Assembly: GCA_017472965.1 (NCBI GenBank)
Contig: JAFUNR010000012.1
Coordinates: 1-64,000 of the forward strand
From: Oscillospiraceae bacterium
GTDB lineage: Bacteria > Bacillota > Clostridia > Oscillospirales > Ruminococcaceae
Reading direction: 5' to 3'
Length of the DNA stretch: 64,000 bases
Shown here: positions 1 through 64,000 of the stretch, one piece after another
Layout: the number at the start of each line of letters is the position of its first letter
Numbering within the stretch: position 1 is the stretch's first letter
Translations under genes and position numbers: made by a program
The notes under the pieces: generated by a model
The model's input: the letters and a program-made list of their open reading frames with translations, nothing else
Told to the model about the DNA's origin: nothing
Databases searched by the model: none

Positions 1-76
1 ACATAACGCTGATTATGTTGCATTGATCTTTTGAAAAAATATCGCAGTTTTCTGCGGGAAACGCAAGGTAACCATC

Positions 77-727
77 ATGACAAAAGAAAAAGCATCTGCA
101 AATCACAAGCTGCTTACGGTGATTGGCACGGTTCTGTGCATCATTCTGATCCCGATTTTGCTGATCAATGTGACGCTGATCGCCAAAAGCTATATCAATA
201 AAGAGGAGGTCCCCAGCGTGGGTGGCTATCTGCCGCTGATCGTGCTGACGGACTCTATGTATCCTGTGATCGAAAGCGGTGACCTGATCATCTGTCACAC
301 AGCGGATGCTGCCGATATCAAAGAGGGCGATGTGATCTCTTTCTTTGATCCGGCCGGCAACGGCACCAGCATCATCACCCACCGTGTGCTGGAGATCGTG
401 GAAGAAAACGGTGAGCGTCAGTTCCGCACCCGCGGCGATAACAACAATACAGAGGATAAAGCCCTTGTTCCCGCCGAAAATCTGGTGGGCGTTTACCAAA
501 GCCGTATCGCTGGCGCAGGTAACATTGCCATGTTCATGCAGACGACGACCGGTCTGGTGGTATGCGTGGTGCTGCCCATTATTCTGCTGGTGGGTTACGA
601 TGTGATCCGCCGCCGTATTTATGAAAAGAACAAGCATGATGACAATGCAGCGCTTCTGGCAGAGCTGGAGGCTCTGCGTGCCGAGAAGGCAAAGCGCGAA
701 ACCGCTGAAGAACAGCCGGTGGAATAA
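77..727 (+). CDS. SipW-like signal peptidase I (S26B, ER type)
   Basis: Membrane serine peptidase of 216 residues that should cleave signal peptides of the TasA-like proteins encoded next to it. An N-terminal membrane segment (about 13-37) is followed by the catalytic serine in TDSMYP (Ser60) and a histidine in ITHRV (His102). The Ser-His dyad replaces the Ser-Lys dyad of ordinary bacterial LepB, which is the mark of the SipW/ER-type subfamily. RGDNNN (about 118) is the usual conserved block. A second membrane segment (about 155-174) and a charged, helical cytosolic tail rich in Ala/Glu/Lys follow. The start is the ATG after AAGG. It is the first gene of a plus-strand surface locus; its promoter is probably outside the window. 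Family call is firm, substrate is inferred. Confidence 0.93.
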   Translation: MTKEKASANHKLLTVIGTVLCIILIPILLINVTLIAKSYINKEEVPSVGGYLPLIVLTDSMYPVIESGDLIICHTADAADIKEGDVISFFDPAGNGTSIITHRVLEIVEENGERQFRTRGDNNNTEDKALVPAENLVGVYQSRIAGAGNIAMFMQTTTGLVVCVVLPIILLVGYDVIRRRIYEKNKHDDNAALLAELEALRAEKAKRETAEEQPVE

Positions 728-1155
728 AACCGGCACTTCGGCATCGGCAGCTGTATGTTGCTGACTGAAAATGCGTCAAAATGAACGCACACGGTGCAAA
801 AAAAACACTGTTGTACGCTTCCCACTTCTTCGGGGCGTCATTCTGCACAGCGCGCCGGCAGCTTGCCGGCGGATCCCGGCAATGCAAAATCACCCCCGCA
901 AAATACCGCGCAGATAGTGCGGTTCGGGGTGCGTCGGGCGGCCTGGCAGAATGCGTACCCCGAAGTTTTTTTGTTTTTCATTTTTTCGGTTATTCTTCCT
1001 TCGGAATGCCACGTTCCGGGGATGATATAATACCGCGGCATTCGTGCAGCGGATGGGTATTTCGTAATCGAATGCCCGGTAGCCCATATTTTCCCCGGAC
1101 GGGGAGGAATTCAAACATGGCCGCAAGGCCAAGAAGAAAGGAGAAATTTTTACTT
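728..1155 (+). other. Non-coding leader region with hairpins
   Basis: No convincing gene lies here. It holds a perfect 8-bp hairpin (CGCCGGCA, loop GCT, 853-871) without a T tract, an extended -10 promoter at 1023-1031, and downstream of it a likely structured 5' untranslated leader: a GGGTATTTCG/CGAATGCCC pairing around 1065-1083, CCCC/GGGG around 1093-1104, and a GGCC-GCAA-GGCC tetraloop hairpin at 1119-1130. The leader suggests that the TasA-like gene at 1156 has its own transcript or post-transcriptional control. No known riboswitch was recognised. Confidence 0.5.
1023..1031 (+). promoter_or_regulatory. Extended -10 promoter of TasA-like gene
   Basis: TGATATAAT is a perfect extended -10 (TGnTATAAT). 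No good -35 is visible 17 bp upstream. Transcription from here would give a leader of about 120 nt before the gene at 1156, allowing the structural protein to be made in excess over the peptidase upstream. Prediction only. Confidence 0.45.
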
Positions 1156-1851
1156 ATGAAGAAGAACACCATGATGCGTCTGGCCTCTGTTCTGCTGATC
1201 TGCGTTCTGCTGACCACCAGCACCATCAGCGGCACTTTCGCGAAGTACGTGACCGATGGTAGCGGCGAAGACTATGCCCGCGTCGCCAAGTGGGGCGTAA
1301 CTGTCACCTCTGATGGCGTAACCTTTGATAAAAATTACGAGGGTACTGATGCTACTAAAGCGGCAATTAGTCATGATAATTCCGTTGAGTCTTCCGACGA
1401 ATGGAAAGTTGTGGCTCCCGGTACAACAAAGAATGCCACCGAATTCTCGTTCGAGGGCGCTCCCGAAGTCGCGTATAAGGTCGATTTTGAAATCACCAAT
1501 CTGGCTCTTAACGAAAACTGGAGCGTTGATGGCATCGAGTATTGTCCTATCATTTTCACTGTTGAGGGCGAAAAATACTATATCGGTAAGGATACTACTA
1601 TTACTGATAAAGCTACTTTGATCAAAGCTGTAAAGGATGCCGTTGTAGCTGTTTCTGACTCCTACAAACCCAACACCCCGCTGTCTAGTGTTGATGTTCC
1701 CTCTGTATCCTGGGAATGGGAATTTGAGGCAGATACTCTTGCTGGTTATCAGAGCGATCCTAAAGATACCGCTCTCGGTAATAAAGCAGCTGCAGGTGCC
1801 GCTGCTACTATCGAACTCTCTGTTAAATGTACTGTCACTCAGCTTGACTAA
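1156..1851 (+). CDS. TasA/camelysin-like secreted protein, SipW-type signal
   Basis: Secreted protein of 231 residues with a SipW-dependent type N-terminus: a hydrophobic stretch (about 8-26) running into GTFAKYVTDGSGED, then ARVAKWGVTV as the start of the mature beta-sandwich. TasA and camelysin, which carry such signals, form matrix fibres in Bacillus. The flanking SipW-like peptidases (77, 3017) are the likely processing enzymes. AAAGGAG precedes the chosen ATG. An in-frame ATG at 1117 has an even better-placed GGAGG and would add 13 mostly basic residues, so the start is uncertain. From about 1320 on the codons become AT-rich with many T-ending codons, unlike the GC-rich signal region, as if the mature part had a different history. 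A terminator follows. Confidence 0.82.
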   Translation: MKKNTMMRLASVLLICVLLTTSTISGTFAKYVTDGSGEDYARVAKWGVTVTSDGVTFDKNYEGTDATKAAISHDNSVESSDEWKVVAPGTTKNATEFSFEGAPEVAYKVDFEITNLALNENWSVDGIEYCPIIFTVEGEKYYIGKDTTITDKATLIKAVKDAVVAVSDSYKPNTPLSSVDVPSVSWEWEFEADTLAGYQSDPKDTALGNKAAAGAAATIELSVKCTVTQLD

Positions 1852-1885
1852 TCCCTCTCCCCTAAATCACTCTCATGATTTATGA

Positions 1886-1939
1886 AACCGTGACCGCCCG
1901 GCCTGTCGTGGCCGGGTCGGGCGGGGCGGTTCCGTTTTG
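1886..1939 (+). terminator. Rho-independent terminator after TasA-like gene
   Basis: Inner stem CCCGGCC/GGCCGGG with loop TGTCGT, outer AACCG/CGGTT pairing, followed by the T-rich TTCCGTTTTG. It would cap the short transcript started at 1023; some read-through to the next gene remains possible because the spacing to 2053 is only about 110 bp. Confidence 0.7.
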
Positions 1940-2052
1940 TGCAAAGGGTACAGAGTGTTCTCTCTTGCCTTTTGCAGGGTACGGAACCCGCACGACCGTG
2001 CAAACCGCTTTACTTTGATCCAACGCTGTACAGGAAACGGAGGTGCTTCGCC

Positions 2053-2976
2053 ATGCAGCGATCCGGCGGCAAAAACAGATGGCTCTGGCTGGCCGTGCTG
2101 TTTCTTTTTGTATTCGTGGCGGCCAGCGCCTTTATTCTGATGGGACGGCTCAGCTCGTATCTGCTGGATGATTCCGGCGCGATCGCACTGATCCCCGTGC
2201 AGGAATTCTCCGCGCCGGACGCCCTTGCCTCCAACAGCATCCCGCTGCAGCAGGCAGAGCAATCCTCCCTCGTCACCAAAGAGCCCGCCGCCGAAAACCA
2301 TACCAACACCCCCGCTGCTCCCCCCGCCGCCCCCGGCTTTGAAGCCAGCGACGATTCCAAGGTGTGGAGCACTGACACACAGGTGGATATTTTCCGTGTC
2401 AGTTACGAAAACGGCGAGGGCACCATCACCGTACACAGCAATGACGGCGATCGGCTGATCGCCCCCGGCACAGAAAACACCTACGCCTTCAAACTGAAAA
2501 ACACCGGCAATGTATCGCTGGATTATACCGTCGAGGTGGATGCCTTTGTCACACCGGACGGCACGCCCCTCCCCGTCACCGGCCGTCTGAGCCGCTATGA
2601 CGGCAAGTGGCTTGCCGGTGCGCCGGATACCTTTGCGGATATTCCCGCACTGGATGCCGCCGCGGATACCGGCACCCTGAGCGCCGGCCGCTACACCTAT
2701 TACACCCTGGACTGGCTTTGGCCCTTTGAAAACGGCAACGATGCGCTGGATACCATGCTTGGCAATGCCGCTGTGGACGACGATCTGCTGTTCACCATCG
2801 TGATCCGCACCGTTGCCACTGCCAGCCTTGACCCCGAAGCCCCCGGCGGCATCATCCCGCCTGTGGATACCGGCGATGATTTCAGCGCTGCGCTGTGGCT
2901 GGCGCTGGCTATCTGCTCACTGTTTTTGATGGCGGTGCTGCTGGTATTCCACATCCGCGAAAAGCGTCGCGCATAA
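2053..2976 (+). CDS. Surface protein with TGD-plus-TM C-terminal anchor
   Basis: Protein of 307 residues with an N-terminal membrane segment (about 10-31), a Pro/Ala/Thr-rich linker (about 75-95), and a beta-rich domain beginning near KVWSTDTQVDIF that has the KNTGNVSLDYTVEV pattern seen in TasA-like beta sandwiches. The C-terminus is PPVDTGDD, a hydrophobic segment and a basic tail REKRRA. This resembles a sortase signal, but VDTG is not canonical LPXTG, and no sortase is in the window, so simple membrane anchoring is equally possible. The start is the ATG 9 nt after GGAGG; an upstream in-frame start lacks a ribosome site. It may tether the fibres made by its neighbours to the cell. Confidence 0.78.
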   Translation: MQRSGGKNRWLWLAVLFLFVFVAASAFILMGRLSSYLLDDSGAIALIPVQEFSAPDALASNSIPLQQAEQSSLVTKEPAAENHTNTPAAPPAAPGFEASDDSKVWSTDTQVDIFRVSYENGEGTITVHSNDGDRLIAPGTENTYAFKLKNTGNVSLDYTVEVDAFVTPDGTPLPVTGRLSRYDGKWLAGAPDTFADIPALDAAADTGTLSAGRYTYYTLDWLWPFENGNDALDTMLGNAAVDDDLLFTIVIRTVATASLDPEAPGGIIPPVDTGDDFSAALWLALAICSLFLMAVLLVFHIREKRRA

Positions 2977-3016
2977 ATCCTTTCCCCCTTCATTACTTGC
3001 TGCGGAGGCATTGTTT

Positions 3017-3589
3017 TTGAAAAAGACCGACCAACCCAAACTGAAAATTGTCGACTTCATCCGCTGGGCCGCGCTGATCCTTGTTGGCGCGATCCTCGGC
3101 GTGAATGTGTATATGATCAACGCCAACCGTTTGGTGGGTGAGCAGCTGCCCATGCCCTTCGGCTACGGCGCGGCTGTGGTACTTTCCGGCAGCATGGAGC
3201 CCACCTTCTCCACCGGCGATCTGATCGTTGTGCGCGAGGAAGCCGCCTACGCCACTGACGATATCGTTGTATATCAGGATGGCAATATACTGGTAGTTCA
3301 CCGCATTCTGGCTCTTGACGGCGAGACCGTCACCACCAAGGGCGATGCCAACAACACCGCCGATGTCCCCATTGCCCTTTCTGCCATCCGCGGCCGCGTG
3401 CTGTTCCACATCCCCGGAGCAGGCAGCGTCGTCAACTTTCTGAAAACGCCGGTGGGCATCATTCTGACCATTGCCGCCGCCATTGCGCTGGTGGAACTGC
3501 CCCGTTGCCGCGAAAAGAAGAAGGACGAAGCTGAGCGCGACCGTATCATTGAAGAGATCAAGCGCCTGAAAGAGGAGCAAACCGACTGA
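3017..3589 (+). CDS. SipW-like signal peptidase I, TTG start
   Basis: Second S26B-type signal peptidase of the locus, 190 residues. Membrane segment about 17-35, catalytic serine in SGSMEPTF (Ser59), histidine in VVHRIL (His95), then the TKGDANN block and a second membrane segment (about 138-156). The tail (about 160-190) is a charged helix ending IKRLKEEQTD. GGAGG lies 8 nt before TTG at 3017; the in-frame TTG at 3011 would be too close to it. It lies 27 bp upstream of another TasA-like gene, so the two are probably an enzyme-substrate pair. Confidence 0.92.
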   Translation: MKKTDQPKLKIVDFIRWAALILVGAILGVNVYMINANRLVGEQLPMPFGYGAAVVLSGSMEPTFSTGDLIVVREEAAYATDDIVVYQDGNILVVHRILALDGETVTTKGDANNTADVPIALSAIRGRVLFHIPGAGSVVNFLKTPVGIILTIAAAIALVELPRCREKKKDEAERDRIIEEIKRLKEEQTD

Positions 3590-3611
3590 CGAAATGAGGA
3601 AAAACAGAGCC

Positions 3612-4268
3612 ATGAGCAGGCACAGCGGAAAAGTAAAACTGAATATTCCGATGTGTCTGGCCTGCGTTCTGCTGTGTCTGACACTGATTTCCATCCGTAT
3701 GACCGGCGGCTTGTATGCCAAATACATCAGCACCGGCAGCGGCGGTGATTCGGCCCGCGTGATCACCTTCGGCGAACTGAGCCTGACCGAAACAGGCGAT
3801 TTCACTGCCGATGATAAAAACGCCTTTATCATCCCCGGTGTGGATCTGGTAAAGGATGCCCGCGTGAATTTTTCCGGCAGCGAGGCCGCTGTGATCGTCT
3901 TCGCCGAGGTGCAGGTCTCCGACAAGTGGACGATTTCTGCCGACAGCAAAACTTATTCCTTCACAAGCGGCAGCACCGCCCTGATGCAGTGGAGCATTGC
4001 TGACAGTTGGACTCTGCTGCCACGCAGTTCGGACAGCCTTTACCCGCTCAACAACCGCGTATTCTACCGTGTACTGCAACCGAACGAAGCGCTTGAGAAT
4101 GCCCCCATTCTTGCAAACGAAGGCAAAATCACTGTGAGCAGTGCTATCACCCGCCATCAGATCACCGGTATGGATAATCTTTTCATCAATCTGCGCGCCT
4201 ATGCTGTGCAGGCTGGCGGCTTTGAGTCCATCGCCGATGCGTGGAGCTCCGTTTTCAATCACGCGTAA
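3612..4268 (+). CDS. TasA-like secreted protein, SipW-type signal
   Basis: Secreted protein of about 218 residues. The N-terminus (basic, hydrophobic segment, then GGLYAKYISTGSGGDSAR) follows the same pattern as the protein at 1156, with AKY followed by a Gly/Ser/Asp-rich stretch and ARV. The mature part is beta-rich and otherwise diverged. The ATG at 3612 is preceded by GAGGA at about 11 nt; an in-frame ATG at 3594 would add six residues but has its nearest purine-rich site 16 nt away. Likely role: a minor or alternative fibre subunit. The family assignment rests on the signal region more than on the mature sequence. Confidence 0.78.
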   Translation: MSRHSGKVKLNIPMCLACVLLCLTLISIRMTGGLYAKYISTGSGGDSARVITFGELSLTETGDFTADDKNAFIIPGVDLVKDARVNFSGSEAAVIVFAEVQVSDKWTISADSKTYSFTSGSTALMQWSIADSWTLLPRSSDSLYPLNNRVFYRVLQPNEALENAPILANEGKITVSSAITRHQITGMDNLFINLRAYAVQAGGFESIADAWSSVFNHA

Positions 4269-4342
4269 CCAACATCCGGCGCAAAAAAAATGCCGCAAAC
4301 CACTGTACTTTTCCCGCAAATCTCACGAAAGGAGGGCAGACA

Positions 4343-7300
4343 ATGAAAAAAAGGATCCTTGCGCTGCTGCTGTGTCTGGCAACTGTTTTTACCATGCTGC
4401 CCTCTACGGGGGTTGCTGCCGAAGATACAGCCGCAGCTGCCGAAACGGCAAAATCTGAAGTCACGATCCTGCGGGATGGCACGCCCACAAGTGAACTTTT
4501 GCTTTATCGTGACGAAAAGGTTCTGTTGAGTGCCGAACCAAATAACGTAGCCGACCCGGTTTTTCAGTGGCAGATCCTGCTTGATGCACAAAACAACGCA
4601 TGGGTAAATATTTTCGATAAGACCGAAGCACAGTGCGAGGTTTCCTATACTGTTGTAAAAAACCTGCTGGATACATCTGGAAGCAGCTATATTCGCTGTG
4701 CCGTAAGCTGTGACGGCCAGACGATTTACAGTGATCCCATCTGCGTGACCATTCTTTTTACCAATGCTCCCACCGAACCGGCCGCCCCTCAGCCGATGCA
4801 GCTACTTTCCGATTTGTATATTTTGCCGTTCAACACACAGGCGTCTGCTGCGGATGAAAGCACTGCTGTACAGCAGACGGAGCCTGCAGAAATTTTGAAT
4901 GAAAACGAACAGCCCGACGCTCTGCCACAGGAAGCTGAGGAGAAGACTACAGCATCTGCGGCGGATGCTGCAACGGATGCCATAGCAGTACCGTCCGTGG
5001 AGGCTTCTGTCAACACCGCTCCCGAACAGGAAAACGCAGAAGAACCCTCTATGACTGCCGTGCAGCCCGAAGAGGATGCACCTGCGGTTTTTTCCGAGCA
5101 CAGGATCCAAAGCGCACAGCCAACATCCGCCAACGCCGATGGCACAGCCGAATATGTGACTGTAATGATCAAATATCTGGATGCATCCAGTCTGAATGGT
5201 GTGGAGACTGCAATCTACAGCCCATATACAGCCACCATCGAAAAGGGCAGTAATTTTACACAGAATGTTGTTTCGCCCACTTTTTTGGGCTTTGCGCCTT
5301 TTTATGATGCAGATACTACAGATGCAAACACAGAGATTGACGACGATGCCTCAACGGTCAGCCTGAATTTCACCAACGTGGCGCAAAATGTTGAGATCTG
5401 TGTTTACTACAAGCCGATCAAGGTCAATTTTGCCATCCGGTATTTTTTTCAGAACATCAACGATGATCTTTACACCGAAGATGTGACCCGCTATCACACC
5501 GGCCAGGCAGAAACCGGCACCATCATTGAAGAAAGTTATCTGAAAGCTCAGGCCGGAAACACCACCGGCTTTGAAAAGATGTACCATATTCCCGAAAGCG
5601 TTGCCGCAGACGGCAGTACGGTATTTGAATGCTACTACGACCGCAATTATTATCTGATCAACTTTGATGCCAACGGCGGTTACGGTGTAGACCCCATCTA
5701 CGCCCGCTACGGCACGCCGTTTATTGTCAACGATCCCATCCGACACGGTTATGTTTTTAATGGGTGGAAGCTTGTAGCAGTTGATACAAACAACGACAGC
5801 GTTTGGGAAACCACCCTGCCCGATGATGCTCTGAGCGGACTTATCTCCACCATTCCAGCGTACAGTTGCTACTATGAAGCACAATGGACAACCATTGGTA
5901 CGACCGCCTCTATTGTATATTGGCTTGAAGATCCAGATGTTGATGGAAAGTATAATTACTGGCAAACAGAACCACTCAACACTGTTATCTCCGGTTCAAC
6001 CATATACGGAAAAGATTACAGTGATATAACAACTTGCAGCTGGTACACCAATACAACTAACGCTGCCGCTACATATCAATTCTATGAATACAATTCGACC
6101 AAAACCGAAAATGAACCGGGTGTTGTTGTAGAAGGTAACGGCTCCTCTGTTGTTAATGTATATTACGACCGAAAAGAATACTCTGTTCAGTTTATTTTTG
6201 CCAGACAAAGTGGTACTACTTATCAAAATGCATCTAACACTGACAGCGATGATTATGCTTCGGTCGGCTGGGGAAACAGAACTCTAAATACGGACAACTG
6301 GAATACTGTAACAAGCAGTACCAACCCTGAATGCAAAAGCTTTACTACCAATGGCTGGACCTATTATTACTTTGAAATCACCGATAAATACGGTGCAAGA
6401 ATCGATGACGAATGGGTTAAAATAAACAATCTGTTGGCAAATAATCCTATCGTAAGTAATAATGTTTATGTCAGTTGGCGAACAAACAGTAACTCCGGTT
6501 ATGGCAGAAGCAACACAAACAAAAATATCAAAGGCGCGTATCCATATATGGATACGCAGATGATTATAACCAACTCTACCAGCGGCATGGTTACAAATTC
6601 TACCCATACCATGACCGCATACAATAATTCTGGTGTATCGTATTATCAATACGAAATATATTTTTACAACACTGTTAAGCAGCAATATGAGTTGGAAAAC
6701 GCATTTATCGTCAACCCAACCGCTGCCTATAATCAGCAAACCACTTTTCAGTATATCGGTATGACCCATGTCCAAACCGAGTATTTCGACCGTGACACAG
6801 AAGGAAATCTCGTAGAGGAGAACAATGCAGGTTCCAGACCTAACGGAAAAAACTCCGCGGATTATCCGGCTATCATCAAATTCTATTATCAGCCCAAAAA
6901 CTTCACACTTCAATTCTTCAATCACAACGCCTTTGTTGACGCTTTGAAGAAAACAGCGGATTATAACACACTGTTGTCTGCTTATCGTCCAAATGGTGAT
7001 CCGATTTATCCCTCTACGCTTGAAGAAAATGCATATACATTTAACGGTTGGTATGCATCGCCCGGATGTTACGCAGGAACCGAAGTCAACTGGGATACCG
7101 ATACAATGCCTGCACAAGATTATGTCTTGTATGCAAAATGGATACCCAAAACCCACACTGTCAACTTCTTCACCACTTTGGATGAAATGAAGGGTTTTGA
7201 GGCCAATGCTTCTTCTGTCACTCCTTACAAATCCTTTGTCAGGATCACGCACGGCAACGTTGTCGGCAGCATTGATAATCCCTCCCGCACCGATACGAGC

Positions 7301-9058
7301 GGTTCCGATATGAACCTTGTTTTCGGCGGTTGGTTCTATCTGGAAAACGGTCAGAAAAAGGCTTTTTCGCCCACGGATATGCCCATCAACCGGGATATGA
7401 ATGTCTTTGCGGACTGGAGCAGCCATACCCCCACCCCCTACCGTATCAACTACGTACTGTTGAAAAATCCAACCAAAAAGGTGGCAGATGATACCGTCGG
7501 TTTTGCATACATCGGCACTACCCGCACCTTTACCGCCAAAGCCGGCGAGCCCTACAACCAGCTTTACGAAAACTACAATCAGGGCTACTTCCCTACCGTC
7601 AGCTCCCACTCGATCACCATGCAGTACGAAGCTGACCACAGCAACCTTCAGCAGAATACCCACACATTCTATTATGTCGAAGCGCAGAATATCGAATACA
7701 CCGTTCGCTATATCAATAAGGAAACGAATGTTGTAATGGATACGGTCACGCATACCACCTCCTCCGCCGTAGTTACCGAACGGTTCAAGGCCTATGAAAA
7801 CATGGTGCCGGATGCTTTTTATAAGCGTCTGGTGATTTCGGTGGAATGGGATGAGGAACAGAACAAATATGTGGGTACCGACGATAATGTCATCACCTTC
7901 TACTACACTCCCAACAAAACCAGCGCCTACTATGCGGTTCATTTCATGTTGGAAAAGCTTCACGATCCCAGCCTGCCTGCCGATAAGATAGCCGCGCTGC
8001 AAGCGCAGTATAAAACGGATGGTACCGGCGGCTACGAAGAAACAGGTACTCATGTGGAAGGTATCGGCAATGTCAATAGTACTATTTCGATCATTCCGCA
8101 AATCTTCTCCGGTTTTGAGCTGATCCCGAATGCAGCAGTAACTAAAATCGGCGAGGCTGAAAGCAATGCAACCTACGTCAATTCGGAATATCGGATCACG
8201 GTTTCCGCAGACGGTACTGAGCTGTATATTTTCTACAAGCGCAAATCGTTCGATTATACCGTACATTATTACCAATACAACACCACGGAGCCTGTCGATT
8301 CGGTTAACGCCCCCTCCAAAACAGGAAGTGCCTTGTACGGTTCCAGCGTCACAGAGAAAGCCAAGGAAATTGACAACTACACCTGTGTATCTGCACAAAC
8401 TCAAACGATTCCTATCCGTGAAAACGAAGCTCAAAACATTATAATCTTCTACTATGCACCGCTGCAATATGTAGCCGAATATGTAGCTGTGCCGGAAGAA
8501 GGCGGTTGGCTTTCCTCCACTATCGAGGTCATCGCCGGCAGCGAAGATTTGGAAGGTTCCAAGCCTACAGCAAATCCTTTCTATCGGTTTGAAGGCTGGT
8601 ATCTGGACGAAGAATGTACCCAACCTATAACCGCTGAAACTGGAACAGTTGAACAGGACACCAACAGATTCACGCCGGATAAAAACAAGCTGAGCGAAAC
8701 CGAGCGCAACATCTTTTATGCCAAATTTTCGCTGCAAGTCGGTGATCTGACAATCACACGCCAGAACGCCACAGATGACGATCAGGTATTCGTGTATGAG
8801 GTAAAAAACACCTCTACTGGCGAAATCATCTATGTAACGGTCACCGGCAATGGCAGCACAACGATCAACAACCTTGTTTTCGGTAATTATACCGTAACAC
8901 AGCTGAATGACTGGTCATGGCGGCATGCTGATTCGCCTTTGTCTTTTGCACATCAGGGCAGCAGTGGTACAACCGTACAGTTCTCTGCCGCAGAAAGCAG
9001 CACAGGCTGGCTAAACGGCAACAGCAATTTCATCCACAATCGACGGGGGTATCCATGA
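4343..9058 (+). CDS. Giant secreted repeat adhesin (InlB-B/MucBP-like)
   Basis: Secreted protein of 1571 residues. A Sec signal (about 1-26, ending STGVAA) is followed by an Ig-like domain (about 38-140) and an acidic Ala/Glu/Pro-rich linker (about 145-265). Then comes a series of beta repeats: InlB B-repeat (Listeria-Bacteroides) units around 436-516, 851-934, 935-1026 and 1375-1465, recognisable by INFDANGG, FNGW or FEGWY and YAKW, and MucBP-like units around 1033-1375 that end in FYY. A small beta domain (about 1467-1571) resembling pilin-type collar domains closes it. No LPXTG or C-terminal membrane segment is present, so it is released or held by partners. Start: ATG after AAAGGAGGG. Bases about 5900-7150 are clearly more AT-rich than their flanks, which suggests recombined repeats. 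Probable adhesin; ligand unknown. Confidence 0.85.
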   Translation: MKKRILALLLCLATVFTMLPSTGVAAEDTAAAAETAKSEVTILRDGTPTSELLLYRDEKVLLSAEPNNVADPVFQWQILLDAQNNAWVNIFDKTEAQCEVSYTVVKNLLDTSGSSYIRCAVSCDGQTIYSDPICVTILFTNAPTEPAAPQPMQLLSDLYILPFNTQASAADESTAVQQTEPAEILNENEQPDALPQEAEEKTTASAADAATDAIAVPSVEASVNTAPEQENAEEPSMTAVQPEEDAPAVFSEHRIQSAQPTSANADGTAEYVTVMIKYLDASSLNGVETAIYSPYTATIEKGSNFTQNVVSPTFLGFAPFYDADTTDANTEIDDDASTVSLNFTNVAQNVEICVYYKPIKVNFAIRYFFQNINDDLYTEDVTRYHTGQAETGTIIEESYLKAQAGNTTGFEKMYHIPESVAADGSTVFECYYDRNYYLINFDANGGYGVDPIYARYGTPFIVNDPIRHGYVFNGWKLVAVDTNNDSVWETTLPDDALSGLISTIPAYSCYYEAQWTTIGTTASIVYWLEDPDVDGKYNYWQTEPLNTVISGSTIYGKDYSDITTCSWYTNTTNAAATYQFYEYNSTKTENEPGVVVEGNGSSVVNVYYDRKEYSVQFIFARQSGTTYQNASNTDSDDYASVGWGNRTLNTDNWNTVTSSTNPECKSFTTNGWTYYYFEITDKYGARIDDEWVKINNLLANNPIVSNNVYVSWRTNSNSGYGRSNTNKNIKGAYPYMDTQMIITNSTSGMVTNSTHTMTAYNNSGVSYYQYEIYFYNTVKQQYELENAFIVNPTAAYNQQTTFQYIGMTHVQTEYFDRDTEGNLVEENNAGSRPNGKNSADYPAIIKFYYQPKNFTLQFFNHNAFVDALKKTADYNTLLSAYRPNGDPIYPSTLEENAYTFNGWYASPGCYAGTEVNWDTDTMPAQDYVLYAKWIPKTHTVNFFTTLDEMKGFEANASSVTPYKSFVRITHGNVVGSIDNPSRTDTSGSDMNLVFGGWFYLENGQKKAFSPTDMPINRDMNVFADWSSHTPTPYRINYVLLKNPTKKVADDTVGFAYIGTTRTFTAKAGEPYNQLYENYNQGYFPTVSSHSITMQYEADHSNLQQNTHTFYYVEAQNIEYTVRYINKETNVVMDTVTHTTSSAVVTERFKAYENMVPDAFYKRLVISVEWDEEQNKYVGTDDNVITFYYTPNKTSAYYAVHFMLEKLHDPSLPADKIAALQAQYKTDGTGGYEETGTHVEGIGNVNSTISIIPQIFSGFELIPNAAVTKIGEAESNATYVNSEYRITVSADGTELYIFYKRKSFDYTVHYYQYNTTEPVDSVNAPSKTGSALYGSSVTEKAKEIDNYTCVSAQTQTIPIRENEAQNIIIFYYAPLQYVAEYVAVPEEGGWLSSTIEVIAGSEDLEGSKPTANPFYRFEGWYLDEECTQPITAETGTVEQDTNRFTPDKNKLSETERNIFYAKFSLQVGDLTITRQNATDDDQVFVYEVKNTSTGEIIYVTVTGNGSTTINNLVFGNYTVTQLNDWSWRHADSPLSFAHQGSSGTTVQFSAAESSTGWLNGNSNFIHNRRGYP

Positions 9059-9606
9059 TGAAAACAAAGTCACTCCGTCGCCCCCTGCTGTGCTTCCTGC
9101 TGTTGACTGTTGCCGCGCTTTGCGGGTCTGTTCTGGCCTACATGTACCGCGTTACTGAACTGACACAGAACGCTTTTACCCCCGCATATGTAGACTGTAT
9201 TGCAGCAGAAACATTTGATGGTACAACTAAAAGTCAGATCACGGTGCAAAACACCGGCAATATTCCCGCTTATCTGCGAGTACGGCTGGTTTCCTACTGG
9301 GTATATGCCGAAAGCGGAGAAATTGCTCCGATAGCCTCTCAGGCTCCTGCATTCACGCTTGGTCCCGGATGGGTAGCCGGAAGCGGCAGCACATATTACT
9401 ATGCAGTACCGGTTGCTGCAGAAGCAATCACGGGCAATTTGCTGGGAGGTCCACCCCTGACGCTTGAAATCAAAACAATTGACAGCACTACATACCATCA
9501 GGTGATTGATGTTTTTGCAGAAGCGATCCAGAGTGTGCCCGCTGATGCTGTAATCGACAGTTGGGGCGTGACACTTTCCGGCGATACAATCACTTCTGCC
9601 CCCTGA
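9055..9606 (+). CDS. Small TasA-like secreted protein
   Basis: Protein of 183 residues whose ATG overlaps the stop of the giant adhesin gene (ATGATG), so the two are translationally coupled. The signal region ends SVLAYMYRVTELTQNAF, which resembles SipW-type signals with a tyrosine-rich stretch after the hydrophobic core. The mature part has VQNTGNIPAYLRVRL, the NxGxxxAYxR pattern typical of TasA/camelysin-like beta sandwiches. It may cap or co-assemble with the adhesin. It ends just before a strong terminator. The fold assignment is an inference from these motifs. Confidence 0.75.
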   Translation: MMKTKSLRRPLLCFLLLTVAALCGSVLAYMYRVTELTQNAFTPAYVDCIAAETFDGTTKSQITVQNTGNIPAYLRVRLVSYWVYAESGEIAPIASQAPAFTLGPGWVAGSGSTYYYAVPVAAEAITGNLLGGPPLTLEIKTIDSTTYHQVIDVFAEAIQSVPADAVIDSWGVTLSGDTITSAP

Positions 9607-9640
9607 TCATGCACGACATCGCAAATTCTCTGCAAATAAC

Positions 9641-9686
9641 AACAAGGGCGATGACGGAACCCCGTCATCGCCCTTGTTTTTTGTTT
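9641..9686. terminator. Strong terminator between convergent operons
   Basis: Perfect 17-bp stem: arms 9641-9657 and 9662-9678 with loop AACC, followed on the plus strand by a T-rich run. It ends the plus-strand surface operon and lies 20 bp from the end of the convergent PqqD-family gene, so it may act in both directions, although the minus-strand T tail is weaker. Confidence 0.92.
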
Positions 9687-9697
9687 TACATACATTT

Positions 9698-9961
9698 TCA
9701 GATAAGAAAGCCTTTATCGCGCAGCTGCGCCGCAAAACGCGCTACCGCGGCCTTTGCGGTGGCTTCGTCCACCTCGTACTCCGCCAGCAATGCAGTCACT
9801 AGATCGGTTTCCTCGATGCCCTGTGCAATGCGCTCCCACAGAAAACGACCGGTTTCATTCAGCGTGATCATCATATTCAGATCCAGCTCATCACCGGAAG
9901 GGATCACCACGGTCTCCCCTGCGACCTCGCGCAGGATAAAGCCTTCTTTCAGTTTCAGCAT
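9698..9961 (-). CDS. PqqD-family peptide-binding protein
   Basis: Protein of 87 residues of the PqqD family, a winged-helix RiPP recognition element that in known pathways binds leader peptides and presents them to modifying enzymes. Visible features: the N-terminal FILREVAGETVVIP beta hairpin, LNETGRFLWERI in the middle, and C-terminal helices with EVDEATAKAAVARF and DKGFL. It starts 3 nt after the HPr-kinase-like gene and should be co-translated with it. The 39-codon peptide gene upstream (10865-10746) is its most obvious candidate ligand. Family call firm, ligand inferred. Confidence 0.9.
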   Translation of the reverse strand: MLKLKEGFILREVAGETVVIPSGDELDLNMMITLNETGRFLWERIAQGIEETDLVTALLAEYEVDEATAKAAVARFAAQLRDKGFLI

Positions 9962-9964
9962 AGC

Positions 9965-10675
9965 TCATTCTCCTTTTTTCAGGCCGCCGGACATCGCCTG
10001 ATAGGCTACAAATGCGGCCTCCTGTTCCATATTGCAGCGCAGCTTCCAGATGGGCACCTCGCGGATCAGCTGGTCCAGCAATTCCATCAGTTTGATTCGG
10101 TATTCCATTGCTTTCGGTCGATTTGCCTGCCGCAGAATATCAAGCACCGCATCTTTACCGGAATATGGCTCGATTTGATTGTTCACATCGCGTTCCAATA
10201 CCGCGATCCCTGCAAGCGGAACACCTGTATTGACACTGATATCATACTTGCCGCTCCACGGCGTCCCAAACGCATACCAGATGCCATCGATCCTGCGCAG
10301 CGCAGGCTTATCGTCATTCAAAATATATGCATGTTCACCAAACTGCTTCAGCCAAAGAGCCGTGTGCGTGGATTTACCGGTACCGCTGTTTGCTGTAAAC
10401 AAATAAGCCAAACCATCTACTACAACAGCAGAGGAATGCAGCATAAAACCATCAAATTTCAGCAGTTCACGATAAAATGCACCACCACTGGCCAGATATT
10501 CCACATCTTCATCGCTCAGGTATGGATAATTATCCCGGACTTTTTCATATTTTGAACGAACAACAATATCTGGCGACACATCTCCTTCCGATAAATATGG
10601 CTTCGCCTGTTCCAGAGTTCTTCCAAAGCTTTCAATCTTTACATTCAATCCGGCAATTTTATAATAAAAGCTCAT
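9965..10675 (-). CDS. HPr kinase-like P-loop protein
   Basis: Protein of 236 residues related to the C-terminal kinase domain of HPr(Ser) kinase. It lacks the N-terminal domain of true HprK and is shorter. Visible: FMLHSSAVVVDGLAYLFT, then the P-loop NSGTGKSTHT (about 95-104), LNDDKPALRR (HprK-type ND motif) and a conserved FGTPWSGK. Such stand-alone HprK-like proteins occur with PqqD-family proteins in RiPP clusters; in some lasso-peptide loci the homologue phosphorylates the peptide. Here it lies between the small peptide gene and the PqqD gene. A classical role in carbon catabolite repression is unlikely because of the missing domain and the context. Confidence 0.82.
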   Translation of the reverse strand: MSFYYKIAGLNVKIESFGRTLEQAKPYLSEGDVSPDIVVRSKYEKVRDNYPYLSDEDVEYLASGGAFYRELLKFDGFMLHSSAVVVDGLAYLFTANSGTGKSTHTALWLKQFGEHAYILNDDKPALRRIDGIWYAFGTPWSGKYDISVNTGVPLAGIAVLERDVNNQIEPYSGKDAVLDILRQANRPKAMEYRIKLMELLDQLIREVPIWKLRCNMEQEAAFVAYQAMSGGLKKGE

Positions 10676-10700
10676 CCAAGTATTACCTGCATTTAATCTA

Positions 10701-10730
10701 ACCCCCGGCAGCTGTACAGCTGCCGGGGGT
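10701..10730 (-). promoter_or_regulatory. Perfect palindrome between peptide and kinase genes
   Basis: A 30-bp perfect palindrome (left arm ACCCCCGGCAGCTGT, right arm its exact complement) lies 15 bp after the peptide gene and 25 bp before the HPr-kinase-like gene. There is no T run on either strand, so it is more likely a partial terminator, RNA-stabilising hairpin or processing site than a full stop. Such an element would let the peptide be made in excess over its modifying proteins. Confidence 0.6.
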
Positions 10731-10745
10731 CTTTCATTCCATTAA

Positions 10746-10865
10746 TCAGAATTCTTCGTCAGAGCCATCAGACGCACCGCCGATCTGATTGCCTCCACCG
10801 CCAACCATCATTTCATCAGCGATGACAACACATTCCATAATGGGCTCTTCATAAAACTTTTTCAT
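10746..10865 (-). CDS. Small peptide, candidate RiPP precursor (39 aa)
   Basis: Short gene with AAAGGA about 12 nt before its ATG. The product starts MKKFYEEPIMECVVIADEMM, continues with a glycine stretch (VGGGG, then IGG) and ends in an acidic ASDGSDEEF tail. The pattern of a Y-x-x-P-x-M-E-hydrophobic leader followed by a Gly/Ser/Asp-rich core is typical of small clostridial peptides encoded beside PqqD-like proteins. It follows the GDSL-like gene by 31 bp and precedes the HPr-kinase-like and PqqD genes. The single Cys12 and the Ser residues are possible modification sites. No transporter, protease or radical SAM enzyme is adjacent, so maturation and export are unexplained. Confidence 0.75.
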   Translation of the reverse strand: MKKFYEEPIMECVVIADEMMVGGGGNQIGGASDGSDEEF

Positions 10866-10896
10866 CGTTGTACAGCATCCTTTCAATTTGTTTTAT

Positions 10897-13800
10897 TTAG
10901 TTGAAACGAATACGAGCCTTTTCACCATAGACAACAAGAGCTTTACAGACCGCATCCTCTGCATCATCCTTACCGTTTGTCAGCCATCCCTCTGCAAATT
11001 TCTCCGGACTGTTGGGCGTCAAACCACTACGATAAACGGTAACACCGTCATTCATAACAATACGACAGCTGTAATACAGCGTTTCACCCAAATGCGAGGC
11101 AACGATATGATGAGATTTACCGGTATAATAACCATCATCCTCAATAATGGGGCTGGCATATGTGCAATTTTCAACACTCAGCTTGCCTCCATTGTTCTTG
11201 GCATCCTTATAGGTATCAGCATCCCAGAACAGGATCGCGGACTTCTCCCAATCGATATCACCCACGATTGCCGGATCAATCGAATAGTAGACATCCATAC
11301 GGATGGCGCCAAGCAGATCCAGGCCTGCGGATACAGGAGCCAACGAAACATACTTTCTGTCGCCCTCAATCGTTGCACTCATTTCTCTCAGACCATCTGT
11401 ATCAGAATCCACTTCAGTCAGATAGCCGTCATCAAATGCCAGATTGTAGCTGCTATACGCATCCTTGGCTACATTCCAGTCGTCAGGAATCTCATTCACG
11501 TAATAGGGAGGCACATATCCATCTCTCTGCTCAAAGTACTTTTGAGCAGAAGTAGCATACTCCAGCAGCGCCGCACAAATATTACGTTCCTGCTCATCTA
11601 CTTCACCATTCTTAGGATTATCCAATCTGTCATAGCAGAAACGCGCAGGACTATACTTATAGTTCGTTTCCTGATAGACATAAACGCCTTCTGCTACTTC
11701 AACATAAGGACGGATGTAGACCAAATCGCCAATATCCTTAGCAAAGATCTCGTCAGTGCGAACACCCCAACCGTATACATCGTCATAGAACATACTGCTG
11801 GGGACAGTCTTGCAGTTTTCAGCATTTACAGTAAGCAGTTTGCTGCTGGCAGGAGCATCTTCACCTGTCCAGATAATCACACCACCCTGCTTTGCAAAAT
11901 CAATGTCATCTGCAAAACCTTCAAGGTTCATGTAATAGTTCAGGTAGATCACACTGTCCAGAGACATCGTCCACATACTCTTGGAAATCTTGCCGGAAAC
12001 GACCGTCAGTGTACCGAACTCAACATCGATCTCGTGATAACCACTCTCGTCCGTATAAGCATACAGGGTGGGATAAACCTTACCATTCACTGTAATCGAA
12101 TCCTTGACTTCGTAGCCGGAATTCTTGATCACAGCGTAGATGGGGTAATTGCCGGCTACCGGCTGATAAGTCGGGCAATCGAATTCGACTTCAAGTTCAT
12201 CATACAAGGTAGATTTATCATCCATCGTGAAAGTGAACTCAATGTCGGCCAAAGCCGTCCCGACCGGCACGGACTTGTTATCCACAATCACATCAGCATA
12301 GATATCGAAATCCAGAGCATCGAGGATCTGGTCAGCGATATACTTGTGGCCGTTGCCGTTGGGATGCAGAACGGTACCGGTTTCGGAGGTAATCTTCTTG
12401 TCAACGACTGCCAGCAGATACTCGGGAGCCTTGAGGGTGATCTCATGGCCTCTGATGGAGACGGTGGCAAAGGAATCCAGAGCAGTCAGGTTCTTGCTGA
12501 CGGAATCATCAGCGGTGACAAACAACTCAGTATCCAGGATCTCGGCGGTAACGATACGGCTGCCTTCCTCAGCGGCAGAGGTGCCGGCACCAACATAATT
12601 GGTCAGGAAACGGTTTGCCTGATTGATCATACGGTGGGTGATGGCCTCAACATTGACTCTGCGATCCGGCAGAGTAACAGAACGGTCACCAACACTGATG
12701 GTCTTGCCGGTATTGAAGTAGGTATCCTCCATCGGATCGTAGAAGCCGGTCAAAACGATCACAGCGTTCTCGTTCATTTCGGCAATATCCTCGACCGCAT
12801 TATCCAGATTGGCGGCGTAGCCAACCATGGCATACAGCATGGATTCGATGGTGGTGTAGAAGGTGTTCATTGCAATCTCGCAGCCCTCATAGAGCTTATC
12901 CAGCTCGGGGATGCGGTCATCAACACGGTTCTCAACCTTGCCGACGATCTTCAGGATGAAATCAAAGGTAGCATTCTTGGCGCGATTGATCAGAGCGTAA
13001 CGGTCATCACCGATGTAACGGCCCCAATCCATTGCGTAGGGCTCTTCGCCATTGGCTGCCAGCAGAGCCTGAGTCACGGGATAGGTGGTCAGGTTGTTCA
13101 GACCGACATTGATGGTGACAACATCGGCATCGGCAACATTGGCCTTGTACTCATTGCGCAGACCGGCAATGTAGCCCTCACCGTAACGACCGGTGGTATA
13201 GGCATCGCCATTGTAGCCGTTGCTGACCAAGGCCCACAGCTCCTCGGTACGCATGCCATCCAGAGTGTAATTGTACAGGATATCAGCGCCATCGCGGTCA
13301 TCCTCGGCCATTGCCAGAGCATCGGCCAGAATCTCGGGATAGGTCTGAACACCACTTGCCAGAGCAGTGCCGGCGGTGACATTATCACCAAAGGCAACAT
13401 AATTATCCGGGTTGATCAGGGTTTCCACCTGACCGGAAGCATTGGTGGGCAGCTTCAGATATTTTTTGGCAGCATGGTACATATCGATGGTGGCATCGAC
13501 AGCACGGTTGGCCAGACCACCGACAAAGCTATCGGTATCGCCGCCCTTCATCGCCTTGATGACCTGATCGGCGATCACGGCATGACCATTGGCATCGGGC
13601 ATGATCATCAGAGCATTGGCCAGATAATAACGCAGCGCAATGTAAGCAACGGTCTTATCTTCCTTGGCCATATCATCGCCCTGAATCAGGTTATCGACCA
13701 TATCGGCCACATAGCTTGCACCGCTGTTGTAAACCTTTTTGGCAACAGCCAGCAGGTCATTCAGGCTGATGGTCTCAACTTCGGCGACCTCGCGCAGAAG

Positions 13801-16350
13801 ATCGAACACCTTATCAAAGGTTTCATTCAGCTGGTCAGCACTGTCCATGCCCTTTTCAACAGCCTTCTGATAATCCTTATAGCCGTCCATGACCTTATTG
13901 ACAGCTTGCTCTTTCAAAGCAAGATAATCCGTATAATACTCCTGTGCAGTGTCACCGGCGCCCTTGTAAGAAGTGTTATACTTCTCGAGAATAGTCCGGG
14001 CAGCTTCACCTTTCAGGGTATCATATTCGCCAAATGCGCTTTTGGCTTCAGCCAGCGACTCTTTGTACTGGACGAAAGTATCCTCTGCCGTAGTTGCAGC
14101 AGAACTGTAGGATGCATATGCAGAAGCAAATTGATTTTTGACAGGATCAAAGAAGAAATCCTTGTAAAAACCAGTCGGCTCAATGCCGCCGTTCAAATTC
14201 TCAACAAGCCAAGCATGCAGCTCCTGATCTTTTTCGGCCTGGGTGGTTTTGGAATCCATCCGTGCAAGCACATAAAGGATCTCATCCACGGAGATACCTT
14301 CATCTTCAACAGTTGCCGGATCATCCGGAGCCCACAGAGGCAGGCCTTCACTATCATCCGTTACGAAATCATAAATCTTCTGTGCAGCAGCAGCACGGAT
14401 TTCAGTCCGAACAATATCTCTTACTTCATCTGTATCATCAGCGTTGTTAATTTTATCTGCAAACAGATCGAACGAATCAACAGTCTGCAGTGTGAAACCA
14501 CCATCTTCGTACTTTGCTTCAAGCTTTTCAGCCAAAACAGGCTTGAACTTTTCTTTCAGATGATTCTCAGCAATAGCTTCGTTGTCATCATCAGCACGCT
14601 CATCCATATCAGCCAAAAGCTCTTTTGCATCCTCTTCCTTATAGGAAGGAATATACTCTTGTACTTTTTCGGTAATTTTTCTGGCAGCTTTTCCATTCAG
14701 CCAGTCGTTGACAACATCTTCCCGCCCTTTTTCCGTGGTCGCTGCATCCATCCGGTTCAGCAGCTCGATTACATCGGCTTTAACAATGCCCAACGCATTG
14801 CTTTCACCGATCTCATCAATAACCATCTGAGCAGCAGCTTCACGCAATGCGGCAGGGTCACCACCACTGTTTCGCTTCAGAAGGTCAATGGCATCATACG
14901 CATCCTGTTGGGTCTTGATCTCAATACCGGCAAACGTCTGACCGATCATCGCCTTGGTCATCAGATCAACAACGAAATCTTCGGCAACCTTCTCGCGGGC
15001 AGCTTCGTCCACAGCGGCGTTCAGATCCTGCAGAAGTACCGTAATGTCATCCTTTGCGACAACAATCGAACCGTAGGTGCCAGCGTACTTCTCGAGCTCA
15101 GTTTTGAACTTATCCAGAATCTCTTCAATGACCAGTTCATCGATCAGGCTGCGGATGTAAGCCTGACGCTCCACATTCGACTTGCAGTCGAAGATGTCCC
15201 AGGCGATATCGTACAGCTCGTTCTCGGTTTTATGAATACCATACTCCTCGAACATTTCGCCAACCATATCGGCAGCGGTATCATCAGCCAGCTGCAGCAG
15301 CTTGGTCTTCAGATCGCTGGGGATACGGTCATCCTCAGGCAGAGCGGTATTGCCCATGCGGTCGATCAGCAGAGAGGGATTGCCGGGATGCACATAGGCA
15401 TACTCGAAGGCACGGGGAGCCAGAACCTGGGTATAGGCATTGGCCATTTCGACCAGAGCCTCGAAGAAATAACCCACATTGGCAGTAAAGGAGTGCGCAG
15501 CGGTGGTAACAGTCTTGCCGCCGACAGTAAAGGACTTCTCGCCCAGACTGACACTGATGGTCTCGCCCTGCATGGGATTATACAGACCGATCACATACAG
15601 CTCAACATCCGGATTGGAATTCAGGATCTCGCGGATCACAGCGTTAAAGTTGACGATGTAGCTCAGGTAGGTATAAGTAGCAACCTCAGTCACAAAGTCG
15701 ATCAGATTCAGCGCATCCTCAGCCAGCTCATCAGCGCTGTTCGCCATTTCGGGAATGGCAGCCAGCAGATGATCCAGCACGGAATCCTTCATCTTCTGGA
15801 TCTCATCCAGAGAAATGTCGTTAGCATCCAGCTTGAAATCCTCAAAGCTGTATTCGTACTTGACGGCACCCTTATTCTCCAGATAGTACATCATCTGCTC
15901 AATGATGTAGGTGGCGAAGTTATTGATACCGACATTCAGCGTGATATAATCAGCGCTGGCCACAGCAGCCTGCAGTTTCGCACGCTCGCTCGCAAGCGCG
16001 GAATTCAGGTAGCTGGAGAAAACGGCCTTGGTATAGCCGTCGCCCTTGTAAGACTCGTCCAACAGGTAGCGAACCTCTTCGATACGCCACTTATCGCCAG
16101 CCTTAAAAGCGTATTCAGACTCCCAGTTTTCTTCACCGTACAGATACTTTGCAACCTGTACAAAGTAGCTTTCGGTTTCCGGGGAATCCAGACCAACGCC
16201 ATTGGTCATTTCGTCACCGATGGCCAGATAGCCAACATCGCCAAGGCTATATGCTGTGGTTTCTGCGTAAACAGGCGCCACGAAGCTGAAAGCCATCACG
16301 ATGACCAGTGCCAGGGAAACGAACTTTTTGAGTGTATTTCCTTTAAACAC
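10897..16350 (-). CDS. Giant secreted tandem GDSL/SGNH-like protein
   Basis: Secreted protein of 1817 residues. The GTG start at 16350 is chosen because GGAGGAGGA lies just upstream and it gives a clean signal peptide (1-29, ending PVYA). It contains two SGNH-hydrolase-like units. Unit 1 starts YLAIGDEMTNG (about 41) with LNVGINNF, is interrupted by a long helical insertion (about 330-910) and resumes with MPDANGHAVIADQV (about 917). Unit 2 starts YVAFGDNVTAG (about 983) with INVGLNNL and LHPNGNGHKYIADQI (about 1330). Two related beta-rich C-terminal regions (about 1430-1640 and 1640-1817) follow. In both units the nucleophile serine of the GDS block is replaced (Glu, Asn), so classical esterase activity is doubtful. 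First gene of the peptide-kinase-PqqD operon. Confidence 0.85.
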   Translation of the reverse strand: MFKGNTLKKFVSLALVIVMAFSFVAPVYAETTAYSLGDVGYLAIGDEMTNGVGLDSPETESYFVQVAKYLYGEENWESEYAFKAGDKWRIEEVRYLLDESYKGDGYTKAVFSSYLNSALASERAKLQAAVASADYITLNVGINNFATYIIEQMMYYLENKGAVKYEYSFEDFKLDANDISLDEIQKMKDSVLDHLLAAIPEMANSADELAEDALNLIDFVTEVATYTYLSYIVNFNAVIREILNSNPDVELYVIGLYNPMQGETISVSLGEKSFTVGGKTVTTAAHSFTANVGYFFEALVEMANAYTQVLAPRAFEYAYVHPGNPSLLIDRMGNTALPEDDRIPSDLKTKLLQLADDTAADMVGEMFEEYGIHKTENELYDIAWDIFDCKSNVERQAYIRSLIDELVIEEILDKFKTELEKYAGTYGSIVVAKDDITVLLQDLNAAVDEAAREKVAEDFVVDLMTKAMIGQTFAGIEIKTQQDAYDAIDLLKRNSGGDPAALREAAAQMVIDEIGESNALGIVKADVIELLNRMDAATTEKGREDVVNDWLNGKAARKITEKVQEYIPSYKEEDAKELLADMDERADDDNEAIAENHLKEKFKPVLAEKLEAKYEDGGFTLQTVDSFDLFADKINNADDTDEVRDIVRTEIRAAAAQKIYDFVTDDSEGLPLWAPDDPATVEDEGISVDEILYVLARMDSKTTQAEKDQELHAWLVENLNGGIEPTGFYKDFFFDPVKNQFASAYASYSSAATTAEDTFVQYKESLAEAKSAFGEYDTLKGEAARTILEKYNTSYKGAGDTAQEYYTDYLALKEQAVNKVMDGYKDYQKAVEKGMDSADQLNETFDKVFDLLREVAEVETISLNDLLAVAKKVYNSGASYVADMVDNLIQGDDMAKEDKTVAYIALRYYLANALMIMPDANGHAVIADQVIKAMKGGDTDSFVGGLANRAVDATIDMYHAAKKYLKLPTNASGQVETLINPDNYVAFGDNVTAGTALASGVQTYPEILADALAMAEDDRDGADILYNYTLDGMRTEELWALVSNGYNGDAYTTGRYGEGYIAGLRNEYKANVADADVVTINVGLNNLTTYPVTQALLAANGEEPYAMDWGRYIGDDRYALINRAKNATFDFILKIVGKVENRVDDRIPELDKLYEGCEIAMNTFYTTIESMLYAMVGYAANLDNAVEDIAEMNENAVIVLTGFYDPMEDTYFNTGKTISVGDRSVTLPDRRVNVEAITHRMINQANRFLTNYVGAGTSAAEEGSRIVTAEILDTELFVTADDSVSKNLTALDSFATVSIRGHEITLKAPEYLLAVVDKKITSETGTVLHPNGNGHKYIADQILDALDFDIYADVIVDNKSVPVGTALADIEFTFTMDDKSTLYDELEVEFDCPTYQPVAGNYPIYAVIKNSGYEVKDSITVNGKVYPTLYAYTDESGYHEIDVEFGTLTVVSGKISKSMWTMSLDSVIYLNYYMNLEGFADDIDFAKQGGVIIWTGEDAPASSKLLTVNAENCKTVPSSMFYDDVYGWGVRTDEIFAKDIGDLVYIRPYVEVAEGVYVYQETNYKYSPARFCYDRLDNPKNGEVDEQERNICAALLEYATSAQKYFEQRDGYVPPYYVNEIPDDWNVAKDAYSSYNLAFDDGYLTEVDSDTDGLREMSATIEGDRKYVSLAPVSAGLDLLGAIRMDVYYSIDPAIVGDIDWEKSAILFWDADTYKDAKNNGGKLSVENCTYASPIIEDDGYYTGKSHHIVASHLGETLYYSCRIVMNDGVTVYRSGLTPNSPEKFAEGWLTNGKDDAEDAVCKALVVYGEKARIRFN

Positions 16351-16403
16351 GGATATCCTCCTCCTATAAAAATGATATAAGGACATAATTACCTATGCTA
16401 TTT

Positions 16404-16432
16404 ATTGTACCGCGATTTGCTATTTATGTCAA
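16404..16432 (-). promoter_or_regulatory. Near-consensus sigma-A promoter
   Basis: On the minus strand a perfect -35 TTGACA (16432-16427), 17-bp spacer and -10 TACAAT (16409-16404). It is the best housekeeping promoter in the window and would transcribe the GDSL-like, peptide, HPr-kinase-like and PqqD genes from about 16397. Confidence 0.85.
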
Positions 16433-16542
16433 CAAAAAAACTGCCGTATTTTTTGCAAAATAGGAATGTTTTTTCGACTATTTTTCTAAATGAAATATGC
16501 CGAAAAGCCGATGAAATGGAGCTTTGCGGTCAAACACACCAA

Positions 16543-16569
16543 ATCGCCGCTGTATGACACAGCGGCGAT
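16543..16569 (-). terminator. Terminator after leucine-rich repeat gene
   Basis: Perfect 11-bp stem (ATCGCCGCTGT and its complement) 7 bp after the stop of the leucine-rich repeat gene, followed on the minus strand by TTGGTGTGTTT. It separates that gene from the downstream promoter at 16432. Confidence 0.7.
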
Positions 16570-16576
16570 CGATTTA

Positions 16577-18268
16577 TTAACGGGACGGCGGTGTAAAACG
16601 CCGGCGGCGGGCTTTGTTCCACATGACCATCACGGCACCGACAAGCAGCGTGGATGCCAGCAGCACCCCCAGCACAATCAGACCAAGAGTGCCGGCACTG
16701 ATACCGAGCTTGTTCACGCGGCCGGTAAGTACATACTGATTGCCGTAGGCATCGGTCAGCGTGGCGCCATAGGTGATATCGTATTCCGGGGCAAGTACTT
16801 CGGGAATGACGGCATCCATAGGATCCTCATTCGGAACATCCAGCGCAAGCACATACTCACCTGCCCGTGTACCGGCCAGACTGAATGCAGCTTTGCCATC
16901 GTTATCCACAATGACGCTGCCGACTTTTTTCAATTCTCTGCCATCGACTGCATAAAGTGTTGCAATGCGATGTGCCGTATCCCCGCCCAGCGGGAACAAC
17001 AGCGTGGAATTAAAGGTGGTATCGCCCAATGTGACACTGTAGCTTTCGGAGTCACCGATGGTATCGGTATAACGATCATCGGTGCCGGGCGTGATCTGCA
17101 CACTGAGATCCTGTTCGCCGGAGAGAATTCCTTTATCCTGATCATCCACCTCCAGCTTCCAATCCGCATCCGGCGTGTGGATGGTAACGGTCACGTCCTT
17201 ATCCAGCAGATCGGAAAGTGCGCCGCCGGGCAGCGTGGTATCGCCATCGCCTTGCAGCTGAATATCCACGGAGGGCTGCTTGCCGCCGTTGATGGCATTG
17301 TTGACCGTCTGGGTCACATCCTGCCAGCCGGAAGGATCGGTAACGGTGGCATTGACGGTGGTGCCGATATTATTCGAATCGGTTACCAGCCCGTTGCCTG
17401 CAGGCAGCTTTTCGATCGTGGTGGTAGTTGAGCCTGTATTCTGGGAATAATCCACAACCTTATCTACATCCGGACCGCGGGATGGGGCCGATGGCTGGGA
17501 GAGCTGGTAATCGATCATCTGTTTTACTCCATCGGAACCGCTGTAATCCACATGGTAAAGGTCATCGCATTCGACAAGGGCATCCGGCTCAACAGCCTGA
17601 ATGGTGGAAGGCAGGAACACCTGATTGAGCGAATCACAGCCGAAAAAGGTCCATGCAGGCAGGATGCTGATCGGGGCAAGAATCTCGGCATAGACAAGGG
17701 CATCGCAATAAGCGAACACACCGTCGCCCATGATCTGCACGCCGGCGGGGACAATGATGCCGCCAAGGCTTTGGCAGGAGAAGAACGCCTGATCGCCGAT
17801 GGTGTGCAAACCGGCCGGCAACACCACATTGGCAAGCGCGGAGCAATCGTAGAATACGCCGCGGGCAAGGTGCTGCACACCGTTCATGCTGATATAGTTC
17901 AGCGAGGTGCAGCCGGCGAAGGCCAGCTCGCCGATGGAGGTGACGGAATCCGCCAGTGTGACGGCGGTGAGGGCGGTGCATTCGTAAAATGCAAGGTCGC
18001 TGACAGAGGTGACCCCCTGCCCCACCACTACACGCTGGATGGAGCCCGCCGCAGAAAGCCACGGCGGCATGGAATACTCGGTATAGGCTGTCATGGAACC
18101 GGTGCCGGAAATGGTAAGGGTGCCATTGCGCAAAGACCATGTGAGTGATTCGCCGCAGGTACCGCTGAGCTCAGCGGCATGGGCGGCAGGGGCAGCGAAT
18201 ACGAAAAGACCCGCGCACAAAAGCACCGCCAGCAATGCGGAGAGGTTTTTATTCAGTTTGTGCTTCAT
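16577..18268 (-). CDS. BspA-type leucine-rich repeat surface protein
   Basis: Protein of 563 residues with a Sec signal (1-32, ending AHAAE), a short beta domain with the repeat WSLRNGTLTISGTGSMT, then LRR_5/BspA-type repeats (about 75-250; units such as AFYECTALTAVTLADSVTSI and AFAGCTSL). A beta-rich region (about 290-510) and a C-terminal membrane segment (about 520-548) with an RRRRFTPPSR tail complete it. BspA-like proteins are commonly adhesins. The start is the ATG 8 nt after AAAGGA; a longer upstream in-frame start would place non-signal sequence before the Sec signal. It appears to be a single-gene unit between the large cluster and the GDSL-peptide operon. Confidence 0.87.
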   Translation of the reverse strand: MKHKLNKNLSALLAVLLCAGLFVFAAPAAHAAELSGTCGESLTWSLRNGTLTISGTGSMTAYTEYSMPPWLSAAGSIQRVVVGQGVTSVSDLAFYECTALTAVTLADSVTSIGELAFAGCTSLNYISMNGVQHLARGVFYDCSALANVVLPAGLHTIGDQAFFSCQSLGGIIVPAGVQIMGDGVFAYCDALVYAEILAPISILPAWTFFGCDSLNQVFLPSTIQAVEPDALVECDDLYHVDYSGSDGVKQMIDYQLSQPSAPSRGPDVDKVVDYSQNTGSTTTTIEKLPAGNGLVTDSNNIGTTVNATVTDPSGWQDVTQTVNNAINGGKQPSVDIQLQGDGDTTLPGGALSDLLDKDVTVTIHTPDADWKLEVDDQDKGILSGEQDLSVQITPGTDDRYTDTIGDSESYSVTLGDTTFNSTLLFPLGGDTAHRIATLYAVDGRELKKVGSVIVDNDGKAAFSLAGTRAGEYVLALDVPNEDPMDAVIPEVLAPEYDITYGATLTDAYGNQYVLTGRVNKLGISAGTLGLIVLGVLLASTLLVGAVMVMWNKARRRRFTPPSR

Positions 18269-18396
18269 AGGTGTGGTCCTTTCCGTGTTAATGCCCGTTT
18301 TGGCAAACAACGCAATAATAATGAATAAAACAAGCTTATCGAAAAAAGCAGAATTGCAAAGCACCGCCCTGCTTTGTACAGCGGTCAGTTGCTTTC

Positions 18397-18974
18397 TCAC
18401 ATCAGGTTCACTGCTGTGCGGCAACATTTTCGCTTAAAATACACAAGAATAAATACAAAATCCACACAAGGCAGGAATATGCTGATGCAGTCTATCCAAA
18501 CAGGGCCGCAGCCAAAATAAACTATTGCACCGAGTATATCTGCAACCAATTTCGCAATAAATACCGCCAGAGAAATAGGCCGCATTGGATAGGATTAAAA
18601 ACATATCCCAGCCAGATGAGCACGCCAACAATAGTATTGAAATAGGAGAAGAAAAACATCGCATCGTGGTTAATCACCGTATCATACAGCGCAACCGTCA
18701 CAAGGATTATGAGCATCAAAAACATCATTTTTCGCTTTAGCGGCACTTTTTTCGTCACAAAACTTAACACAATGATCGCGAAATCAAGTAATGCCCAAAG
18801 CACATATGCCGCCACAGCATAATTGAACCGTGCAGATTTAAAAAACAAATTCAACAGCACAATCCACTCGAACGGCGCAATAACGGCCTGTGTCTGCAGT
18901 GAAATCAATGGATAACGGTATCTCACCGTCCCTAAAAAGGCCAGCGTGTACGTTACCACCCAGAAAAAACACAT
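18397..18974 (-). pseudogene. Polytopic membrane protein with apparent frameshift
   Basis: The reading frame from 18974 codes for several membrane segments but stops at 18522 after a tail (WRYLLRNWLQIYSVQ) that no longer looks like membrane protein. A different frame from 18585 continues with membrane-like sequence (PISLAVFIAKLVADILGAIV, then FVFILVYFKRK) to 18397. The simplest reading is one gene of about 190 residues with a frameshift near 18585-18600. It starts 25 bp after the Lgt-like gene, so the two form the end of the large minus-strand cluster. Function not recognised. An alternative is that the 150-residue product is real as it stands. Confidence 0.6.
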
Positions 18975-18999
18975 TTAGAAATCCAGAATTATGCGCAGA

Positions 19000-19668
19000 T
19001 CACTCATTGGGCTTTTCTCCTGTGGTTTTCTTTTTCACAAGGCACAGCCATGCAATACCAACCACAACCGCAACGATCGACCAGATATTCCCAAATGGAA
19101 GAAGCATTTGCTTTGTGACCCACGCCTCCCGCATGATGTTGAGAACAAAACGAGAACTGCCATACAAAAGTAAATACCATCCGTACAGTTCGTTCCGTCT
19201 TTCACCTTTCAGGCACCAATACTGCAGGAGCGTAAACAGGAGCAATGCCGCCACCAGCTCTACTATCTGGCTGGGAAATCGGACAGGTTCCCCAGTCTGT
19301 GACACAAACAATGGGCGCCCTTCGCAGCAGCCGCTGATCTTGCAATGAATCTTCATCAAAGCGAGCATAATGCACTCGCCTACAGCACACAGATCCATTA
19401 CTTCTCCGTACGGTACTTTTACAAGCAACGCTACACCGACAAACACAACCGGCACCAGAAAAACCGCCCCGTAAAACGACAACCCGCCAAAAAGCCCATT
19501 TTCAATAAAGTACATTAAAAACGTACCGGCGGTTCCGGTCACCGTCAGCAGAACAGTCACACAGAAAGCCTTCCATGCGGAGATTTCCTTTTCGCGTGCA
19601 GCGATCCGAATGGGCATGCCCATCAAAACTGTACCGATTGCCAAAAAAACGCAAAGCTTTAATGTCAT
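19000..19668 (-). CDS. Lgt-like prolipoprotein diacylglyceryl transferase homologue
   Basis: Polytopic membrane protein of 222 residues with Lgt-family features: FGGLSFYGAVF (about 60-70), KISGCCEGRP (about 110-119) where Lgt has its GRxGNFxN region, and RFPSQIVELVAALLLF matching the conserved PxQLYE segment. The central motif is clearly divergent from housekeeping Lgt and the protein is a little short, so it may be a specialised acyl or glycerol transferase, or inactive. AGGAG lies 8 nt before ATG. It follows the 1794-residue secreted protein gene through a stem-loop and precedes a frameshifted membrane gene. Its link to the secreted proteins upstream suggests a role in modifying or anchoring them (inference). 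Confidence 0.75.
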   Translation of the reverse strand: MTLKLCVFLAIGTVLMGMPIRIAAREKEISAWKAFCVTVLLTVTGTAGTFLMYFIENGLFGGLSFYGAVFLVPVVFVGVALLVKVPYGEVMDLCAVGECIMLALMKIHCKISGCCEGRPLFVSQTGEPVRFPSQIVELVAALLLFTLLQYWCLKGERRNELYGWYLLLYGSSRFVLNIMREAWVTKQMLLPFGNIWSIVAVVVGIAWLCLVKKKTTGEKPNE

Positions 19669-19678
19669 TTTTACTCCT

Positions 19679-19704
19679 GCCCGCCCTCGGTTTCGAGGGC
19701 GGGC
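19679..19704 (-). promoter_or_regulatory. Stem-loop just upstream of Lgt-like gene
   Basis: Perfect 11-bp GC-rich stem (GCCCGCCCTCG, loop GTTT) 9 bp after the 1794-residue protein gene. It is followed directly by the AGGAG ribosome site of the Lgt-like gene rather than a T run, so it is a candidate attenuator or mRNA 3'-end stabiliser that lowers expression of the downstream membrane genes. Confidence 0.55.
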
Positions 19705-19713
19705 TTATAGCAA

Positions 19714-22700
19714 TCAATTTTCAACAACTACATCTTTTCTGTAGGGGTTAGCCTGCGTATACGAAAGTTCAGTGCTATCAATCGTTGTACCCGGTGCATT
19801 ACCCTTTACCTCGTTACCATTCGAACTATAGTAATACTCCGTTCGAGTAGTAGTGGACGCCTTTGTCGTTTTGGCACCGTCACTGTACCCTAACACCGGT
19901 GTAGCAGACTGGGCACCCGTAATCGCAACAGTATCACCCGGCGCATAAGTTGTGTTACCGATTTTCCAACCGGTAATCGTCCAAGTACGCACCCATGTGG
20001 TATTGGAACTGGATGCTACAGAAACTGTTGTTGTCTTTATATACGGAGTATAATAGTTAATCGTATCGCAGCCAGATGTTTCACTTCTTGTTGTGTAAAC
20101 ATTCTCATTTTTGGGATACCCCGACTGTACAACGAACGATCCATTGTTCGCAGAAGCCTTATCCTCTGTCCAAGTCTGACTTCCTGGCAATGTAACAGTA
20201 AATGTACCATTCGCATTTGCCGCACCATAAATTCGAGATGGTGTGGTCGGCAAAGTCTGTCCACTTGCAGTGGAACCGAAATTCACATGCGCCGGGAAAA
20301 GCGGATTGTTAACCGTAACAGCATCGGACAATGTTACCGTATAATCCACGCCGCCGTAATTTATGGTAATTCTGCTTATTGTCTGTCTGCCCGCCGGATA
20401 AAATACCGGCCAGCTTGTAACCGATGCACCAAAGCCTAAAAGACCCTCGTCAAATGTACCGTCGGTACCTGCACCGATTTGCGCTTTATTGGACAAGCTT
20501 CCCGCATCAAAGACGACCACATTGTCATACTCACTACCATTTTGATTCGGCACAGTCAGTGTAATGCCATTATGCGTCGTAGGTACGCCTGTCACCTTAA
20601 ACGTAATGGACGGGTATTTAATTGCGACCTGTTCCTGATCGAGCGAACCAGTCTGCGCCGCAACATACATATATACCACAGCGTTAAAGTTGTCGATCTT
20701 TGTATTAAAGTTACCGGTGACAACATCCAGACTTGTAGGATTGGTTTTCTTATAGTGTCTTGCACTTGTGGGGTTGGCAGAAACACTATCGATCGTCAAA
20801 ACCGGAAGCTTGGAATACACCTCTGCCGCAAGACCGCTGAAATTCTTCGCTTTTGCCGATCCACTGGAATTACTGAAGGTTGCATCGGAATTAAACGTAG
20901 CAACCGACAGCGTGTAGTTATAGCTTCCGGCCACTTCCAGATATTTTTCCGCTTCAGCCGTGAATACCACACTGTCCCCTGCGACCGTTGGATTGGTCAT
21001 GTTGACAGGCAAAGAATTGACTGTACCGCCGGTGTAACCGCCGTAACTCTTTTGGCTGGCTTCGCCGCCATGTGCCAAATTAAGATTCACGGATGTGATC
21101 ACCGCATTCAGATCATCGGCTGCAATACCGGGCGCAGTAACAGAAACCGTCAGCCCCTTATCTTTCAAAACATACCGATCCATAAACATACCGGTACGGG
21201 TGATATTGCCGTCACCGTCTTTGGTGGCGCCCAGCAACAGTGATGTGACCGTTGCCTCCAAATGATTGATAACGGTAAAGCTTCGCTCAGCTTCCGGCAC
21301 AACATCCACAGCTCTGAGGATATACTTATCTTCATCTTCCTCACTGTAGAACTTGCCATCCGCATAGACATTGTTGAAGCGGAATTCCTTGACCGTCCAG
21401 TAACCGTTGGAATTTTCAACACCGGTCTCTGTGCTCAGGTTCGGCAATACTGCTTTGTAGTAATCACCGTCTGCGACCATTTCCAAAACATGATCGCGCT
21501 CACCATCGTTGAGCACCACCCAAATATTGGCGGTACCGGCATCATTCAAACGGACTTTATACTCGGCTGCACCGGTGCTTACAATGATCTTTTCAGATTC
21601 CATCTCATCATAGGTGGGCGGTACCTTGGAAATAATATTCAACACATGCGCACTTTCCGCTGCATTGATCGTCTGTCCACCGATTGTCAAAGATCCAAAA
21701 GAAAACCTACCCGGCTTATTTGCCATAAAGTAACCGTAATACTCGCTGCCGTTCCATGCCATTTCTTCGGTGGTCAAGCCGTTGTATTTCAGACTGGAAT
21801 TGCCCGATTTATACCAAAGCTCTACATTTTCCAAACCGCGCATGAGGTTTCCGGCATTATCAAAAACCTGTACATAGACATGGATTTTTTCAACGCCTTC
21901 AAAATCATATGTCAGCGGACCGATCACGGATTCTCCGGTCACATCATCTTTAATGTATCGCTCCAGAACAACCTGTGTTTTCAGGCCCAGATAGGCAGTA
22001 AAGCTGCGCTGCAGATCCTGTTCGTCCGGATTGGGTGTGCCATCTTCATTCAGTCCATCGGACAATTCCATATGTACCCCATCCATAATCAGATACTGCA
22101 ATGTATATGTACCACTCTTGGAGAATGTGGCATTACCCTGCCACGCATTGCCCGTTTTATACATTGCAACATTAACAGAACGCTGGTCCTCTGTGTGCAC
22201 AAACACAGCCTGCATGGTACGCGGCTCAATCGCAGCATTCAGCGTTACCGTAACCGGACGGGTAACGCTGGAATCAGCTGTCAACGCCGCAATTTCATCA
22301 AAATTGACCGTAGAAACTTCAAAACCATCCACATGGATCGTCAAAGTTTGCGGCAGCGGATAATCGACACCATCCACCCGCAGCGAATTCAGAACATATG
22401 TACCGGGCATGGTAACCGGTATATTCGCGGTATATTTGCTGTCACCCGCATCCTGCAGCTTCACCGGCTCCATACGGGAACCCTGCGAATTATTGATCTT
22501 ACGCTGAAAAACAGCTTCTATTCCCTTGACGGGGGTCATTCCCATCAAAGTTGCTTCCAGACCGACATACTGCTCTGCACCGTTATACTCCAACTCTGCG
22601 TTGAAACTATCCAGCACACAGTTACAGTTAGCACCATGGATCTCTTCCAGCGAGGCACTGAGCGAAATGGTATCCATGGAAAGCTCAGTGTCGCCTACCG

Positions 22701-25098
22701 AGCGCAGCGTACCTTCGGCGGTACCATCGGTGCAATCAAACTGCAGGTTCAGACTACCGATGAAATCACCCTCGGACATAACCATTTCGTTCTCCAGATT
22801 TTCACCATCCAGATACAGCAAAACGGAGATGCGGGTAGCCACATTCTTTTTCAGACGACAGATACCAAAAATCGTTTCGGTCACAACACCGCTTTCGCTA
22901 ACAATGTCAATTAAATTGCTTGTTTGTGTAATCGAAATGGGAACCGTATATTTACCGGCTTCCTCAAATACATGGTCCACATCCATACCGCCGCGGGCAA
23001 GCTCATTTCCCTGTGCGTCAATAAACACCAAGCGCATATTGCGCAGCAGATCCAGCGAGCGGGCATAAGCTTCCGGTGTATCGGCATAGAAGATGTAGCA
23101 GCTACCGGAACCCTGCGTACTGCTGATCTCGCCTTCCACCAACATGGGAGGATCGTTATATGTGTCGTCTTCCTGCCAGATACGGTTGGCACTGGTGAAA
23201 CCGACAACCTTTTCGTATCTATCCATTTTAGGAGAAATCAGCGGATTCCCCTGCGTATCCTTATCCGTCTCTTTGATAGGTTCTTCTGTCGGCGTAAAAT
23301 TGAATTCAGCATCCACATCAATCCGGTATTCAATTGCGTATGTGCTGCAATTACGGAAATTTCCATCGTCGTCCTGATAGACAAGAACCTCCTCAACTGC
23401 AGGCACTTTACCTATAGCAGGAACATCTACCACTTCTCCCGTATATTTGTTATACGCATATACATCACGCGGTTCACTTTCACCGGTAACAATGATCTGA
23501 CGCCGTTTTTCCTCCTCTATCACTTCCGGGGTGCCGTTTAATGTGAGCAATGCATCTGCCGCATTGGTGCGAAGCCACACATCCAACACCATGCCATAGG
23601 TATCCTGCGCTTCTGCCACACGGGTATCCGCACCGGCATTCAGCGCCTCTTTTGCATACTCATATTCCTGCTCGAATTTACTGGTCTGCGTACGGGAAAC
23701 ACTGGTGGTCATAACACCAACGCCATCATAGTCCACTTTTACGATGACAAAATTTTTATAGACCTTTACCGGGATATCCATGGACATGAATGTACCGGAT
23801 AAATCTTCAAAATCCCACAAATTGCCTTGTTTCAGAACAACGCTTGCACGCTTGGGCATTGTGTTTACAAAATCCACCGCGCCCATACCCATAGAAGCAA
23901 TTGCACCAATAGTATAGCCCTGTACCGTCAAGCTGTTGATATGGATCAGATTATTTACCATCGGTTCAATATCTGACCAATTTATCTTTGCCTTGGGCTG
24001 ACCGTTTGCCTCCCAGAAGCTCAGCATGGTCTGCCAATCCGCATACGCTTCATCGTGCAGACTTTTGAAAGTATTTGTATTGCTGTAATTATTCCTGGAT
24101 GCATTGTAACCCAACGCACTCAACCGAACACCATTTTTCAACAGCGCATTGCGGTCTGCCGCCAGCAAAGTGCTCAGGGTATAATCCGGCGCTGTGGCCT
24201 TATCCAATCTTTGCAAGTTGGCGATATAAACCAGACTTTCGCCGGTGAGTGCAATAACATCATTGTAAAAATCGTCAAGCATTGCAGTCAGAGACGGAAC
24301 ATATGTGGCGCCATCCAGCTCTACATCCGGCATTTCTCCGTTACCGCTGCCCAGAAGTTCATTAATAGCCGCATCAATGTTCTCATCCAAATAGGTCTGC
24401 ACCAGTGCACGGATGACTTCAATATAATCTTCATTGCCCGTCAATGCTTCATAATTTTTACGCGCATCTCGCTGCATCTCGCTCACGGTACGCAGCTTGA
24501 TTTGATTGACATCCTCCTGACCTTTATACACAACAGAAGAAATTGCGCGCACACCATAAGCCTTGCCCTCAGGATATACCGACGGGAAACCGGACGGCGC
24601 CACAAATTTCCATGTATTGGTTGTCTTATCCGTTTCATACCAGGTAGTAAAACCGAAATCGGAAGCAGCGCTTTCAACTCGGCCATCACCGCTGTAGTTT
24701 ACACCGTAAATCAGCGCATCGCTCTGCAGGTCCAGCGCGGCAGGGCGCAGAACCAGGCTTTCGATACCATAATTGGCGGTCAGGTTGATCAGGTTGCCCC
24801 ACGTAGTGTTGGCTCCGTGGGTGGTCTGGCCTTCCGCGGAGAAAGAATCCGATACGCCGGAGCGCTCGGGCTCTTTACCGTCAAAATCGGAAAGTGCAAT
24901 TTCCAGGCTGCCGTTGGCAGCGACAGTGGTCTTGATGCCGGCCACCTCGGGATTGATCGAGAGGGTGATCCACGCATAACTGACCGATACCATCAGCGTG
25001 AGAGAAAGCACGAACATCATGGCGACGGTCGCGACCTTTTCCCGCACGTTGGGCAGCGCTTTTTTCAGTTCTTCAATGCGTTGCTTTGTTTCTGTCAC
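19714..25098 (-). CDS. Giant secreted protein with SipW-type N-terminus (1794 aa)
   Basis: Largest gene of the minus-strand cluster. A cytosolic charged helix (about 1-20) precedes a hydrophobic segment and SYAWITLSINPEVAGI (about 40-55), then AANGSLEIALSD. This N-terminus and the YGVNYSGDGRV and YGVRAI blocks are shared with the 868-residue protein at 37716, so the two are paralogues. A block RISVLLYLDGENLENE (about 755) matches a block in that paralogue and recalls the WLEG motif of three smaller neighbours. The rest (about 790-1794) is beta-rich, with repeated patterns such as PGTYVLNSLRVDG and SGTYTLQYLIMDG, and a Ser/Thr-rich end. No anchor is visible. GTG start, 8 nt after AGGAGG. Likely a fibre or surface-layer component; function not known. 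Confidence 0.85.
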   Translation of the reverse strand: MTETKQRIEELKKALPNVREKVATVAMMFVLSLTLMVSVSYAWITLSINPEVAGIKTTVAANGSLEIALSDFDGKEPERSGVSDSFSAEGQTTHGANTTWGNLINLTANYGIESLVLRPAALDLQSDALIYGVNYSGDGRVESAASDFGFTTWYETDKTTNTWKFVAPSGFPSVYPEGKAYGVRAISSVVYKGQEDVNQIKLRTVSEMQRDARKNYEALTGNEDYIEVIRALVQTYLDENIDAAINELLGSGNGEMPDVELDGATYVPSLTAMLDDFYNDVIALTGESLVYIANLQRLDKATAPDYTLSTLLAADRNALLKNGVRLSALGYNASRNNYSNTNTFKSLHDEAYADWQTMLSFWEANGQPKAKINWSDIEPMVNNLIHINSLTVQGYTIGAIASMGMGAVDFVNTMPKRASVVLKQGNLWDFEDLSGTFMSMDIPVKVYKNFVIVKVDYDGVGVMTTSVSRTQTSKFEQEYEYAKEALNAGADTRVAEAQDTYGMVLDVWLRTNAADALLTLNGTPEVIEEEKRRQIIVTGESEPRDVYAYNKYTGEVVDVPAIGKVPAVEEVLVYQDDDGNFRNCSTYAIEYRIDVDAEFNFTPTEEPIKETDKDTQGNPLISPKMDRYEKVVGFTSANRIWQEDDTYNDPPMLVEGEISSTQGSGSCYIFYADTPEAYARSLDLLRNMRLVFIDAQGNELARGGMDVDHVFEEAGKYTVPISITQTSNLIDIVSESGVVTETIFGICRLKKNVATRISVLLYLDGENLENEMVMSEGDFIGSLNLQFDCTDGTAEGTLRSVGDTELSMDTISLSASLEEIHGANCNCVLDSFNAELEYNGAEQYVGLEATLMGMTPVKGIEAVFQRKINNSQGSRMEPVKLQDAGDSKYTANIPVTMPGTYVLNSLRVDGVDYPLPQTLTIHVDGFEVSTVNFDEIAALTADSSVTRPVTVTLNAAIEPRTMQAVFVHTEDQRSVNVAMYKTGNAWQGNATFSKSGTYTLQYLIMDGVHMELSDGLNEDGTPNPDEQDLQRSFTAYLGLKTQVVLERYIKDDVTGESVIGPLTYDFEGVEKIHVYVQVFDNAGNLMRGLENVELWYKSGNSSLKYNGLTTEEMAWNGSEYYGYFMANKPGRFSFGSLTIGGQTINAAESAHVLNIISKVPPTYDEMESEKIIVSTGAAEYKVRLNDAGTANIWVVLNDGERDHVLEMVADGDYYKAVLPNLSTETGVENSNGYWTVKEFRFNNVYADGKFYSEEDEDKYILRAVDVVPEAERSFTVINHLEATVTSLLLGATKDGDGNITRTGMFMDRYVLKDKGLTVSVTAPGIAADDLNAVITSVNLNLAHGGEASQKSYGGYTGGTVNSLPVNMTNPTVAGDSVVFTAEAEKYLEVAGSYNYTLSVATFNSDATFSNSSGSAKAKNFSGLAAEVYSKLPVLTIDSVSANPTSARHYKKTNPTSLDVVTGNFNTKIDNFNAVVYMYVAAQTGSLDQEQVAIKYPSITFKVTGVPTTHNGITLTVPNQNGSEYDNVVVFDAGSLSNKAQIGAGTDGTFDEGLLGFGASVTSWPVFYPAGRQTISRITINYGGVDYTVTLSDAVTVNNPLFPAHVNFGSTASGQTLPTTPSRIYGAANANGTFTVTLPGSQTWTEDKASANNGSFVVQSGYPKNENVYTTRSETSGCDTINYYTPYIKTTTVSVASSSNTTWVRTWTITGWKIGNTTYAPGDTVAITGAQSATPVLGYSDGAKTTKASTTTRTEYYYSSNGNEVKGNAPGTTIDSTELSYTQANPYRKDVVVEN

Positions 25099-25174
25099 TT
25101 CTTTTACCTCCTGCCAGGTAGTTTGCTTTGCAGGCGCATCGGGTCTGCTTTATATTGAGTGATCGAATTTGTGA

Positions 25175-26911
25175 TCAATTGGTGTTGATGAAGAAATATA
25201 CTGTCTGCTTGCGCAGAGGGACACCGTTCCAATCCCACACAAGATTCATGCGGTAGCTGCCGGGCGTGGGATAGACGGCATCCTTTGTCCGGATCAGTTG
25301 GAAACCTTCCTGTGTCATAACAGCGCTGACGGTTTTATCCGCAGCATAGGCAAGACTGCCATCCCCGGTTTTTGTCAGCCGCTCAATGCTCTGCACCTGC
25401 AGCTGTGCACCGTTCCAAAGCGGGGCTATTGTAACATTATAAGGCATTTTGCTGGATAATACAAGACCCATGGAAAGAGAGGGGGCCGTTTCCAATGTGG
25501 GATGCAGTTCCTGAGATGTATATTTCAGCGCGGAGACGGTGATCACCGGGCGGTGCTCCGCCGGCAGCGCGGTGCCAAAATCAAGGAGCACCGTGCCATC
25601 CCAGTTTTCAGCATAAGGCCACAGCAGTGAAACCGCATTGGTATCATACAGCATGGTATAACTTTTGCCGCCATCCAGACTGTATCGAACCTTTTTCAGT
25701 TCTGCTTTTTCGCCGGCTGCATTCATGGAATGAAAACGCAGGGTAAAATCCGACTGTGTTTCCAGATTCAGCCTGACCGCCGTGACCGGAGCGCTGATAT
25801 CGGCAATGGGGGTATACTCCAAAAGCTCAAGATCTGTGACGATCTCATGCTTTTCTGTCGAGGATTCCGTTTTACTTTCGGATTCTGACCCGCTCCCGGA
25901 TTCCGATACGCTGCCGGAACCCGACGCAGGTGCGGACGCTGCCGAGCCGCTCGACTGACTGTTGCTTTGGGAATCGCTTTCCTGACTGCTGTCTGTACCG
26001 CTTTGCGAAACGCTTTCGGTATCGGACATTCCGGACGATACCGGTGCAGAACTGTCCGAAGTTACCGCCGACTGAGAGCCAGACACCGTGTTGGAGGAGA
26101 TTGCCGACCCGGAGGATACAGAACTCTTTGATGAAACCGCTGCACCGGAAGATGCCGCAGATGTTGAAGAACTGTTCTGACTCTCCGACATATCTGTTTC
26201 GGATGCCGGTAAAGTATTCCCCGTCACTGCGGGCGGATCATAGGGCATCATGTTGAGGTGGAATGTAGCTTCCAGCCCGCGCCAGATGACACGAACCGAC
26301 ATAGGAACAATCTCGCTCAAACCAACGCCCTGCGTACGGCGCTCCAAAACAAGCTGAATGGAATCGTTTGTAAGCTGAACCGCGGGAAGCAGATGGATGC
26401 CTGCACTCTCATCCAGTAGCACCGTTACTTCAGCGGGGTCAAACACAGGAGTATCCTCGACCTCACCAGCTTCGGGACTCTCCGGCGCATTCTCTTCCCC
26501 GGCCACAGATGCATTCGTATCCGCAGAGGATGCCGTACCGGAAACAGGCGCATTGCTTTCCACGGTATCTGTAGTGGCAGCAGACTCCGGCTCCGTCTGA
26601 GAAGAAGTATTCTCTGATGAAGCGGCATCGGTTACCGCCTCCGCAACTGATACGGGACGCTGCACTGCAATCGTAAGTACACGCTGTGTTTCTGTCGATT
26701 GCCAGTTGGCAAGAACGATCTTCTGGCCGCCTTCTACCAGACAGTCACTGCCGTATCCATCGGTTTGGACGGGCGAATAAACAACTTCCGTACTGGACCA
26801 ATCGATCAGGCGGCAATATGTGCCGCCCACCGAAAGAGCTATAATCAACAGGGCTGCCGTGACGATCCATGCCAGTGGGATCTTGCTGTGGTGGCTATTT
26901 GAAGGATGCAT
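25175..26911 (-). CDS. Secreted Ser-rich protein of unknown function
   Basis: Protein of 578 residues with one N-terminal membrane segment (about 13-29) ending GGTYCRLIDW, a variant of the SipW-type region seen in its neighbours. A first beta region (about 35-75), an acidic Ser/Thr/Ala linker (about 80-160), a second beta region (about 155-230) and a long Ser-dominated low-complexity stretch (about 235-350) are followed by a C-terminal beta domain (about 355-578) rich in Trp and Tyr. Ser-rich stretches like this are often glycosylated spacers. AAAGGAG precedes the ATG. It lies 76 bp before the 1794-residue gene in the same direction. No family recognised. Confidence 0.8.
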   Translation of the reverse strand: MHPSNSHHSKIPLAWIVTAALLIIALSVGGTYCRLIDWSSTEVVYSPVQTDGYGSDCLVEGGQKIVLANWQSTETQRVLTIAVQRPVSVAEAVTDAASSENTSSQTEPESAATTDTVESNAPVSGTASSADTNASVAGEENAPESPEAGEVEDTPVFDPAEVTVLLDESAGIHLLPAVQLTNDSIQLVLERRTQGVGLSEIVPMSVRVIWRGLEATFHLNMMPYDPPAVTGNTLPASETDMSESQNSSSTSAASSGAAVSSKSSVSSGSAISSNTVSGSQSAVTSDSSAPVSSGMSDTESVSQSGTDSSQESDSQSNSQSSGSAASAPASGSGSVSESGSGSESESKTESSTEKHEIVTDLELLEYTPIADISAPVTAVRLNLETQSDFTLRFHSMNAAGEKAELKKVRYSLDGGKSYTMLYDTNAVSLLWPYAENWDGTVLLDFGTALPAEHRPVITVSALKYTSQELHPTLETAPSLSMGLVLSSKMPYNVTIAPLWNGAQLQVQSIERLTKTGDGSLAYAADKTVSAVMTQEGFQLIRTKDAVYPTPGSYRMNLVWDWNGVPLRKQTVYFFINTN

Positions 26912-26967
26912 CGCGGCAACTCCTTTCTTTATTTTTCGGGCTTTCTTACAAAACCCACATAGGTTTA

Positions 26968-27660
26968 TTACTGCGGATCACCGGTCGGTTCTTCGCCATC
27001 TCCATCCGCTGGATCGCCTACAGGAACATTTACTTCTCCGTCTGTAGTATCCTCCGTCGGTTCTTCAACAGGCGTATCCACCTGATTTTCTCCGGCATCT
27101 TCCGCCTCTGCCACTTGTACCACGCCCTGCGTGGGTTCGACAAACAAGCGCAGCAGACTCTGGTATTCCGCCGCAGAATCAAGACCTGTTACTGCCAGCG
27201 AGTAAGCATTCTCTCCGTCCGCTACAAGATCCATCAGATGCTCTTCACCCGTTACGGGATCGTAGAACCGAAATACATAGCCGGGACCAAACTGCATTTT
27301 CAGTCCGGAGGCTTCCGTAATCGGTTCCATAACCGCTCGCAGCTGGATGGCTTCCGTATCCTGCATATAAGAAAGTTCGACAACCATGCTCTCCGGCGAT
27401 GTGACTCCCTCCGAAACGGCAAGGTAAAGCCTGCAGTCCAGCATGGAGCGGTTGGGTTTGAAAACAAGGATATAGCCTTCTCCATCCTGTTTCCATGCGA
27501 TCTGCTCGATCTCGGGCAGATCCAGTGGCTGAATGCCGAACTCCAGATCTCCCTTGATCTCGGTGCGGTATCGGGCATAGCCGGCACCGAAGGACAGAAG
27601 CACTGCTGCGAGAAGGAAAATGACAGCCGCTGCGATCAGCAGACTTTTTCGTTTACTCAT
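26968..27660 (-). CDS. TasA-like secreted protein with acidic tail
   Basis: Protein of 230 residues. A hydrophobic segment (about 6-26) leads into GAGYARYRTEIKGDLEFGIQ, close to TasA/camelysin signal and first-strand patterns (A-R/K-Y followed by a beta strand). The middle is beta-rich; the last 45 residues are a low-complexity Glu/Asp/Pro/Thr tail. Its ATG overlaps the stop of the beta-helix gene by 8 bp, so translation is coupled. It is the most typical TasA-like candidate in the minus-strand cluster and a likely substrate of the SipW-like peptidases at 29811 or 35499. Confidence 0.76.
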   Translation of the reverse strand: MSKRKSLLIAAAVIFLLAAVLLSFGAGYARYRTEIKGDLEFGIQPLDLPEIEQIAWKQDGEGYILVFKPNRSMLDCRLYLAVSEGVTSPESMVVELSYMQDTEAIQLRAVMEPITEASGLKMQFGPGYVFRFYDPVTGEEHLMDLVADGENAYSLAVTGLDSAAEYQSLLRLFVEPTQGVVQVAEAEDAGENQVDTPVEEPTEDTTDGEVNVPVGDPADGDGEEPTGDPQ

Positions 27661-29848
27661 CGGCCGGTTCCTCGCTGGTCAAACCCGCTTCGGTCACAAC
27701 AAAATTCTTTTCGCTCGCATTGTACTGGAGAATATATCCGTCAGCAATATATGGCTCCAGACTGTATCCTTCCGGAGCGATTGCGGATGTCGCAGGCGTG
27801 TAGGTGCCGCCGTACAGCTTCACCTCGGCGCAATCGGTCATATCTTCGGGCACAAATGCGCGTACAGCCAGATTTTTCTGACTGGTAACCGTACTGTTGC
27901 CGGTAATCTTCACCGAAATACTCACACCGTAGCTGCAATCCACGAATACGGCATCACCGGTCTGTGTAAAGCCGCTGCCCTGATATTCGGGTTCCAGCGG
28001 GCCGCCGGTGCCGGTGATCTCACAGTTTTCCAGCACCATGTCGCCACCCTTGGCCACCACTGCGGTATCACCGGTAAGCTTGCAATCGACCAGCGTCATC
28101 AGGCTGTTGCTCTGCGGCTGATATACTGCGGCGTAATAACCGTTCAGTTCGGATTTGCTCACATAGATCTCGGTACCCCAGTATACTTCGGAGCCGTTGC
28201 CCATGATGGCGACATACCCACTGTCCATTTTGGTGTTTTCCACAATGATACGGGTCTTTTTCTCAGAGTTCTCACCGTTGCCGCGCACATAGACAGCGCA
28301 TCCGTTTACATCGATCGTACTGTTCGAAATACGCACAGTAGAATCGCCGCTGTGGAACTCATCGGTGATGGCAATAGCATCGTCACCCTCGCCGCTGATG
28401 GTCACATGATCCAGTGTCAGATCGGCATTGAGGATACTGACGATATCATAATTAGGTTCAATGCCGCTGATCTCACCATTCATCACGGTAAGATCGCTGT
28501 TGGCATTCATCCTGATGGTATTGCCGCCGTTCGGGCCAATGATTTTGTGCCCATTCAGATCCAGCACAGCTCTTTCCACACTGCTCAGGACCAACGGTTC
28601 ATTCAGCGTCAGCGTGTTGTTCAGACGAACTGTACCGCCGCTGTTCAGCTGTTCCTCCAGCTGGGAGACTGTAGTCACATTCTTGTATTCACGCTGTGCG
28701 ACCTGTCCGATCAGGATCAGACGAGCCATGAAATTCTGCGGCAGCTCCACCAGCGGGGTGGCAGCCTCCGTATTCAACGCCGAGGGCTGTCCGCCCTCTG
28801 TGCCGGCATCGCCGATCCCCTCCTCCGTCACAGGCGTTTGCTCTGTTCCCTCGCCTGTTCCGGCTCCATTCGCATCGGTTTGCACATTTTCAATGTTTTC
28901 ATCTGCCGTATTGCCATCGGTATTGACCGTCTCACCAGCCAACACCCCCTGCTCGGCAAGCATAGCCTGTGCGGCGGCGATGCCAAGCTGGCTGTCATAT
29001 GCAGTCGCCTGCTGGATCTCCTCCCAGTTACACAGATACATCCAGATCCCGTGGCCGTTTTCATCCACATCGATCTTATAATATCCGGGCTTCGAGGTAT
29101 CCTCCTCCACATCGTCGCCGGCATAGCCGTCTCTTGCATACAAGAGATAAATAAACTGGAGAAGACTCTCTCCGTTTGCCTCGGTCAGCATACCGTTTTC
29201 GTCAAATTTCGCGGTATCCAGATCGTATTCCACCGGACGCAGATAATCTTCCACCTGCGCAGAAACGATCGGTGCATTGTTTGCATCGACTGTATTGGTG
29301 ACCGTGCCATAAAAATAGTAGCCGAGCATATCATATACCCACTGCCACTTCAGCGGAACATCATTGGCCTGTTCACCGGTCAGATAGAGCTTGCTGTTCG
29401 CCAGCATGGTGTAGGTATAGCTGTCACGGGAATTGACATACACCCGATTCAAGGTCTCACCATTGCGGGAATCCGTCGTATCCACATAGAAGAACAGACG
29501 CTTCTGCATCTCTTCATCCATTTGCTCCTTGGATACGCGGACAGATACATCTACCATATCCTTGCCGGCATTGGTCACACGCAGGCCCACCACATCGGAT
29601 TTGCCCGGTGCAGCTTCGATGGGATCCTCCGATACAAAGACCTCGCCGTCAAACCCCCATGCCTCCGCCTGAAAATGCAAACCCGAGGTCTGCACCACAT
29701 TGGTGTACCACGCAGCACTCATACCAAAAATCAGCAGCACGGTAATAATGACCGTCTGGATCGCAATGACAGACTGGATAATGATCCTTTTGCGTGCGGC
29801 AGAAAGAGCGTTATTCTGTTTTGGAGTTTCCGTTTGCTGTTTCGTCAT
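27653..29848 (-). CDS. Membrane-anchored or secreted right-handed beta-helix protein
   Basis: Protein of 731 residues. A basic N-terminus and a membrane segment (about 25-42) lead into MSAAWYTNVVQTSG, a SipW-type variant. A TasA-like beta region (about 50-110, with VVGLRVTNAGKDMVDVSVRV) is followed by an alpha/beta part and an acidic linker (about 290-350). The C-terminal half (about 385-690) shows parallel beta-helix repeats: LNGHKIIG, DLTVMNGEISG, DLTLDHVTISG, TVRISNSTIDVNG, RIIVENTKMDSG. Such helices bind or cleave polysaccharide; no catalytic residues could be picked out. GGAG just before ATG 29848 sets the start; the gene overlaps the upstream peptidase gene by 38 bp. Confidence 0.83.
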   Translation of the reverse strand: MTKQQTETPKQNNALSAARKRIIIQSVIAIQTVIITVLLIFGMSAAWYTNVVQTSGLHFQAEAWGFDGEVFVSEDPIEAAPGKSDVVGLRVTNAGKDMVDVSVRVSKEQMDEEMQKRLFFYVDTTDSRNGETLNRVYVNSRDSYTYTMLANSKLYLTGEQANDVPLKWQWVYDMLGYYFYGTVTNTVDANNAPIVSAQVEDYLRPVEYDLDTAKFDENGMLTEANGESLLQFIYLLYARDGYAGDDVEEDTSKPGYYKIDVDENGHGIWMYLCNWEEIQQATAYDSQLGIAAAQAMLAEQGVLAGETVNTDGNTADENIENVQTDANGAGTGEGTEQTPVTEEGIGDAGTEGGQPSALNTEAATPLVELPQNFMARLILIGQVAQREYKNVTTVSQLEEQLNSGGTVRLNNTLTLNEPLVLSSVERAVLDLNGHKIIGPNGGNTIRMNANSDLTVMNGEISGIEPNYDIVSILNADLTLDHVTISGEGDDAIAITDEFHSGDSTVRISNSTIDVNGCAVYVRGNGENSEKKTRIIVENTKMDSGYVAIMGNGSEVYWGTEIYVSKSELNGYYAAVYQPQSNSLMTLVDCKLTGDTAVVAKGGDMVLENCEITGTGGPLEPEYQGSGFTQTGDAVFVDCSYGVSISVKITGNSTVTSQKNLAVRAFVPEDMTDCAEVKLYGGTYTPATSAIAPEGYSLEPYIADGYILQYNASEKNFVVTEAGLTSEEPADE

Positions 29849-30566
29849 TCGCTCCAACACCTTGTTTCATTTCGTCAAGGATCTCACTTCTGATCCTGTC
29901 CAGCATAGCTGCGTACTCATCCTGTGTATACAGATTGGCACGGCTCAATTCCTGTGCTTTTTCCTGCTGTAACCGAACTATATCCCGCTGCATACTCATC
30001 ATGCAGGAACGCAGAATAAATCCGGCTATCAATAATGTGGGAAAAAGGATCAGAATCAGAAAACCGACCTTATCTGATAACACATTTACAGCCGATGCCA
30101 TAATGTTCCCATCCTTTGCATAGTGATTCACTCGGCCGATCAGATTCGCTGCGGTTACAAATTCACCGTCCGCAGAGAGATTGGCATCGCCTTTTGTTTC
30201 AAGCAGGATATTACCATCGCCACCCGTCTGTACCGATACAACGCGGTGGGTGACAATTTTCCCGTAGATCAGGGGATCTTTGGAACGAAAGCAGACAATC
30301 TCATCTTCTTTGATCTCTTCAATCGGCGTCTTTCGGCAAACCAGCAGCGAACCTACCGGTAAGGTGGGCTCCATGCTGCCGGTGACGACACGAAACAGGC
30401 TATAGCCTGCAAATTGAACATAGCCGCTGGTCGTGACCTGCATCACCACAGACAGACACAGTACAGCCGAAACCACCAGCGCCAAAGTAGCCAGCGCTGA
30501 GCCGATTTTTACCTGCCATGAAGATTTTCTTTCTTTTGTTTCCATTCCTCTGCCCGGTTTATTCAC
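29811..30566 (-). CDS. SipW-like signal peptidase I
   Basis: S26B-type peptidase of 251 residues. Membrane segment about 22-44, catalytic serine in TGSMEPTL (Ser64), histidine in VTHRVV (His107), TKGDANLS block, second membrane segment (about 165-185) and a charged helical tail with a Gln/Glu-rich stretch. The GTG start at 30566 overlaps the stop of the 451-residue gene by 4 bp (GTGA) and has AGGAAG upstream. Placement between secreted proteins with YAW-like signals makes them its likely substrates. Confidence 0.92.
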   Translation of the reverse strand: MNKPGRGMETKERKSSWQVKIGSALATLALVVSAVLCLSVVMQVTTSGYVQFAGYSLFRVVTGSMEPTLPVGSLLVCRKTPIEEIKEDEIVCFRSKDPLIYGKIVTHRVVSVQTGGDGNILLETKGDANLSADGEFVTAANLIGRVNHYAKDGNIMASAVNVLSDKVGFLILILFPTLLIAGFILRSCMMSMQRDIVRLQQEKAQELSRANLYTQDEYAAMLDRIRSEILDEMKQGVGANDETANGNSKTE

Positions 30567-31918
30567 GAAGCATTGCTTCCTGCCAGCTCAATGCTGACAG
30601 CAAAACTTCCCAGCGCAGCCTTATTGATGCAATCCATGTCCTGACCTTCCAGCCAGACAAACATGCGGATGCGCTGAGGAACGCCTCCTGTCAATTGTGT
30701 TAAATATACATCCTCTGTAGCACCGGACTGATGCAAAGCACTCAGGTCCGACGCTCCTGCAATTTTATCATCGCCTGCCGCAGCATACAACTCCTGTGAC
30801 CGGGTAATAAAATTCCCCTTTGTCACATAAGGATAAATCTGATATTGAAGGCTGTCCACATAGAATTTCTCTTTCAGCGACTGTGTTGTCTCGCCTTCGG
30901 GATTTCTGCCAGCCATAAAAGTACGGAACATTTGTTCGATCTTTGTTTCTTCCCCGACCAGGTTCCAGCTGTTGGTCAGCTGCACCGTCAGCCGGTCCGC
31001 AACCGGGATTGCTACGCCTCCCGGACCGAGTGGTTCCGTTGTGGCGTACATTCCGTTTTCAATCACTTTTCCCTGCCGGTTCTGCACCGGTACCGGATGC
31101 AGGTCCGCATTGGGCTCATAAATTGTAAAACGGGTCGTTGTATTGTGCAACGCACCCATTCCGGGCTCGTTATATAAGCCCTGCAGCCGGGTGACATTTG
31201 CGTTAAAACCCGCACTCTGAGAATAGCGATGCATACTGTCATTCAGCACCGTATCCTCATTGATCAGAAACCCGACCCGCATACATGCCGCAGTCTGCTG
31301 ATTGGTTCCGCTCAGCGTGTAGCTGTCCCCGGCTTCTGCTTTGACCGGATCGCGGAGATCAACCACAAAGGAACCGGCGCTTTCGGAACTGGTAGAAACA
31401 CGAAGTTTATAGCCATCCACAGGCGCCATGACCCAGAAATCCAGATAGACATAATGCCCCTGCGGATCCTCTTCCATCACATCGCTGCTCAGATTTGCAT
31501 TCTTCAGCATTGTATCCGCACGGAACTCGGATATGGGACGAAGCTGGCCAACATACGATTGTCCCGACTCAACCTCTGCATCCCCCAGCTTGTAATATGT
31601 AGGGATATACCAATCCTCTCCGTTCACTGTGGAAACAGGGATCAATCCTCCGAGCTCTTTCAAATAATCGTACTGTGCATGCTCGAAAAAATTCAATGTA
31701 TCGGAAAACTCACCCGGGTAATGCAGCACCTGACCGTTTTGTTCAACAGCAATATCCGGTGCCACCATCACAGTATGTGACCCGGCAAGCGCAATCTGTA
31801 CACCCTGTGCGACCGGATTCTTTGATATCGTCATCCATGCAAAGGATGTGGATATCACCATCACCACTGCTGTAAGCAACAACATAGCTGTTGCCAGTAA
31901 TTTGGTATATTGCTTCAT
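30563..31918 (-). CDS. Secreted protein with C-terminal WLEGQDMDC motif (451 aa)
   Basis: Protein of 451 residues with an N-terminal hydrophobic segment (about 8-27) and SFAWMTISKNPVAQGVQIAL, the SipW-type pattern shared with the 331-, 868- and 1794-residue neighbours. Inner blocks CMRVGFLI, IYEPNADLH and the C-terminal FVWLEGQDMDC (about 420) recur in the 331-residue protein (MRVGIRI, IYEPNCDTH, LWLEGQDVDC), so the two are paralogues. It lies 12 bp after the coiled-coil partner gene and overlaps the next peptidase gene. No known family was recognised beyond a likely TasA-like beta sandwich. Confidence 0.82.
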   Translation of the reverse strand: MKQYTKLLATAMLLLTAVVMVISTSFAWMTISKNPVAQGVQIALAGSHTVMVAPDIAVEQNGQVLHYPGEFSDTLNFFEHAQYDYLKELGGLIPVSTVNGEDWYIPTYYKLGDAEVESGQSYVGQLRPISEFRADTMLKNANLSSDVMEEDPQGHYVYLDFWVMAPVDGYKLRVSTSSESAGSFVVDLRDPVKAEAGDSYTLSGTNQQTAACMRVGFLINEDTVLNDSMHRYSQSAGFNANVTRLQGLYNEPGMGALHNTTTRFTIYEPNADLHPVPVQNRQGKVIENGMYATTEPLGPGGVAIPVADRLTVQLTNSWNLVGEETKIEQMFRTFMAGRNPEGETTQSLKEKFYVDSLQYQIYPYVTKGNFITRSQELYAAAGDDKIAGASDLSALHQSGATEDVYLTQLTGGVPQRIRMFVWLEGQDMDCINKAALGSFAVSIELAGSNAS

Positions 31919-31930
31919 TTTTCAGCCCTT

Positions 31931-33724
31931 TTAGCTCTGTTTTGCCGCGCGCTGCCGCTCCAATGCAGCCTTTCTTCGCTCTGCCAGCAATTTGCGCTGC
32001 TCAAGCTGATTTTCTTTGTGAATCAGGAAGTTCTTCAATTCCAGCACCAAAGGCTCCAGCATCTGCTCGTCCCTCTGACGGCGAAGCTCCTGCAGACGGC
32101 GCTCTTCCTCTTCGGCAAGCTGCCGTGCGCGTTCTTCTTCTTCCGCAAGACGGATGCGCTCCTGCTCCTCGGCCATCCGGCGAAGTTCCCGTTCCTGCTG
32201 TCGCTGCTTGCGGATACGCGCTTCTGCTTCGCGGCGGCGGGTCTCCTCTTCCTCCAGCAAAAGCACGGCGTCCGAGAAATCCAGCCGCTCCAGCACTTCC
32301 TGCTTTTGCGCAGCAAGCTCCTGGCGGGCCTCCAGTCGCGCAGAGAGATTGGCGGTAAAATTGGACAGATCCCGTTTGATCAGACCACCACGGCGGCGTG
32401 CTTCTTCCTCGCGCTCCATGCGCTCCTGCAGCAGCCGCTGCCGTTCTTTTTCCTTCTCCTGCCGGATGCGTTCCTTCTCTGCCTCGCGTTCCTGACGCAG
32501 GCGTTCCTTTTCCGCCGCTTTTTCCTGACGGATACGCTCTTCTTCCTCTTTCTTTCGCTGCCGCTGCTCCTCCACCAGACGGTGTCGCTCTGCGGATTCC
32601 TCTTTCATCAAATCGCTCTTGGTCAGTTCCTCGATGAGAACCTTACGGACCTCCACATCGGGAAGATCGTAATCCTCGGTGAGCTCCTCAATGATCTCCT
32701 TGATGAATTTGGGCTTCAGCGTCCTGCGCTTACCGGTTTGCTTGACGGTCACCTGACGGTCCTCTTCGTCCTGCAGATATCCCTTCAACACAAGATAATT
32801 AAACAGAATATTGTGATAGATGTCTCTTTGCAGTGTTTCGTTGACCTCCGGATTCTGTTCCACCACGCGGATGGTGTAGCCGATATCCTGATAGGATTTC
32901 AGAAACTCAAAAAGAGCCACTATCTTACGGTAGTTGGGGTTCTTTTTCAGAACATTGGTCTTGGTGACCGTGCCCTTGATACGGCCAAGCTTGGCCATAC
33001 GCTGGGCGAATTCCGTGTTCATATACATGGAAAGCACACGGAAAATACGGGAGATCCGGCTGAACACCTCAAAGTTTTTATCATCCGTATCAAGGAAGCT
33101 CTCCACTTTTTTGATGTGGAGGAACATATCCATATGGACAAGCTCTGTCGGGCTGTTCATATCGGATTCCACTTTGAGCTTGGCGCCGAATTCGTCGCTC
33201 ATGGCTTCGAACAGGGCATCGTGGCGGATCTGGGTAAAGTGATAAGCCATCTCCAGCGCAGTGAACACCAACCGGTTTTCATACAGGTTGGTACTGTCCT
33301 CGCGGTAACGCTGCATCAGGCGTGAGGGCCGTACATCGCCGGTATCCTCATCGAATTTTTCCACCAGTGCCGCGTGCTGCGCCAGATGCTGCACCACCTC
33401 GGTTCCGGTGCGCTTGGCATTGGCCACATTCACGATCAGTTCTTCTTCCTTGATGACATTACGGGGATTAGTAATGATCGTCTGGAAACCTGCCAGCGAT
33501 TCCTCGATGGCATCCACCCACGTGGTATCCACCGTTTTGATCATCTTCCGGTTGGAGAACTGGATTCTGTTTTCCGCATTGGCGATGGCATCCATGAAAT
33601 ACAGATAAAACTCTGTACTGCCCAGTGCCCGGATCACGCTTTTGGTGAATTTTTTATAAATGGGGTCTACCAGGGACAGCGGCTCTGCCTCAGCTGCCGA
33701 TGCGGTTTTCTTTTTTGTCGCCAT
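31931..33724 (-). CDS. Cytosolic helical protein with long coiled coil, ATPase partner
   Basis: Protein of 597 residues with no signal peptide. Residues about 1-370 form a mixed, mainly helical domain (DPIYKKFTKSVIRALGSTEF near the start; NLYENRLVFTALEMAYHF near 150). Residues about 375-590 are a very charged Arg/Glu/Gln coiled coil. It lies 21 bp after the McrB-like ATPase gene, where McrBC loci place McrC. The N-terminal domain may belong to the McrC-associated DUF2357-type group, but I cannot confirm this, and no PD-(D/E)XK nuclease motif is visible. GAGGT precedes the ATG. A structural or adaptor role with the ATPase is more likely than restriction. Confidence 0.8.
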   Translation of the reverse strand: MATKKKTASAAEAEPLSLVDPIYKKFTKSVIRALGSTEFYLYFMDAIANAENRIQFSNRKMIKTVDTTWVDAIEESLAGFQTIITNPRNVIKEEELIVNVANAKRTGTEVVQHLAQHAALVEKFDEDTGDVRPSRLMQRYREDSTNLYENRLVFTALEMAYHFTQIRHDALFEAMSDEFGAKLKVESDMNSPTELVHMDMFLHIKKVESFLDTDDKNFEVFSRISRIFRVLSMYMNTEFAQRMAKLGRIKGTVTKTNVLKKNPNYRKIVALFEFLKSYQDIGYTIRVVEQNPEVNETLQRDIYHNILFNYLVLKGYLQDEEDRQVTVKQTGKRRTLKPKFIKEIIEELTEDYDLPDVEVRKVLIEELTKSDLMKEESAERHRLVEEQRQRKKEEEERIRQEKAAEKERLRQEREAEKERIRQEKEKERQRLLQERMEREEEARRRGGLIKRDLSNFTANLSARLEARQELAAQKQEVLERLDFSDAVLLLEEEETRRREAEARIRKQRQQERELRRMAEEQERIRLAEEEERARQLAEEEERRLQELRRQRDEQMLEPLVLELKNFLIHKENQLEQRKLLAERRKAALERQRAAKQS

Positions 33725-33745
33725 GGTACACCTCCCTCAGGCGGA

Positions 33746-35386
33746 TCAGTTATTCTTTCTCAAAAGCTCAACATAAGCCTTGCAGATCTTCATGGAGTCC
33801 TTGCCGAACAGACGGTCAAGATAGGTATTGAACTTGGCCAGATCGTCCTTCATGAAGCCGAGGCTCAGAGACTCGAACTTACGCAGCACCTTTTTGGCCA
33901 CGATAAAGTCGATTGCCTGGATCTCGGTACCACCGCAGGCGATCAGACAGGGCACAAAATCGCGGATCTGCTTGATGATACGGTTACCGAAAGCAAGACG
34001 GAAGTTCTTGATCAGATAGGCATTCAGCACATCGATCTTCTCTTCCATTTCCTTGGAAATGGGATACTTCTCTTTCGCTTCGGCAAACAGCTCGATCAGC
34101 TTATCAGTGGAAATGTGGATGGGCGGCACCTGCTCGCACTCAAAGGCATCGGCACGGCTGTCCAGGTCAATAGGAATCGCACGGTCGTACACCTTATCCG
34201 CCACAGCGAAGGTCGAGTCGTCGTTATTGATGGTGCCGACAAACCAGCAGTTATCCGGGATCTGCACCACACCGTCATGGATCAGGCAGGGGTCGTTATC
34301 CCATGTAGCGGTGACGATATCCACCTTCCACTCCTCCACGCGGGGCATTTCCAGAATGGAAAGCATCTCGGCGAAGTAGTATTCCACACGGGCGATGTTC
34401 ATCTCGTCCAGAATCAGGATGTGCGGATCGCGGTAATAGTTGGCCTCATAGATGGCACGCAGGAAGTCGGTTTCGGAATACTTCTTGGTAAATTCATTGT
34501 AGTAGCCGTACAGCTCGGTACGCTCACGCCAGGAGGGCTGTACGGAAACAACGGAAGTATCCTTCTGTACGAAGCGGCCGAAAGCGTAGGGCAAACTGGT
34601 TTTACCGGTACCGGAAATACCCTGCAGAATGATGATGCGCGCCGTGCCCATGGAGGCCACAAAGTAGCGGATCATGTCGATCTCGTAATACAGCCGCAGA
34701 TCGTGGGCGGCATATTTACGGAAGCGCTCACAGAACTCCGACAAGGTGACATCCGTCTCATAGACAGGCGGCTTATAGGTGGTTTTGTAGAAGTTATCCA
34801 CGCTGGTAAGACGGAAGAAGCGGCTTTCAGCGGGATCCACACAGGGCGAATCGAAAGTATTGCGGCGGCCCAGCGGCAGCGCATCGTCCGCCACCTGCAG
34901 TTCGGGCGGCAGCTCCTGCTGTTCCTCGCCCTCTGCTGCGGCTTCGGCTTCTGCAGCCTCGGCTTCCTCTCCGCCCATCAGTGCCTTATAAGCCTCCTCG
35001 GGATTACCGCCCAGCTCGGCGATCTTCATATTCAGCAGCTTATCTTTTTCATAATTGGCACGGATCAGATCCTTTTGCAGATTCCGTACCTGCTTGACCA
35101 TTTCGTCATACTTTTTGACAGGGATACGGAAACGGAAAATCCGGCGGAACAGCTTGGCCAGCAGGATGAAAACCGCAACCAGCAGCACGATCACCGCAAT
35201 ATTGGCCAGCAGCATCATGATCCAATCGGTTGTACTGAAGCTGCTCTCATAGGATTTGATGATCTCCATGCGCATGGGGAAATTCAGCAGGTAATTCATG
35301 AAATTGAAGAACGCGCTGAACACATCTGCCAGAGCACGGAATACTCTTCCGTAATCCTGAAAGAAATATTTCAAAAAATTATCCAC
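33746..35386 (-). CDS. Membrane-anchored McrB-like AAA+ ATPase
   Basis: AAA+ ATPase of 546 residues. A membrane segment (about 57-82) follows an amphipathic N-terminus; next come a helical coiled region (about 90-130) and an acidic Ala/Glu linker (about 135-165). The ATPase core has Walker A GISGTGKTS (about 254-262), PSWRERTELYGYYN, Walker B ILILDEMNIARVEYYF (about 320) and sensor-like GTINNDDSTF (about 384), closest to the McrB/MoxR group. McrB proteins are normally soluble, so a membrane anchor is unusual. The GTG start follows AGAGGA. The gene is flanked by a signal peptidase upstream and its coiled-coil partner downstream. Probably a remodelling or assembly machine at the membrane. Confidence 0.9.
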   Translation of the reverse strand: MDNFLKYFFQDYGRVFRALADVFSAFFNFMNYLLNFPMRMEIIKSYESSFSTTDWIMMLLANIAVIVLLVAVFILLAKLFRRIFRFRIPVKKYDEMVKQVRNLQKDLIRANYEKDKLLNMKIAELGGNPEEAYKALMGGEEAEAAEAEAAAEGEEQQELPPELQVADDALPLGRRNTFDSPCVDPAESRFFRLTSVDNFYKTTYKPPVYETDVTLSEFCERFRKYAAHDLRLYYEIDMIRYFVASMGTARIIILQGISGTGKTSLPYAFGRFVQKDTSVVSVQPSWRERTELYGYYNEFTKKYSETDFLRAIYEANYYRDPHILILDEMNIARVEYYFAEMLSILEMPRVEEWKVDIVTATWDNDPCLIHDGVVQIPDNCWFVGTINNDDSTFAVADKVYDRAIPIDLDSRADAFECEQVPPIHISTDKLIELFAEAKEKYPISKEMEEKIDVLNAYLIKNFRLAFGNRIIKQIRDFVPCLIACGGTEIQAIDFIVAKKVLRKFESLSLGFMKDDLAKFNTYLDRLFGKDSMKICKAYVELLRKNN

Positions 35387-35498
35387 GGTCTGTCCTCTCT
35401 TTTTAGCAGGAAATCAACCGATACAAAAGAGCACTTGCAAAGCGCACTTTCCGCGCCGCGAAAAAACCATCGGAAAATGGCATCACGGCGCGGTCATA

Positions 35499-36326
35499 TT
35501 ACTCCTGTGCGGCAGGAGTTTCTTCTGCCGGGGTCTCCTGTGCGGGGGGTGCGGCGGCCTGCATCCTTGCCATTTCGGCCATCAGCTCGGCACGCATCTG
35601 GGCGCGGATCTGCTCTTCCAGCGCTGCGCGTGCATCATCCTGTTCCTTCTGGCGTTCCTCGAGGATATCCTCGGTACGGCCGCGCTCCTCCTCGTACTTC
35701 AGGCGGTTCTTCACATTCTGGTACTCGAACAGCACGCGGAAGAACTGCACCAGATGGTACAGGAAGAACAGAAACACGGGAATCACAACCACTACAAGGA
35801 AACCGGTGGAGGTCTGCAGATAATCAAAAACCTTGCCGACGCTGGGTATGTGGGAAACGTATTTACCCACGACCTCAGACTCATGCACAGTCAGGGGGTC
35901 GGCGCTGGGGTTATTATCACCCTTGGTGCCGAAGATCAGGAAGCCGCCGCCATCATACACCGCATCGATTCTATGGGTGTTGAGTACGCGCTCGCCGTTG
36001 ATGACGGTCCAGTAGGTGATGATATCACCGGAACGCAGGGTGGACTTGTCCTTGATGACGCGGCCGATCGCCAGGTCACCGGGTTCCAGCGTGGGCGACA
36101 TAGAGTCGGTCTGGATGGAGAAGAATTCCACACCCAGAATGCTGGGGACGCCATTGCCGGAAGCAGACACGAAGGAAACGTAAGTACAGACGGCCATAAC
36201 GACCAGTGCCACCACCAACAGAACATTGACGATGGTATTGAGCGCTTTACGGCCTGCGCTGACCTGCACTTCCTGTGCTTCACCCTCTGCTGCCGGGGCG
36301 ACCGGGGCTTGTGTCTTGGTTTTCAT
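35499..36326 (-). CDS. SipW-like signal peptidase I with coiled-coil tail
   Basis: S26B-type peptidase of 275 residues. An unusual cytosolic Ala/Glu-rich N-terminus (about 1-25), membrane segment (about 30-52), catalytic serine in TDSMSPTL (Ser75), histidine in NTHRID (His118), TKGDNNPS block and a second membrane segment (about 170-190). The tail of about 80 residues is a charged coiled coil (EERGRTEDILEERQKEQDD) ending in Ala/Pro/Glu repeats. Such a tail is not needed for catalysis and could dock the peptidase to the ATPase or coiled-coil protein encoded just downstream. It lies 93 bp after the 331-residue secreted protein gene. Confidence 0.92.
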   Translation of the reverse strand: MKTKTQAPVAPAAEGEAQEVQVSAGRKALNTIVNVLLVVALVVMAVCTYVSFVSASGNGVPSILGVEFFSIQTDSMSPTLEPGDLAIGRVIKDKSTLRSGDIITYWTVINGERVLNTHRIDAVYDGGGFLIFGTKGDNNPSADPLTVHESEVVGKYVSHIPSVGKVFDYLQTSTGFLVVVVIPVFLFFLYHLVQFFRVLFEYQNVKNRLKYEEERGRTEDILEERQKEQDDARAALEEQIRAQMRAELMAEMARMQAAAPPAQETPAEETPAAQE

Positions 36327-36419
36327 GTGGGTTTCCCTTTCTGTTTTTTTAAATTTTAAGGGGAATGCAAGCTATTTCTGTAACAGCAACCGCTGTATTG
36401 TTACCTTGTATCAATCGGC

Positions 36420-37415
36420 TCAGCCGTAAATGGGTACCAGACCGGACTGACCGCCGACATCGGCATTGAACTGAATGTTGGCAAGAATCTTGGATTCCTT
36501 GCCGATATGGTTGTCGCAATCCACATCCTGACCTTCCAGCCAGAGATAGAGATCGATTTTGACCATCTCGTTGGCATTCAGCGAGAAAATCTCGGTATCG
36601 GTCTCAAATTCGCCCATGGTCTGGTAGATAACACCGCGTTCCACCGGATCGGCCTCGGTCCATGTGGTGGTGGTCTGGCGGATAAGCCATTCCTCGCCGA
36701 TCAGATTTTCAGTGCCGTCAATGCTGGGGGTGGGCTCATAACCTTCGAGCTCCCCGTTGATATGGGTATCACAATTCGGCTCGTAGATATAAAACATACT
36801 CTGTCCGGTGGTTTCGACACCGTCCTGCATGGGGGTAATGCGGATACCGACGCGCATGGCATTCTGTGCGCCCTGACCGCCATCGCTGTGCATGATGTTA
36901 TCGGCATCCCACTCGGGCGTACCGATCAGGTAGGTACCGGAACCGCTGACCCCCTCCTCCACCTCGACAGCGTGGGTCAGGCTGACAGCAACGGCGGTAT
37001 CGGTGGTGGCATAGAAGCCGGCCTTGACATAATAGCCGTAGACATCATCCCGGTTGGCATTGTTTTCGTCCGAAAGCTGATGCCAGTTGCCGGTCTGGCG
37101 GCCATCCGCACCGTACTGGGCGGCATAAAAGCACTGGTCGGCATCGGACCATGTGACCGGCCGCAGTGGTGCGGTTTCATCCACAAGCTCGGCGTAATCC
37201 AGCCGGCGTACCCACTCGGCACCTTCCGGCGCGGTGGAAAGCACCAGACCGGTGGGGGCATTGATGCTCAGGCCGATGTTGCTGACACGGGGTGTGCGGC
37301 TGATGGAAAACCATGTGTAGGTAGCCGTGACCAACAGGCTGAGCAGAATGAGTATCATGATCCAGTAAAGGAACACTCTGCCGCCGTTGATGCGCGGGCT
37401 GCGTGTTTTTTTCAA
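36420..37415 (-). CDS. Secreted protein with C-terminal WLEGQDVDC motif (331 aa)
   Basis: Protein of 331 residues with a basic N-terminus, a hydrophobic segment (about 14-33) and TYTWFSISRTPRVSNIGLSI, the SipW-type pattern. Blocks MRVGIRI, IYEPNCDTH and LWLEGQDVDC (about 292-301) match the 451-residue protein at 30563, and the last motif also matches the 375-residue protein at 40489. The start is TTG at 37415, preceded by AAGGAGGA at ideal spacing, with no better ATG nearby. Upstream lies a 300-bp structured spacer. Likely an extracellular subunit; no known family recognised. Confidence 0.82.
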   Translation of the reverse strand: MKKTRSPRINGGRVFLYWIMILILLSLLVTATYTWFSISRTPRVSNIGLSINAPTGLVLSTAPEGAEWVRRLDYAELVDETAPLRPVTWSDADQCFYAAQYGADGRQTGNWHQLSDENNANRDDVYGYYVKAGFYATTDTAVAVSLTHAVEVEEGVSGSGTYLIGTPEWDADNIMHSDGGQGAQNAMRVGIRITPMQDGVETTGQSMFYIYEPNCDTHINGELEGYEPTPSIDGTENLIGEEWLIRQTTTTWTEADPVERGVIYQTMGEFETDTEIFSLNANEMVKIDLYLWLEGQDVDCDNHIGKESKILANIQFNADVGGQSGLVPIYG

Positions 37416-37715
37416 TTGTTATCCTCCTTCGTCAGGGTATTGCGCCGAAGGCGGCGGGGAAAAACGAATCAATGGGAGCAAACCTCGTTGGGTCTGCTTT
37501 TCCGGGGATCCGTTGGGAAAAACGGGAAAGCAAACAGGTCGCCGGAAAAGCAGACCGCCTGATTCCGAAACGGCATCGTGCAAAAGTGCGCACTCCCCGC
37601 ACATTGCAGCAACACACTCGAAATCCTTGGTTCCCCCGCCCCGCCCGAAGGCGGGGCGGGAGAACTGGCGGATTTGCTTTTTAAGAATCAATCAGAAACT
37701 TTTTGTGGGGTTGAA
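37416..37715 (-). other. Structured 300-bp spacer inside the cluster
   Basis: No gene found. It contains a 15-bp perfect inverted repeat (GGTCTGCTTTTCCGG at 37491-37505 and its complement at 37542-37556) whose loop itself holds a CCGTT/AACGG hairpin, and an 11-bp GC-rich hairpin (37635-37660, loop CGAA). Neither is followed by a T run on the coding strand. They are candidates for RNA processing, attenuation or protein binding between the 868- and 331-residue protein genes. Confidence 0.6.
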
Positions 37716-40322
37716 TCAAGGATTAGCCGTGGGCACAGTCCAAGTCACAGGAGCGCTGGCATCGGACTGAGTCTTGTTGGCGCCCTGAGCGACAACAGTG
37801 ATCGACACAGTCATGCCCGCAGGAGCCTTATCGCCCAGAGAGGCAACACCGGCAGCCAGATCAAACGGAGCGGAAACATCCTTGACAGAACCGATGTTCA
37901 TGCCGTTGGCGTAGATCTGATAGGTATCAGCACCATCAACAGCGGTGATGGTCAGATTGTTGCCGGCAAGAGAAACTGCGGGAGCAAGCAGCTTATCACC
38001 AAAGGTGTACTGCATGGGCTCCAGATCGGCATCGCTGGCGAACTGCAGATTCAGAGTACCGGTCATAGAATCGCCGTTGATGGCAACATCAGCGTTATCA
38101 ACTTCGTTGCCGTCCAGATAGACAACAGCGGTCAGATACTCGGTAGCATTCTGAACCAGTGCCATGATGGACTGATCTCCGGCAATACCGCTCAGATCGA
38201 CCACTCCGGTTTCATTGATGGAGAAGTTGTACAGGTACAGCTTAGCCTTGACGGTCTTGGTGGCAGGATCCACCTCGTAGTTGGGAATGCTGTACAGCGG
38301 TTCATTCAGACCGTTGTTGGATTCGGTGGTCATATTGCCGGTATCCTTATCCACATACAGCAGATTGCCGTTCATATCCTCGGCCTGTACATAAACAGGT
38401 TTGGCGAGATCAGCGGTCGGAGCATCTTCCAACACTTTAACAGGGGGCTCATCCGTAGACCAGTAGTACTTCTTACCGGTGGCCTCATCAACCTCCTGCA
38501 CCGTTTCTTCGCCCACATCCAGACCGGCAACAGCAAAGATATTACCGGTAGCGTCATCGGTAAAGACAACACGGATGCTGCCCATCAGATTTGCCATCTG
38601 CTCAACCGTGAAATCGGGGTTGGTGGAGGTGAACTGCATGTAGCTGCCCGCACCCTGCGTGGCGGCACCGCTTTCTTCAGAAATGCGATTGGCGGCTTCG
38701 GTCTGCAGCAGCAGGTTGGAATTGGCGGCATTGGTGCGGAAAGCCAGGTCGATGGCGTAACCGAAGGTATCGCTGATCAGGCTTTCGCCGCCATCATCGG
38801 AAACAGACAGGTTGGACAGCCAGCCTTCGGTGCTCTTCAGATACCAGCCGCCGGTAGGCTCGTCCACCTCGGTAGCGATGTTAACGGTTACATTGGTATT
38901 GATCTCACCAAAGCTGGAGAAGTTGCCTTCCACATGCATGGAAGCAGTGGTGCTGTAGTTATTGGTAAAGGAGGCGATATCCGCATAAATACCGGCTTTG
39001 ATGGTGATCTCGGGGGTGCCGTTCATCAGAGAGGTCGCCAGAGAAGCCAGACCGCCATACTGAGCAACAGTCTTCCCGTTGATCAGAATATCATTGGGGT
39101 TCAGGATCTTGGTGATGATGTTGACCAAATCGGTATACGCAGGCATAGCAGCGCCGGCAGCCTCGTAAGGTGCAATGTTGTTGCTGACCTCTGCCAGATC
39201 AGACTTCATGCCGGTGATCTTCCCGTATGCTTCGATCAGCATCGCCTGCTTGGCAGTATGATCAAAGCCGTCATTGATGTCATCCTCCTCATTGCTGTCC
39301 GCTTTGGACCACTGCAGAGCCACACCGGTAACGGTGATCTCGCTTGCGCCAAACTGCACGGCACTCTTATCAAAGGTCAAACCCTGAGAAACGCCCAGCG
39401 CCACAACAGCACTGCGCACCGCATCCTCCAGAATGGCAGCAATATTCTGCAGGTTGGTGATGGCGGCACGAATGTTGGCGATATCGCTGGCATCAATAGC
39501 CTCACCCAGCTGATCCTTCACCGCCAGATTGGCGATCTTGATAGCATCGGTGTTCAGCGAATTGATGGCGCCGTTGCGGGCATTGGTGGCAGCCGCACTT
39601 ACGGCACGCTTGGCATCCAGCAGAGCCAGCTGTGCAGGGCTCATGCCGCTGGAAGTACCCAGAGCACGGACACCGTAGTTGCTGACAGTAGAGGATGCGG
39701 GGAAGCCCTTCAGCGCAGTATCATACACACTGCTGAAAGAGGAGGTGTTGAAGGCAGACATACGGCCATCCACACCGTAAACAGGGGTCTTGATAAAGGC
39801 ACCCTGCGAAGCATTCTGGAAACCGTAGGTGGCGGGAATATCCGTCGCCGCGGCATCAGCCTTCGCCTTGTTCTCGTCAGTAGTCAGATTCTCGTATTCC
39901 TTCACGCCGGCCTCGATCACTTCACCGTTTGCATCGACCAGCACACCATCCGCATTGGTGGGATAGGACTTGGTCGCATCCGTGATCTTGGAGGTGATCA
40001 GTGCAGAGGGCATCAGAGTGATATCATTCAGATGATATGTCTCGCTGCTCAGATCCAGCAGGTTGCCCCAGTAATTGTTCGCGGCGGGGAAAGCTGCGCC
40101 GGTAGAGGTGGTGATATCACCATCTTTTGTGGCACGCAGGGCGATCTCCAGGTTACCGTTGGAGCCAACGGAGGTCTGGATGCCTTTGACTTCGGGCGCG
40201 GTAGACAGGGTGAACCACGCGTAAGACGAAGACACGACCATAATGCTGGCAACCAGAACCATGGCGATTGCCGCCATCAGCTTTTTCCGAATAGAGCGAT
40301 ACTCGGAATTGGTTTTTACCAT
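37716..40322 (-). CDS. Secreted protein, paralogue of 1794-aa protein (868 aa)
   Basis: Protein of 868 residues. A basic N-terminus, a membrane segment (about 14-33) and SYAWFTLSTAPEVKGI are followed by SNGNLEIALRA; the same series occurs in the protein at 19714. Both also share YWGNLLDL or TWGNLINL, VYGVDGRM or IYGVNYSGDGRV, and YGVRAL/YGVRAI. A block LTAVVYLDGNEVDN (about 728) followed by GTLNLQF matches the paralogue (GSLNLQF). The C-terminus (about 770-868) resembles a fibronectin- or Ig-like domain with YQIYANG and a TVPTANP end. No anchor. AAAGGAA precedes ATG. Probably a major structural component; function not known. Confidence 0.84.
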   Translation of the reverse strand: MVKTNSEYRSIRKKLMAAIAMVLVASIMVVSSSYAWFTLSTAPEVKGIQTSVGSNGNLEIALRATKDGDITTSTGAAFPAANNYWGNLLDLSSETYHLNDITLMPSALITSKITDATKSYPTNADGVLVDANGEVIEAGVKEYENLTTDENKAKADAAATDIPATYGFQNASQGAFIKTPVYGVDGRMSAFNTSSFSSVYDTALKGFPASSTVSNYGVRALGTSSGMSPAQLALLDAKRAVSAAATNARNGAINSLNTDAIKIANLAVKDQLGEAIDASDIANIRAAITNLQNIAAILEDAVRSAVVALGVSQGLTFDKSAVQFGASEITVTGVALQWSKADSNEEDDINDGFDHTAKQAMLIEAYGKITGMKSDLAEVSNNIAPYEAAGAAMPAYTDLVNIITKILNPNDILINGKTVAQYGGLASLATSLMNGTPEITIKAGIYADIASFTNNYSTTASMHVEGNFSSFGEINTNVTVNIATEVDEPTGGWYLKSTEGWLSNLSVSDDGGESLISDTFGYAIDLAFRTNAANSNLLLQTEAANRISEESGAATQGAGSYMQFTSTNPDFTVEQMANLMGSIRVVFTDDATGNIFAVAGLDVGEETVQEVDEATGKKYYWSTDEPPVKVLEDAPTADLAKPVYVQAEDMNGNLLYVDKDTGNMTTESNNGLNEPLYSIPNYEVDPATKTVKAKLYLYNFSINETGVVDLSGIAGDQSIMALVQNATEYLTAVVYLDGNEVDNADVAINGDSMTGTLNLQFASDADLEPMQYTFGDKLLAPAVSLAGNNLTITAVDGADTYQIYANGMNIGSVKDVSAPFDLAAGVASLGDKAPAGMTVSITVVAQGANKTQSDASAPVTWTVPTANP

Positions 40323-40488
40323 TTGTTGATCATTCCTTTCTTTGATTTGGGATTTTACTTTTGCCTTTCGGCATTTATGTCTTCGGAAACAGTCTTTGGC
40401 CGGAGTGCTGCCTCAGACCGCTTCCGCGGCATACGGTTGGTTTTTTTGGCGGGCGATGGCCGCCCTTATGGGAGATCGGGGAAATGCA

Positions 40489-41616
40489 TTACACCGTATC
40501 GGTATCCTTATCCGGGGTCTTTTTATCCCAGAAGATCAGCGAATCGAGCAGGCGGTTCCAGAAGGAGCTGCCCTCCTCTTCTTCGTCGATCAGGGCGTAC
40601 TGCATATTCAGTCCCAGATGACCGCCGATCAGTTCATCGGTGCAATCGGGATCATCGCCTTCCAGCCAGACCACAATGGTGTATTTGTGAACCTCCTGCG
40701 GAGCGATCTTTTCACGGAAGCCGGTGGCCACGGTATCCTCATCCGCAAAAGGCGTGGGGGTCAGGCGGTAATAATTGAATGGCCCGTTGCTGGCGATCAG
40801 CTGCTGCACAGCGGCGGGGTCCTTGGCCAGAGCCATCGCGGGCACATAGTTGAAACCCACATTGTTGACACCGGCGGCGGGCACCATCTGCTGGCTGCCA
40901 TCGGGCAGAGCTTCGGCATACAGGTTCAGGCCGCCATCCTCGATGACCATGACCCACGCGGCTTTGCTGATATCAAGGCTTTCGCCCACGATCTGCAGCT
41001 CCCACTTGTAATCAACGGTGCTTTCGCCTTCGTTGCGAAGGAAATATGTATAACCAAAGTATCCAAGGCCCTCGTGCTGACCCTCGTTATCATCCACATC
41101 GGCGGGAATGCTGGTGATGGAGATACAGGGCACATCCACGGCAGGCTCGGCAAACAGGCTGGTGGAGGGCTGGGCAAAATCCGCAGTCTCGCACATGACG
41201 AAGCCTTCGCGGAAAAGCCGGTCGGAAAGGTTGATGGTGAAGTAACCGCGCATCTGGCTGATGGCCGACATGGCGAGCAATGCACCCAGAAGCAGCGCCG
41301 CTGCGCCCAGCAGCCACCAGCGGCCCTTGCCGCCGAACAGCCACCACAGGAACAGCAGGAACCTGTTTTTATCAAAATACAGGCCCATGGAGGCGGCGGT
41401 GGATTCAAAATCACTTTTCTTTTTCAGCCCCTGCGCACGCAGATCCTTGCGCAGCTTTTTGCGGCCAGCCTTGATCTCCTTGACCTGCGCCTTTGTCAGG
41501 CGCACGCCACCGCGTGTGCGGAGGGTCAGGCGCTCGCTCGGGGGCTTCTTTTCTTTGCCTTTTTTCTTCGGATCCTGATTTTCAGGCTCCGCAACAACGG
41601 TTTTCGTCTCACTCAT
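40489..41616 (-). CDS. Single-pass membrane protein with WLEGDDPDC motif
   Basis: Protein of 375 residues with a long basic cytosolic N-terminus (about 1-82, rich in Lys/Arg), one membrane segment (about 100-120) and an extracytoplasmic beta-rich domain starting MRGYFTINLSDRLF. The C-terminal VVWLEGDDPDC (about 315-325) matches the motif of the 451- and 331-residue secreted proteins. Unlike those it has a large cytosolic part and no YAW-type signal, so it could connect the outside structure with cytosolic partners. Its ATG overlaps the stop of the HD-GYP/EAL-like gene (ATGA), implying coupled synthesis. Confidence 0.82.
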   Translation of the reverse strand: MSETKTVVAEPENQDPKKKGKEKKPPSERLTLRTRGGVRLTKAQVKEIKAGRKKLRKDLRAQGLKKKSDFESTAASMGLYFDKNRFLLFLWWLFGGKGRWWLLGAAALLLGALLAMSAISQMRGYFTINLSDRLFREGFVMCETADFAQPSTSLFAEPAVDVPCISITSIPADVDDNEGQHEGLGYFGYTYFLRNEGESTVDYKWELQIVGESLDISKAAWVMVIEDGGLNLYAEALPDGSQQMVPAAGVNNVGFNYVPAMALAKDPAAVQQLIASNGPFNYYRLTPTPFADEDTVATGFREKIAPQEVHKYTIVVWLEGDDPDCTDELIGGHLGLNMQYALIDEEEEGSSFWNRLLDSLIFWDKKTPDKDTDTV

Positions 41617-43079
41617 TTGAACTGCCTCACAATGGCATCACGGATCAGCTGGTCATCGGTGACCTGCTCGCCGGTGATGGTGCCGCAGACGGATTCCACG
41701 CCGCAGTCAAACAGGCTTTTGCGCACCTTGGCCGAATCAACACCCGCCGCCATGATGGAAAAGCCCCATGTGCGCAGCATCTGGACGGAATCGGCGGTTT
41801 CGGGCAGTTCAAGCACATCCGGCGCAAGACGCATTTTGCGGAAACCAAGTTCCTTGAGGATCTCCGGTTCCCACTGGTCGGGATGGAAATTATCAAGAAC
41901 GAGCTCGACCTCGTTGCGCAGATAGCGGGAAATCGTCTCCTGCACGCCCTTGTTGGCGGATTTGACACAGGATTCGGAAATGGTGAGCATCAGCAGATTC
42001 TTATTGACAGGCTGATCCTCAAAAAGCTGGGCAAATTCTTTCAGATAACTGGTATTGTTATAAAGATCATCCGGCATCTGCACCAGCATGAAACGGTCGC
42101 CCAGCTTGCAGTTCTGGATGCGCAGGATGGTATCCGCCGCTTCGTAAAGCAGGTAGAAAGCAACATCCTTTGTCAGGCCGGTATTGCGCAGCATCGGCTC
42201 GATATCGGCAAGGCGTTCCACCTCGCCGGGGCGATCCTGAATGCCGCCGAACCACGGGTTTGCCTCGTAACCGACGATCACGCGGCCATCGATCATAATG
42301 GGCCGGTAGGAAAGGCCCATGACACGGTCCGGGGTACGCTCGACCAGCTGGATGGTCTTGGGCAACGCCAGCGTATAGTGAATATAGCGGACATAAACCT
42401 CGCGGCAGGCTCCCTTTGCGGCATCCAACACACGGATCAGCTCCGGATTCCACTGTGCTCCGGCCTGTCCGTGCAAAGCTTCAAGAGCATCCTCAAAAGG
42501 AGATTCGGAGCGTGTGCCGGAGGCAAGCTCATCCAGCGCAAGAGCAAGACCGACGATCTGCGCCACAGGGCTGATATCATCCCCTGCGCGGCCATCCGGA
42601 TAGCCGGAGCCATCCCAGCGCTCCATGTGCTGTTCGCAGGCCTCGCGGATCATCAGCCATGGGATATTCTCGGTGGGCAACTCTTCAAACTCTTCTTCTT
42701 TTTTACGGAAGCGGTTCGTTTTTGTGCCCTGCATCTGCAGTTTGGCCACAAGAATTCGGCCGTCCGCGGGATATTTGTGGAAAAGCTGCTGCTCTTCTTC
42801 GGTAAAATCGGGCTGCCAGAGCTGGTATTCCGGCGGAACAAGCGCCTTGCCCAGCTGATGGTACATACCGCATTTGTATACGACATCGGCGTTTTTGCCG
42901 GTCATGCGCTCATAGCCGCCGGGGACTTTTTTGCCAAAGCCCATGCTGCAGGCCTGCACGAACAGCTCACGCGCATAGGATGCCACGCGAACAGACTGCT
43001 GACGCACCTGCGGCACAAGGCCTTTGAATGCGGCATCCCATGTGTCATATTCAACACGTTTCCAATTCTGTTCTTCCAC
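41613..43079 (-). CDS. Degenerate HD-GYP plus EAL-like c-di-GMP-type protein
   Basis: Cytosolic protein of 488 residues. The N-terminal part (about 20-240) is an HD-GYP domain: QQSVRVASYA, YHQLGK (74-78, normally HDxGK), HKYPADG (101) and HMERWDGSGYPDG (151-163). The aspartate of the HD pair is Gln and the first histidine is Gln, so metal binding and c-di-GMP hydrolysis look impaired although GYP is kept. The C-terminal part (about 260-488) follows the EAL fold (VELVLDNFHPDQWEPEILKE near the usual DDFGTG segment; GFSIMAAGVDS near the end) but lacks EAL. A ligand-sensing or regulatory role is likely. Upstream gene: cohesin-like; downstream: the 375-residue membrane protein. Confidence 0.83.
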   Translation of the reverse strand: MEEQNWKRVEYDTWDAAFKGLVPQVRQQSVRVASYARELFVQACSMGFGKKVPGGYERMTGKNADVVYKCGMYHQLGKALVPPEYQLWQPDFTEEEQQLFHKYPADGRILVAKLQMQGTKTNRFRKKEEEFEELPTENIPWLMIREACEQHMERWDGSGYPDGRAGDDISPVAQIVGLALALDELASGTRSESPFEDALEALHGQAGAQWNPELIRVLDAAKGACREVYVRYIHYTLALPKTIQLVERTPDRVMGLSYRPIMIDGRVIVGYEANPWFGGIQDRPGEVERLADIEPMLRNTGLTKDVAFYLLYEAADTILRIQNCKLGDRFMLVQMPDDLYNNTSYLKEFAQLFEDQPVNKNLLMLTISESCVKSANKGVQETISRYLRNEVELVLDNFHPDQWEPEILKELGFRKMRLAPDVLELPETADSVQMLRTWGFSIMAAGVDSAKVRKSLFDCGVESVCGTITGEQVTDDQLIRDAIVRQFK

Positions 43080-43115
43080 AGTTATTACTCCTTACGCCAT
43101 TGGGGTCCATGCTTC

Positions 43116-44417
43116 TTACTCAATAAGGTCTTCACTGCCGAGCAGCTCCGCATCCCCGATGAAATCTTCATTGACAGGCATTTCATCCTCTGCGATATCA
43201 TATTCGACCAAAGGCGTGGTATCTTTCTTGTTGAGATGCTTTTTGATCAGATCCCTTGCCAGCAAAACGGCGAGAACAACATTTGCGATCAGGCTGAGGA
43301 TCATAATTACAAGAATAATCGTGCTGCCGATCCACGAAGGCTCCCAGCGGGAGGCATCGTACAGCTTCTGGATACGCTTTTGCAGCTTATCGTAGGTTTT
43401 GTTCAGCTGTTCAGCGGCTGCATCGGCGGCAGCCTGATCGCCGGAGGTACGCTGTGCACGGGCTTCTTCCAATGCTTCCATGAAGTTGGCCCACGCGGCC
43501 TTGACCTTGTTGGGCTTTTCCATGACAGAAGCTTTATCCAGAGCCTCCTGCAGGGCGGTGTAATCCATGGGAACCAGCGCCTCGATGGCGGCCTTCAGCG
43601 CAGCCGCGGCATTATCCACATCCGTCTGGCTGGTGCTTTCCAGCAGACCTTCGGCAGTCTCCAGTGCCTGTGCCACCGCATCCCATGTTTCTCCGGTATA
43701 TTCGTAATCAACCAGTGCTTTGGCTGCTTCGATCTGCTCTTTCAGCGCCGTCATATCCGCCAGCGCCGGCGCGGGCGGCTGAGTTGTGCCGCTGTTGCTG
43801 TTGCTGCCGGTATTGCTGTTAGCGGAGGGCGTACTCTGCGCGGACGGCGTACTCTGTGCTGCAGAGGATGCAGCGGACGCCGCAGAGGACGAAGAAGATG
43901 CAGAAGCCGAGGAAGAACCGGAACCGGAGCCCGAACCGGAAGAAGAGTTTGCGGAGGAACCGGTGCTCAGTGTGACTGTGTAGCTGGTGGTCTGAACAGC
44001 TCCGGGCACAGTGCTGCCGGGTGCTGTGACCGCGCAGCGGAAACTGACCGTACAGCTGCTGCCGCGGGGCGCAGTGGAGCTGGCTGTGAAAGTCATTTCG
44101 ATCTTGCCGCTGGCCCCGGTGGAACTTTCGGAGTAAATAAAGATCCGGTCGTTTTTGACAGCGCCCTTCATACCGTCGCCGATCCATTTATATACAGGGT
44201 CGCCCTCGATCACGGAACGGTTGGAGAACACGATCTCGCCTTCAATGGCGCAGGCATCCGTATACTCCCATGTGATGGTTTCGGTCTTACCGGGCTCCAC
44301 CACCTTGACCTCCGTATCTGCCGCTTTTGCTGCAGGCAATACGGCAAAGGTCATGACAAGAGCCGCGGCAAGCGCAGCTGTCAGTGTCCGGAGCAGACCT
44401 TTGGAAAACAAATTCAT
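43116..44417 (-). CDS. Membrane-anchored cohesin-like/FIVAR protein
   Basis: Protein of 433 residues with a Sec signal (1-33, ending AAKAA). Residues about 35-150 resemble cohesin-type beta sandwiches: GEIVFSNRSVIEG, NDRIFIYSESSTGASGKIEM, then APRGSSCTVSF. A Ser/Ala low-complexity linker (about 155-210), a FIVAR-type helical module (about 215-285), further helices (about 285-350), a membrane segment (about 365-390) and an acidic cytosolic tail follow. The neighbouring upstream gene encodes a dockerin protein, so this may be its membrane receptor. The cohesin assignment is by pattern and moderate; the FIVAR and anchor are clearer. Confidence 0.78.
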   Translation of the reverse strand: MNLFSKGLLRTLTAALAAALVMTFAVLPAAKAADTEVKVVEPGKTETITWEYTDACAIEGEIVFSNRSVIEGDPVYKWIGDGMKGAVKNDRIFIYSESSTGASGKIEMTFTASSTAPRGSSCTVSFRCAVTAPGSTVPGAVQTTSYTVTLSTGSSANSSSGSGSGSGSSSASASSSSSAASAASSAAQSTPSAQSTPSANSNTGSNSNSGTTQPPAPALADMTALKEQIEAAKALVDYEYTGETWDAVAQALETAEGLLESTSQTDVDNAAAALKAAIEALVPMDYTALQEALDKASVMEKPNKVKAAWANFMEALEEARAQRTSGDQAAADAAAEQLNKTYDKLQKRIQKLYDASRWEPSWIGSTIILVIMILSLIANVVLAVLLARDLIKKHLNKKDTTPLVEYDIAEDEMPVNEDFIGDAELLGSEDLIE

Positions 44418-44437
44418 AGGTTATCCTTTCCTGTCCG

Positions 44438-45364
44438 TTACTTCAAGGGACTGGTGTAGCCTTCGTAGTTCAAGTATTTTTCGCAGATAAATACTGCATC
44501 CTTGGCATTGACAGAACCGTCACGATTGGCATCCGCCGCATCAAAAGCAGCACCGCTGAGCACAACAGAACCCGCCGCATGACAGGCGATCTGATTGGCA
44601 TCCGCCGCATCAATGCGGCCATTGCTGTTGACATCGCCCACCACAACAACCGTATAGCTTCTTGAAGCCACGCCGGAACTATCGGAATTGGTTGCGGAAA
44701 GAGTCAAAACCGAGCCGGTGGAAACCAGACCGGCTGCCGCGCCCTGCACATTGGCAGTGACCGATTCGGCATTCTGGGCGGGCATGGAAACCAGCGGAAG
44801 CATACTGTTCACAGAGATGCCCGCCGGAGATGCATCCAGAAAAACTCTGGCATTTGCTTCATCCACTGCGCCGCCGAGCATCTCGCCCGAACGGGAAATG
44901 GTCAGCTGGGCGCTTCCGAAGGTAGGCTCCTGCGCTTTCAGATAATAGACATAGCCGTCATGCTCCTCCATCATCTCTACAGTGCTGTAAGGAGAGAGAG
45001 CATCGTAATATTTTCTGCGTAAACGGGAATTAACAAACAACGCACCGTCACCGGACAGAAGAATACGGAAATCGCCAAAAGTGATACGGTCGGTATTTGT
45101 CAGCATGACCTCCGTTGTGAGCACGACATCGGAGGTCAGCGTAATGAAGCGATCAATGGAAACCACACTGCCGCGTTCTGCTGCAGCAAACGCAGCCTGC
45201 AGGTCATCGCCGGTATACAGAACGGCGCCGCCGCTCAACATACCCGTCACTGTAATGCTGCCGCTGGCAGCCTCCGCCGGGAACAGCTGTACCGATGTGA
45301 ACATCACGGCCGCAAGCACCGCCAGACACACCAGACATTTTGCTCTTTTCATAATATGCTTCAT
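44438..45364 (-). CDS. Secreted dockerin type I protein
   Basis: Protein of 308 residues, the first gene of the 27-kb minus-strand cluster. Sec signal about 1-33 (ending AEAA). Residues about 35-230 are beta-rich, with no known catalytic motif. The C-terminus (about 240-300) has two calcium-binding dockerin repeats: GDVNSNGRIDAADANQI and ADANRDGSVNAKDAVFI. Dockerins dock to cohesin domains; the only cohesin-like sequence in the window is in the next gene, 20 bp downstream. GAAGGAG precedes the chosen ATG by 11 nt. Confidence 0.88.
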   Translation of the reverse strand: MKHIMKRAKCLVCLAVLAAVMFTSVQLFPAEAASGSITVTGMLSGGAVLYTGDDLQAAFAAAERGSVVSIDRFITLTSDVVLTTEVMLTNTDRITFGDFRILLSGDGALFVNSRLRRKYYDALSPYSTVEMMEEHDGYVYYLKAQEPTFGSAQLTISRSGEMLGGAVDEANARVFLDASPAGISVNSMLPLVSMPAQNAESVTANVQGAAAGLVSTGSVLTLSATNSDSSGVASRSYTVVVVGDVNSNGRIDAADANQIACHAAGSVVLSGAAFDAADANRDGSVNAKDAVFICEKYLNYEGYTSPLK

Positions 45365-45473
45365 ATAAATATGTACTCCTTCAACCGGCTGTACAGTCTC
45401 TCAGCCCCATCGCAAACACACCCATACCCGCAGAATCTGCGAATGGGTATACCTCTACCTATACTATTCAGGC

Positions 45474-45497
45474 ATTATACCATCATGATAGTATCAT
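45474..45497 (-). promoter_or_regulatory. Extended -10 promoter with palindromic operator candidate
   Basis: On the minus strand TGGTATAAT (45482-45474) is a perfect extended -10. Just upstream lies the odd palindrome ATGATA-C-TATCAT (45497-45485) in the spacer, where a repressor would block polymerase. No good -35 is seen. Downstream, the leader to the dockerin gene holds a hairpin (ACCCAT/ATGGGT with inner CGCAG/CTGCG, 45420-45448). It would start the large cluster from about 45467. Confidence 0.55.
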
Positions 45498-45611
45498 AAT
45501 TTTGTAACAATTTCAACCCTTTTGATACTGGTATTTTTTTCCTTTCGGTCTTTTTCGCATTGTTTTATTCGTTTTGTCGTTTTTCAATACACTTTTCTCC
45601 CTGATTTTCTA

Positions 45612-45646
45612 CACAAAAAATAGCGGCTGATTTTACAATCAGCCGC
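45612..45646 (-). terminator. Terminator of surE-ybaK-HD unit
   Basis: Perfect 10-bp stem (GCGGCTGATT and its complement, 45623-45646) followed on the minus strand by TATTTTTTGTG. It separates the surE unit from the promoter of the large cluster. Confidence 0.88.
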
Positions 45647-45720
45647 CCAGCACGCCCTCCGATGAATTTGTTCCGCATACCATGCTGGTATTTATACTTA
45701 TTATATTATCCCGGAAAAAT

Positions 45721-46090
45721 CTATTCCGCACCGAGCCAGCACTCAAATTCCGTTGAGAGAAAGTTCTTCAGTGCAGATGCAAACAGGGGCGACAGAGAAC
45801 TGACACGGTTTTTACCGCAGACCAACGGATCGATGTATCGTTTTTTTGCCGAGACCTTCAGCCAGCTGCCGTTCTGCTGCGGTTTATCTGCCGTCAAAAT
45901 GTGCGAATACTGCGTATAACGGCTCCATTTTTCTGCAAACAGGCTGTCAGCGCACAAACCGAGGAAACCGGGTATATTCACAGCCACAGTTCATTCCCAC
46001 CTGTTTCAGCCTCTGCATCTGCGGTACAGCAGCCAGTTCCCGAATCAGTTCCGGTATCTCGCTGTGATAAATACCCCAATTCTGTCTCAT
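45721..46090 (-). pseudogene. HD-domain protein gene, internally deleted
   Basis: The ATG at 46090 has AGAGGA upstream and starts MRQNWGIYHSEIPELIREL, then GMNCGCEYTRFPRF, the opening of a family of HD-domain phosphohydrolases. Near 45960 the frame shifts, and the other frame continues with KVSAKKRYIDPLVCGKNRVS and FLSTEFECWLGAE, which fit the C-terminus of the same family. The middle part with the metal-binding HD motif is absent. I read it as a deletion plus frameshift remnant. It is the last gene after ybaK and is followed by a terminator. Confidence 0.72.
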
Positions 46091-46109
46091 CTGTTCCTCT
46101 TTCTGTATT

Positions 46110-46592
46110 TCACTCCGTGACCGGGGCGAATTTTCCCCGTACCAGCGCTGCCAACGCAGCGGGGGAGCATTCGATCTGCGCGCCGATTTTTCCCGCACTG
46201 ACACAGATTGTTTCCTTATCCTGTGCCGAAGCATCAAACACCGTGGGGAATACTTTTTTCATTCCCACCGGAGAACAACCGCCGCGTATATAACCTGTGA
46301 GCGGCAGAAGTTCTTTTACCGGAATCAGATCGATCGACTTCTCCCCTACAGCTTTCGCGGCCTTTTTTCTGTCCAATTCCTCCAGAACGGGGATCACAAA
46401 CACATAGTTTCGCTTTGACGCCCCCACCGCCACAAGTGTTTTGAACACACAGGCCGGATCCTGTCCCAAAAGCTTTGCCACTGTAATACCGTCTACCGCA
46501 ACACCTTCCTCATGCGGGTAGTGATGTGGTATGTAGGGGATTTTTTTCTGTTCCAGTGTGCGCATTACATTTGTTTTTTCTGCCATAGTCAC
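46110..46592 (-). CDS. ybaK: YbaK/EbsC-type Cys-tRNA(Pro) deacylase
   Basis: Cytosolic protein of about 160 residues of the YbaK family, which hydrolyses Cys-tRNA(Pro) made in error by ProRS. Features: KTNVMRTLEQKKIPY at the N-terminus, ACVFKTLVAVG with the catalytic lysine, ELDRKKAAKAVGEK, and GYIRGGCSPVGMKK with the conserved GGxxPxG segment. The GTG at 46592 is 8 nt from AAGGAGG; the ATG two codons later is also possible. It starts 13 bp after surE, as a two-gene housekeeping unit. Confidence 0.92.
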   Translation of the reverse strand: MTMAEKTNVMRTLEQKKIPYIPHHYPHEEGVAVDGITVAKLLGQDPACVFKTLVAVGASKRNYVFVIPVLEELDRKKAAKAVGEKSIDLIPVKELLPLTGYIRGGCSPVGMKKVFPTVFDASAQDKETICVSAGKIGAQIECSPAALAALVRGKFAPVTE

Positions 46593-46605
46593 TGTGCAAA
46601 CCTCC

Positions 46606-47385
46606 TTATTCCGGCAAGCGGAAAATCCCGCCGGAGAAATCCGGCGCAAGCTCCTGCAGCAAAGCTGCATCACTCCAGTAACCGGTCAGCGGAGTCACGG
46701 ATACATATCCATCCAGCACCGCTGCCAGATCTGCGCTGGGCTGATTGGTATCACAGTCGTAAGGAACAAACTGGTATATTTTTTGTTCGGGATCACTGCC
46801 GTTCTGTACCGCATAGCAATCATCGGAATATACGATCCGCCTATCGATGGCAGAGAGTTTTACACCGCGGATCCCGTCCTGCGGCAGCGGAGGTACATTG
46901 ACATTCAACACCATCGTGCGGCCGCTTTCGACAATGTAGCGTGCAGCCGCTGCCGCGACACGGGCTGCATATGTATAGTCCGCACCTGCATCATAGCTGC
47001 ACAGCGATACAGCCAGACCGGGAAGTCCCAGTATCCACCCATCCACTGCGGCGGCAACCGTTCCGGAATACAGACAGTCTGTGGCAAGATTTGCCCCTCG
47101 ATTGATGCCGGATACCACCAGATCCACCGGCTGCTGCAGCAGTGTACTCACCGCCAGATGCACACAATCCGCCGGTGTACCGCCAACCGCCCATGCCCGC
47201 GCCGTGCCCGGAAAAGCCTGCTCACGCACAGGGATCGGGTCATGCATCGTCAGATGATGACTGTTGGCACTGCAGTTGTGATCCGGTGCTGCCACAAGCA
47301 CTTCACCGTGCTTTGAAAGTTCTTTAACCAGCGCAGCAATACCAGGTGCACTGATCCCGTCGTCATTGGTTACCAGAAAACGCAT
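46606..47385 (-). CDS. surE: 5'-nucleotidase SurE
   Basis: Survival protein E, 259 residues, metal-dependent phosphatase acting on nucleoside monophosphates. Visible: LVTNDDGISAPGI (metal-binding DD at 8-9), AAPDHNCSANSH, GGTPADCVHLA, VVSGINRGANLATDCLYSGT with the catalytic Asn and the SGT segment. Full length for the family. Cytosolic. It lies after a repeat-rich spacer and before ybaK; no link to the polysaccharide genes upstream is apparent. Confidence 0.97.
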   Translation of the reverse strand: MRFLVTNDDGISAPGIAALVKELSKHGEVLVAAPDHNCSANSHHLTMHDPIPVREQAFPGTARAWAVGGTPADCVHLAVSTLLQQPVDLVVSGINRGANLATDCLYSGTVAAAVDGWILGLPGLAVSLCSYDAGADYTYAARVAAAAARYIVESGRTMVLNVNVPPLPQDGIRGVKLSAIDRRIVYSDDCYAVQNGSDPEQKIYQFVPYDCDTNQPSADLAAVLDGYVSVTPLTGYWSDAALLQELAPDFSGGIFRLPE

Positions 47386-47444
47386 ATTACTCCGCTCTCC
47401 TTATCAACGCTTAACGCCTTGTACTGCAAAAAAAAGCATAGAGC

Positions 47445-47644
47445 TGTTGCAAAATTGCCAAACAGCAGGAGGCAACACAAAAATCGTGTTGCCTCCGTCA
47501 AATTCGATTTGGTGGCCCAGACAGGGCCGCCATTTTGGCTCTTACAGAGCCAAAATCATCAAATATTGCAGCAAATTCCCGCGAAATTTACACGCAAAAT
47601 TCTATTTCGCGTGTAGCGTGTTGTAAAACATTTGTTTTGCAACA
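47445..47644. repeat. MITE-like element with tandem hairpins
   Basis: About 200 bp of non-coding sequence bounded by 10-bp inverted repeats, TGTTGCAAAA (47445-47454) and TTTTGCAACA (47635-47644). Inside are four further hairpins: GGAGGCAACAC with its complement (47468-47496), a GGCCC/GGGCC pair (47510-47532), ATTTTGGCTCT with its complement (47532-47556) and CGCGAAAT/ATTTCGCG (47580-47611). The right end also forms a 13-14 bp hairpin (47616-47647) just behind the nucleotidyltransferase gene. No clear target duplication was seen. Probably a mobile miniature repeat or a structured RNA. Confidence 0.6.
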
Positions 47645-47656
47645 CGCCCGGCCCGG

Positions 47657-48844
47657 TTATTTTTCATCATCCTTCATATATCGAAAGTCCAATCCTGCAG
47701 ATTGCATCATCTCATAGTACGCTTCAGCTTTCTCCCTGCTGATTCCATGCAGCGTACTAAACTTTTTAACAATTCTGCTCCGGCGCTTCAACAGAACATT
47801 TATCCATCTGATCGGCCAAAAAAGAGGATATAGCCCCGGATACTTTTTTAACACAGCAAATCGCTGCTGCATGGCACCCTTTGCAGGAAACAGCAAATCA
47901 ATGAATGGCACCGCTTTTACAGCACCGGTATTACCGTTCTCCTGTATATGCGAAGCCACCTCAGCATACATGGCATTTTCAGTGCTTCCCCAGTTTCCGT
48001 TGCTGAACACATACTGCGTGATTTGCTCAGATACCGGATCCCAGGGTTCCTCTTCAAACCAGACTTGCAAAAGCCGCAGAATATTCCGGTGAAAATCATA
48101 CAGATGCAGCCGCTTCAAGGCCTTTTCCAAAAGTTCCTCATTCATTTCGGGATGCGCATTCCGGTACACATACAAATCAATAATCTGGCGGGCGCCCACA
48201 CCGTATTGCCGAAAATGCTTTGTCATGTGACAGAAAATATACAGATAGGCATCCTCCACAGACATCGCATGGCAGAAGCCCTCATTGCTCGCGGTCTTCT
48301 CCCATCCGGAACCAAAATAGCGCCACATATCATTGTGCGGAAAGCCGAAAAGCCGTTTGTGAAGCTCCAGATACAGTGCAGGGCTTTTCCAGACAAATAC
48401 ATCCGGTTCCTCCTGTCCGGCCTCATATCCCTGCTGCAGCATCACGGCGCGTACGCGCTCATACTGCTCTTCGCGAATCAGGATATCTGCATCCCCCATC
48501 ATACGCATCTCCGGCACAGGATACATCTCTTTCAGGATGCTTCCCTTTACCGGCATATGATCGATCCCGTTTTCCTCAAACGCATCCAACAAGCGGTGCA
48601 AAGCTTTCACCTGCTGCTCACTGTGCTGTGCGATCCGAATATATTTCAACCGCCACCGCTGCAATATCGGGTCTTTCAAGGAAAAACCGCACCGAAACAC
48701 GCCGTGAAACGCCATAGGCAGCAATGACTGCGCCGCAAGAAGAGGCTCCGCCTCCGCCAGAGAAAATCCCTGCGGAACGGTTCCATCCTCCTCTTTTATT
48801 GCACAGCGCAATAATGTTAAAATGCCCTGTATGAGCTCTGACAC
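47657..48844 (-). CDS. Nucleotidyltransferase-family protein (NTP_transf_5 type)
   Basis: Cytosolic protein of 395 residues of the group often annotated as uncharacterised nucleotidyltransferase. It shows PVKGSILKEMYP and MRMMGDADILIREEQ (about 98-125), the usual K-G and R-M-D-D-I/L blocks with two acidic residues, and a helical C-terminus (about 160-395). It is the last gene of the polysaccharide operon. Homologues also occur in RiPP loci beside HprK-like and PqqD-like genes, like those at 9698-10675, but here the position argues for a sugar- or polymer-linked role. Substrate unknown. Confidence 0.85.
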   Translation of the reverse strand: MSELIQGILTLLRCAIKEEDGTVPQGFSLAEAEPLLAAQSLLPMAFHGVFRCGFSLKDPILQRWRLKYIRIAQHSEQQVKALHRLLDAFEENGIDHMPVKGSILKEMYPVPEMRMMGDADILIREEQYERVRAVMLQQGYEAGQEEPDVFVWKSPALYLELHKRLFGFPHNDMWRYFGSGWEKTASNEGFCHAMSVEDAYLYIFCHMTKHFRQYGVGARQIIDLYVYRNAHPEMNEELLEKALKRLHLYDFHRNILRLLQVWFEEEPWDPVSEQITQYVFSNGNWGSTENAMYAEVASHIQENGNTGAVKAVPFIDLLFPAKGAMQQRFAVLKKYPGLYPLFWPIRWINVLLKRRSRIVKKFSTLHGISREKAEAYYEMMQSAGLDFRYMKDDEK

Positions 48845-48862
48845 CGCTGTGTTCCTCTCCTA

Positions 48863-49840
48863 TCACTCTTTCGGCGCAAAGAACAGCCGCAGGATCAATT
48901 CATCCAGTGCTTCCTCGTCCGCATAAAACTCATAATATTCCTCACCCAGAACATTTTCGCCCTGTATGGTAAGAGTCTCGCCCACAGCATAATCGCTGTA
49001 TTCCTGTTCCAGACGACTGACCGTCTGCGCAGAGCAATCTGTTACGATGTAATCCGAAACAGCATCATAGGTATCCACCACAAAACCGACAGAGCTTTCC
49101 ATCTTTTCGCGCAATGCCGGTACAAAATTGCTCATATACTCCTTGTGGCGTTCCATACGGGAAAGGTTGAGTTCATCCCCCACATCCCACCGTGCCTGCA
49201 CAAAGTTGACTGCATGCTCACCGAACAGCGTAACGCTTCCCTTTGACAACTCGGGATCCACCTGCGAAAAATCATCCCGGATCGTCACCGTTACGCCACC
49301 CACCGCATCATTCAGCAACGCAATGGCATCCATATTCATGGAGAAATAATAGTCGATCTGCGTCCCGTACAGCAAATTCGACACAGCGGCCCGGACATTT
49401 TTGCAGCTGTCTTCCATGCCGTCACCGTAGGTATGGCTGAAAGCAAGCTGTCCGTAATATGTACCGACCTCTTTGCCGTACTCGTTCAGCGCCGGCATCT
49501 GTACCATCAGGTCGCGGTTGATGCTGAGAATAACACACTCCTCCGTTTTTTCATCAAAGACAAAAAGTGTGACCATATCTGCCGCGCCGCCCACATTGTA
49601 CTCTGTCGGAACGACCTTGCCCCGCTGATTGATACCCATCATCAAAACGGTGGTGATATCCTGCCGCGGGTAATACTTCACGCCGTCACGGACGATCGTT
49701 TTTGAAGTGGTCTGTATCTCCGGCCTCTGATGCAAAAAAACAGCGGACTCCAAAATCCGGAGCCCGCTGTACAGGATCACAAGCACCAGAAGCAGGCTGA
49801 TACAAACATAAATCACTTTTCCAAGCTGTTTTCTGTTCAT
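48863..49840 (-). CDS. LytR-CpsA-Psr (LCP) family ligase
   Basis: Membrane protein of 325 residues with one N-terminal membrane segment (about 9-29) and an extracytoplasmic LCP domain: TVLMMGINQRG, GGAADMVTLFVFDEK, ILSINRDLMVQMP, DAVGGVTVTI and NFVQARWDVGD. LCP enzymes transfer polysaccharide from lipid carriers to the wall. It is shorter than some LCP proteins and lacks further domains. The position, after the CpsB and small protein genes, fits the final attachment step of the polysaccharide made by this operon. Confidence 0.93.
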   Translation of the reverse strand: MNRKQLGKVIYVCISLLLVLVILYSGLRILESAVFLHQRPEIQTTSKTIVRDGVKYYPRQDITTVLMMGINQRGKVVPTEYNVGGAADMVTLFVFDEKTEECVILSINRDLMVQMPALNEYGKEVGTYYGQLAFSHTYGDGMEDSCKNVRAAVSNLLYGTQIDYYFSMNMDAIALLNDAVGGVTVTIRDDFSQVDPELSKGSVTLFGEHAVNFVQARWDVGDELNLSRMERHKEYMSNFVPALREKMESSVGFVVDTYDAVSDYIVTDCSAQTVSRLEQEYSDYAVGETLTIQGENVLGEEYYEFYADEEALDELILRLFFAPKE

Positions 49841-49878
49841 AATCCAACCTATTCTGTTCTTTCGATCAAATGCGCCAA

Positions 49879-50091
49879 TCAGCGTCTGGCAAACTTACGG
49901 TAGCAAACAGTGCCGACAACCAGAGCAGCAAAAGCAACCAGCATCAGAACCACCCACATACCAATGGAAGACGCATCGCTGGTATCGGGAGTGGGAGCAG
50001 AGCTGCTGGGGCTGTTGGTCGCAGCAAAAGCAGTGCAGGTCATGCACACGCACATTGCCAGAACCAGGATCAGGCTGAGTACCTTTTTCAT
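49879..50091 (-). CDS. Small secreted single-pass membrane protein
   Basis: Protein of 70 residues with a Sec signal (1-23, ending TAFA), a Ser/Pro/Thr linker (about 25-42) and a membrane segment (about 44-63) with a basic RKFARR end, that is, a mature product of only about 47 residues with its C-terminus inside. AAGGAGGG precedes the ATG. No family recognised. It lies between the CpsB-type phosphatase and the LCP gene and may help a membrane complex of the capsule system. Confidence 0.8.
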   Translation of the reverse strand: MKKVLSLILVLAMCVCMTCTAFAATNSPSSSAPTPDTSDASSIGMWVVLMLVAFAALVVGTVCYRKFARR

Positions 50092-50135
50092 TGTTTCGTC
50101 CCTCCTTATTATAAATAAAAGAATTACTGAATATA

Positions 50136-50837
50136 CTACAGTTCCAGAAGCTCCCGTGAAAAAACACGGATATTTTCCAGAACATGTATCCCAAGATTTT
50201 TCTCAATAACTGCCGCCGCCGCCCCCATATTGGGTGCCCGGTCAAAGGTATTGTGGCAATCAGTTCCAAGAAGCTGAATATAACCATCCCGCAGAAGCCG
50301 CACCGCCATGCCGGCAGTCGCACGATTGGTAAAGAAGCTGGCATTGGCCTGAACTGCGACAGGAAGTTCCCGCAGTCGCTGGGGAATACGGTGGGTGCGC
50401 AAAGGAGCGATATAGCGATCCATATGGGCAACGACCGGTGTGATTCCCCATCGCCGGTGGATCTGCTCCAGCTCCTGATAGAAACACTCATTCCAGGGTG
50501 AACCCGGGCTTTCTATCATGATACACCTTTTTTGATCGATTGTCAACTGTGGAATTAAATCCGATTCACTTATTCCACGAAAATAATATACTTCCGCGCC
50601 AATGCTGACCTCTGGTAAACCCGGATACTTGACAAGTTCATTCAAAAGAATCCCGGCTGCTTTTTTTCGCCGCTCCAGAAACACTTCGGGACGGTCATGC
50701 CGTGCATAGAAATGCGGTGTTGCCACAACATGGGTCACGCCCTGCTCCGCCAGAAGCTGCAGCATGGTGATGGATTCCTCTACACTCCTGCTGCCATCAT
50801 CGATCCCCGGGAGAATATGGCTGTGAAAGTCAACCAT
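50136..50837 (-). CDS. CpsB/CapC-type PHP tyrosine phosphatase
   Basis: PHP-domain protein of 233 residues, the manganese-dependent phosphatase that dephosphorylates the BY-kinase and regulates polymer length. Metal ligands: DFHSHILPGIDDG at the N-terminus, VVATPHFY, VVAHMDRY and LLGTDCHN. The gene starts 10 bp after the Wzz/kinase gene, the typical kinase-phosphatase pairing. It ends with TAG, which shows that TAG works as a stop in this genome. Confidence 0.94.
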   Translation of the reverse strand: MVDFHSHILPGIDDGSRSVEESITMLQLLAEQGVTHVVATPHFYARHDRPEVFLERRKKAAGILLNELVKYPGLPEVSIGAEVYYFRGISESDLIPQLTIDQKRCIMIESPGSPWNECFYQELEQIHRRWGITPVVAHMDRYIAPLRTHRIPQRLRELPVAVQANASFFTNRATAGMAVRLLRDGYIQLLGTDCHNTFDRAPNMGAAAAVIEKNLGIHVLENIRVFSRELLEL

Positions 50838-50847
50838 AACGCTTACC

Positions 50848-52383
50848 TCATTTACCGGCGCCCGTTACTTTCTGACCTGCACCCGCATAGGAATTGGAAT
50901 ATTTCCTGTAATACTTGCCGCCATAGCCGTGGCCCTCCTCATTGGAGGCATTGAGCACAGTGCCCAGGATACGGGCTTCCACAAATTCGAACTGCCGCAC
51001 CGATGCATTCAGAACCGTGCTGTTGCAGTAATTCTGACGAACAACCAGAAGCATGCCGTCGGTGATTTTCGCAATGGCCAATGCATCGCCAACCTCGCTT
51101 ACAGGCGGCAGATCCAGGAAAATGTAATCATATTCCGCCTTCAGTCGTTCGACCATTTTAGCCATACGGGGCGAACTGAGCAGTTCCATGGGGTTGGGCG
51201 GAATCCGGCCGGCAGAGATCACATTATATGCTTTCTCATCCTCCTTGATACCGCAGGGTTGGAACAGCTTATCCATGCTGCACTGGCCGGACAGGTAATC
51301 CGACAGACCCGGTGTACGCGCAACCGGCAGCTTATCAGCAATGGACGGACGGCGCATATCGCAATCGATCAGCAGAACGCGCTTATCCAACTGCGACATG
51401 GCATATGCCAGATTGACCGAAGTCAGGCTCTTGCCCTCACCGGTCAGAGAACTGGATACACCGATAACACGGGTACCGTTTTCCTCTGCAAAGGAGAACT
51501 GCAGCTTGGTGCGCAGCAGCTTATATGCCTCGGAAGCAGCAAAGCTGATCCCGCTGCCCACCAGTTCCACATGCCCGGCTTCATTCGCACGGGCCTGCTC
51601 ATATGCTTTTTTGACGCCGTGCGCACCGTAACCGCCATACCCGTAATAATAGCCGTAGCCGCGCTTATGCTGTGCTGCCATATCCGGCACTGCGGCAAGT
51701 ACGGGGTACTTGCATACGCGGGCGATATCCTCTTCATTGCGGATGGTGATATCCATGATCTCACGCAAAGCAATGACCGCCGCAACCAGAAGCAGACCTG
51801 CAAGGAAGCCGATCACTGTATTCTTGGAATAACTTGGAGACACTGCATTCGGCTCCACCACAGCGGACTCGACCACCTTGGAAGAAGTTCCATCAATGAT
51901 GCTGGAAATGCGCTTGGGCAGAATATGCGCAATGGCATTGGCGAGCTGCTCTGCCTTTTCGGGGTCATCTGCCGTCACTGTAACGCGAAAAATCTCGGTA
52001 TTGTTCACGGATTCCGCTTCGATCATTCCCATCAGATTGCGATAGGTGACATCCTCTACGCCGGAATAATCGATAACATCATTCAGCGTTTCACGCGTGT
52101 TCAGAATGACGATGTAAGAATTGACCAGGTTTTTGGACGCCGTGATATCCGACGAAGTAATACCCAGAGAAACATCACCCACCGAAAGCGTGCTGTTATT
52201 TACATAAAACATCGCAGAGGACTGATACTGCGGAGTGATCAGGTAAAATGTTACCAGAAATGCGAGTACCGCACCTGCTACCGCCGCAATCGCAATCAAC
52301 CAGATTTTTTTTACCAATGCGTTGAATATTTTTTGAAAATCAATGACGACTTCGTCGTTGCTGTCTATTACTCTATCTTTCAT
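50848..52383 (-). CDS. Wzz-BY-kinase fusion (chain length/tyrosine kinase)
   Basis: Protein of 511 residues combining the membrane chain-length domain and the cytosolic tyrosine kinase that many Gram-positive capsule loci encode as two proteins. Wzz domain about 12-215 with membrane segments near 28-50 and 190-208; kinase domain about 275-490 with Walker A SSSLTGEGKSLTSVNLA (about 310), Walker A' LLIDCDMRRPS (about 345) and Walker B IFLDLPP (about 430). The C-terminus has a tyrosine cluster (YGGKYYRKYSNSY) for autophosphorylation. A Gly/Tyr-rich insert (GYGYYYGYGGYGAHG) lies between the domains. ATG at 52383 follows AGAGGA. Confidence 0.93.
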   Translation of the reverse strand: MKDRVIDSNDEVVIDFQKIFNALVKKIWLIAIAAVAGAVLAFLVTFYLITPQYQSSAMFYVNNSTLSVGDVSLGITSSDITASKNLVNSYIVILNTRETLNDVIDYSGVEDVTYRNLMGMIEAESVNNTEIFRVTVTADDPEKAEQLANAIAHILPKRISSIIDGTSSKVVESAVVEPNAVSPSYSKNTVIGFLAGLLLVAAVIALREIMDITIRNEEDIARVCKYPVLAAVPDMAAQHKRGYGYYYGYGGYGAHGVKKAYEQARANEAGHVELVGSGISFAASEAYKLLRTKLQFSFAEENGTRVIGVSSSLTGEGKSLTSVNLAYAMSQLDKRVLLIDCDMRRPSIADKLPVARTPGLSDYLSGQCSMDKLFQPCGIKEDEKAYNVISAGRIPPNPMELLSSPRMAKMVERLKAEYDYIFLDLPPVSEVGDALAIAKITDGMLLVVRQNYCNSTVLNASVRQFEFVEARILGTVLNASNEEGHGYGGKYYRKYSNSYAGAGQKVTGAGK

Positions 52384-52467
52384 AGGATCCTCTCGAGTCA
52401 AAAATGGTCTTGCTTTATCTTTTTCCATATGGGCACTCTTATAGTATAGTTCCCCCGGCAAAAAAAA

Positions 52468-53760
52468 TCAAGTCTTAAACGCAAACAGCATTTCGGTGAT
52501 CAACCGCGGGTTCATCCCCCTGAGAAGCAAACGATTGTTCTGCCGCATCGGTTTTAGTATGAAGCCCATGATAAAGTTTGTAAAAACAACCGTGATCACC
52601 ATTGCAAGTGCCGCACCTGCCGCGCCCATGACCGGCACCAGAAGGACATTTGTCATTACATTCACCACGGCACCGCACAAATTGATCGGGAACAGATATT
52701 TATGCTTCTCTTCCGCAAGAATCCAGATATTGCGAACATACGCAATGTAAGAAAAAATAGTGTACCAGATCATGATCTGCAAAACCGGGATCGCGGGCAG
52801 ATAGGTTTCACCGTACAGAACCCTGACAATGAGAGATGCGCAAAGGGTATACATCACGCTCTGTGCTGCTGCCGCCCAGATCGTCAGCGAGTAAACCCGG
52901 GACACATTTTTCTCAAAATCCAGCTGGGAAACCTTTTTACTCTCCAGAATAACCGGCCGCGCCGTATCAAAAATCGCCCGGAAAATAAAGCCCGTAATAC
53001 ATGTACAGGTAACTGCTGCAGCGTAGTATCCATTCTCCGTTTCACCGTGCATCAGGGTCAGAAATATCCCACCGGTGCTGTTGTATACGATTTCCATAAG
53101 TGTTGCAGGAATATACGGCTTGCTTTTTGTAAAAAGTTTTTTGCCGGTTTCGAGGGATACGGAAATTTTCTGTTTTGTATTTTTCCGGTATGCCAACAGC
53201 ATAAACACACCCGCCGCCGCATATTCAACCGCATGGGACAGCGCGAACCAGTAAACACTTTTCCCGGATGCCAACAGATATATTTTATACGCCGATGTGA
53301 CTACATAGGCAAGAAGCATCGCCGAAGAGGAATACTTTGAAAGCAACTGTGCCTGAAACCAGTACTGCAGCATTTCAAACGCCTGAAAAAACAGACAGAC
53401 ACTGTACAAAGCACAAACCAGAACCGCCGTTCGATCCCCATGATTGGCCACAAGGGAAAACACCGTTACACCGATCATACAGGCAACAGCAGATACAAGA
53501 TTCATCACAAGACTTGTACCAAGAATACGACCCGAGTGCTCCTGATTCTCTATGTATTCCTGAACCAGCGTGGATTGCAGACCCAGCTGCATAAGCGGAA
53601 CAAAGAACGCCACAACCGAGGATGCGTAGTGGATCAAGCCGTAGTTTGACGGCCCCATATAGCGGGCGGTCAGCATACCCACAACCACCTGGATCAGCGA
53701 CTGTGCAATCCGGCATACCACAATCCACTTTGCATTATGAAATATCTTTTTATTCTGCAT
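52468..53760 (-). CDS. Wzx-type polysaccharide flippase
   Basis: Polytopic membrane protein of 430 residues with about 12 hydrophobic segments and the typical MOP/MATE-type start NAKWIVVCRIAQSLIQVVVG and TARYMGPSNYGLIHYASS. It would move lipid-linked repeat units across the membrane for polymerisation by the Wzy protein at 57167. It lies between the pyruvyltransferase and the Wzz/kinase gene. Length is at the usual value for the family. Confidence 0.93.
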   Translation of the reverse strand: MQNKKIFHNAKWIVVCRIAQSLIQVVVGMLTARYMGPSNYGLIHYASSVVAFFVPLMQLGLQSTLVQEYIENQEHSGRILGTSLVMNLVSAVACMIGVTVFSLVANHGDRTAVLVCALYSVCLFFQAFEMLQYWFQAQLLSKYSSSAMLLAYVVTSAYKIYLLASGKSVYWFALSHAVEYAAAGVFMLLAYRKNTKQKISVSLETGKKLFTKSKPYIPATLMEIVYNSTGGIFLTLMHGETENGYYAAAVTCTCITGFIFRAIFDTARPVILESKKVSQLDFEKNVSRVYSLTIWAAAAQSVMYTLCASLIVRVLYGETYLPAIPVLQIMIWYTIFSYIAYVRNIWILAEEKHKYLFPINLCGAVVNVMTNVLLVPVMGAAGAALAMVITVVFTNFIMGFILKPMRQNNRLLLRGMNPRLITEMLFAFKT

Positions 53761-53795
53761 TCACTCTCATCCTGCTTTTCTGTCGCAGTTTGTAT

Positions 53796-54920
53796 TCACT
53801 CTGTACAACCCTCAAAAATGCCGTCTAGAATGCGCTTCATTTCTTCCGTCTGCTTTTTTTCGCAATCGAAAATCCGCTGCAGCAGTTCTTCTCTGTTGGC
53901 AGCGAGCCGCTGCACCACTTTCCCGCTTTCCCTTTCATGGATATCGATCATCAATTCCGTAAGCGAGCAGTCAAAAAAAGTTGCTGCAATTTTCACATGC
54001 TTTTTTGTATCGATCAGCGCTATTGGCAGTGACCCATACTTATACCCTGCCAGAAGCGAGTGCATCCGGTTAGTGATGTGATAATCCACAGCACCATAGT
54101 ATTCTTCAAACTCATCCAGCCGCAACTGTTGTTCGATGTACTGCACATCAAATCTGTCCGACAGCCGATTATATACCACGCGGCTGAATGCCTTATCCTC
54201 GGCGATCTGATAGGCAACGCATACCTTCATTTTCCCGCCCAGATACTCATTCAGTGCGCAGAGAAGTTCTTCGCACTTCTGCAGGGTATCTTCCACGAAT
54301 GCGGCATCCTGTTCATCAAATATCGAATTACGCAGATTGACCATTACGGTGTTCGTTGTATTGACACGCTTTGCATGGTCACTGTCATACAGCCAGGACA
54401 GATCGGGGCACTGCTTCACCTTTTTCATGCCGTGCTTTCTGCATCGCGCAAGCGACCACGAATCCCGCACATAATAATGGGTAAGAAATGCGCAGCGGAC
54501 CCGTTCCGAAAACGCCATCAGTTTTGAAATCGGTCCCACCGAACGGCCGATCCGGACAATGTGTACACCGTACAGACGAAAAAGTGGAAATACCAATGCT
54601 GAAGCAAGATTACGCATAACCAACTTCAGACCGCCGCCATACATATCGCCGGGACCGGAAAAAACAAACACCCGATCGCCGTTTTTTCTGCTTTTCATTG
54701 CACAGGAAAGAACGGATGCGATAAAATCCGTTTCTTTGTTCGAACTTACGCGCTCCGACGGGCGGATCCCCAGCGCATCCAGAAAATATTGCGGAATATC
54801 ATCGCTGCAGTTCGCATGGACGGCACCGTACGCCCGCAGCGCCTCAATCAGCGCACTGTTGATCAGGACATCGCCCGTATTGGAAAAATATGTTTTTGTC
54901 TGGTAAAAAATATGATCCAT
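53796..54920 (-). CDS. Polysaccharide pyruvyl transferase family protein
   Basis: Protein of 374 residues of the CsaB-like/ExoV-like family, which adds ketal-pyruvyl groups to sugars of surface polymers. Features: the opening NTGDVLINSALIEALRAYG, GPGDMYGG, RIGRSVGPISK, TVMVNLRNSIFD, and NRMHSLLAGYKYGS near the C-terminus, which matches the conserved xRxHxxI/LxA block. Cytosolic. The upstream glycosyltransferase ends in GGAGTAA, which forms the ribosome site for this gene, so they are coupled. Confidence 0.9.
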   Translation of the reverse strand: MDHIFYQTKTYFSNTGDVLINSALIEALRAYGAVHANCSDDIPQYFLDALGIRPSERVSSNKETDFIASVLSCAMKSRKNGDRVFVFSGPGDMYGGGLKLVMRNLASALVFPLFRLYGVHIVRIGRSVGPISKLMAFSERVRCAFLTHYYVRDSWSLARCRKHGMKKVKQCPDLSWLYDSDHAKRVNTTNTVMVNLRNSIFDEQDAAFVEDTLQKCEELLCALNEYLGGKMKVCVAYQIAEDKAFSRVVYNRLSDRFDVQYIEQQLRLDEFEEYYGAVDYHITNRMHSLLAGYKYGSLPIALIDTKKHVKIAATFFDCSLTELMIDIHERESGKVVQRLAANREELLQRIFDCEKKQTEEMKRILDGIFEGCTE

Positions 54921-54922
54921 AT

Positions 54923-56029
54923 TTACTCCATTTTTGTCATACGGTTCGCATGAATCTGCAGGAACTGCGCAACCTTCGCCTCATTGGAAAGCCGCCGGCG
55001 GTACTGCATACAGTTTGAAACATATTTTGCACAGTTCCCGGAAACAGATGCCAGATCCGCTGCAGTCCAGTCACCCACAATTCCCAAATCGTACTCTTCA
55101 ATATACGAAGCATTCAGCGGCACACGCGTTGTCACAACCGGCGTCGCCACCGCAATCGCTTCGATGATCGAGATCATGCTGTTATCCTTTTCGGTATTGA
55201 TCAGCAATGCCTTGGCTCTGCTCAAATAAGGCAAAAGCTCGTCATGTGTCATCTTGCCCAGAAAAAAAACGCTGTTCTGCAGGCCACTGCTTTCCACCAG
55301 CTCTTTCAGTCTTTCCTTCAGCGGGCCGTCACCGATGATATACAGTCTGGACGCTGCATTGTATTCTCTCAAATAGTGCCCGAACCGATCGATAATGCCG
55401 TCAATCCGTTTCCGGTCGATCAGCTGTGAGCAAACCACAAAGCTGTCATCCTTTTCTTCACATGCCCGGAATTTATCCAGATCCACCCCGTGCTCATTGA
55501 TCTGCGGCTGTGTATTGGCACAGAACCGGCTTATAAAGTTCCGCGCCTCTGCCGATCTTGCCACGACACAGGTTTTTCTCATAAACAACCGAGCCACAAT
55601 GTTATACCAGAACCGGGATGGAATTTTCTTCAGCATCGCATTGTGCTTCGCCAGTTCATGCCAGACAATCAGTTTGTCATTGGCCAGCAGCGCCGCCCCC
55701 AGTGAATTCAGCGAAAAAACCTCACTCGATATGATCAGATCGATATTCTTCCTGTTTTTCACGATATAACGCCAGACCTCCGGCATAAACGGAAAGCAGT
55801 GGCACATACACACTTTTTTCAGTGCACATCCGGCCCAAATAACGCTGAACGGATACTCTTCCTCCTGCAGCGGTTTGAAGGGCTCTGCCGCAAACAGCGT
55901 AACCGAATGTCCGCATTTTTGAAACGCCGCACACAAACCATGAATCATCGTATCCTTTATGGAGTTCGCACGGCGTATTTCTTTTGTCTCCGAGGTGTAC
56001 GGAATCGGGTTGATAATCAGAACATTCAT
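54923..56029 (-). CDS. Glycosyltransferase family 4-type protein
   Basis: GT-B fold glycosyltransferase of 368 residues. N-terminal Rossmann half begins MNVLIINPIPYTSE; the C-terminal half shows SQLIDRKRIDGIIDRF, RLYIIGDGPLKERL, VFFLGKMTHDELLPYLSRAK and the acidic ISIIEAIAVATPVVTT block where GT4 enzymes have ExxExxA. Probably adds one sugar of the repeat unit on the cytosolic face. Sugar specificity cannot be read. It follows the radical SAM gene by 62 bp. Confidence 0.9.
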   Translation of the reverse strand: MNVLIINPIPYTSETKEIRRANSIKDTMIHGLCAAFQKCGHSVTLFAAEPFKPLQEEEYPFSVIWAGCALKKVCMCHCFPFMPEVWRYIVKNRKNIDLIISSEVFSLNSLGAALLANDKLIVWHELAKHNAMLKKIPSRFWYNIVARLFMRKTCVVARSAEARNFISRFCANTQPQINEHGVDLDKFRACEEKDDSFVVCSQLIDRKRIDGIIDRFGHYLREYNAASRLYIIGDGPLKERLKELVESSGLQNSVFFLGKMTHDELLPYLSRAKALLINTEKDNSMISIIEAIAVATPVVTTRVPLNASYIEEYDLGIVGDWTAADLASVSGNCAKYVSNCMQYRRRLSNEAKVAQFLQIHANRMTKME

Positions 56030-56091
56030 ACCGGCTCACTCTTTCTGCATTCTGTGTGATCTGCAATACCCGCCGGCAGGATCACCGGATA

Positions 56092-57180
56092 TCATGCTTC
56101 AGCAGATGCTTTTGCACACGCTTCACATGTGGAGCACCTGTCCAGCTCTTCCTTTGTCACTTTGCCATCGCGATAATCGCGGACGATTTTATTTTCGTAC
56201 ATGGAATAGGGCTTTTTGGAAAACAGCGCCTTGAACTTATGCCATGCCACCCAGAAGGCAGGCACCCAGATATATTTGTGCATGGCCGGAGAAACCGAGC
56301 CAATCATCCAGCAGTTGCGGTCACAGCAGCGCACCTTTTGGCGCACCTGCTCCGCCTGCGGACTGCTCCACAGCTCCTCCCAGCTCTGACTGTTCAGATT
56401 GCCCATGACCTCTTTTTCCTTTGTGCCGTTACAAGGCATGACATCGCCGAACGGATCGATGAAAAAGGTGTCGAAGCTCATATCGCAGGGCAGCAGCCGC
56501 TTCTGGCTGTAAATATAATTGATCAGGCCGTGATTGAAATAGGCCCGGAACCACTTTTTCGGGCTGCCCGAACGCAGAAGCTCGTTGACAAGCGTTTCAA
56601 AATGCTGTGCCACCATGGCACGGTCATGGATGATGTTGTTGGACTCCACGAAATAAAAGCTGTTGTGCAGCGAGGCTGTGGCAAATTCCATACCCATTTC
56701 ATCCGAAAGCTTATACAGCGGCACCAGATCCGGCGCGTTCCGATCCTGCACCGTCATACCGAAGCCAACATCCTTCATGCCCATCTCCACCAGCTTACAA
56801 AGCGTGGTATAACCACGGTTATAACCATCCTCCAGCCCGCGGATCTCATTGTTGGTCTGTTCCAGGCCCTCGATGGAGATGCGGATACCGATACCGGGAA
56901 ATTCACGGCACAGATCGAGGATGCGGTCAGTGAAAAAACCGTTGGTCGAAATCACGATACGGTCGCTTTTTTTATACAATTCACGGACGATATCCTTCAG
57001 ATCCTCGCGGATAAAAGGCTCTCCTCCGGTGATATTTGTAAAATACATGGGCGGCAGCTTACGGATCGTTTCCACCGTGAGCTCATCCTCCGGACGGGAA
57101 GGTTCCTTGTAGCGGTTGCACATGGTGCAGCGGGCATTGCAGCGATATGTGACGATCACGGTTCCGTTAAGCTTCTTCAT
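56092..57180 (-). CDS. Radical SAM/SPASM-type protein in polysaccharide operon
   Basis: Protein of 362 residues. The radical SAM cluster motif CNARCTMC (Cys14, 18, 21) starts the barrel; NITGGEPFIRED is the GGE motif binding SAM, and RIVISTNGFFTDR follows. The C-terminal part has further cysteines (LPCDMSFDTFFIDPFGDVMPC, then CCDRNCW and CSTCEAC at the end), fitting a SPASM-like auxiliary cluster. Known relatives modify peptides or, less often, sugars. It overlaps the polymerase gene by 14 bp, so it belongs to the polysaccharide operon. No substrate peptide gene is next to it. Confidence 0.9.
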   Translation of the reverse strand: MKKLNGTVIVTYRCNARCTMCNRYKEPSRPEDELTVETIRKLPPMYFTNITGGEPFIREDLKDIVRELYKKSDRIVISTNGFFTDRILDLCREFPGIGIRISIEGLEQTNNEIRGLEDGYNRGYTTLCKLVEMGMKDVGFGMTVQDRNAPDLVPLYKLSDEMGMEFATASLHNSFYFVESNNIIHDRAMVAQHFETLVNELLRSGSPKKWFRAYFNHGLINYIYSQKRLLPCDMSFDTFFIDPFGDVMPCNGTKEKEVMGNLNSQSWEELWSSPQAEQVRQKVRCCDRNCWMIGSVSPAMHKYIWVPAFWVAWHKFKALFSKKPYSMYENKIVRDYRDGKVTKEELDRCSTCEACAKASAEA

Positions 57181-58417
57181 GATTTAATCCTTTTTCCTTG
57201 TATTGTTTTTCCTGTACAAGCAGCAAGCCCAACAGAAAGGCAAACGGGATCGACAACGGATTGCAAAACGCCGATTCCGCCATTGAGCTAATCAAAAGAT
57301 AGGCAAAAATCCACAACCCGCCTGCATACAGCCGAACATCAAATTTGCGAAGTTTTATAATACGCAGCAGCAGCAGCGCCAAAACGGAAACATAGCAAAC
57401 GGTACCGATCAAACCGGTCTGACCGAAAATAATCGGCCAGAAGGTATCACTGGCAAAACTGGAATTTTCAACGGTCAAACCATGAATGTTGGCAATTCCA
57501 TACATGGAATACACCGGCGTATAGTACTTGACCGCAATATTTGATGCAAATGTGCCGAAGCCGGTACCGATCGGGAAATAGTCGCGCATGATCTCCAGCG
57601 AGGTTGCACCGAGAATTTCCCGCGCTGCCCGCCCCTGCAGCGTCACGAAATAGTACAGAATTTGTTCGCCTGCTACTATTATGACCACAAGCCCTATCAG
57701 CACGATATGCCACGCCTTCAGTTTTTTACGGTATATAACGCAAAAAACAAGGATGATAATATACACAATTGCACCGACCAGAGCTTTGCTTCGAAGCGTT
57801 GATGCCATAATCAAAACATCCAGAGCAATATACTTCACATTCCCGGCGCTGTAGAATATCAACAGCACTGTCATTAGCACCGCTGCGGCCGCTGCAAGGT
57901 AAGTCGGATGAAAGAAGAACAGCTGAATAACACGCAAGCCGTATCTTGAACCGGGCGATGGGAAAATTTCAAACAAATAATCCACCGCAACAAAAGCAGC
58001 CAACAACACTGATGCAAAACGGGCATGCAGCAGCAGAACATTGCTTTCACGCCGCATCTTTGATCCGTTGAAAATAACGAATCCGGTTAGGATCGAAAGG
58101 AAAAATTTCAGATTGGTATAAAAATCGATCAGCACCGCTTCTATGGGCTGATACCGGAACAGCACATTGGCCAGCAAACCTGTCGCGGTGAATATGCACA
58201 ACAACAGGATGATCCTGAAGTTGTTCCGTTTGATATATAACTTTCCGGACGAGACTGTCTGCAGACATACCACAAAAACACCGATAAGCGCAAAAAGCTC
58301 ATCAATGTAACCTGCAAAATTGAATATTTCCTCCAGTGCATTCTGGAAAAGCAGCAGATAAAATACGATAACAACCAGTATTTCACCTGCTGTACGGCCC
58401 TTATTTACCTGCAACAC
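57167..58417 (-). CDS. O-antigen ligase/polymerase-like membrane protein (Wzy)
   Basis: Polytopic membrane protein of 416 residues with about 11-12 hydrophobic segments and a large extracytoplasmic loop (about 265-325) containing the block YFPIGTGFGTFASNIA, typical of Wzy/O-antigen ligase proteins. It should polymerise flipped repeat units outside the membrane. The GTG start overlaps the stop of the upstream glycosyltransferase by 13 bp and its end overlaps the radical SAM gene by 14 bp, so the three are tightly coupled. Confidence 0.88.
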   Translation of the reverse strand: MLQVNKGRTAGEILVVIVFYLLLFQNALEEIFNFAGYIDELFALIGVFVVCLQTVSSGKLYIKRNNFRIILLLCIFTATGLLANVLFRYQPIEAVLIDFYTNLKFFLSILTGFVIFNGSKMRRESNVLLLHARFASVLLAAFVAVDYLFEIFPSPGSRYGLRVIQLFFFHPTYLAAAAAVLMTVLLIFYSAGNVKYIALDVLIMASTLRSKALVGAIVYIIILVFCVIYRKKLKAWHIVLIGLVVIIVAGEQILYYFVTLQGRAAREILGATSLEIMRDYFPIGTGFGTFASNIAVKYYTPVYSMYGIANIHGLTVENSSFASDTFWPIIFGQTGLIGTVCYVSVLALLLLRIIKLRKFDVRLYAGGLWIFAYLLISSMAESAFCNPLSIPFAFLLGLLLVQEKQYKEKGLNHEEA

Positions 58418-59601
58418 ATTGTTTCTCCATACAGTTTCATCAGTTCTGCGGCATAGCCTTCAACCGAAGCAAAGTCGCACACCGTATCATAAGCAGCTGC
58501 CTCATAAAGACAGCAGAGCTTTGTTTTCAGCTCCTGAAGGTTTCCGCTTTGAAAAAGCTCGCCGGTTTCCCCCGGGCGGATCAGTTCGGGGATGCCGCCG
58601 ATCGCGGCTCCCAGTACGGGAGTACCGTACAGGATGCTTTCCATGACGGAAAACGGACAGTTTTCGTACCATTCAGAGGGGTATACCGTAAACCGCGCTT
58701 CACGGATGAGCGTTTCCAGTGCTTCGCCGGTCTGAAAGCCTACATTTTTGATATTGGGCACGCCTTCCAACAGATGCTCCAGCGGGCCGGAGCCGGCAAA
58801 AATGAACGGAATATGGGGCAGCTCTTTGGCCGCCTGCACCAGTGTTTCGATTCCTTTCTCCTGCGAAAAGCGGCCGAAATACAGCACATAATCCTTTTTT
58901 TCCGTCTTTTTGGCCGGCACTTCATCCACAAAATTGTGCATTGCAACTGTTTTTTCGGCAAGCACCGGATTGGTATCCAGCTTTGATTTCATGAATTCTG
59001 AACAGCAGATCACGGTATCGATCTGTTTGTACACGCGGTTCATATTCCAGAAAACCGCTTCCGCAGCACCCACCGCGCTTTTGGCCAGCGAACCGTGAAT
59101 GCAGCGCCCCTTTACGCAGTTCAGGTAATGACCGCCCAGACATTTTTCACAGTTTGTTTTGGTGACAGGGTTACGGCACATATGGTTGGGACACACCAGC
59201 TGGTAATCGTGCGCCGTAAACAGAATGCGGCAGGGATGCCCGGTCTGCTTGCTCCATTTGCGGATCTCAAGAATAATACTGGGTGTCAGCTGAAAATTGA
59301 AATTATTCAGATGACAGATATCCGGCTGAAAATCATCCAGCACCAGACGGATCTTTTTTCTGGCCTCGACGGAATAGATCGTCTTGACAGGATACAACAC
59401 CTTGGCAAGCGGAGAACCCCCGTGAAAATCCATATTGGAGGTATACGCCTGCACGCGATTCCCAACCACATTTGCAGGGTGCTGCATACCGAAATATTGC
59501 ACCTCATGCCCGGAAGCCGCAAGGTATTCCCCCAGCTTAAATACATAGGTTTCCGATCCGCCGTTGGGATACAGAAACTTGTTTACCATCAGGATTTTCA
59601 T
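58405..59601 (-). CDS. Glycosyltransferase family 4 protein
   Basis: GT-B glycosyltransferase of 398 residues: MKILMVNKFLYPNGGSETYV at the start with the Gly-rich loop, DYVLYFGRFSQEKGIETLVQ, FIFAGSGPL, and the catalytic-region YPSEWYENCPFSVMESILYG. A cysteine-rich insert (about 145-170: CPNHMCRNPVTKTNCEKC, later CVKGRC) is found in some members that act on long sugars. ATG overlaps the upstream stop by 4 bp. Sugar specificity unknown. Confidence 0.93.
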   Translation of the reverse strand: MKILMVNKFLYPNGGSETYVFKLGEYLAASGHEVQYFGMQHPANVVGNRVQAYTSNMDFHGGSPLAKVLYPVKTIYSVEARKKIRLVLDDFQPDICHLNNFNFQLTPSIILEIRKWSKQTGHPCRILFTAHDYQLVCPNHMCRNPVTKTNCEKCLGGHYLNCVKGRCIHGSLAKSAVGAAEAVFWNMNRVYKQIDTVICCSEFMKSKLDTNPVLAEKTVAMHNFVDEVPAKKTEKKDYVLYFGRFSQEKGIETLVQAAKELPHIPFIFAGSGPLEHLLEGVPNIKNVGFQTGEALETLIREARFTVYPSEWYENCPFSVMESILYGTPVLGAAIGGIPELIRPGETGELFQSGNLQELKTKLCCLYEAAAYDTVCDFASVEGYAAELMKLYGETMCCR

Positions 59602-60713
59602 TCATACAACTCCAATGTGCGGGATACAACCGCATCCCAGTCGAATTTTTCAAGAACATATTCACTGCTCTGCTGACGGTATTTCTGCGCCAAAGCAGGC
59701 TCATCGCACAGCCGCTGCAGCACATCACGCAAGGAGCCGGCATCTGCTTTTTGAAAAACCAGAGCCTTATCCTCTACAACCTCTGTGCACTCCGGAATAT
59801 CCGAAACAACACAGCAATTGCCGTAGCTCATGGCTTCCAGCAGGCAAAGCGGCATTCCCTCCACATCCGATGGCTGCACATAGATATACGCATTGCTGTA
59901 CAGTTCATGGAGAAGCTCACCCTGTACAAAGCCCGTGAAGAGAATACGGGCGTCCTCCCGGGCAGCGGCATAAAGCCGCTCAGGATAGTCGCCCGCCTCG
60001 GATGCACCGCCGGCAATCACCAGCCTTTTCTCCGTATGCAGCTGTTTAAAGGCGTTGATCAAATAATGCACGCCCTTTTCCGGCACAAGTCTGCCGAGAA
60101 ACAGGATATACTCATTCTTGCCCAGACCGAATCTTTCACTGATCTGTTTTGCCGGCAGTACAGACGGAATATCGACACCGTTAGGAATGTAAACCGTTTC
60201 GCGGCCATATGTCTGCATAAAATACTGCTGAACGCTGTGGCTCAGCACGATGATCTTATCGGCATACCGCACTGCCATTCGCTCACCCGCACGGATAAAG
60301 CGGGAGCCAAAGCCACCCTTCCACTTTTCGCGCTGCCAGTCCAGACCGTGCACAGTCACGACCACACGCTTTTTAAACAGCTTCGGCAGCCAGCACATAA
60401 AAGCAGGCCCTTCTGCGTGGATATGTACCGCATCCGCCCGGCTGAAGGAAGCGCAGACAGACGCAAAAAAACTGGAGCTGACCGCCGCAAGCCCCTTTTT
60501 ATCCACAGTGGGTACCGTGCATACGCGTACACCGTCATATTCCGCAATCTTTTCGCAATCGTATTCCGCGCCGCTGACATGATGACCGCCCCGGTTGTAG
60601 CAGGTCACCTGATGACCTAAAGCCGCCATTCGGCGGCTCAGCTCACTGACTACGATCTCCACACCGCCTTCACGGGAAGGGATGCGTTTGTGTCCGAACA
60701 TTGCAATTTTCAA
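59598..60713 (-). CDS. Glycosyltransferase family 4 protein, TTG start
   Basis: GT-B glycosyltransferase of 371 residues. The TTG at 60713 is chosen because it gives the typical opening MKIAMFGHKRIPSREGGVE and lies directly after the stop of the sugar transferase gene; other starts give an atypical N-terminus. C-terminal motifs: YILFLGRLVPEKGVHYLINA, RLVIAGGASE, and YVQPSDVEGMPLCLLEAMSYG with the ExxExxA-like acidic block. Probably the second step after the priming transferase. Confidence 0.9.
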   Translation of the reverse strand: MKIAMFGHKRIPSREGGVEIVVSELSRRMAALGHQVTCYNRGGHHVSGAEYDCEKIAEYDGVRVCTVPTVDKKGLAAVSSSFFASVCASFSRADAVHIHAEGPAFMCWLPKLFKKRVVVTVHGLDWQREKWKGGFGSRFIRAGERMAVRYADKIIVLSHSVQQYFMQTYGRETVYIPNGVDIPSVLPAKQISERFGLGKNEYILFLGRLVPEKGVHYLINAFKQLHTEKRLVIAGGASEAGDYPERLYAAAREDARILFTGFVQGELLHELYSNAYIYVQPSDVEGMPLCLLEAMSYGNCCVVSDIPECTEVVEDKALVFQKADAGSLRDVLQRLCDEPALAQKYRQQSSEYVLEKFDWDAVVSRTLELYE

Positions 60714-60714
60714 A

Positions 60715-61398
60715 TCATTCACCAAACATCCCGAACACAGCGCCAGCTGTGGCAAAGATGATCTTCCAGTCGGTCAAAAAACTGCGGTCTTTTATGTACT
60801 GCACATCCAGCTGCACCCATTCATCAAAGCTCAAATCGTTCTTGTTGGGGCGGATCTGCCAGTAGCAGGTCAGGCCGGGAGTGACCAGCAGGCGCTGCAT
60901 GGCGTATTCATCATACTGCTCCACCTCACGCGGGAGACCCGGACGCGGGCCGACGATGCTCATCTCGCCCTTCAGCACATTCCACAGCTGCGGCAGCTCG
61001 TCAATGCTTGTCCGGCGGATAAACCGACCGAAACGGGTGATGCGCGGATCGTTTTTGATTTTAAAGGTCGGGCCCTGCATCTCATTGAATGGCAGAAGTT
61101 CCTTCAATTCCTTTTCTGCATTGGGTCGCATGGAACGGAATTTATAAAATTTAAAGGCTTTTCCATCGCGTCCGATACGGGTCTGGGAAAAAATCGGGCC
61201 TGCACCGGGACTGTCGATCACTATGATCAGGCTGACAACCAGCATGACCGGCCACAACACCAAAAGCGCCCCCGCAGACAGGAGAACATCCTGCACTCTG
61301 CGCCAACGCCAGTAGTTTTTATCTTTGCTTAAAACGGTTTCTCTGTCAAGCAGCGGAATATCTTTATCCGCCTGTGGGATTGTCGAAGTCTCACTCAT
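60715..61398 (-). CDS. Priming undecaprenyl-phosphate sugar phosphotransferase
   Basis: First gene of the polysaccharide operon, 227 residues. One membrane hairpin (about 38-60), then the bacterial sugar transferase domain: IFSQTRIGRDGKAFKFYKFR, RRTSIDELPQLWNVLKGEMS and VGPRPGLPREVEQYDEY, then GLTCYWQIRPNKND. It transfers a sugar-1-phosphate to undecaprenyl phosphate. It is the short form without the extra N-terminal membrane segments of WbaP/Wzc-type enzymes. ATG at 61398 has GAGGG about 11 nt before it; a GTG at 61416 lacks such a site. Confidence 0.93.
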   Translation of the reverse strand: MSETSTIPQADKDIPLLDRETVLSKDKNYWRWRRVQDVLLSAGALLVLWPVMLVVSLIIVIDSPGAGPIFSQTRIGRDGKAFKFYKFRSMRPNAEKELKELLPFNEMQGPTFKIKNDPRITRFGRFIRRTSIDELPQLWNVLKGEMSIVGPRPGLPREVEQYDEYAMQRLLVTPGLTCYWQIRPNKNDLSFDEWVQLDVQYIKDRSFLTDWKIIFATAGAVFGMFGE

Positions 61399-61567
61399 AT
61401 ACCGCTGTACCCTCACTCACCATTATTGAAACGCTATATCCGGGAAAAATGTCTTAATACAAGATACGCCAGGACGAATATGCAGCAAAAATGAATGAAA
61501 CTTCCTTAAGAAAGCGCAACACTCTGCAAACATTCCGGGTGAATATACTCATCCATTGTAATAATAT

Positions 61568-61595
61568 ATTATATCATAATATAGCAAAAAGACAA
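61568..61595 (-). promoter_or_regulatory. Promoter of polysaccharide operon
   Basis: On the minus strand -35 TTGTCT (61595-61590), 16-bp spacer and perfect -10 TATAAT (61573-61568) in very AT-rich sequence. Transcription from about 61561 gives a leader of about 160 nt before the priming transferase; nothing else obvious lies in the 245-bp gap. Confidence 0.65.
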
Positions 61596-61643
61596 TATAC
61601 TGTCTGCACAGGATGCGCAAAAAAACATAGAAAATTCACATTT

Positions 61644-62933
61644 TTAATCTTTTCTGGGTACATGGGTGGTGGGAGAACCACCGGGAATACGGCGGCGCAC
61701 AAGGCTCATGGGAGGCACCTCCTGCGGCACAGGCATAGAGAAACTCATCAGCGAGCGGGGCGTGGAATCGATGGCATCACCGTTTTCATCCAACAGATAC
61801 GGCACCTGCAGGGTGAACACCTCACCACCGGGAGTCAGGATCTCCAGCTCATCGCCGACAAAAATCTTGCCGCGCTGGGTGCAGGCAGCCATGCCCTCAT
61901 CCCAGTTTTCCACGGTAGCCATGACCTCCCACTCCCGCAGATAACTGGCGGCCTCGGGATTGACGGTAGCACCCTCCCGACCGAAGTAAAAGCCGGTGCT
62001 GTAGCGGCGGTGACTGGTACGGGTCAGCTCCTCCAGTGCGCGCTCAGGACACAGAAATGCATCCGGATCCGCAATATAGGCATCCAGCGCCTGCCGGTAG
62101 GCCGCAGTGACACTGGCGGTGTAGTAAAAACTCTTGGCACGGCCCTCGATCTTCAGGCTGTTTACACCGGCGGAGATGATGGCATCCAGAAAAGGCGCGG
62201 TGCACAGATCATCGGCGCTGAGGATATAGGCGCTGTCCCATTCAGAGGCCAGCGGATCGCCCGCAGCTGCTTCGCCCTCGCACAGGGAAAACGGCGCAAG
62301 CCGGGTATCCGTGGGGCGGATATCCCACTGCCAGCGGCAGGGCTGCGCACATTGACCACGGTTGGAATCCCGACCGGTGAGATACTGACTGAGCAGGCAG
62401 CGGCCGGAAAAGCTGACACACATGGCGCCGTGGACAAACGCCTCCAGTTCCAGCTCCGGCGGGGTTTTGGCCCGCAGCTCCGCAATATCGTTGAGGGACA
62501 TCTCCCGTGCAAGCACCACACGGCTTGCACCCAACTAATAAGCAGCAGTGGCCGCAGCATAGTTCATGATACCTGCCTGTGTAGAAAAATGCACTACCAC
62601 CTGCGGCGCAATGGCCTGCGCGATACGCAGCACGCCCAGATCGGCGATGATAAAGGCATCCACGCCCGCATCCGCCGCGCTTTTGATGGTATAAGGCAGC
62701 TCCCTCAGTTCGGCATTGGTGGGGACGGTATTCAGAGTCAGGTACACCTTTCGGCCGAGACGGTGGGCGAAAACCACCGCATCCACCAGCTGCACCTCGT
62801 CAAAATTTTTGGCGCCGCTGCGCATACCGAAGCTCTTTGCTCCAAGATACACTGCATCTGCACCATAGGCGATAGCATAACGCAGCGCCTCAAAATCGCC
62901 TGCCGGCGAAAGCAATTCGGGACGTTCCAGCAT
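61644..62933 (-). pseudogene. U32 peptidase family gene interrupted by TAG
   Basis: Two halves in one reading frame separated by a single TAG at 62535-62537. The first half begins MLERPELLSPAGDFEALRYA, typical for U32 proteins; the second has ELEAFVHGAMCVSFSGRC, the U32 signature, and a C-terminal beta-barrel-like region. The context AAY-TAG-LGASRVVLARE suggests that one C-to-T change turned CAG into TAG. No second ribosome site is seen, so the product should end early. Full-length relatives are associated with peptide or RNA modification roles. It starts 12 bp after mltG. A sequencing error cannot be excluded. Confidence 0.82.
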
Positions 62934-62945
62934 GGAAAATGCTCC

Positions 62946-64000
62946 TTAATACAGACCGGCCTTGACGCAGTTGGCATAATGCTCGTCTGCAGTGACGCCG
63001 TAATAGTAGTTGCCCTCGGGATCGGTAACAAAGAAGAAGTAATCGCTTTCGGCAGGGTTCAGTGCAGCCTCGATGGCGGCACGGCCCGGATTGGAAATGG
63101 GGCCTGCGGGCAGTCCGGCCACCGCATAGGTATCGTAGGCCTCGGCCATACCCTCAGGGATCAGTGTCCAGCCGCCGTAATAGGGGGCCAGCCAGTTATG
63201 GACATAGTTGTTATCCGCATCGTTCTTGATGTAGCTGGATGCGTTGCTCTCCAGCTTCCAGCCGTCGCGCAGACGGTTGTGGAACACACTGGAGACCATG
63301 GCATCCTGTTCGTTGCCGGCTTCCTCCTGCACCATACTGGCCAGCACAATGATATCATCCAGCGTCATGCCCAGCGCATCCAGCTTCTCCTGCGTGACAG
63401 ATTCGGCCACATAAGCATCAAAAGCAGAATAGAAGCGATCCACCAGCTCGTAAACGGAGGAATCGTTGTAGAAATTGTAGGTATCCGGCAACAGATAGCC
63501 CTCGCCGCGCATGAAGCGGTAACCGTCGGTGGGGATGGCATTCCACCAGGAATACTTGCTGAAATCGCCATTGTTGGCAACATCAAGGAATTCCTCGGCA
63601 GTGCAAAGGCCGGTGGTTTCTGCCACGATCTCAGCAGCTTTGAGCAGCGTAGTACCCTCAGGGATGGTAACCCACAGATCCGCCTTGCGGCCCTGCGGCT
63701 TGGTGATGACCTCCAGGATCTCATCATAGGTCATGCCGCTGTTCAGTTTGAAGGTTCCATTCTGGATGGACGGACCGGTACCGGTCTCCTTGATATACTC
63801 ATACAGGTTCTGGTTGTAACGAATGATGCCGGCCGCACGCAAATTATCGCAGACGGTGCGAGGATAATCATTTTTGCCGATCTCGAATTCCACCTCGACA
63901 TACTCGCCGCGGCCCTCGGCGATCATATCCTTTTCAAAACCATTCTTCAGGTGAAGAAAGAAACCGCCCACAGCGGCAACAGGGATCGCGAGTACCAGCA
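62946..64000 (-). CDS. mltG: Endolytic transglycosylase MltG (5' end outside window)
   Basis: C-terminal 351 residues or so of MltG, the membrane lytic transglycosylase that ends new glycan strands. The open frame runs to the window edge, where a membrane segment (LVLAIPVAAVGGFF) begins. Visible: FEIGKNDYPRTVCDNLRAAG (LysM-like region), VTIPEGTTLLKAAEIVAE, YLLPDTYNF, and ASMVQEEAGN with the catalytic Glu, then FHNRL and GLPAGPISNPGRAAI. These are full family hallmarks. It ends just before the interrupted U32 gene, a common pairing in Firmicutes. Confidence 0.95.
   Translation of the reverse strand, partial: LVLAIPVAAVGGFFLHLKNGFEKDMIAEGRGEYVEVEFEIGKNDYPRTVCDNLRAAGIIRYNQNLYEYIKETGTGPSIQNGTFKLNSGMTYDEILEVITKPQGRKADLWVTIPEGTTLLKAAEIVAETTGLCTAEEFLDVANNGDFSKYSWWNAIPTDGYRFMRGEGYLLPDTYNFYNDSSVYELVDRFYSAFDAYVAESVTQEKLDALGMTLDDIIVLASMVQEEAGNEQDAMVSSVFHNRLRDGWKLESNASSYIKNDADNNYVHNWLAPYYGGWTLIPEGMAEAYDTYAVAGLPAGPISNPGRAAIEAALNPAESDYFFFVTDPEGNYYYGVTADEHYANCVKAGLY

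Follow-up and report, generated by a model that had tools for sequence, protein, structure and literature searches.

What might a run of 17 genes, all facing one way and combining a McrB-type ATPase with signal peptidases and secreted proteins, do for the bacterium that carries it? The question is raised by the first 64,000 nucleotides of a contig from an Oscillospiraceae bacterium, a relative of gut and rumen species (the whole of this stretch is called the window here), which an earlier note had described as holding a single 17-gene, one-direction set matching no described system. The ORF map of the window bears out the layout, as all 17 ORFs lie on the minus strand (18522-45364), where neighbours either overlap slightly or are no more than 300 bases apart; the other two parts of that description had to be changed, and are taken up below.

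One gene (33746-35386) encodes a membrane-anchored AAA+ NTPase of the McrB type with an AAA_5 match, and belongs to the core. It had been read earlier as a membrane McrB-like ATPase, and rightly so: the profile of its family (A1) recovers McrB structures with an E value of 5.4e-7, and the protein has a single hydrophobic segment (residues 58-76) as well as a stretch that looks heptad-like by eye. The window protein also matches PDC-M26A, a candidate defence family of PADLOC, at 1.7e-42. The motif GTxN[NT]DD, which in the window reads GTINNDDST and thus contains the NND-D (NxD) form, occurs in 83 of 84 and in 24 of 24 ATPase ORFs.

The next recognized gene to the ATPase is, in 83 of 86 loci, that of a McrC-type partner, also a core gene (31931-33724 in the window), with a DUF2357 domain and a charged C-terminus that looks coiled-coil by composition. 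Over its first 400 residues the window partner matches DUF2357 (PF09823) with 23.9 bits, just above the cut-off of 23.3 (E 2.8e-5), and 42 of 47 partner N-terminal domains match the same model at E up to 1, the best at 6.8e-13. The full-length window partner matched neither DUF2357 nor a nuclease in Pfam at E 0.05, and the miss of DUF2357 makes this a weak test for a nuclease. In six of the 86 loci the partner and a SipW-type peptidase form one ORF, and two of these records are titled Ruminococcus albus.

Two SipW-like peptidases had been claimed, and both were recovered as core genes with TIGR02228 (cut-off 51.85 bits): peptidase 1 (35499-36326), with Ser75, His118 and a C-terminal tail, scores 87.8 bits, and peptidase 2 (29811-30566) 80.8 bits. 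Both are below the cut-off of 190 bits of the Bacillus SipW equivalog NF046067, with 105.3 and 81 bits, respectively. Across the loci 133 peptidase ORFs were labelled, and the serine and histidine are kept in all 129 of those that are 170-480 aa long. The C-terminal tail is not special, since an unrelated SipW at 77-727 also carries one, of 38 aa; it is shorter than 25 aa in 16 of 59 downstream SipW copies.

The presumed substrates are among the exported proteins of the cluster; at least seven secreted or membrane proteins had been said to begin alike. Judged by eye, an xxAW[FMI] or TYTWF junction is clear in four of them: an exported fibre-type protein of 1794 aa (19714-25098, SYAWI) and a secreted fibre-type protein (37716-40322, SYAWF), both assigned from sequence and family models, a secreted WLEG protein recognized from its sequence (30563-31918, SFAWM), and a second secreted WLEG protein of the core type (36420-37415, TYTWF; alignment A3). 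The likeness is looser in a large exported protein (27653-29860), with AAWY, and a small one (26968-27660) has AGYARY; the families of these two each occur in 15 of 18 loci of the window's clade. A Ser-rich exported protein (25175-26911) is found in 12 of these 18. The large protein had also been called a beta-helix, for which a Pfam search at E 0.05 gave no match. Among all loci the SipW-type N-terminal motif is present in 182 of 212 fibre ORFs, as against 21 of 534 unassigned ORFs, and WxEG in 118 of 212 as against 5 of 534. The core protein m375 (40489-41616; alignment A4), a WLEG protein with a charged N-terminal region and one hydrophobic segment, is a candidate fibre anchor. Its domain is common to the fibre family at E 7.5e-16, and still at 2.1e-13 when signal and transmembrane parts are removed.

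That these genes belong together was indicated by 66 loci with enough flank, the window included, which were selected by ATPase similarity only and in which genes were scored on the same strand within 10.5 kb. The partner was present in all 66, a SipW peptidase in 65, the anchor in 63 and a same-strand fibre gene in 55, so that the recurrence of the ATPase with its partner, the peptidases and the WLEG proteins, which the note had predicted, is strongly borne out. In a sample of 393 genomes of the class, the full-length ATPase was found in 16 of the 17 genomes with the anchor (Fisher p 3e-23, a value that ignores relatedness; 10 family codes), and the partner profile matched all 21 genomes with a full-length ATPase, weakly in one of them (G239). 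As a control, 20 loci of ordinary McrB-like ATPases had SipW beside the ATPase in no case; a single hit, a weak one at E 5.6e-4, lay four genes off. In the tree, the SipW-linked rows occupy one side (62 rows, 92/96), and the sequences of the McrBC/CoCoNuT type are on a separate branch. The earlier note had counted a pair standing alone elsewhere as evidence against its proposal, and this holds in part, as five of 20 further loci (L187-L191) have the ATPase and its partner with no SipW recognized. The core genes very likely work together.

The core is not undescribed, as by its features it fits the CoCoPALM clade, which PMC11090510 (2024) names as uncharacterized, with a short description that, in the part of the text consulted, gives no function. 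According to this source, the NTPase of the clade has NxD in place of NxxD, usually followed by E or D, and is fused to a transmembrane/coiled-coil region homologous to FtsB, its McrC homologue (DUF2357) usually carries a coiled coil, and proteins of the signal-peptidase family are associated with it. The cluster resembles it in the NxD-type McrB NTPase, in the DUF2357 partner and in the neighbouring signal peptidases, and perhaps in an N-terminus of the ATPase that looks like a TM/coiled-coil region: the NxD motif is present in all but one of the ATPase ORFs, the DUF2357 homologue is found, its window domain lying just above the cut-off, and the association with signal peptidases extends to 65 of 66 loci. 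A Pfam match to FtsB/DivIC, sought in six ATPases at E up to 1, was not obtained. Fibre substrates, the WLEG anchor, the HD-GYP/EAL protein and the partner-SipW fusions are not mentioned in the part of PMC11090510 consulted.

Other systems share portions of this plan. The tapA-sipW-tasA and CalY systems of Bacillus also combine a SipW peptidase with a similar SipW-type signal and first strand and an accessory initiator or anchor (excerpts of PMC9674648 and PMC13082335), and TasA fibres assemble via the N-terminal strand (PMC9674648, in part). The cluster adds an NTPase, a DUF2357 partner, a second peptidase and an HD-GYP/EAL protein, and the likeness of the fibres is confined to the N-terminus: it matches the TasA/CalY signal region at E 6.8e-7 over 33 columns, whereas without that region the fibre domain gave E values of 0.003 and 0.011 (probability 11% and 3.8%), so that a convincing profile match is limited to the signal region, and a search of the whole genome for PF12389 (TasA/CalY), with E values up to 1 allowed, gave nothing. 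The sipW-bsaABCRSD operon of Clostridium perfringens (PMC7395162, in part) is a further case from the Clostridia in which SipW goes with a secreted protein that forms polymers, but it is controlled by a two-component system. The term ATPase does not occur in its text, nor in the other two of the three papers on such fibres that were searched. Since both kinds of fibre are described, in these excerpts, without an NTPase, such a protein is not needed for fibres of this sort in general. The NTPase fold and motifs and the DUF2357 partner are shared with the type IV restriction systems McrBC and the CoCoNuTs (PMC11090510, in part), from which the cluster differs by its membrane anchor, its export neighbours, its separate branch in the tree and the fact that the PD-(D/E)xK nuclease expected on a McrC partner was not recognized in that of the window by the weak Pfam search. 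A McrB-family protein co-opted for a role other than restriction is already exemplified by PcdA of Staphylococcus aureus, which, as described in the consulted part of PMC10602043, lacks a McrC partner and intact catalytic motifs, while the cluster retains both.

The remaining conserved protein (41613-43079) was correctly read as a degenerate HD-GYP/EAL protein. It is a fusion of both domains (HD_5 60.7 bits, EAL 42.2 bits, each above its cut-off), and in its sequence the HD pair is replaced by HQ. The corresponding slot in other loci holds short proteins of the HD-GYP or EAL type. With the classes defined by length and GYP motif, and EAL residues judged only by eye, the HD pair is absent from all 10 HD+EAL forms, the window's among them, and retained in all 15 short HD-GYP forms. 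The family is present in 47 of 66 loci; its absence from the other 19, like its degeneracy in the window, counts against the reading that follows.

The reading towards which we lean, with some reserve, is that the core is a machine dedicated to building surface fibres, in which SipW peptidases that process the subunits would act together with an NTPase derived from McrBC, and which a signal of the c-di-GMP type may control. Its support at the level of sequence is provided by the families, the conserved gene order and co-occurrence, the partner-SipW fusion, the WLEG domain, the Ser and His of the peptidases and the NxD motif; from these we infer the topology, fibre formation, NTPase action on SipW or its substrates, nucleotide-signal control and the role of a motor. 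Export of the fibre subunits would rely on a SipW-type signal helix and leave them waiting in the membrane, where the two Ser-His peptidases would cleave at the conserved junction before W-F and release a hydrophobic N-terminal strand for polymerization, as in TasA. The TM-anchored m375, which lacks that junction, may serve as the anchor or first subunit. On the cytosolic side, a membrane-tethered McrB-type ring, activated by the DUF2357 partner, would pull on or gate the complex of peptidase and precursor by way of the partner, which some species have as a covalent fusion with SipW. Finally, the HD-GYP/EAL protein may couple the machine to a c-di-GMP-type signal.

A bolder version, put forward only tentatively, is that a domesticated McrBC NTPase, physically joined to its signal peptidase, serves as motor or gate in a machine that exports and polymerizes fibres in Gram-positive gut bacteria, powered by nucleotides and controlled by a second messenger. 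No characterized example of such a McrBC-powered principle of secretion or assembly was found in the literature searched. A motor of the defence type may thus have been reused for building outside the cell. If so, machines of the McrBC type have a use in envelope assembly besides their known one in restriction, the named but uncharacterized CoCoPALM clade gains a concrete set of substrates and partners, and the building of surface fibres by many uncultured rumen and gut Clostridia could be explained.

The evidence can be read in other ways. If the fibres self-assemble like TasA, the NTPase pair might only extract or clear stuck precursors or dead-end peptidase complexes; such quality control, which we consider unlikely, fits a membrane-anchored AAA+ ring, the tight SipW linkage and the descriptions of SipW fibres elsewhere without an NTPase, but SipW is the only protease recognized in the conserved core, and a constant role would be suggested by the unvarying place in the operon and by the SipW fusion. 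It is less probable still that the pair is a general aid for surface proteins of unusual size, helping them to be exported or inserted into the membrane, with SipW fibres as one client. Long ORFs are indeed common across the loci, and four of the five SipW-less pairs, the deep-branching L187-L190, adjoin ORFs of 1341-1861 aa; against this stand the single side of the tree held by the SipW-linked rows and their fixed fibre-anchor set. A similarly low probability is given to a McrBC-like system for restriction or phage defence, located among surface proteins or using them. The McrB-like ATPase, the DUF2357 partner, the PDC-M26A match and the kinship with CoCoNuTs, for which a role in type IV restriction is predicted (PMC11090510, in part), all point that way. 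The hydrophobic anchor of the ATPase argues against it, as do the contrast between SipW at nearly all loci and beside none of the ordinary McrB-like ATPases, the lack of a nuclease match for the partner in the weak Pfam test, and a PADLOC scan of 12 of the 16 other cluster proteins that gave no match.

Less probable than any of these is a cellulosome-like or carbohydrate-binding scaffold put together by dockerin and cohesin. The first gene of the operon does encode, as had been claimed, a secreted dockerin protein, an accessory one with a C-terminal type I dockerin (44438-45364; PF00404 39.8 bits, cut-off 22.9), and the family model matches nine of 86 loci, many others being cut off before this gene, which is about 10 kb from the ATPase. 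This dockerin is the only one found in the genome, which is 85% complete and in which a search at E 0.001 gave no cohesin. The neighbouring gene (43116-44417) was said earlier to encode a cohesin-like anchor. None of eight family members matched cohesin when E values up to 1 were allowed, and profile searches describe instead a surface protein with one C-terminal hydrophobic segment, a conserved PLVxYxI-type tail and a repeat that FIVAR fits better than cohesin, with the window at 24.2 bits, below its cut-off of 29.2. The maps of compact loci from other groups showed neither gene, except that L065 and L078 have a dockerin match. It is mainly among close relatives of the window that the dockerin, FIVAR and Ser-rich families are found, which argues against a single 17-gene set.

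The two genes at the other end of the cluster, 14-19 kb from the ATPase, lie where most loci have too little flank to judge. One encodes the Lgt-like membrane enzyme that had been proposed (19000-19668; PF01790 63.2 bits, cut-off 24.9, though under the NCBIfam lgt cut-offs), and its family occurs in at least three of 86 loci, a lower bound because the gene is about 14 kb from the ATPase and beyond the flank of most loci. The other encodes a membrane protein of 150 aa (18522-18974) without a Pfam match at E 0.05, whose membership is uncertain; none of the other 85 loci showed it, though the majority end short of that point. Terminator-like hairpins, which in general exceed chance, lie near both borders on the minus strand: one just upstream of the cluster (45647-45622) has an 11-pair stem followed by a T run, and one of 13 pairs (16570-16542) lies 3' of an LRR gene, as compared with at most eight pairs within the cluster. 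Because of these two hairpins, the unit may also take in this LRR gene (16577-18427, minus strand), which encodes a BspA-type surface protein (PF13306, 140.8 bits) and is possibly its last gene.

What is new in this cluster is an NTPase of the McrBC type, tethered to the membrane, with a partner linked to a peptidase. The earlier note had described 17 genes running in one direction, and the ORF map bears this out, with 17 ORFs spanning 18522-45364, all on the - strand. In 5' to 3' order they encode a dockerin protein, a FIVAR-like transmembrane (TM) protein (43116-44417), an HD-GYP/EAL protein, m375 (40489-41616; a TM-anchored protein with the WLEG motif of the fibre-type proteins and a candidate fibre anchor), the fibre-type proteins 868 and 331, the first SipW-type peptidase, the McrB-like ATPase (33746-35386) and its DUF2357 partner (31931-33724). 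The series continues with fibre-type protein 451, the second SipW, exported proteins of 735 and 230 aa, a Ser-rich exported protein, a fibre-type protein of 1794 aa, an Lgt-like enzyme and a 150-aa membrane protein. Terminator-like hairpins on the - strand, of 11 pairs at 45647-45622 and 13 pairs at 16570-16542, suggest that these genes are bounded as a single unit, within which an LRR protein (16577-18427; PF13306 match) may also fall. A sigma-70 scan found sites no commoner than chance. Directly downstream of the unit lies an 1829-aa exported protein (10897-16386, - strand) with a GDSL-like match, under the Pfam cut-off, near residue 1000.

The ATPase has a Pfam AAA_5 match, and among solved structures its profile comes closest to McrB (6hz4 and other entries, E 5.4e-7). 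Walker A is present in 83 of 84 ATPase ORFs, Walker B in 81 and GTxN[NT]DD in 83, and each of the three occurs in 24/24 members of a second ATPase set. The protein carries a single hydrophobic segment with a basic stretch behind it, so the AAA domain is probably cytosolic; a Pfam comparison for FtsB homology gave no match in six ATPases at E up to 1. DUF2357 was matched by 42 of the 47 N-terminal partner domains at E up to 1, the lowest E being 6.8e-13. In the window this domain scores just above the cut-off, and the full-length protein has no Pfam match at E 0.05, whether to a nuclease or to DUF2357 itself. The partner model also recognises the following gene at 4 of the 20 ordinary McrB-like loci (E up to 1e-3), matches to which charged segments may contribute. 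The partner, anchor and fibre profiles gave no informative match against PDB sequences, the best for the anchor being a designed protein that covers profile positions 25-80 only. The assignment of coiled coils, EAL residues and certain N-termini was made on visual inspection.

Ser and His are kept in all 129 SipW-type peptidase ORFs (129/129). A tail of at least 25 aa extends beyond the last hydrophobic segment in 63/65 upstream and 43/59 downstream copies, and likewise in an unrelated SipW at 77-727. In six loci, partner and SipW form one ORF of 973-1026 aa. Since the McrB ring is activated by the DUF2357 domain of McrC, according to the available text of PMC11090510, a partner joined to SipW could pass on force or a gate signal.

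Strong ATPase orthologues (E < 1e-130) were found in 5 of 60 relatives, two from the window's own family and three from other families of the order, and in 5/5 of these the partner and a SipW gene adjoin the ATPase. Scanning the GTDB species genomes yielded at least 558 confirmed relatives, the best 80 of which were used, a choice that favours close relatives, and the weaker matches among the at least 558 may be ordinary McrB. The 80 include two Ruminococcus albus records, Anaerosporobacter faecicola, many Lachnospiraceae and Oscillospiraceae, one Bacilli and one Tenericutes record. With the five relatives and the window they make up 86 loci. The ATPases of L195 and L196 are identical to those of L021 and L044. 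The partner is the next recognised same-strand gene after the ATPase in 83/86 loci, at a median gap of 39 bases (at most 100 in 70 loci, maximum 595).

Contig ends restrict the flanks, and neighbours were counted in the 66 loci with more than 3 kb upstream and more than 4.5 kb downstream of the ATPase, the other 20 being removed. The earlier note had proposed comparing ATPase neighbourhoods, and in that comparison the core genes do recur together: among same-strand genes up to 10.5 kb away, the partner is found in 66/66 loci, SipW in 65/66, m375 in 63/66, a fibre gene in 55/66 and the HD-GYP/EAL family in 47/66, in loci that were picked without regard to neighbours but from which the neighbour family models were themselves derived. 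The dockerin, Lgt-like, 150-aa and LRR genes are separated from the ATPase by more than about 10 kb; many loci do not reach them, and their counts are lower bounds. A plain restriction system was rejected as unlikely on the near-constant SipW, which stands beside 0/20 ordinary McrB-like ATPases; these controls, several of them short contigs, comprise 10 of 11 low-scoring matches from a class sample and 10 of 53 from a phylum sample. Distances between core proteins correlate at 0.80-0.93 (39 loci), values that shared descent alone could yield and that were hence set aside. In L180-L184 (family code f73), several SipW genes and small AKY/AWF-type exported proteins surround the ATPase, and no HD-GYP/EAL gene was recognised in the maps of these loci.

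The same association is seen at the level of genomes. In the class sample of 393 genomes, the ATPase scores above 360 bits, taken as full-length, in 21, and the next best genome reaches 120.9 bits. Of the 17 genomes matched by the m375 profile, 16 belong to these 21; the remaining one, G396, is 9% contaminated and has the same genus code as a member of the 21. The ATPase genomes without m375 (G226, G239, G336, G363 and G393) are exactly those whose loci show no recognised SipW. The partner profile matches 21/21 (G239 weakly, E 3.5e-10) and gives three further weak matches in this sample. Among the 398 genomes of the phylum sample, a full-length ATPase occurs only in the window's genome and one other of its order, and 49 others have low-scoring McrB-like matches.

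In the ATPase tree, the SipW-linked rows form one side (62 rows, support 92/96, not starred) that is recovered in 90% of 200 bootstrap trees, the label "sip" being assigned per group of loci and thereby covering L047, where no SipW was found. Support for the split between the NND-D group and the 16 ordinary McrB-like rows is 100/100, and a larger quick tree gives the same two splits with support 94 and 99. The rows exclude L167, L172 and one further row lacking the P-loop pattern, and removal of L160, L174 and near-copies reduced the final tree from 125 to 87 rows. On deeper branches, L187-L190 (from G363, G226, G393 and G336) have ATPase-partner-ATPase triplets with no recognised SipW, adjoined by ORFs of 1341-1861 aa, one of them truncated where its stretch ends. 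The gene preceding the triplet in L188 and L190 is, by eye, what we take to be ribosomal protein L17.

A SipW-type motif occurs in 182/212 fibre ORFs versus 21/534 unassigned ORFs of at least 240 aa, a figure that is partly circular because the fibre families were defined by homology; WxEG occurs in 118/212 versus 5/534. The WLEG domain is common to m375 and the fibre family, m375 having a plain hydrophobic segment where the fibre proteins have their AWF junction. No Pfam family matches the window's fibre proteins, and none matches more than 4 of 44 anchors (E up to 0.1). Membership of the fibre body in the TasA family is not claimed: a long match between TasA/CalY and the anchor (E 2.9e-5, probability 74%) drops to E 0.011 without signal and TM, unrelated control profiles giving E 0.19-0.85, and a TapA model matches 3/37 fibre members (best E 1.1e-4). 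TasA monomers polymerise via an N-terminal donor strand, residues 28-38, in the available text of PMC9674648, and the fibre family's conserved W-F aligns with the start of that strand.

By the window's model, the gene preceding m375 belongs to a single family of 65 ORFs. Classed by length and GYP motif rather than by Pfam, 15 are short HD-GYP forms that retain the HD pair, many of them from Lachnospiraceae-titled records, 10 are HD-GYP+EAL forms lacking the pair, and 28, at 245-370 aa, look EAL-type on inspection, with HD present in one. Some of the remaining 12 are unrelated signalling proteins. This alternation and fusion of HD-GYP and EAL forms point to one function based on c-di-GMP-family proteins. 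FIVAR-like TM proteins (the window's and the family in L021-L042) have a PLVxYxI-type C-terminal tail in 12/15 cases by pattern and 14/15 by eye, and a narrower pattern is absent from all other ORFs of the 86 loci; the tail may dock onto the cytosolic machine. The earlier note had also read a cohesin-like anchor beside the dockerin protein. This label and a cellulosome scaffold were both rejected, as no cohesin match was found in the genome (85% complete) at E 0.001 or in eight family members at E up to 1.

The statement that no described system has this gene content did not hold for the core, which fits CoCoPALM, a clade that the available text of PMC11090510 names briefly, to be explored elsewhere, and the core is accordingly filed as CoCoPALM-like. 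Some components of the fuller set do not appear in that text. Among relevant papers the name appears only in PMC11090510 and its preprint, and the literature matches listed, supplementary data aside, include no study of the whole combination.

A separate + strand cluster (77-9606) opens with the SipW-type peptidase at 77-727; no ATPase is present among the ORFs read there. It encodes a TM protein, a 1605-aa exported protein and two proteins (781-1851 and 3594-4268) with a different SipW-type junction (AKY).
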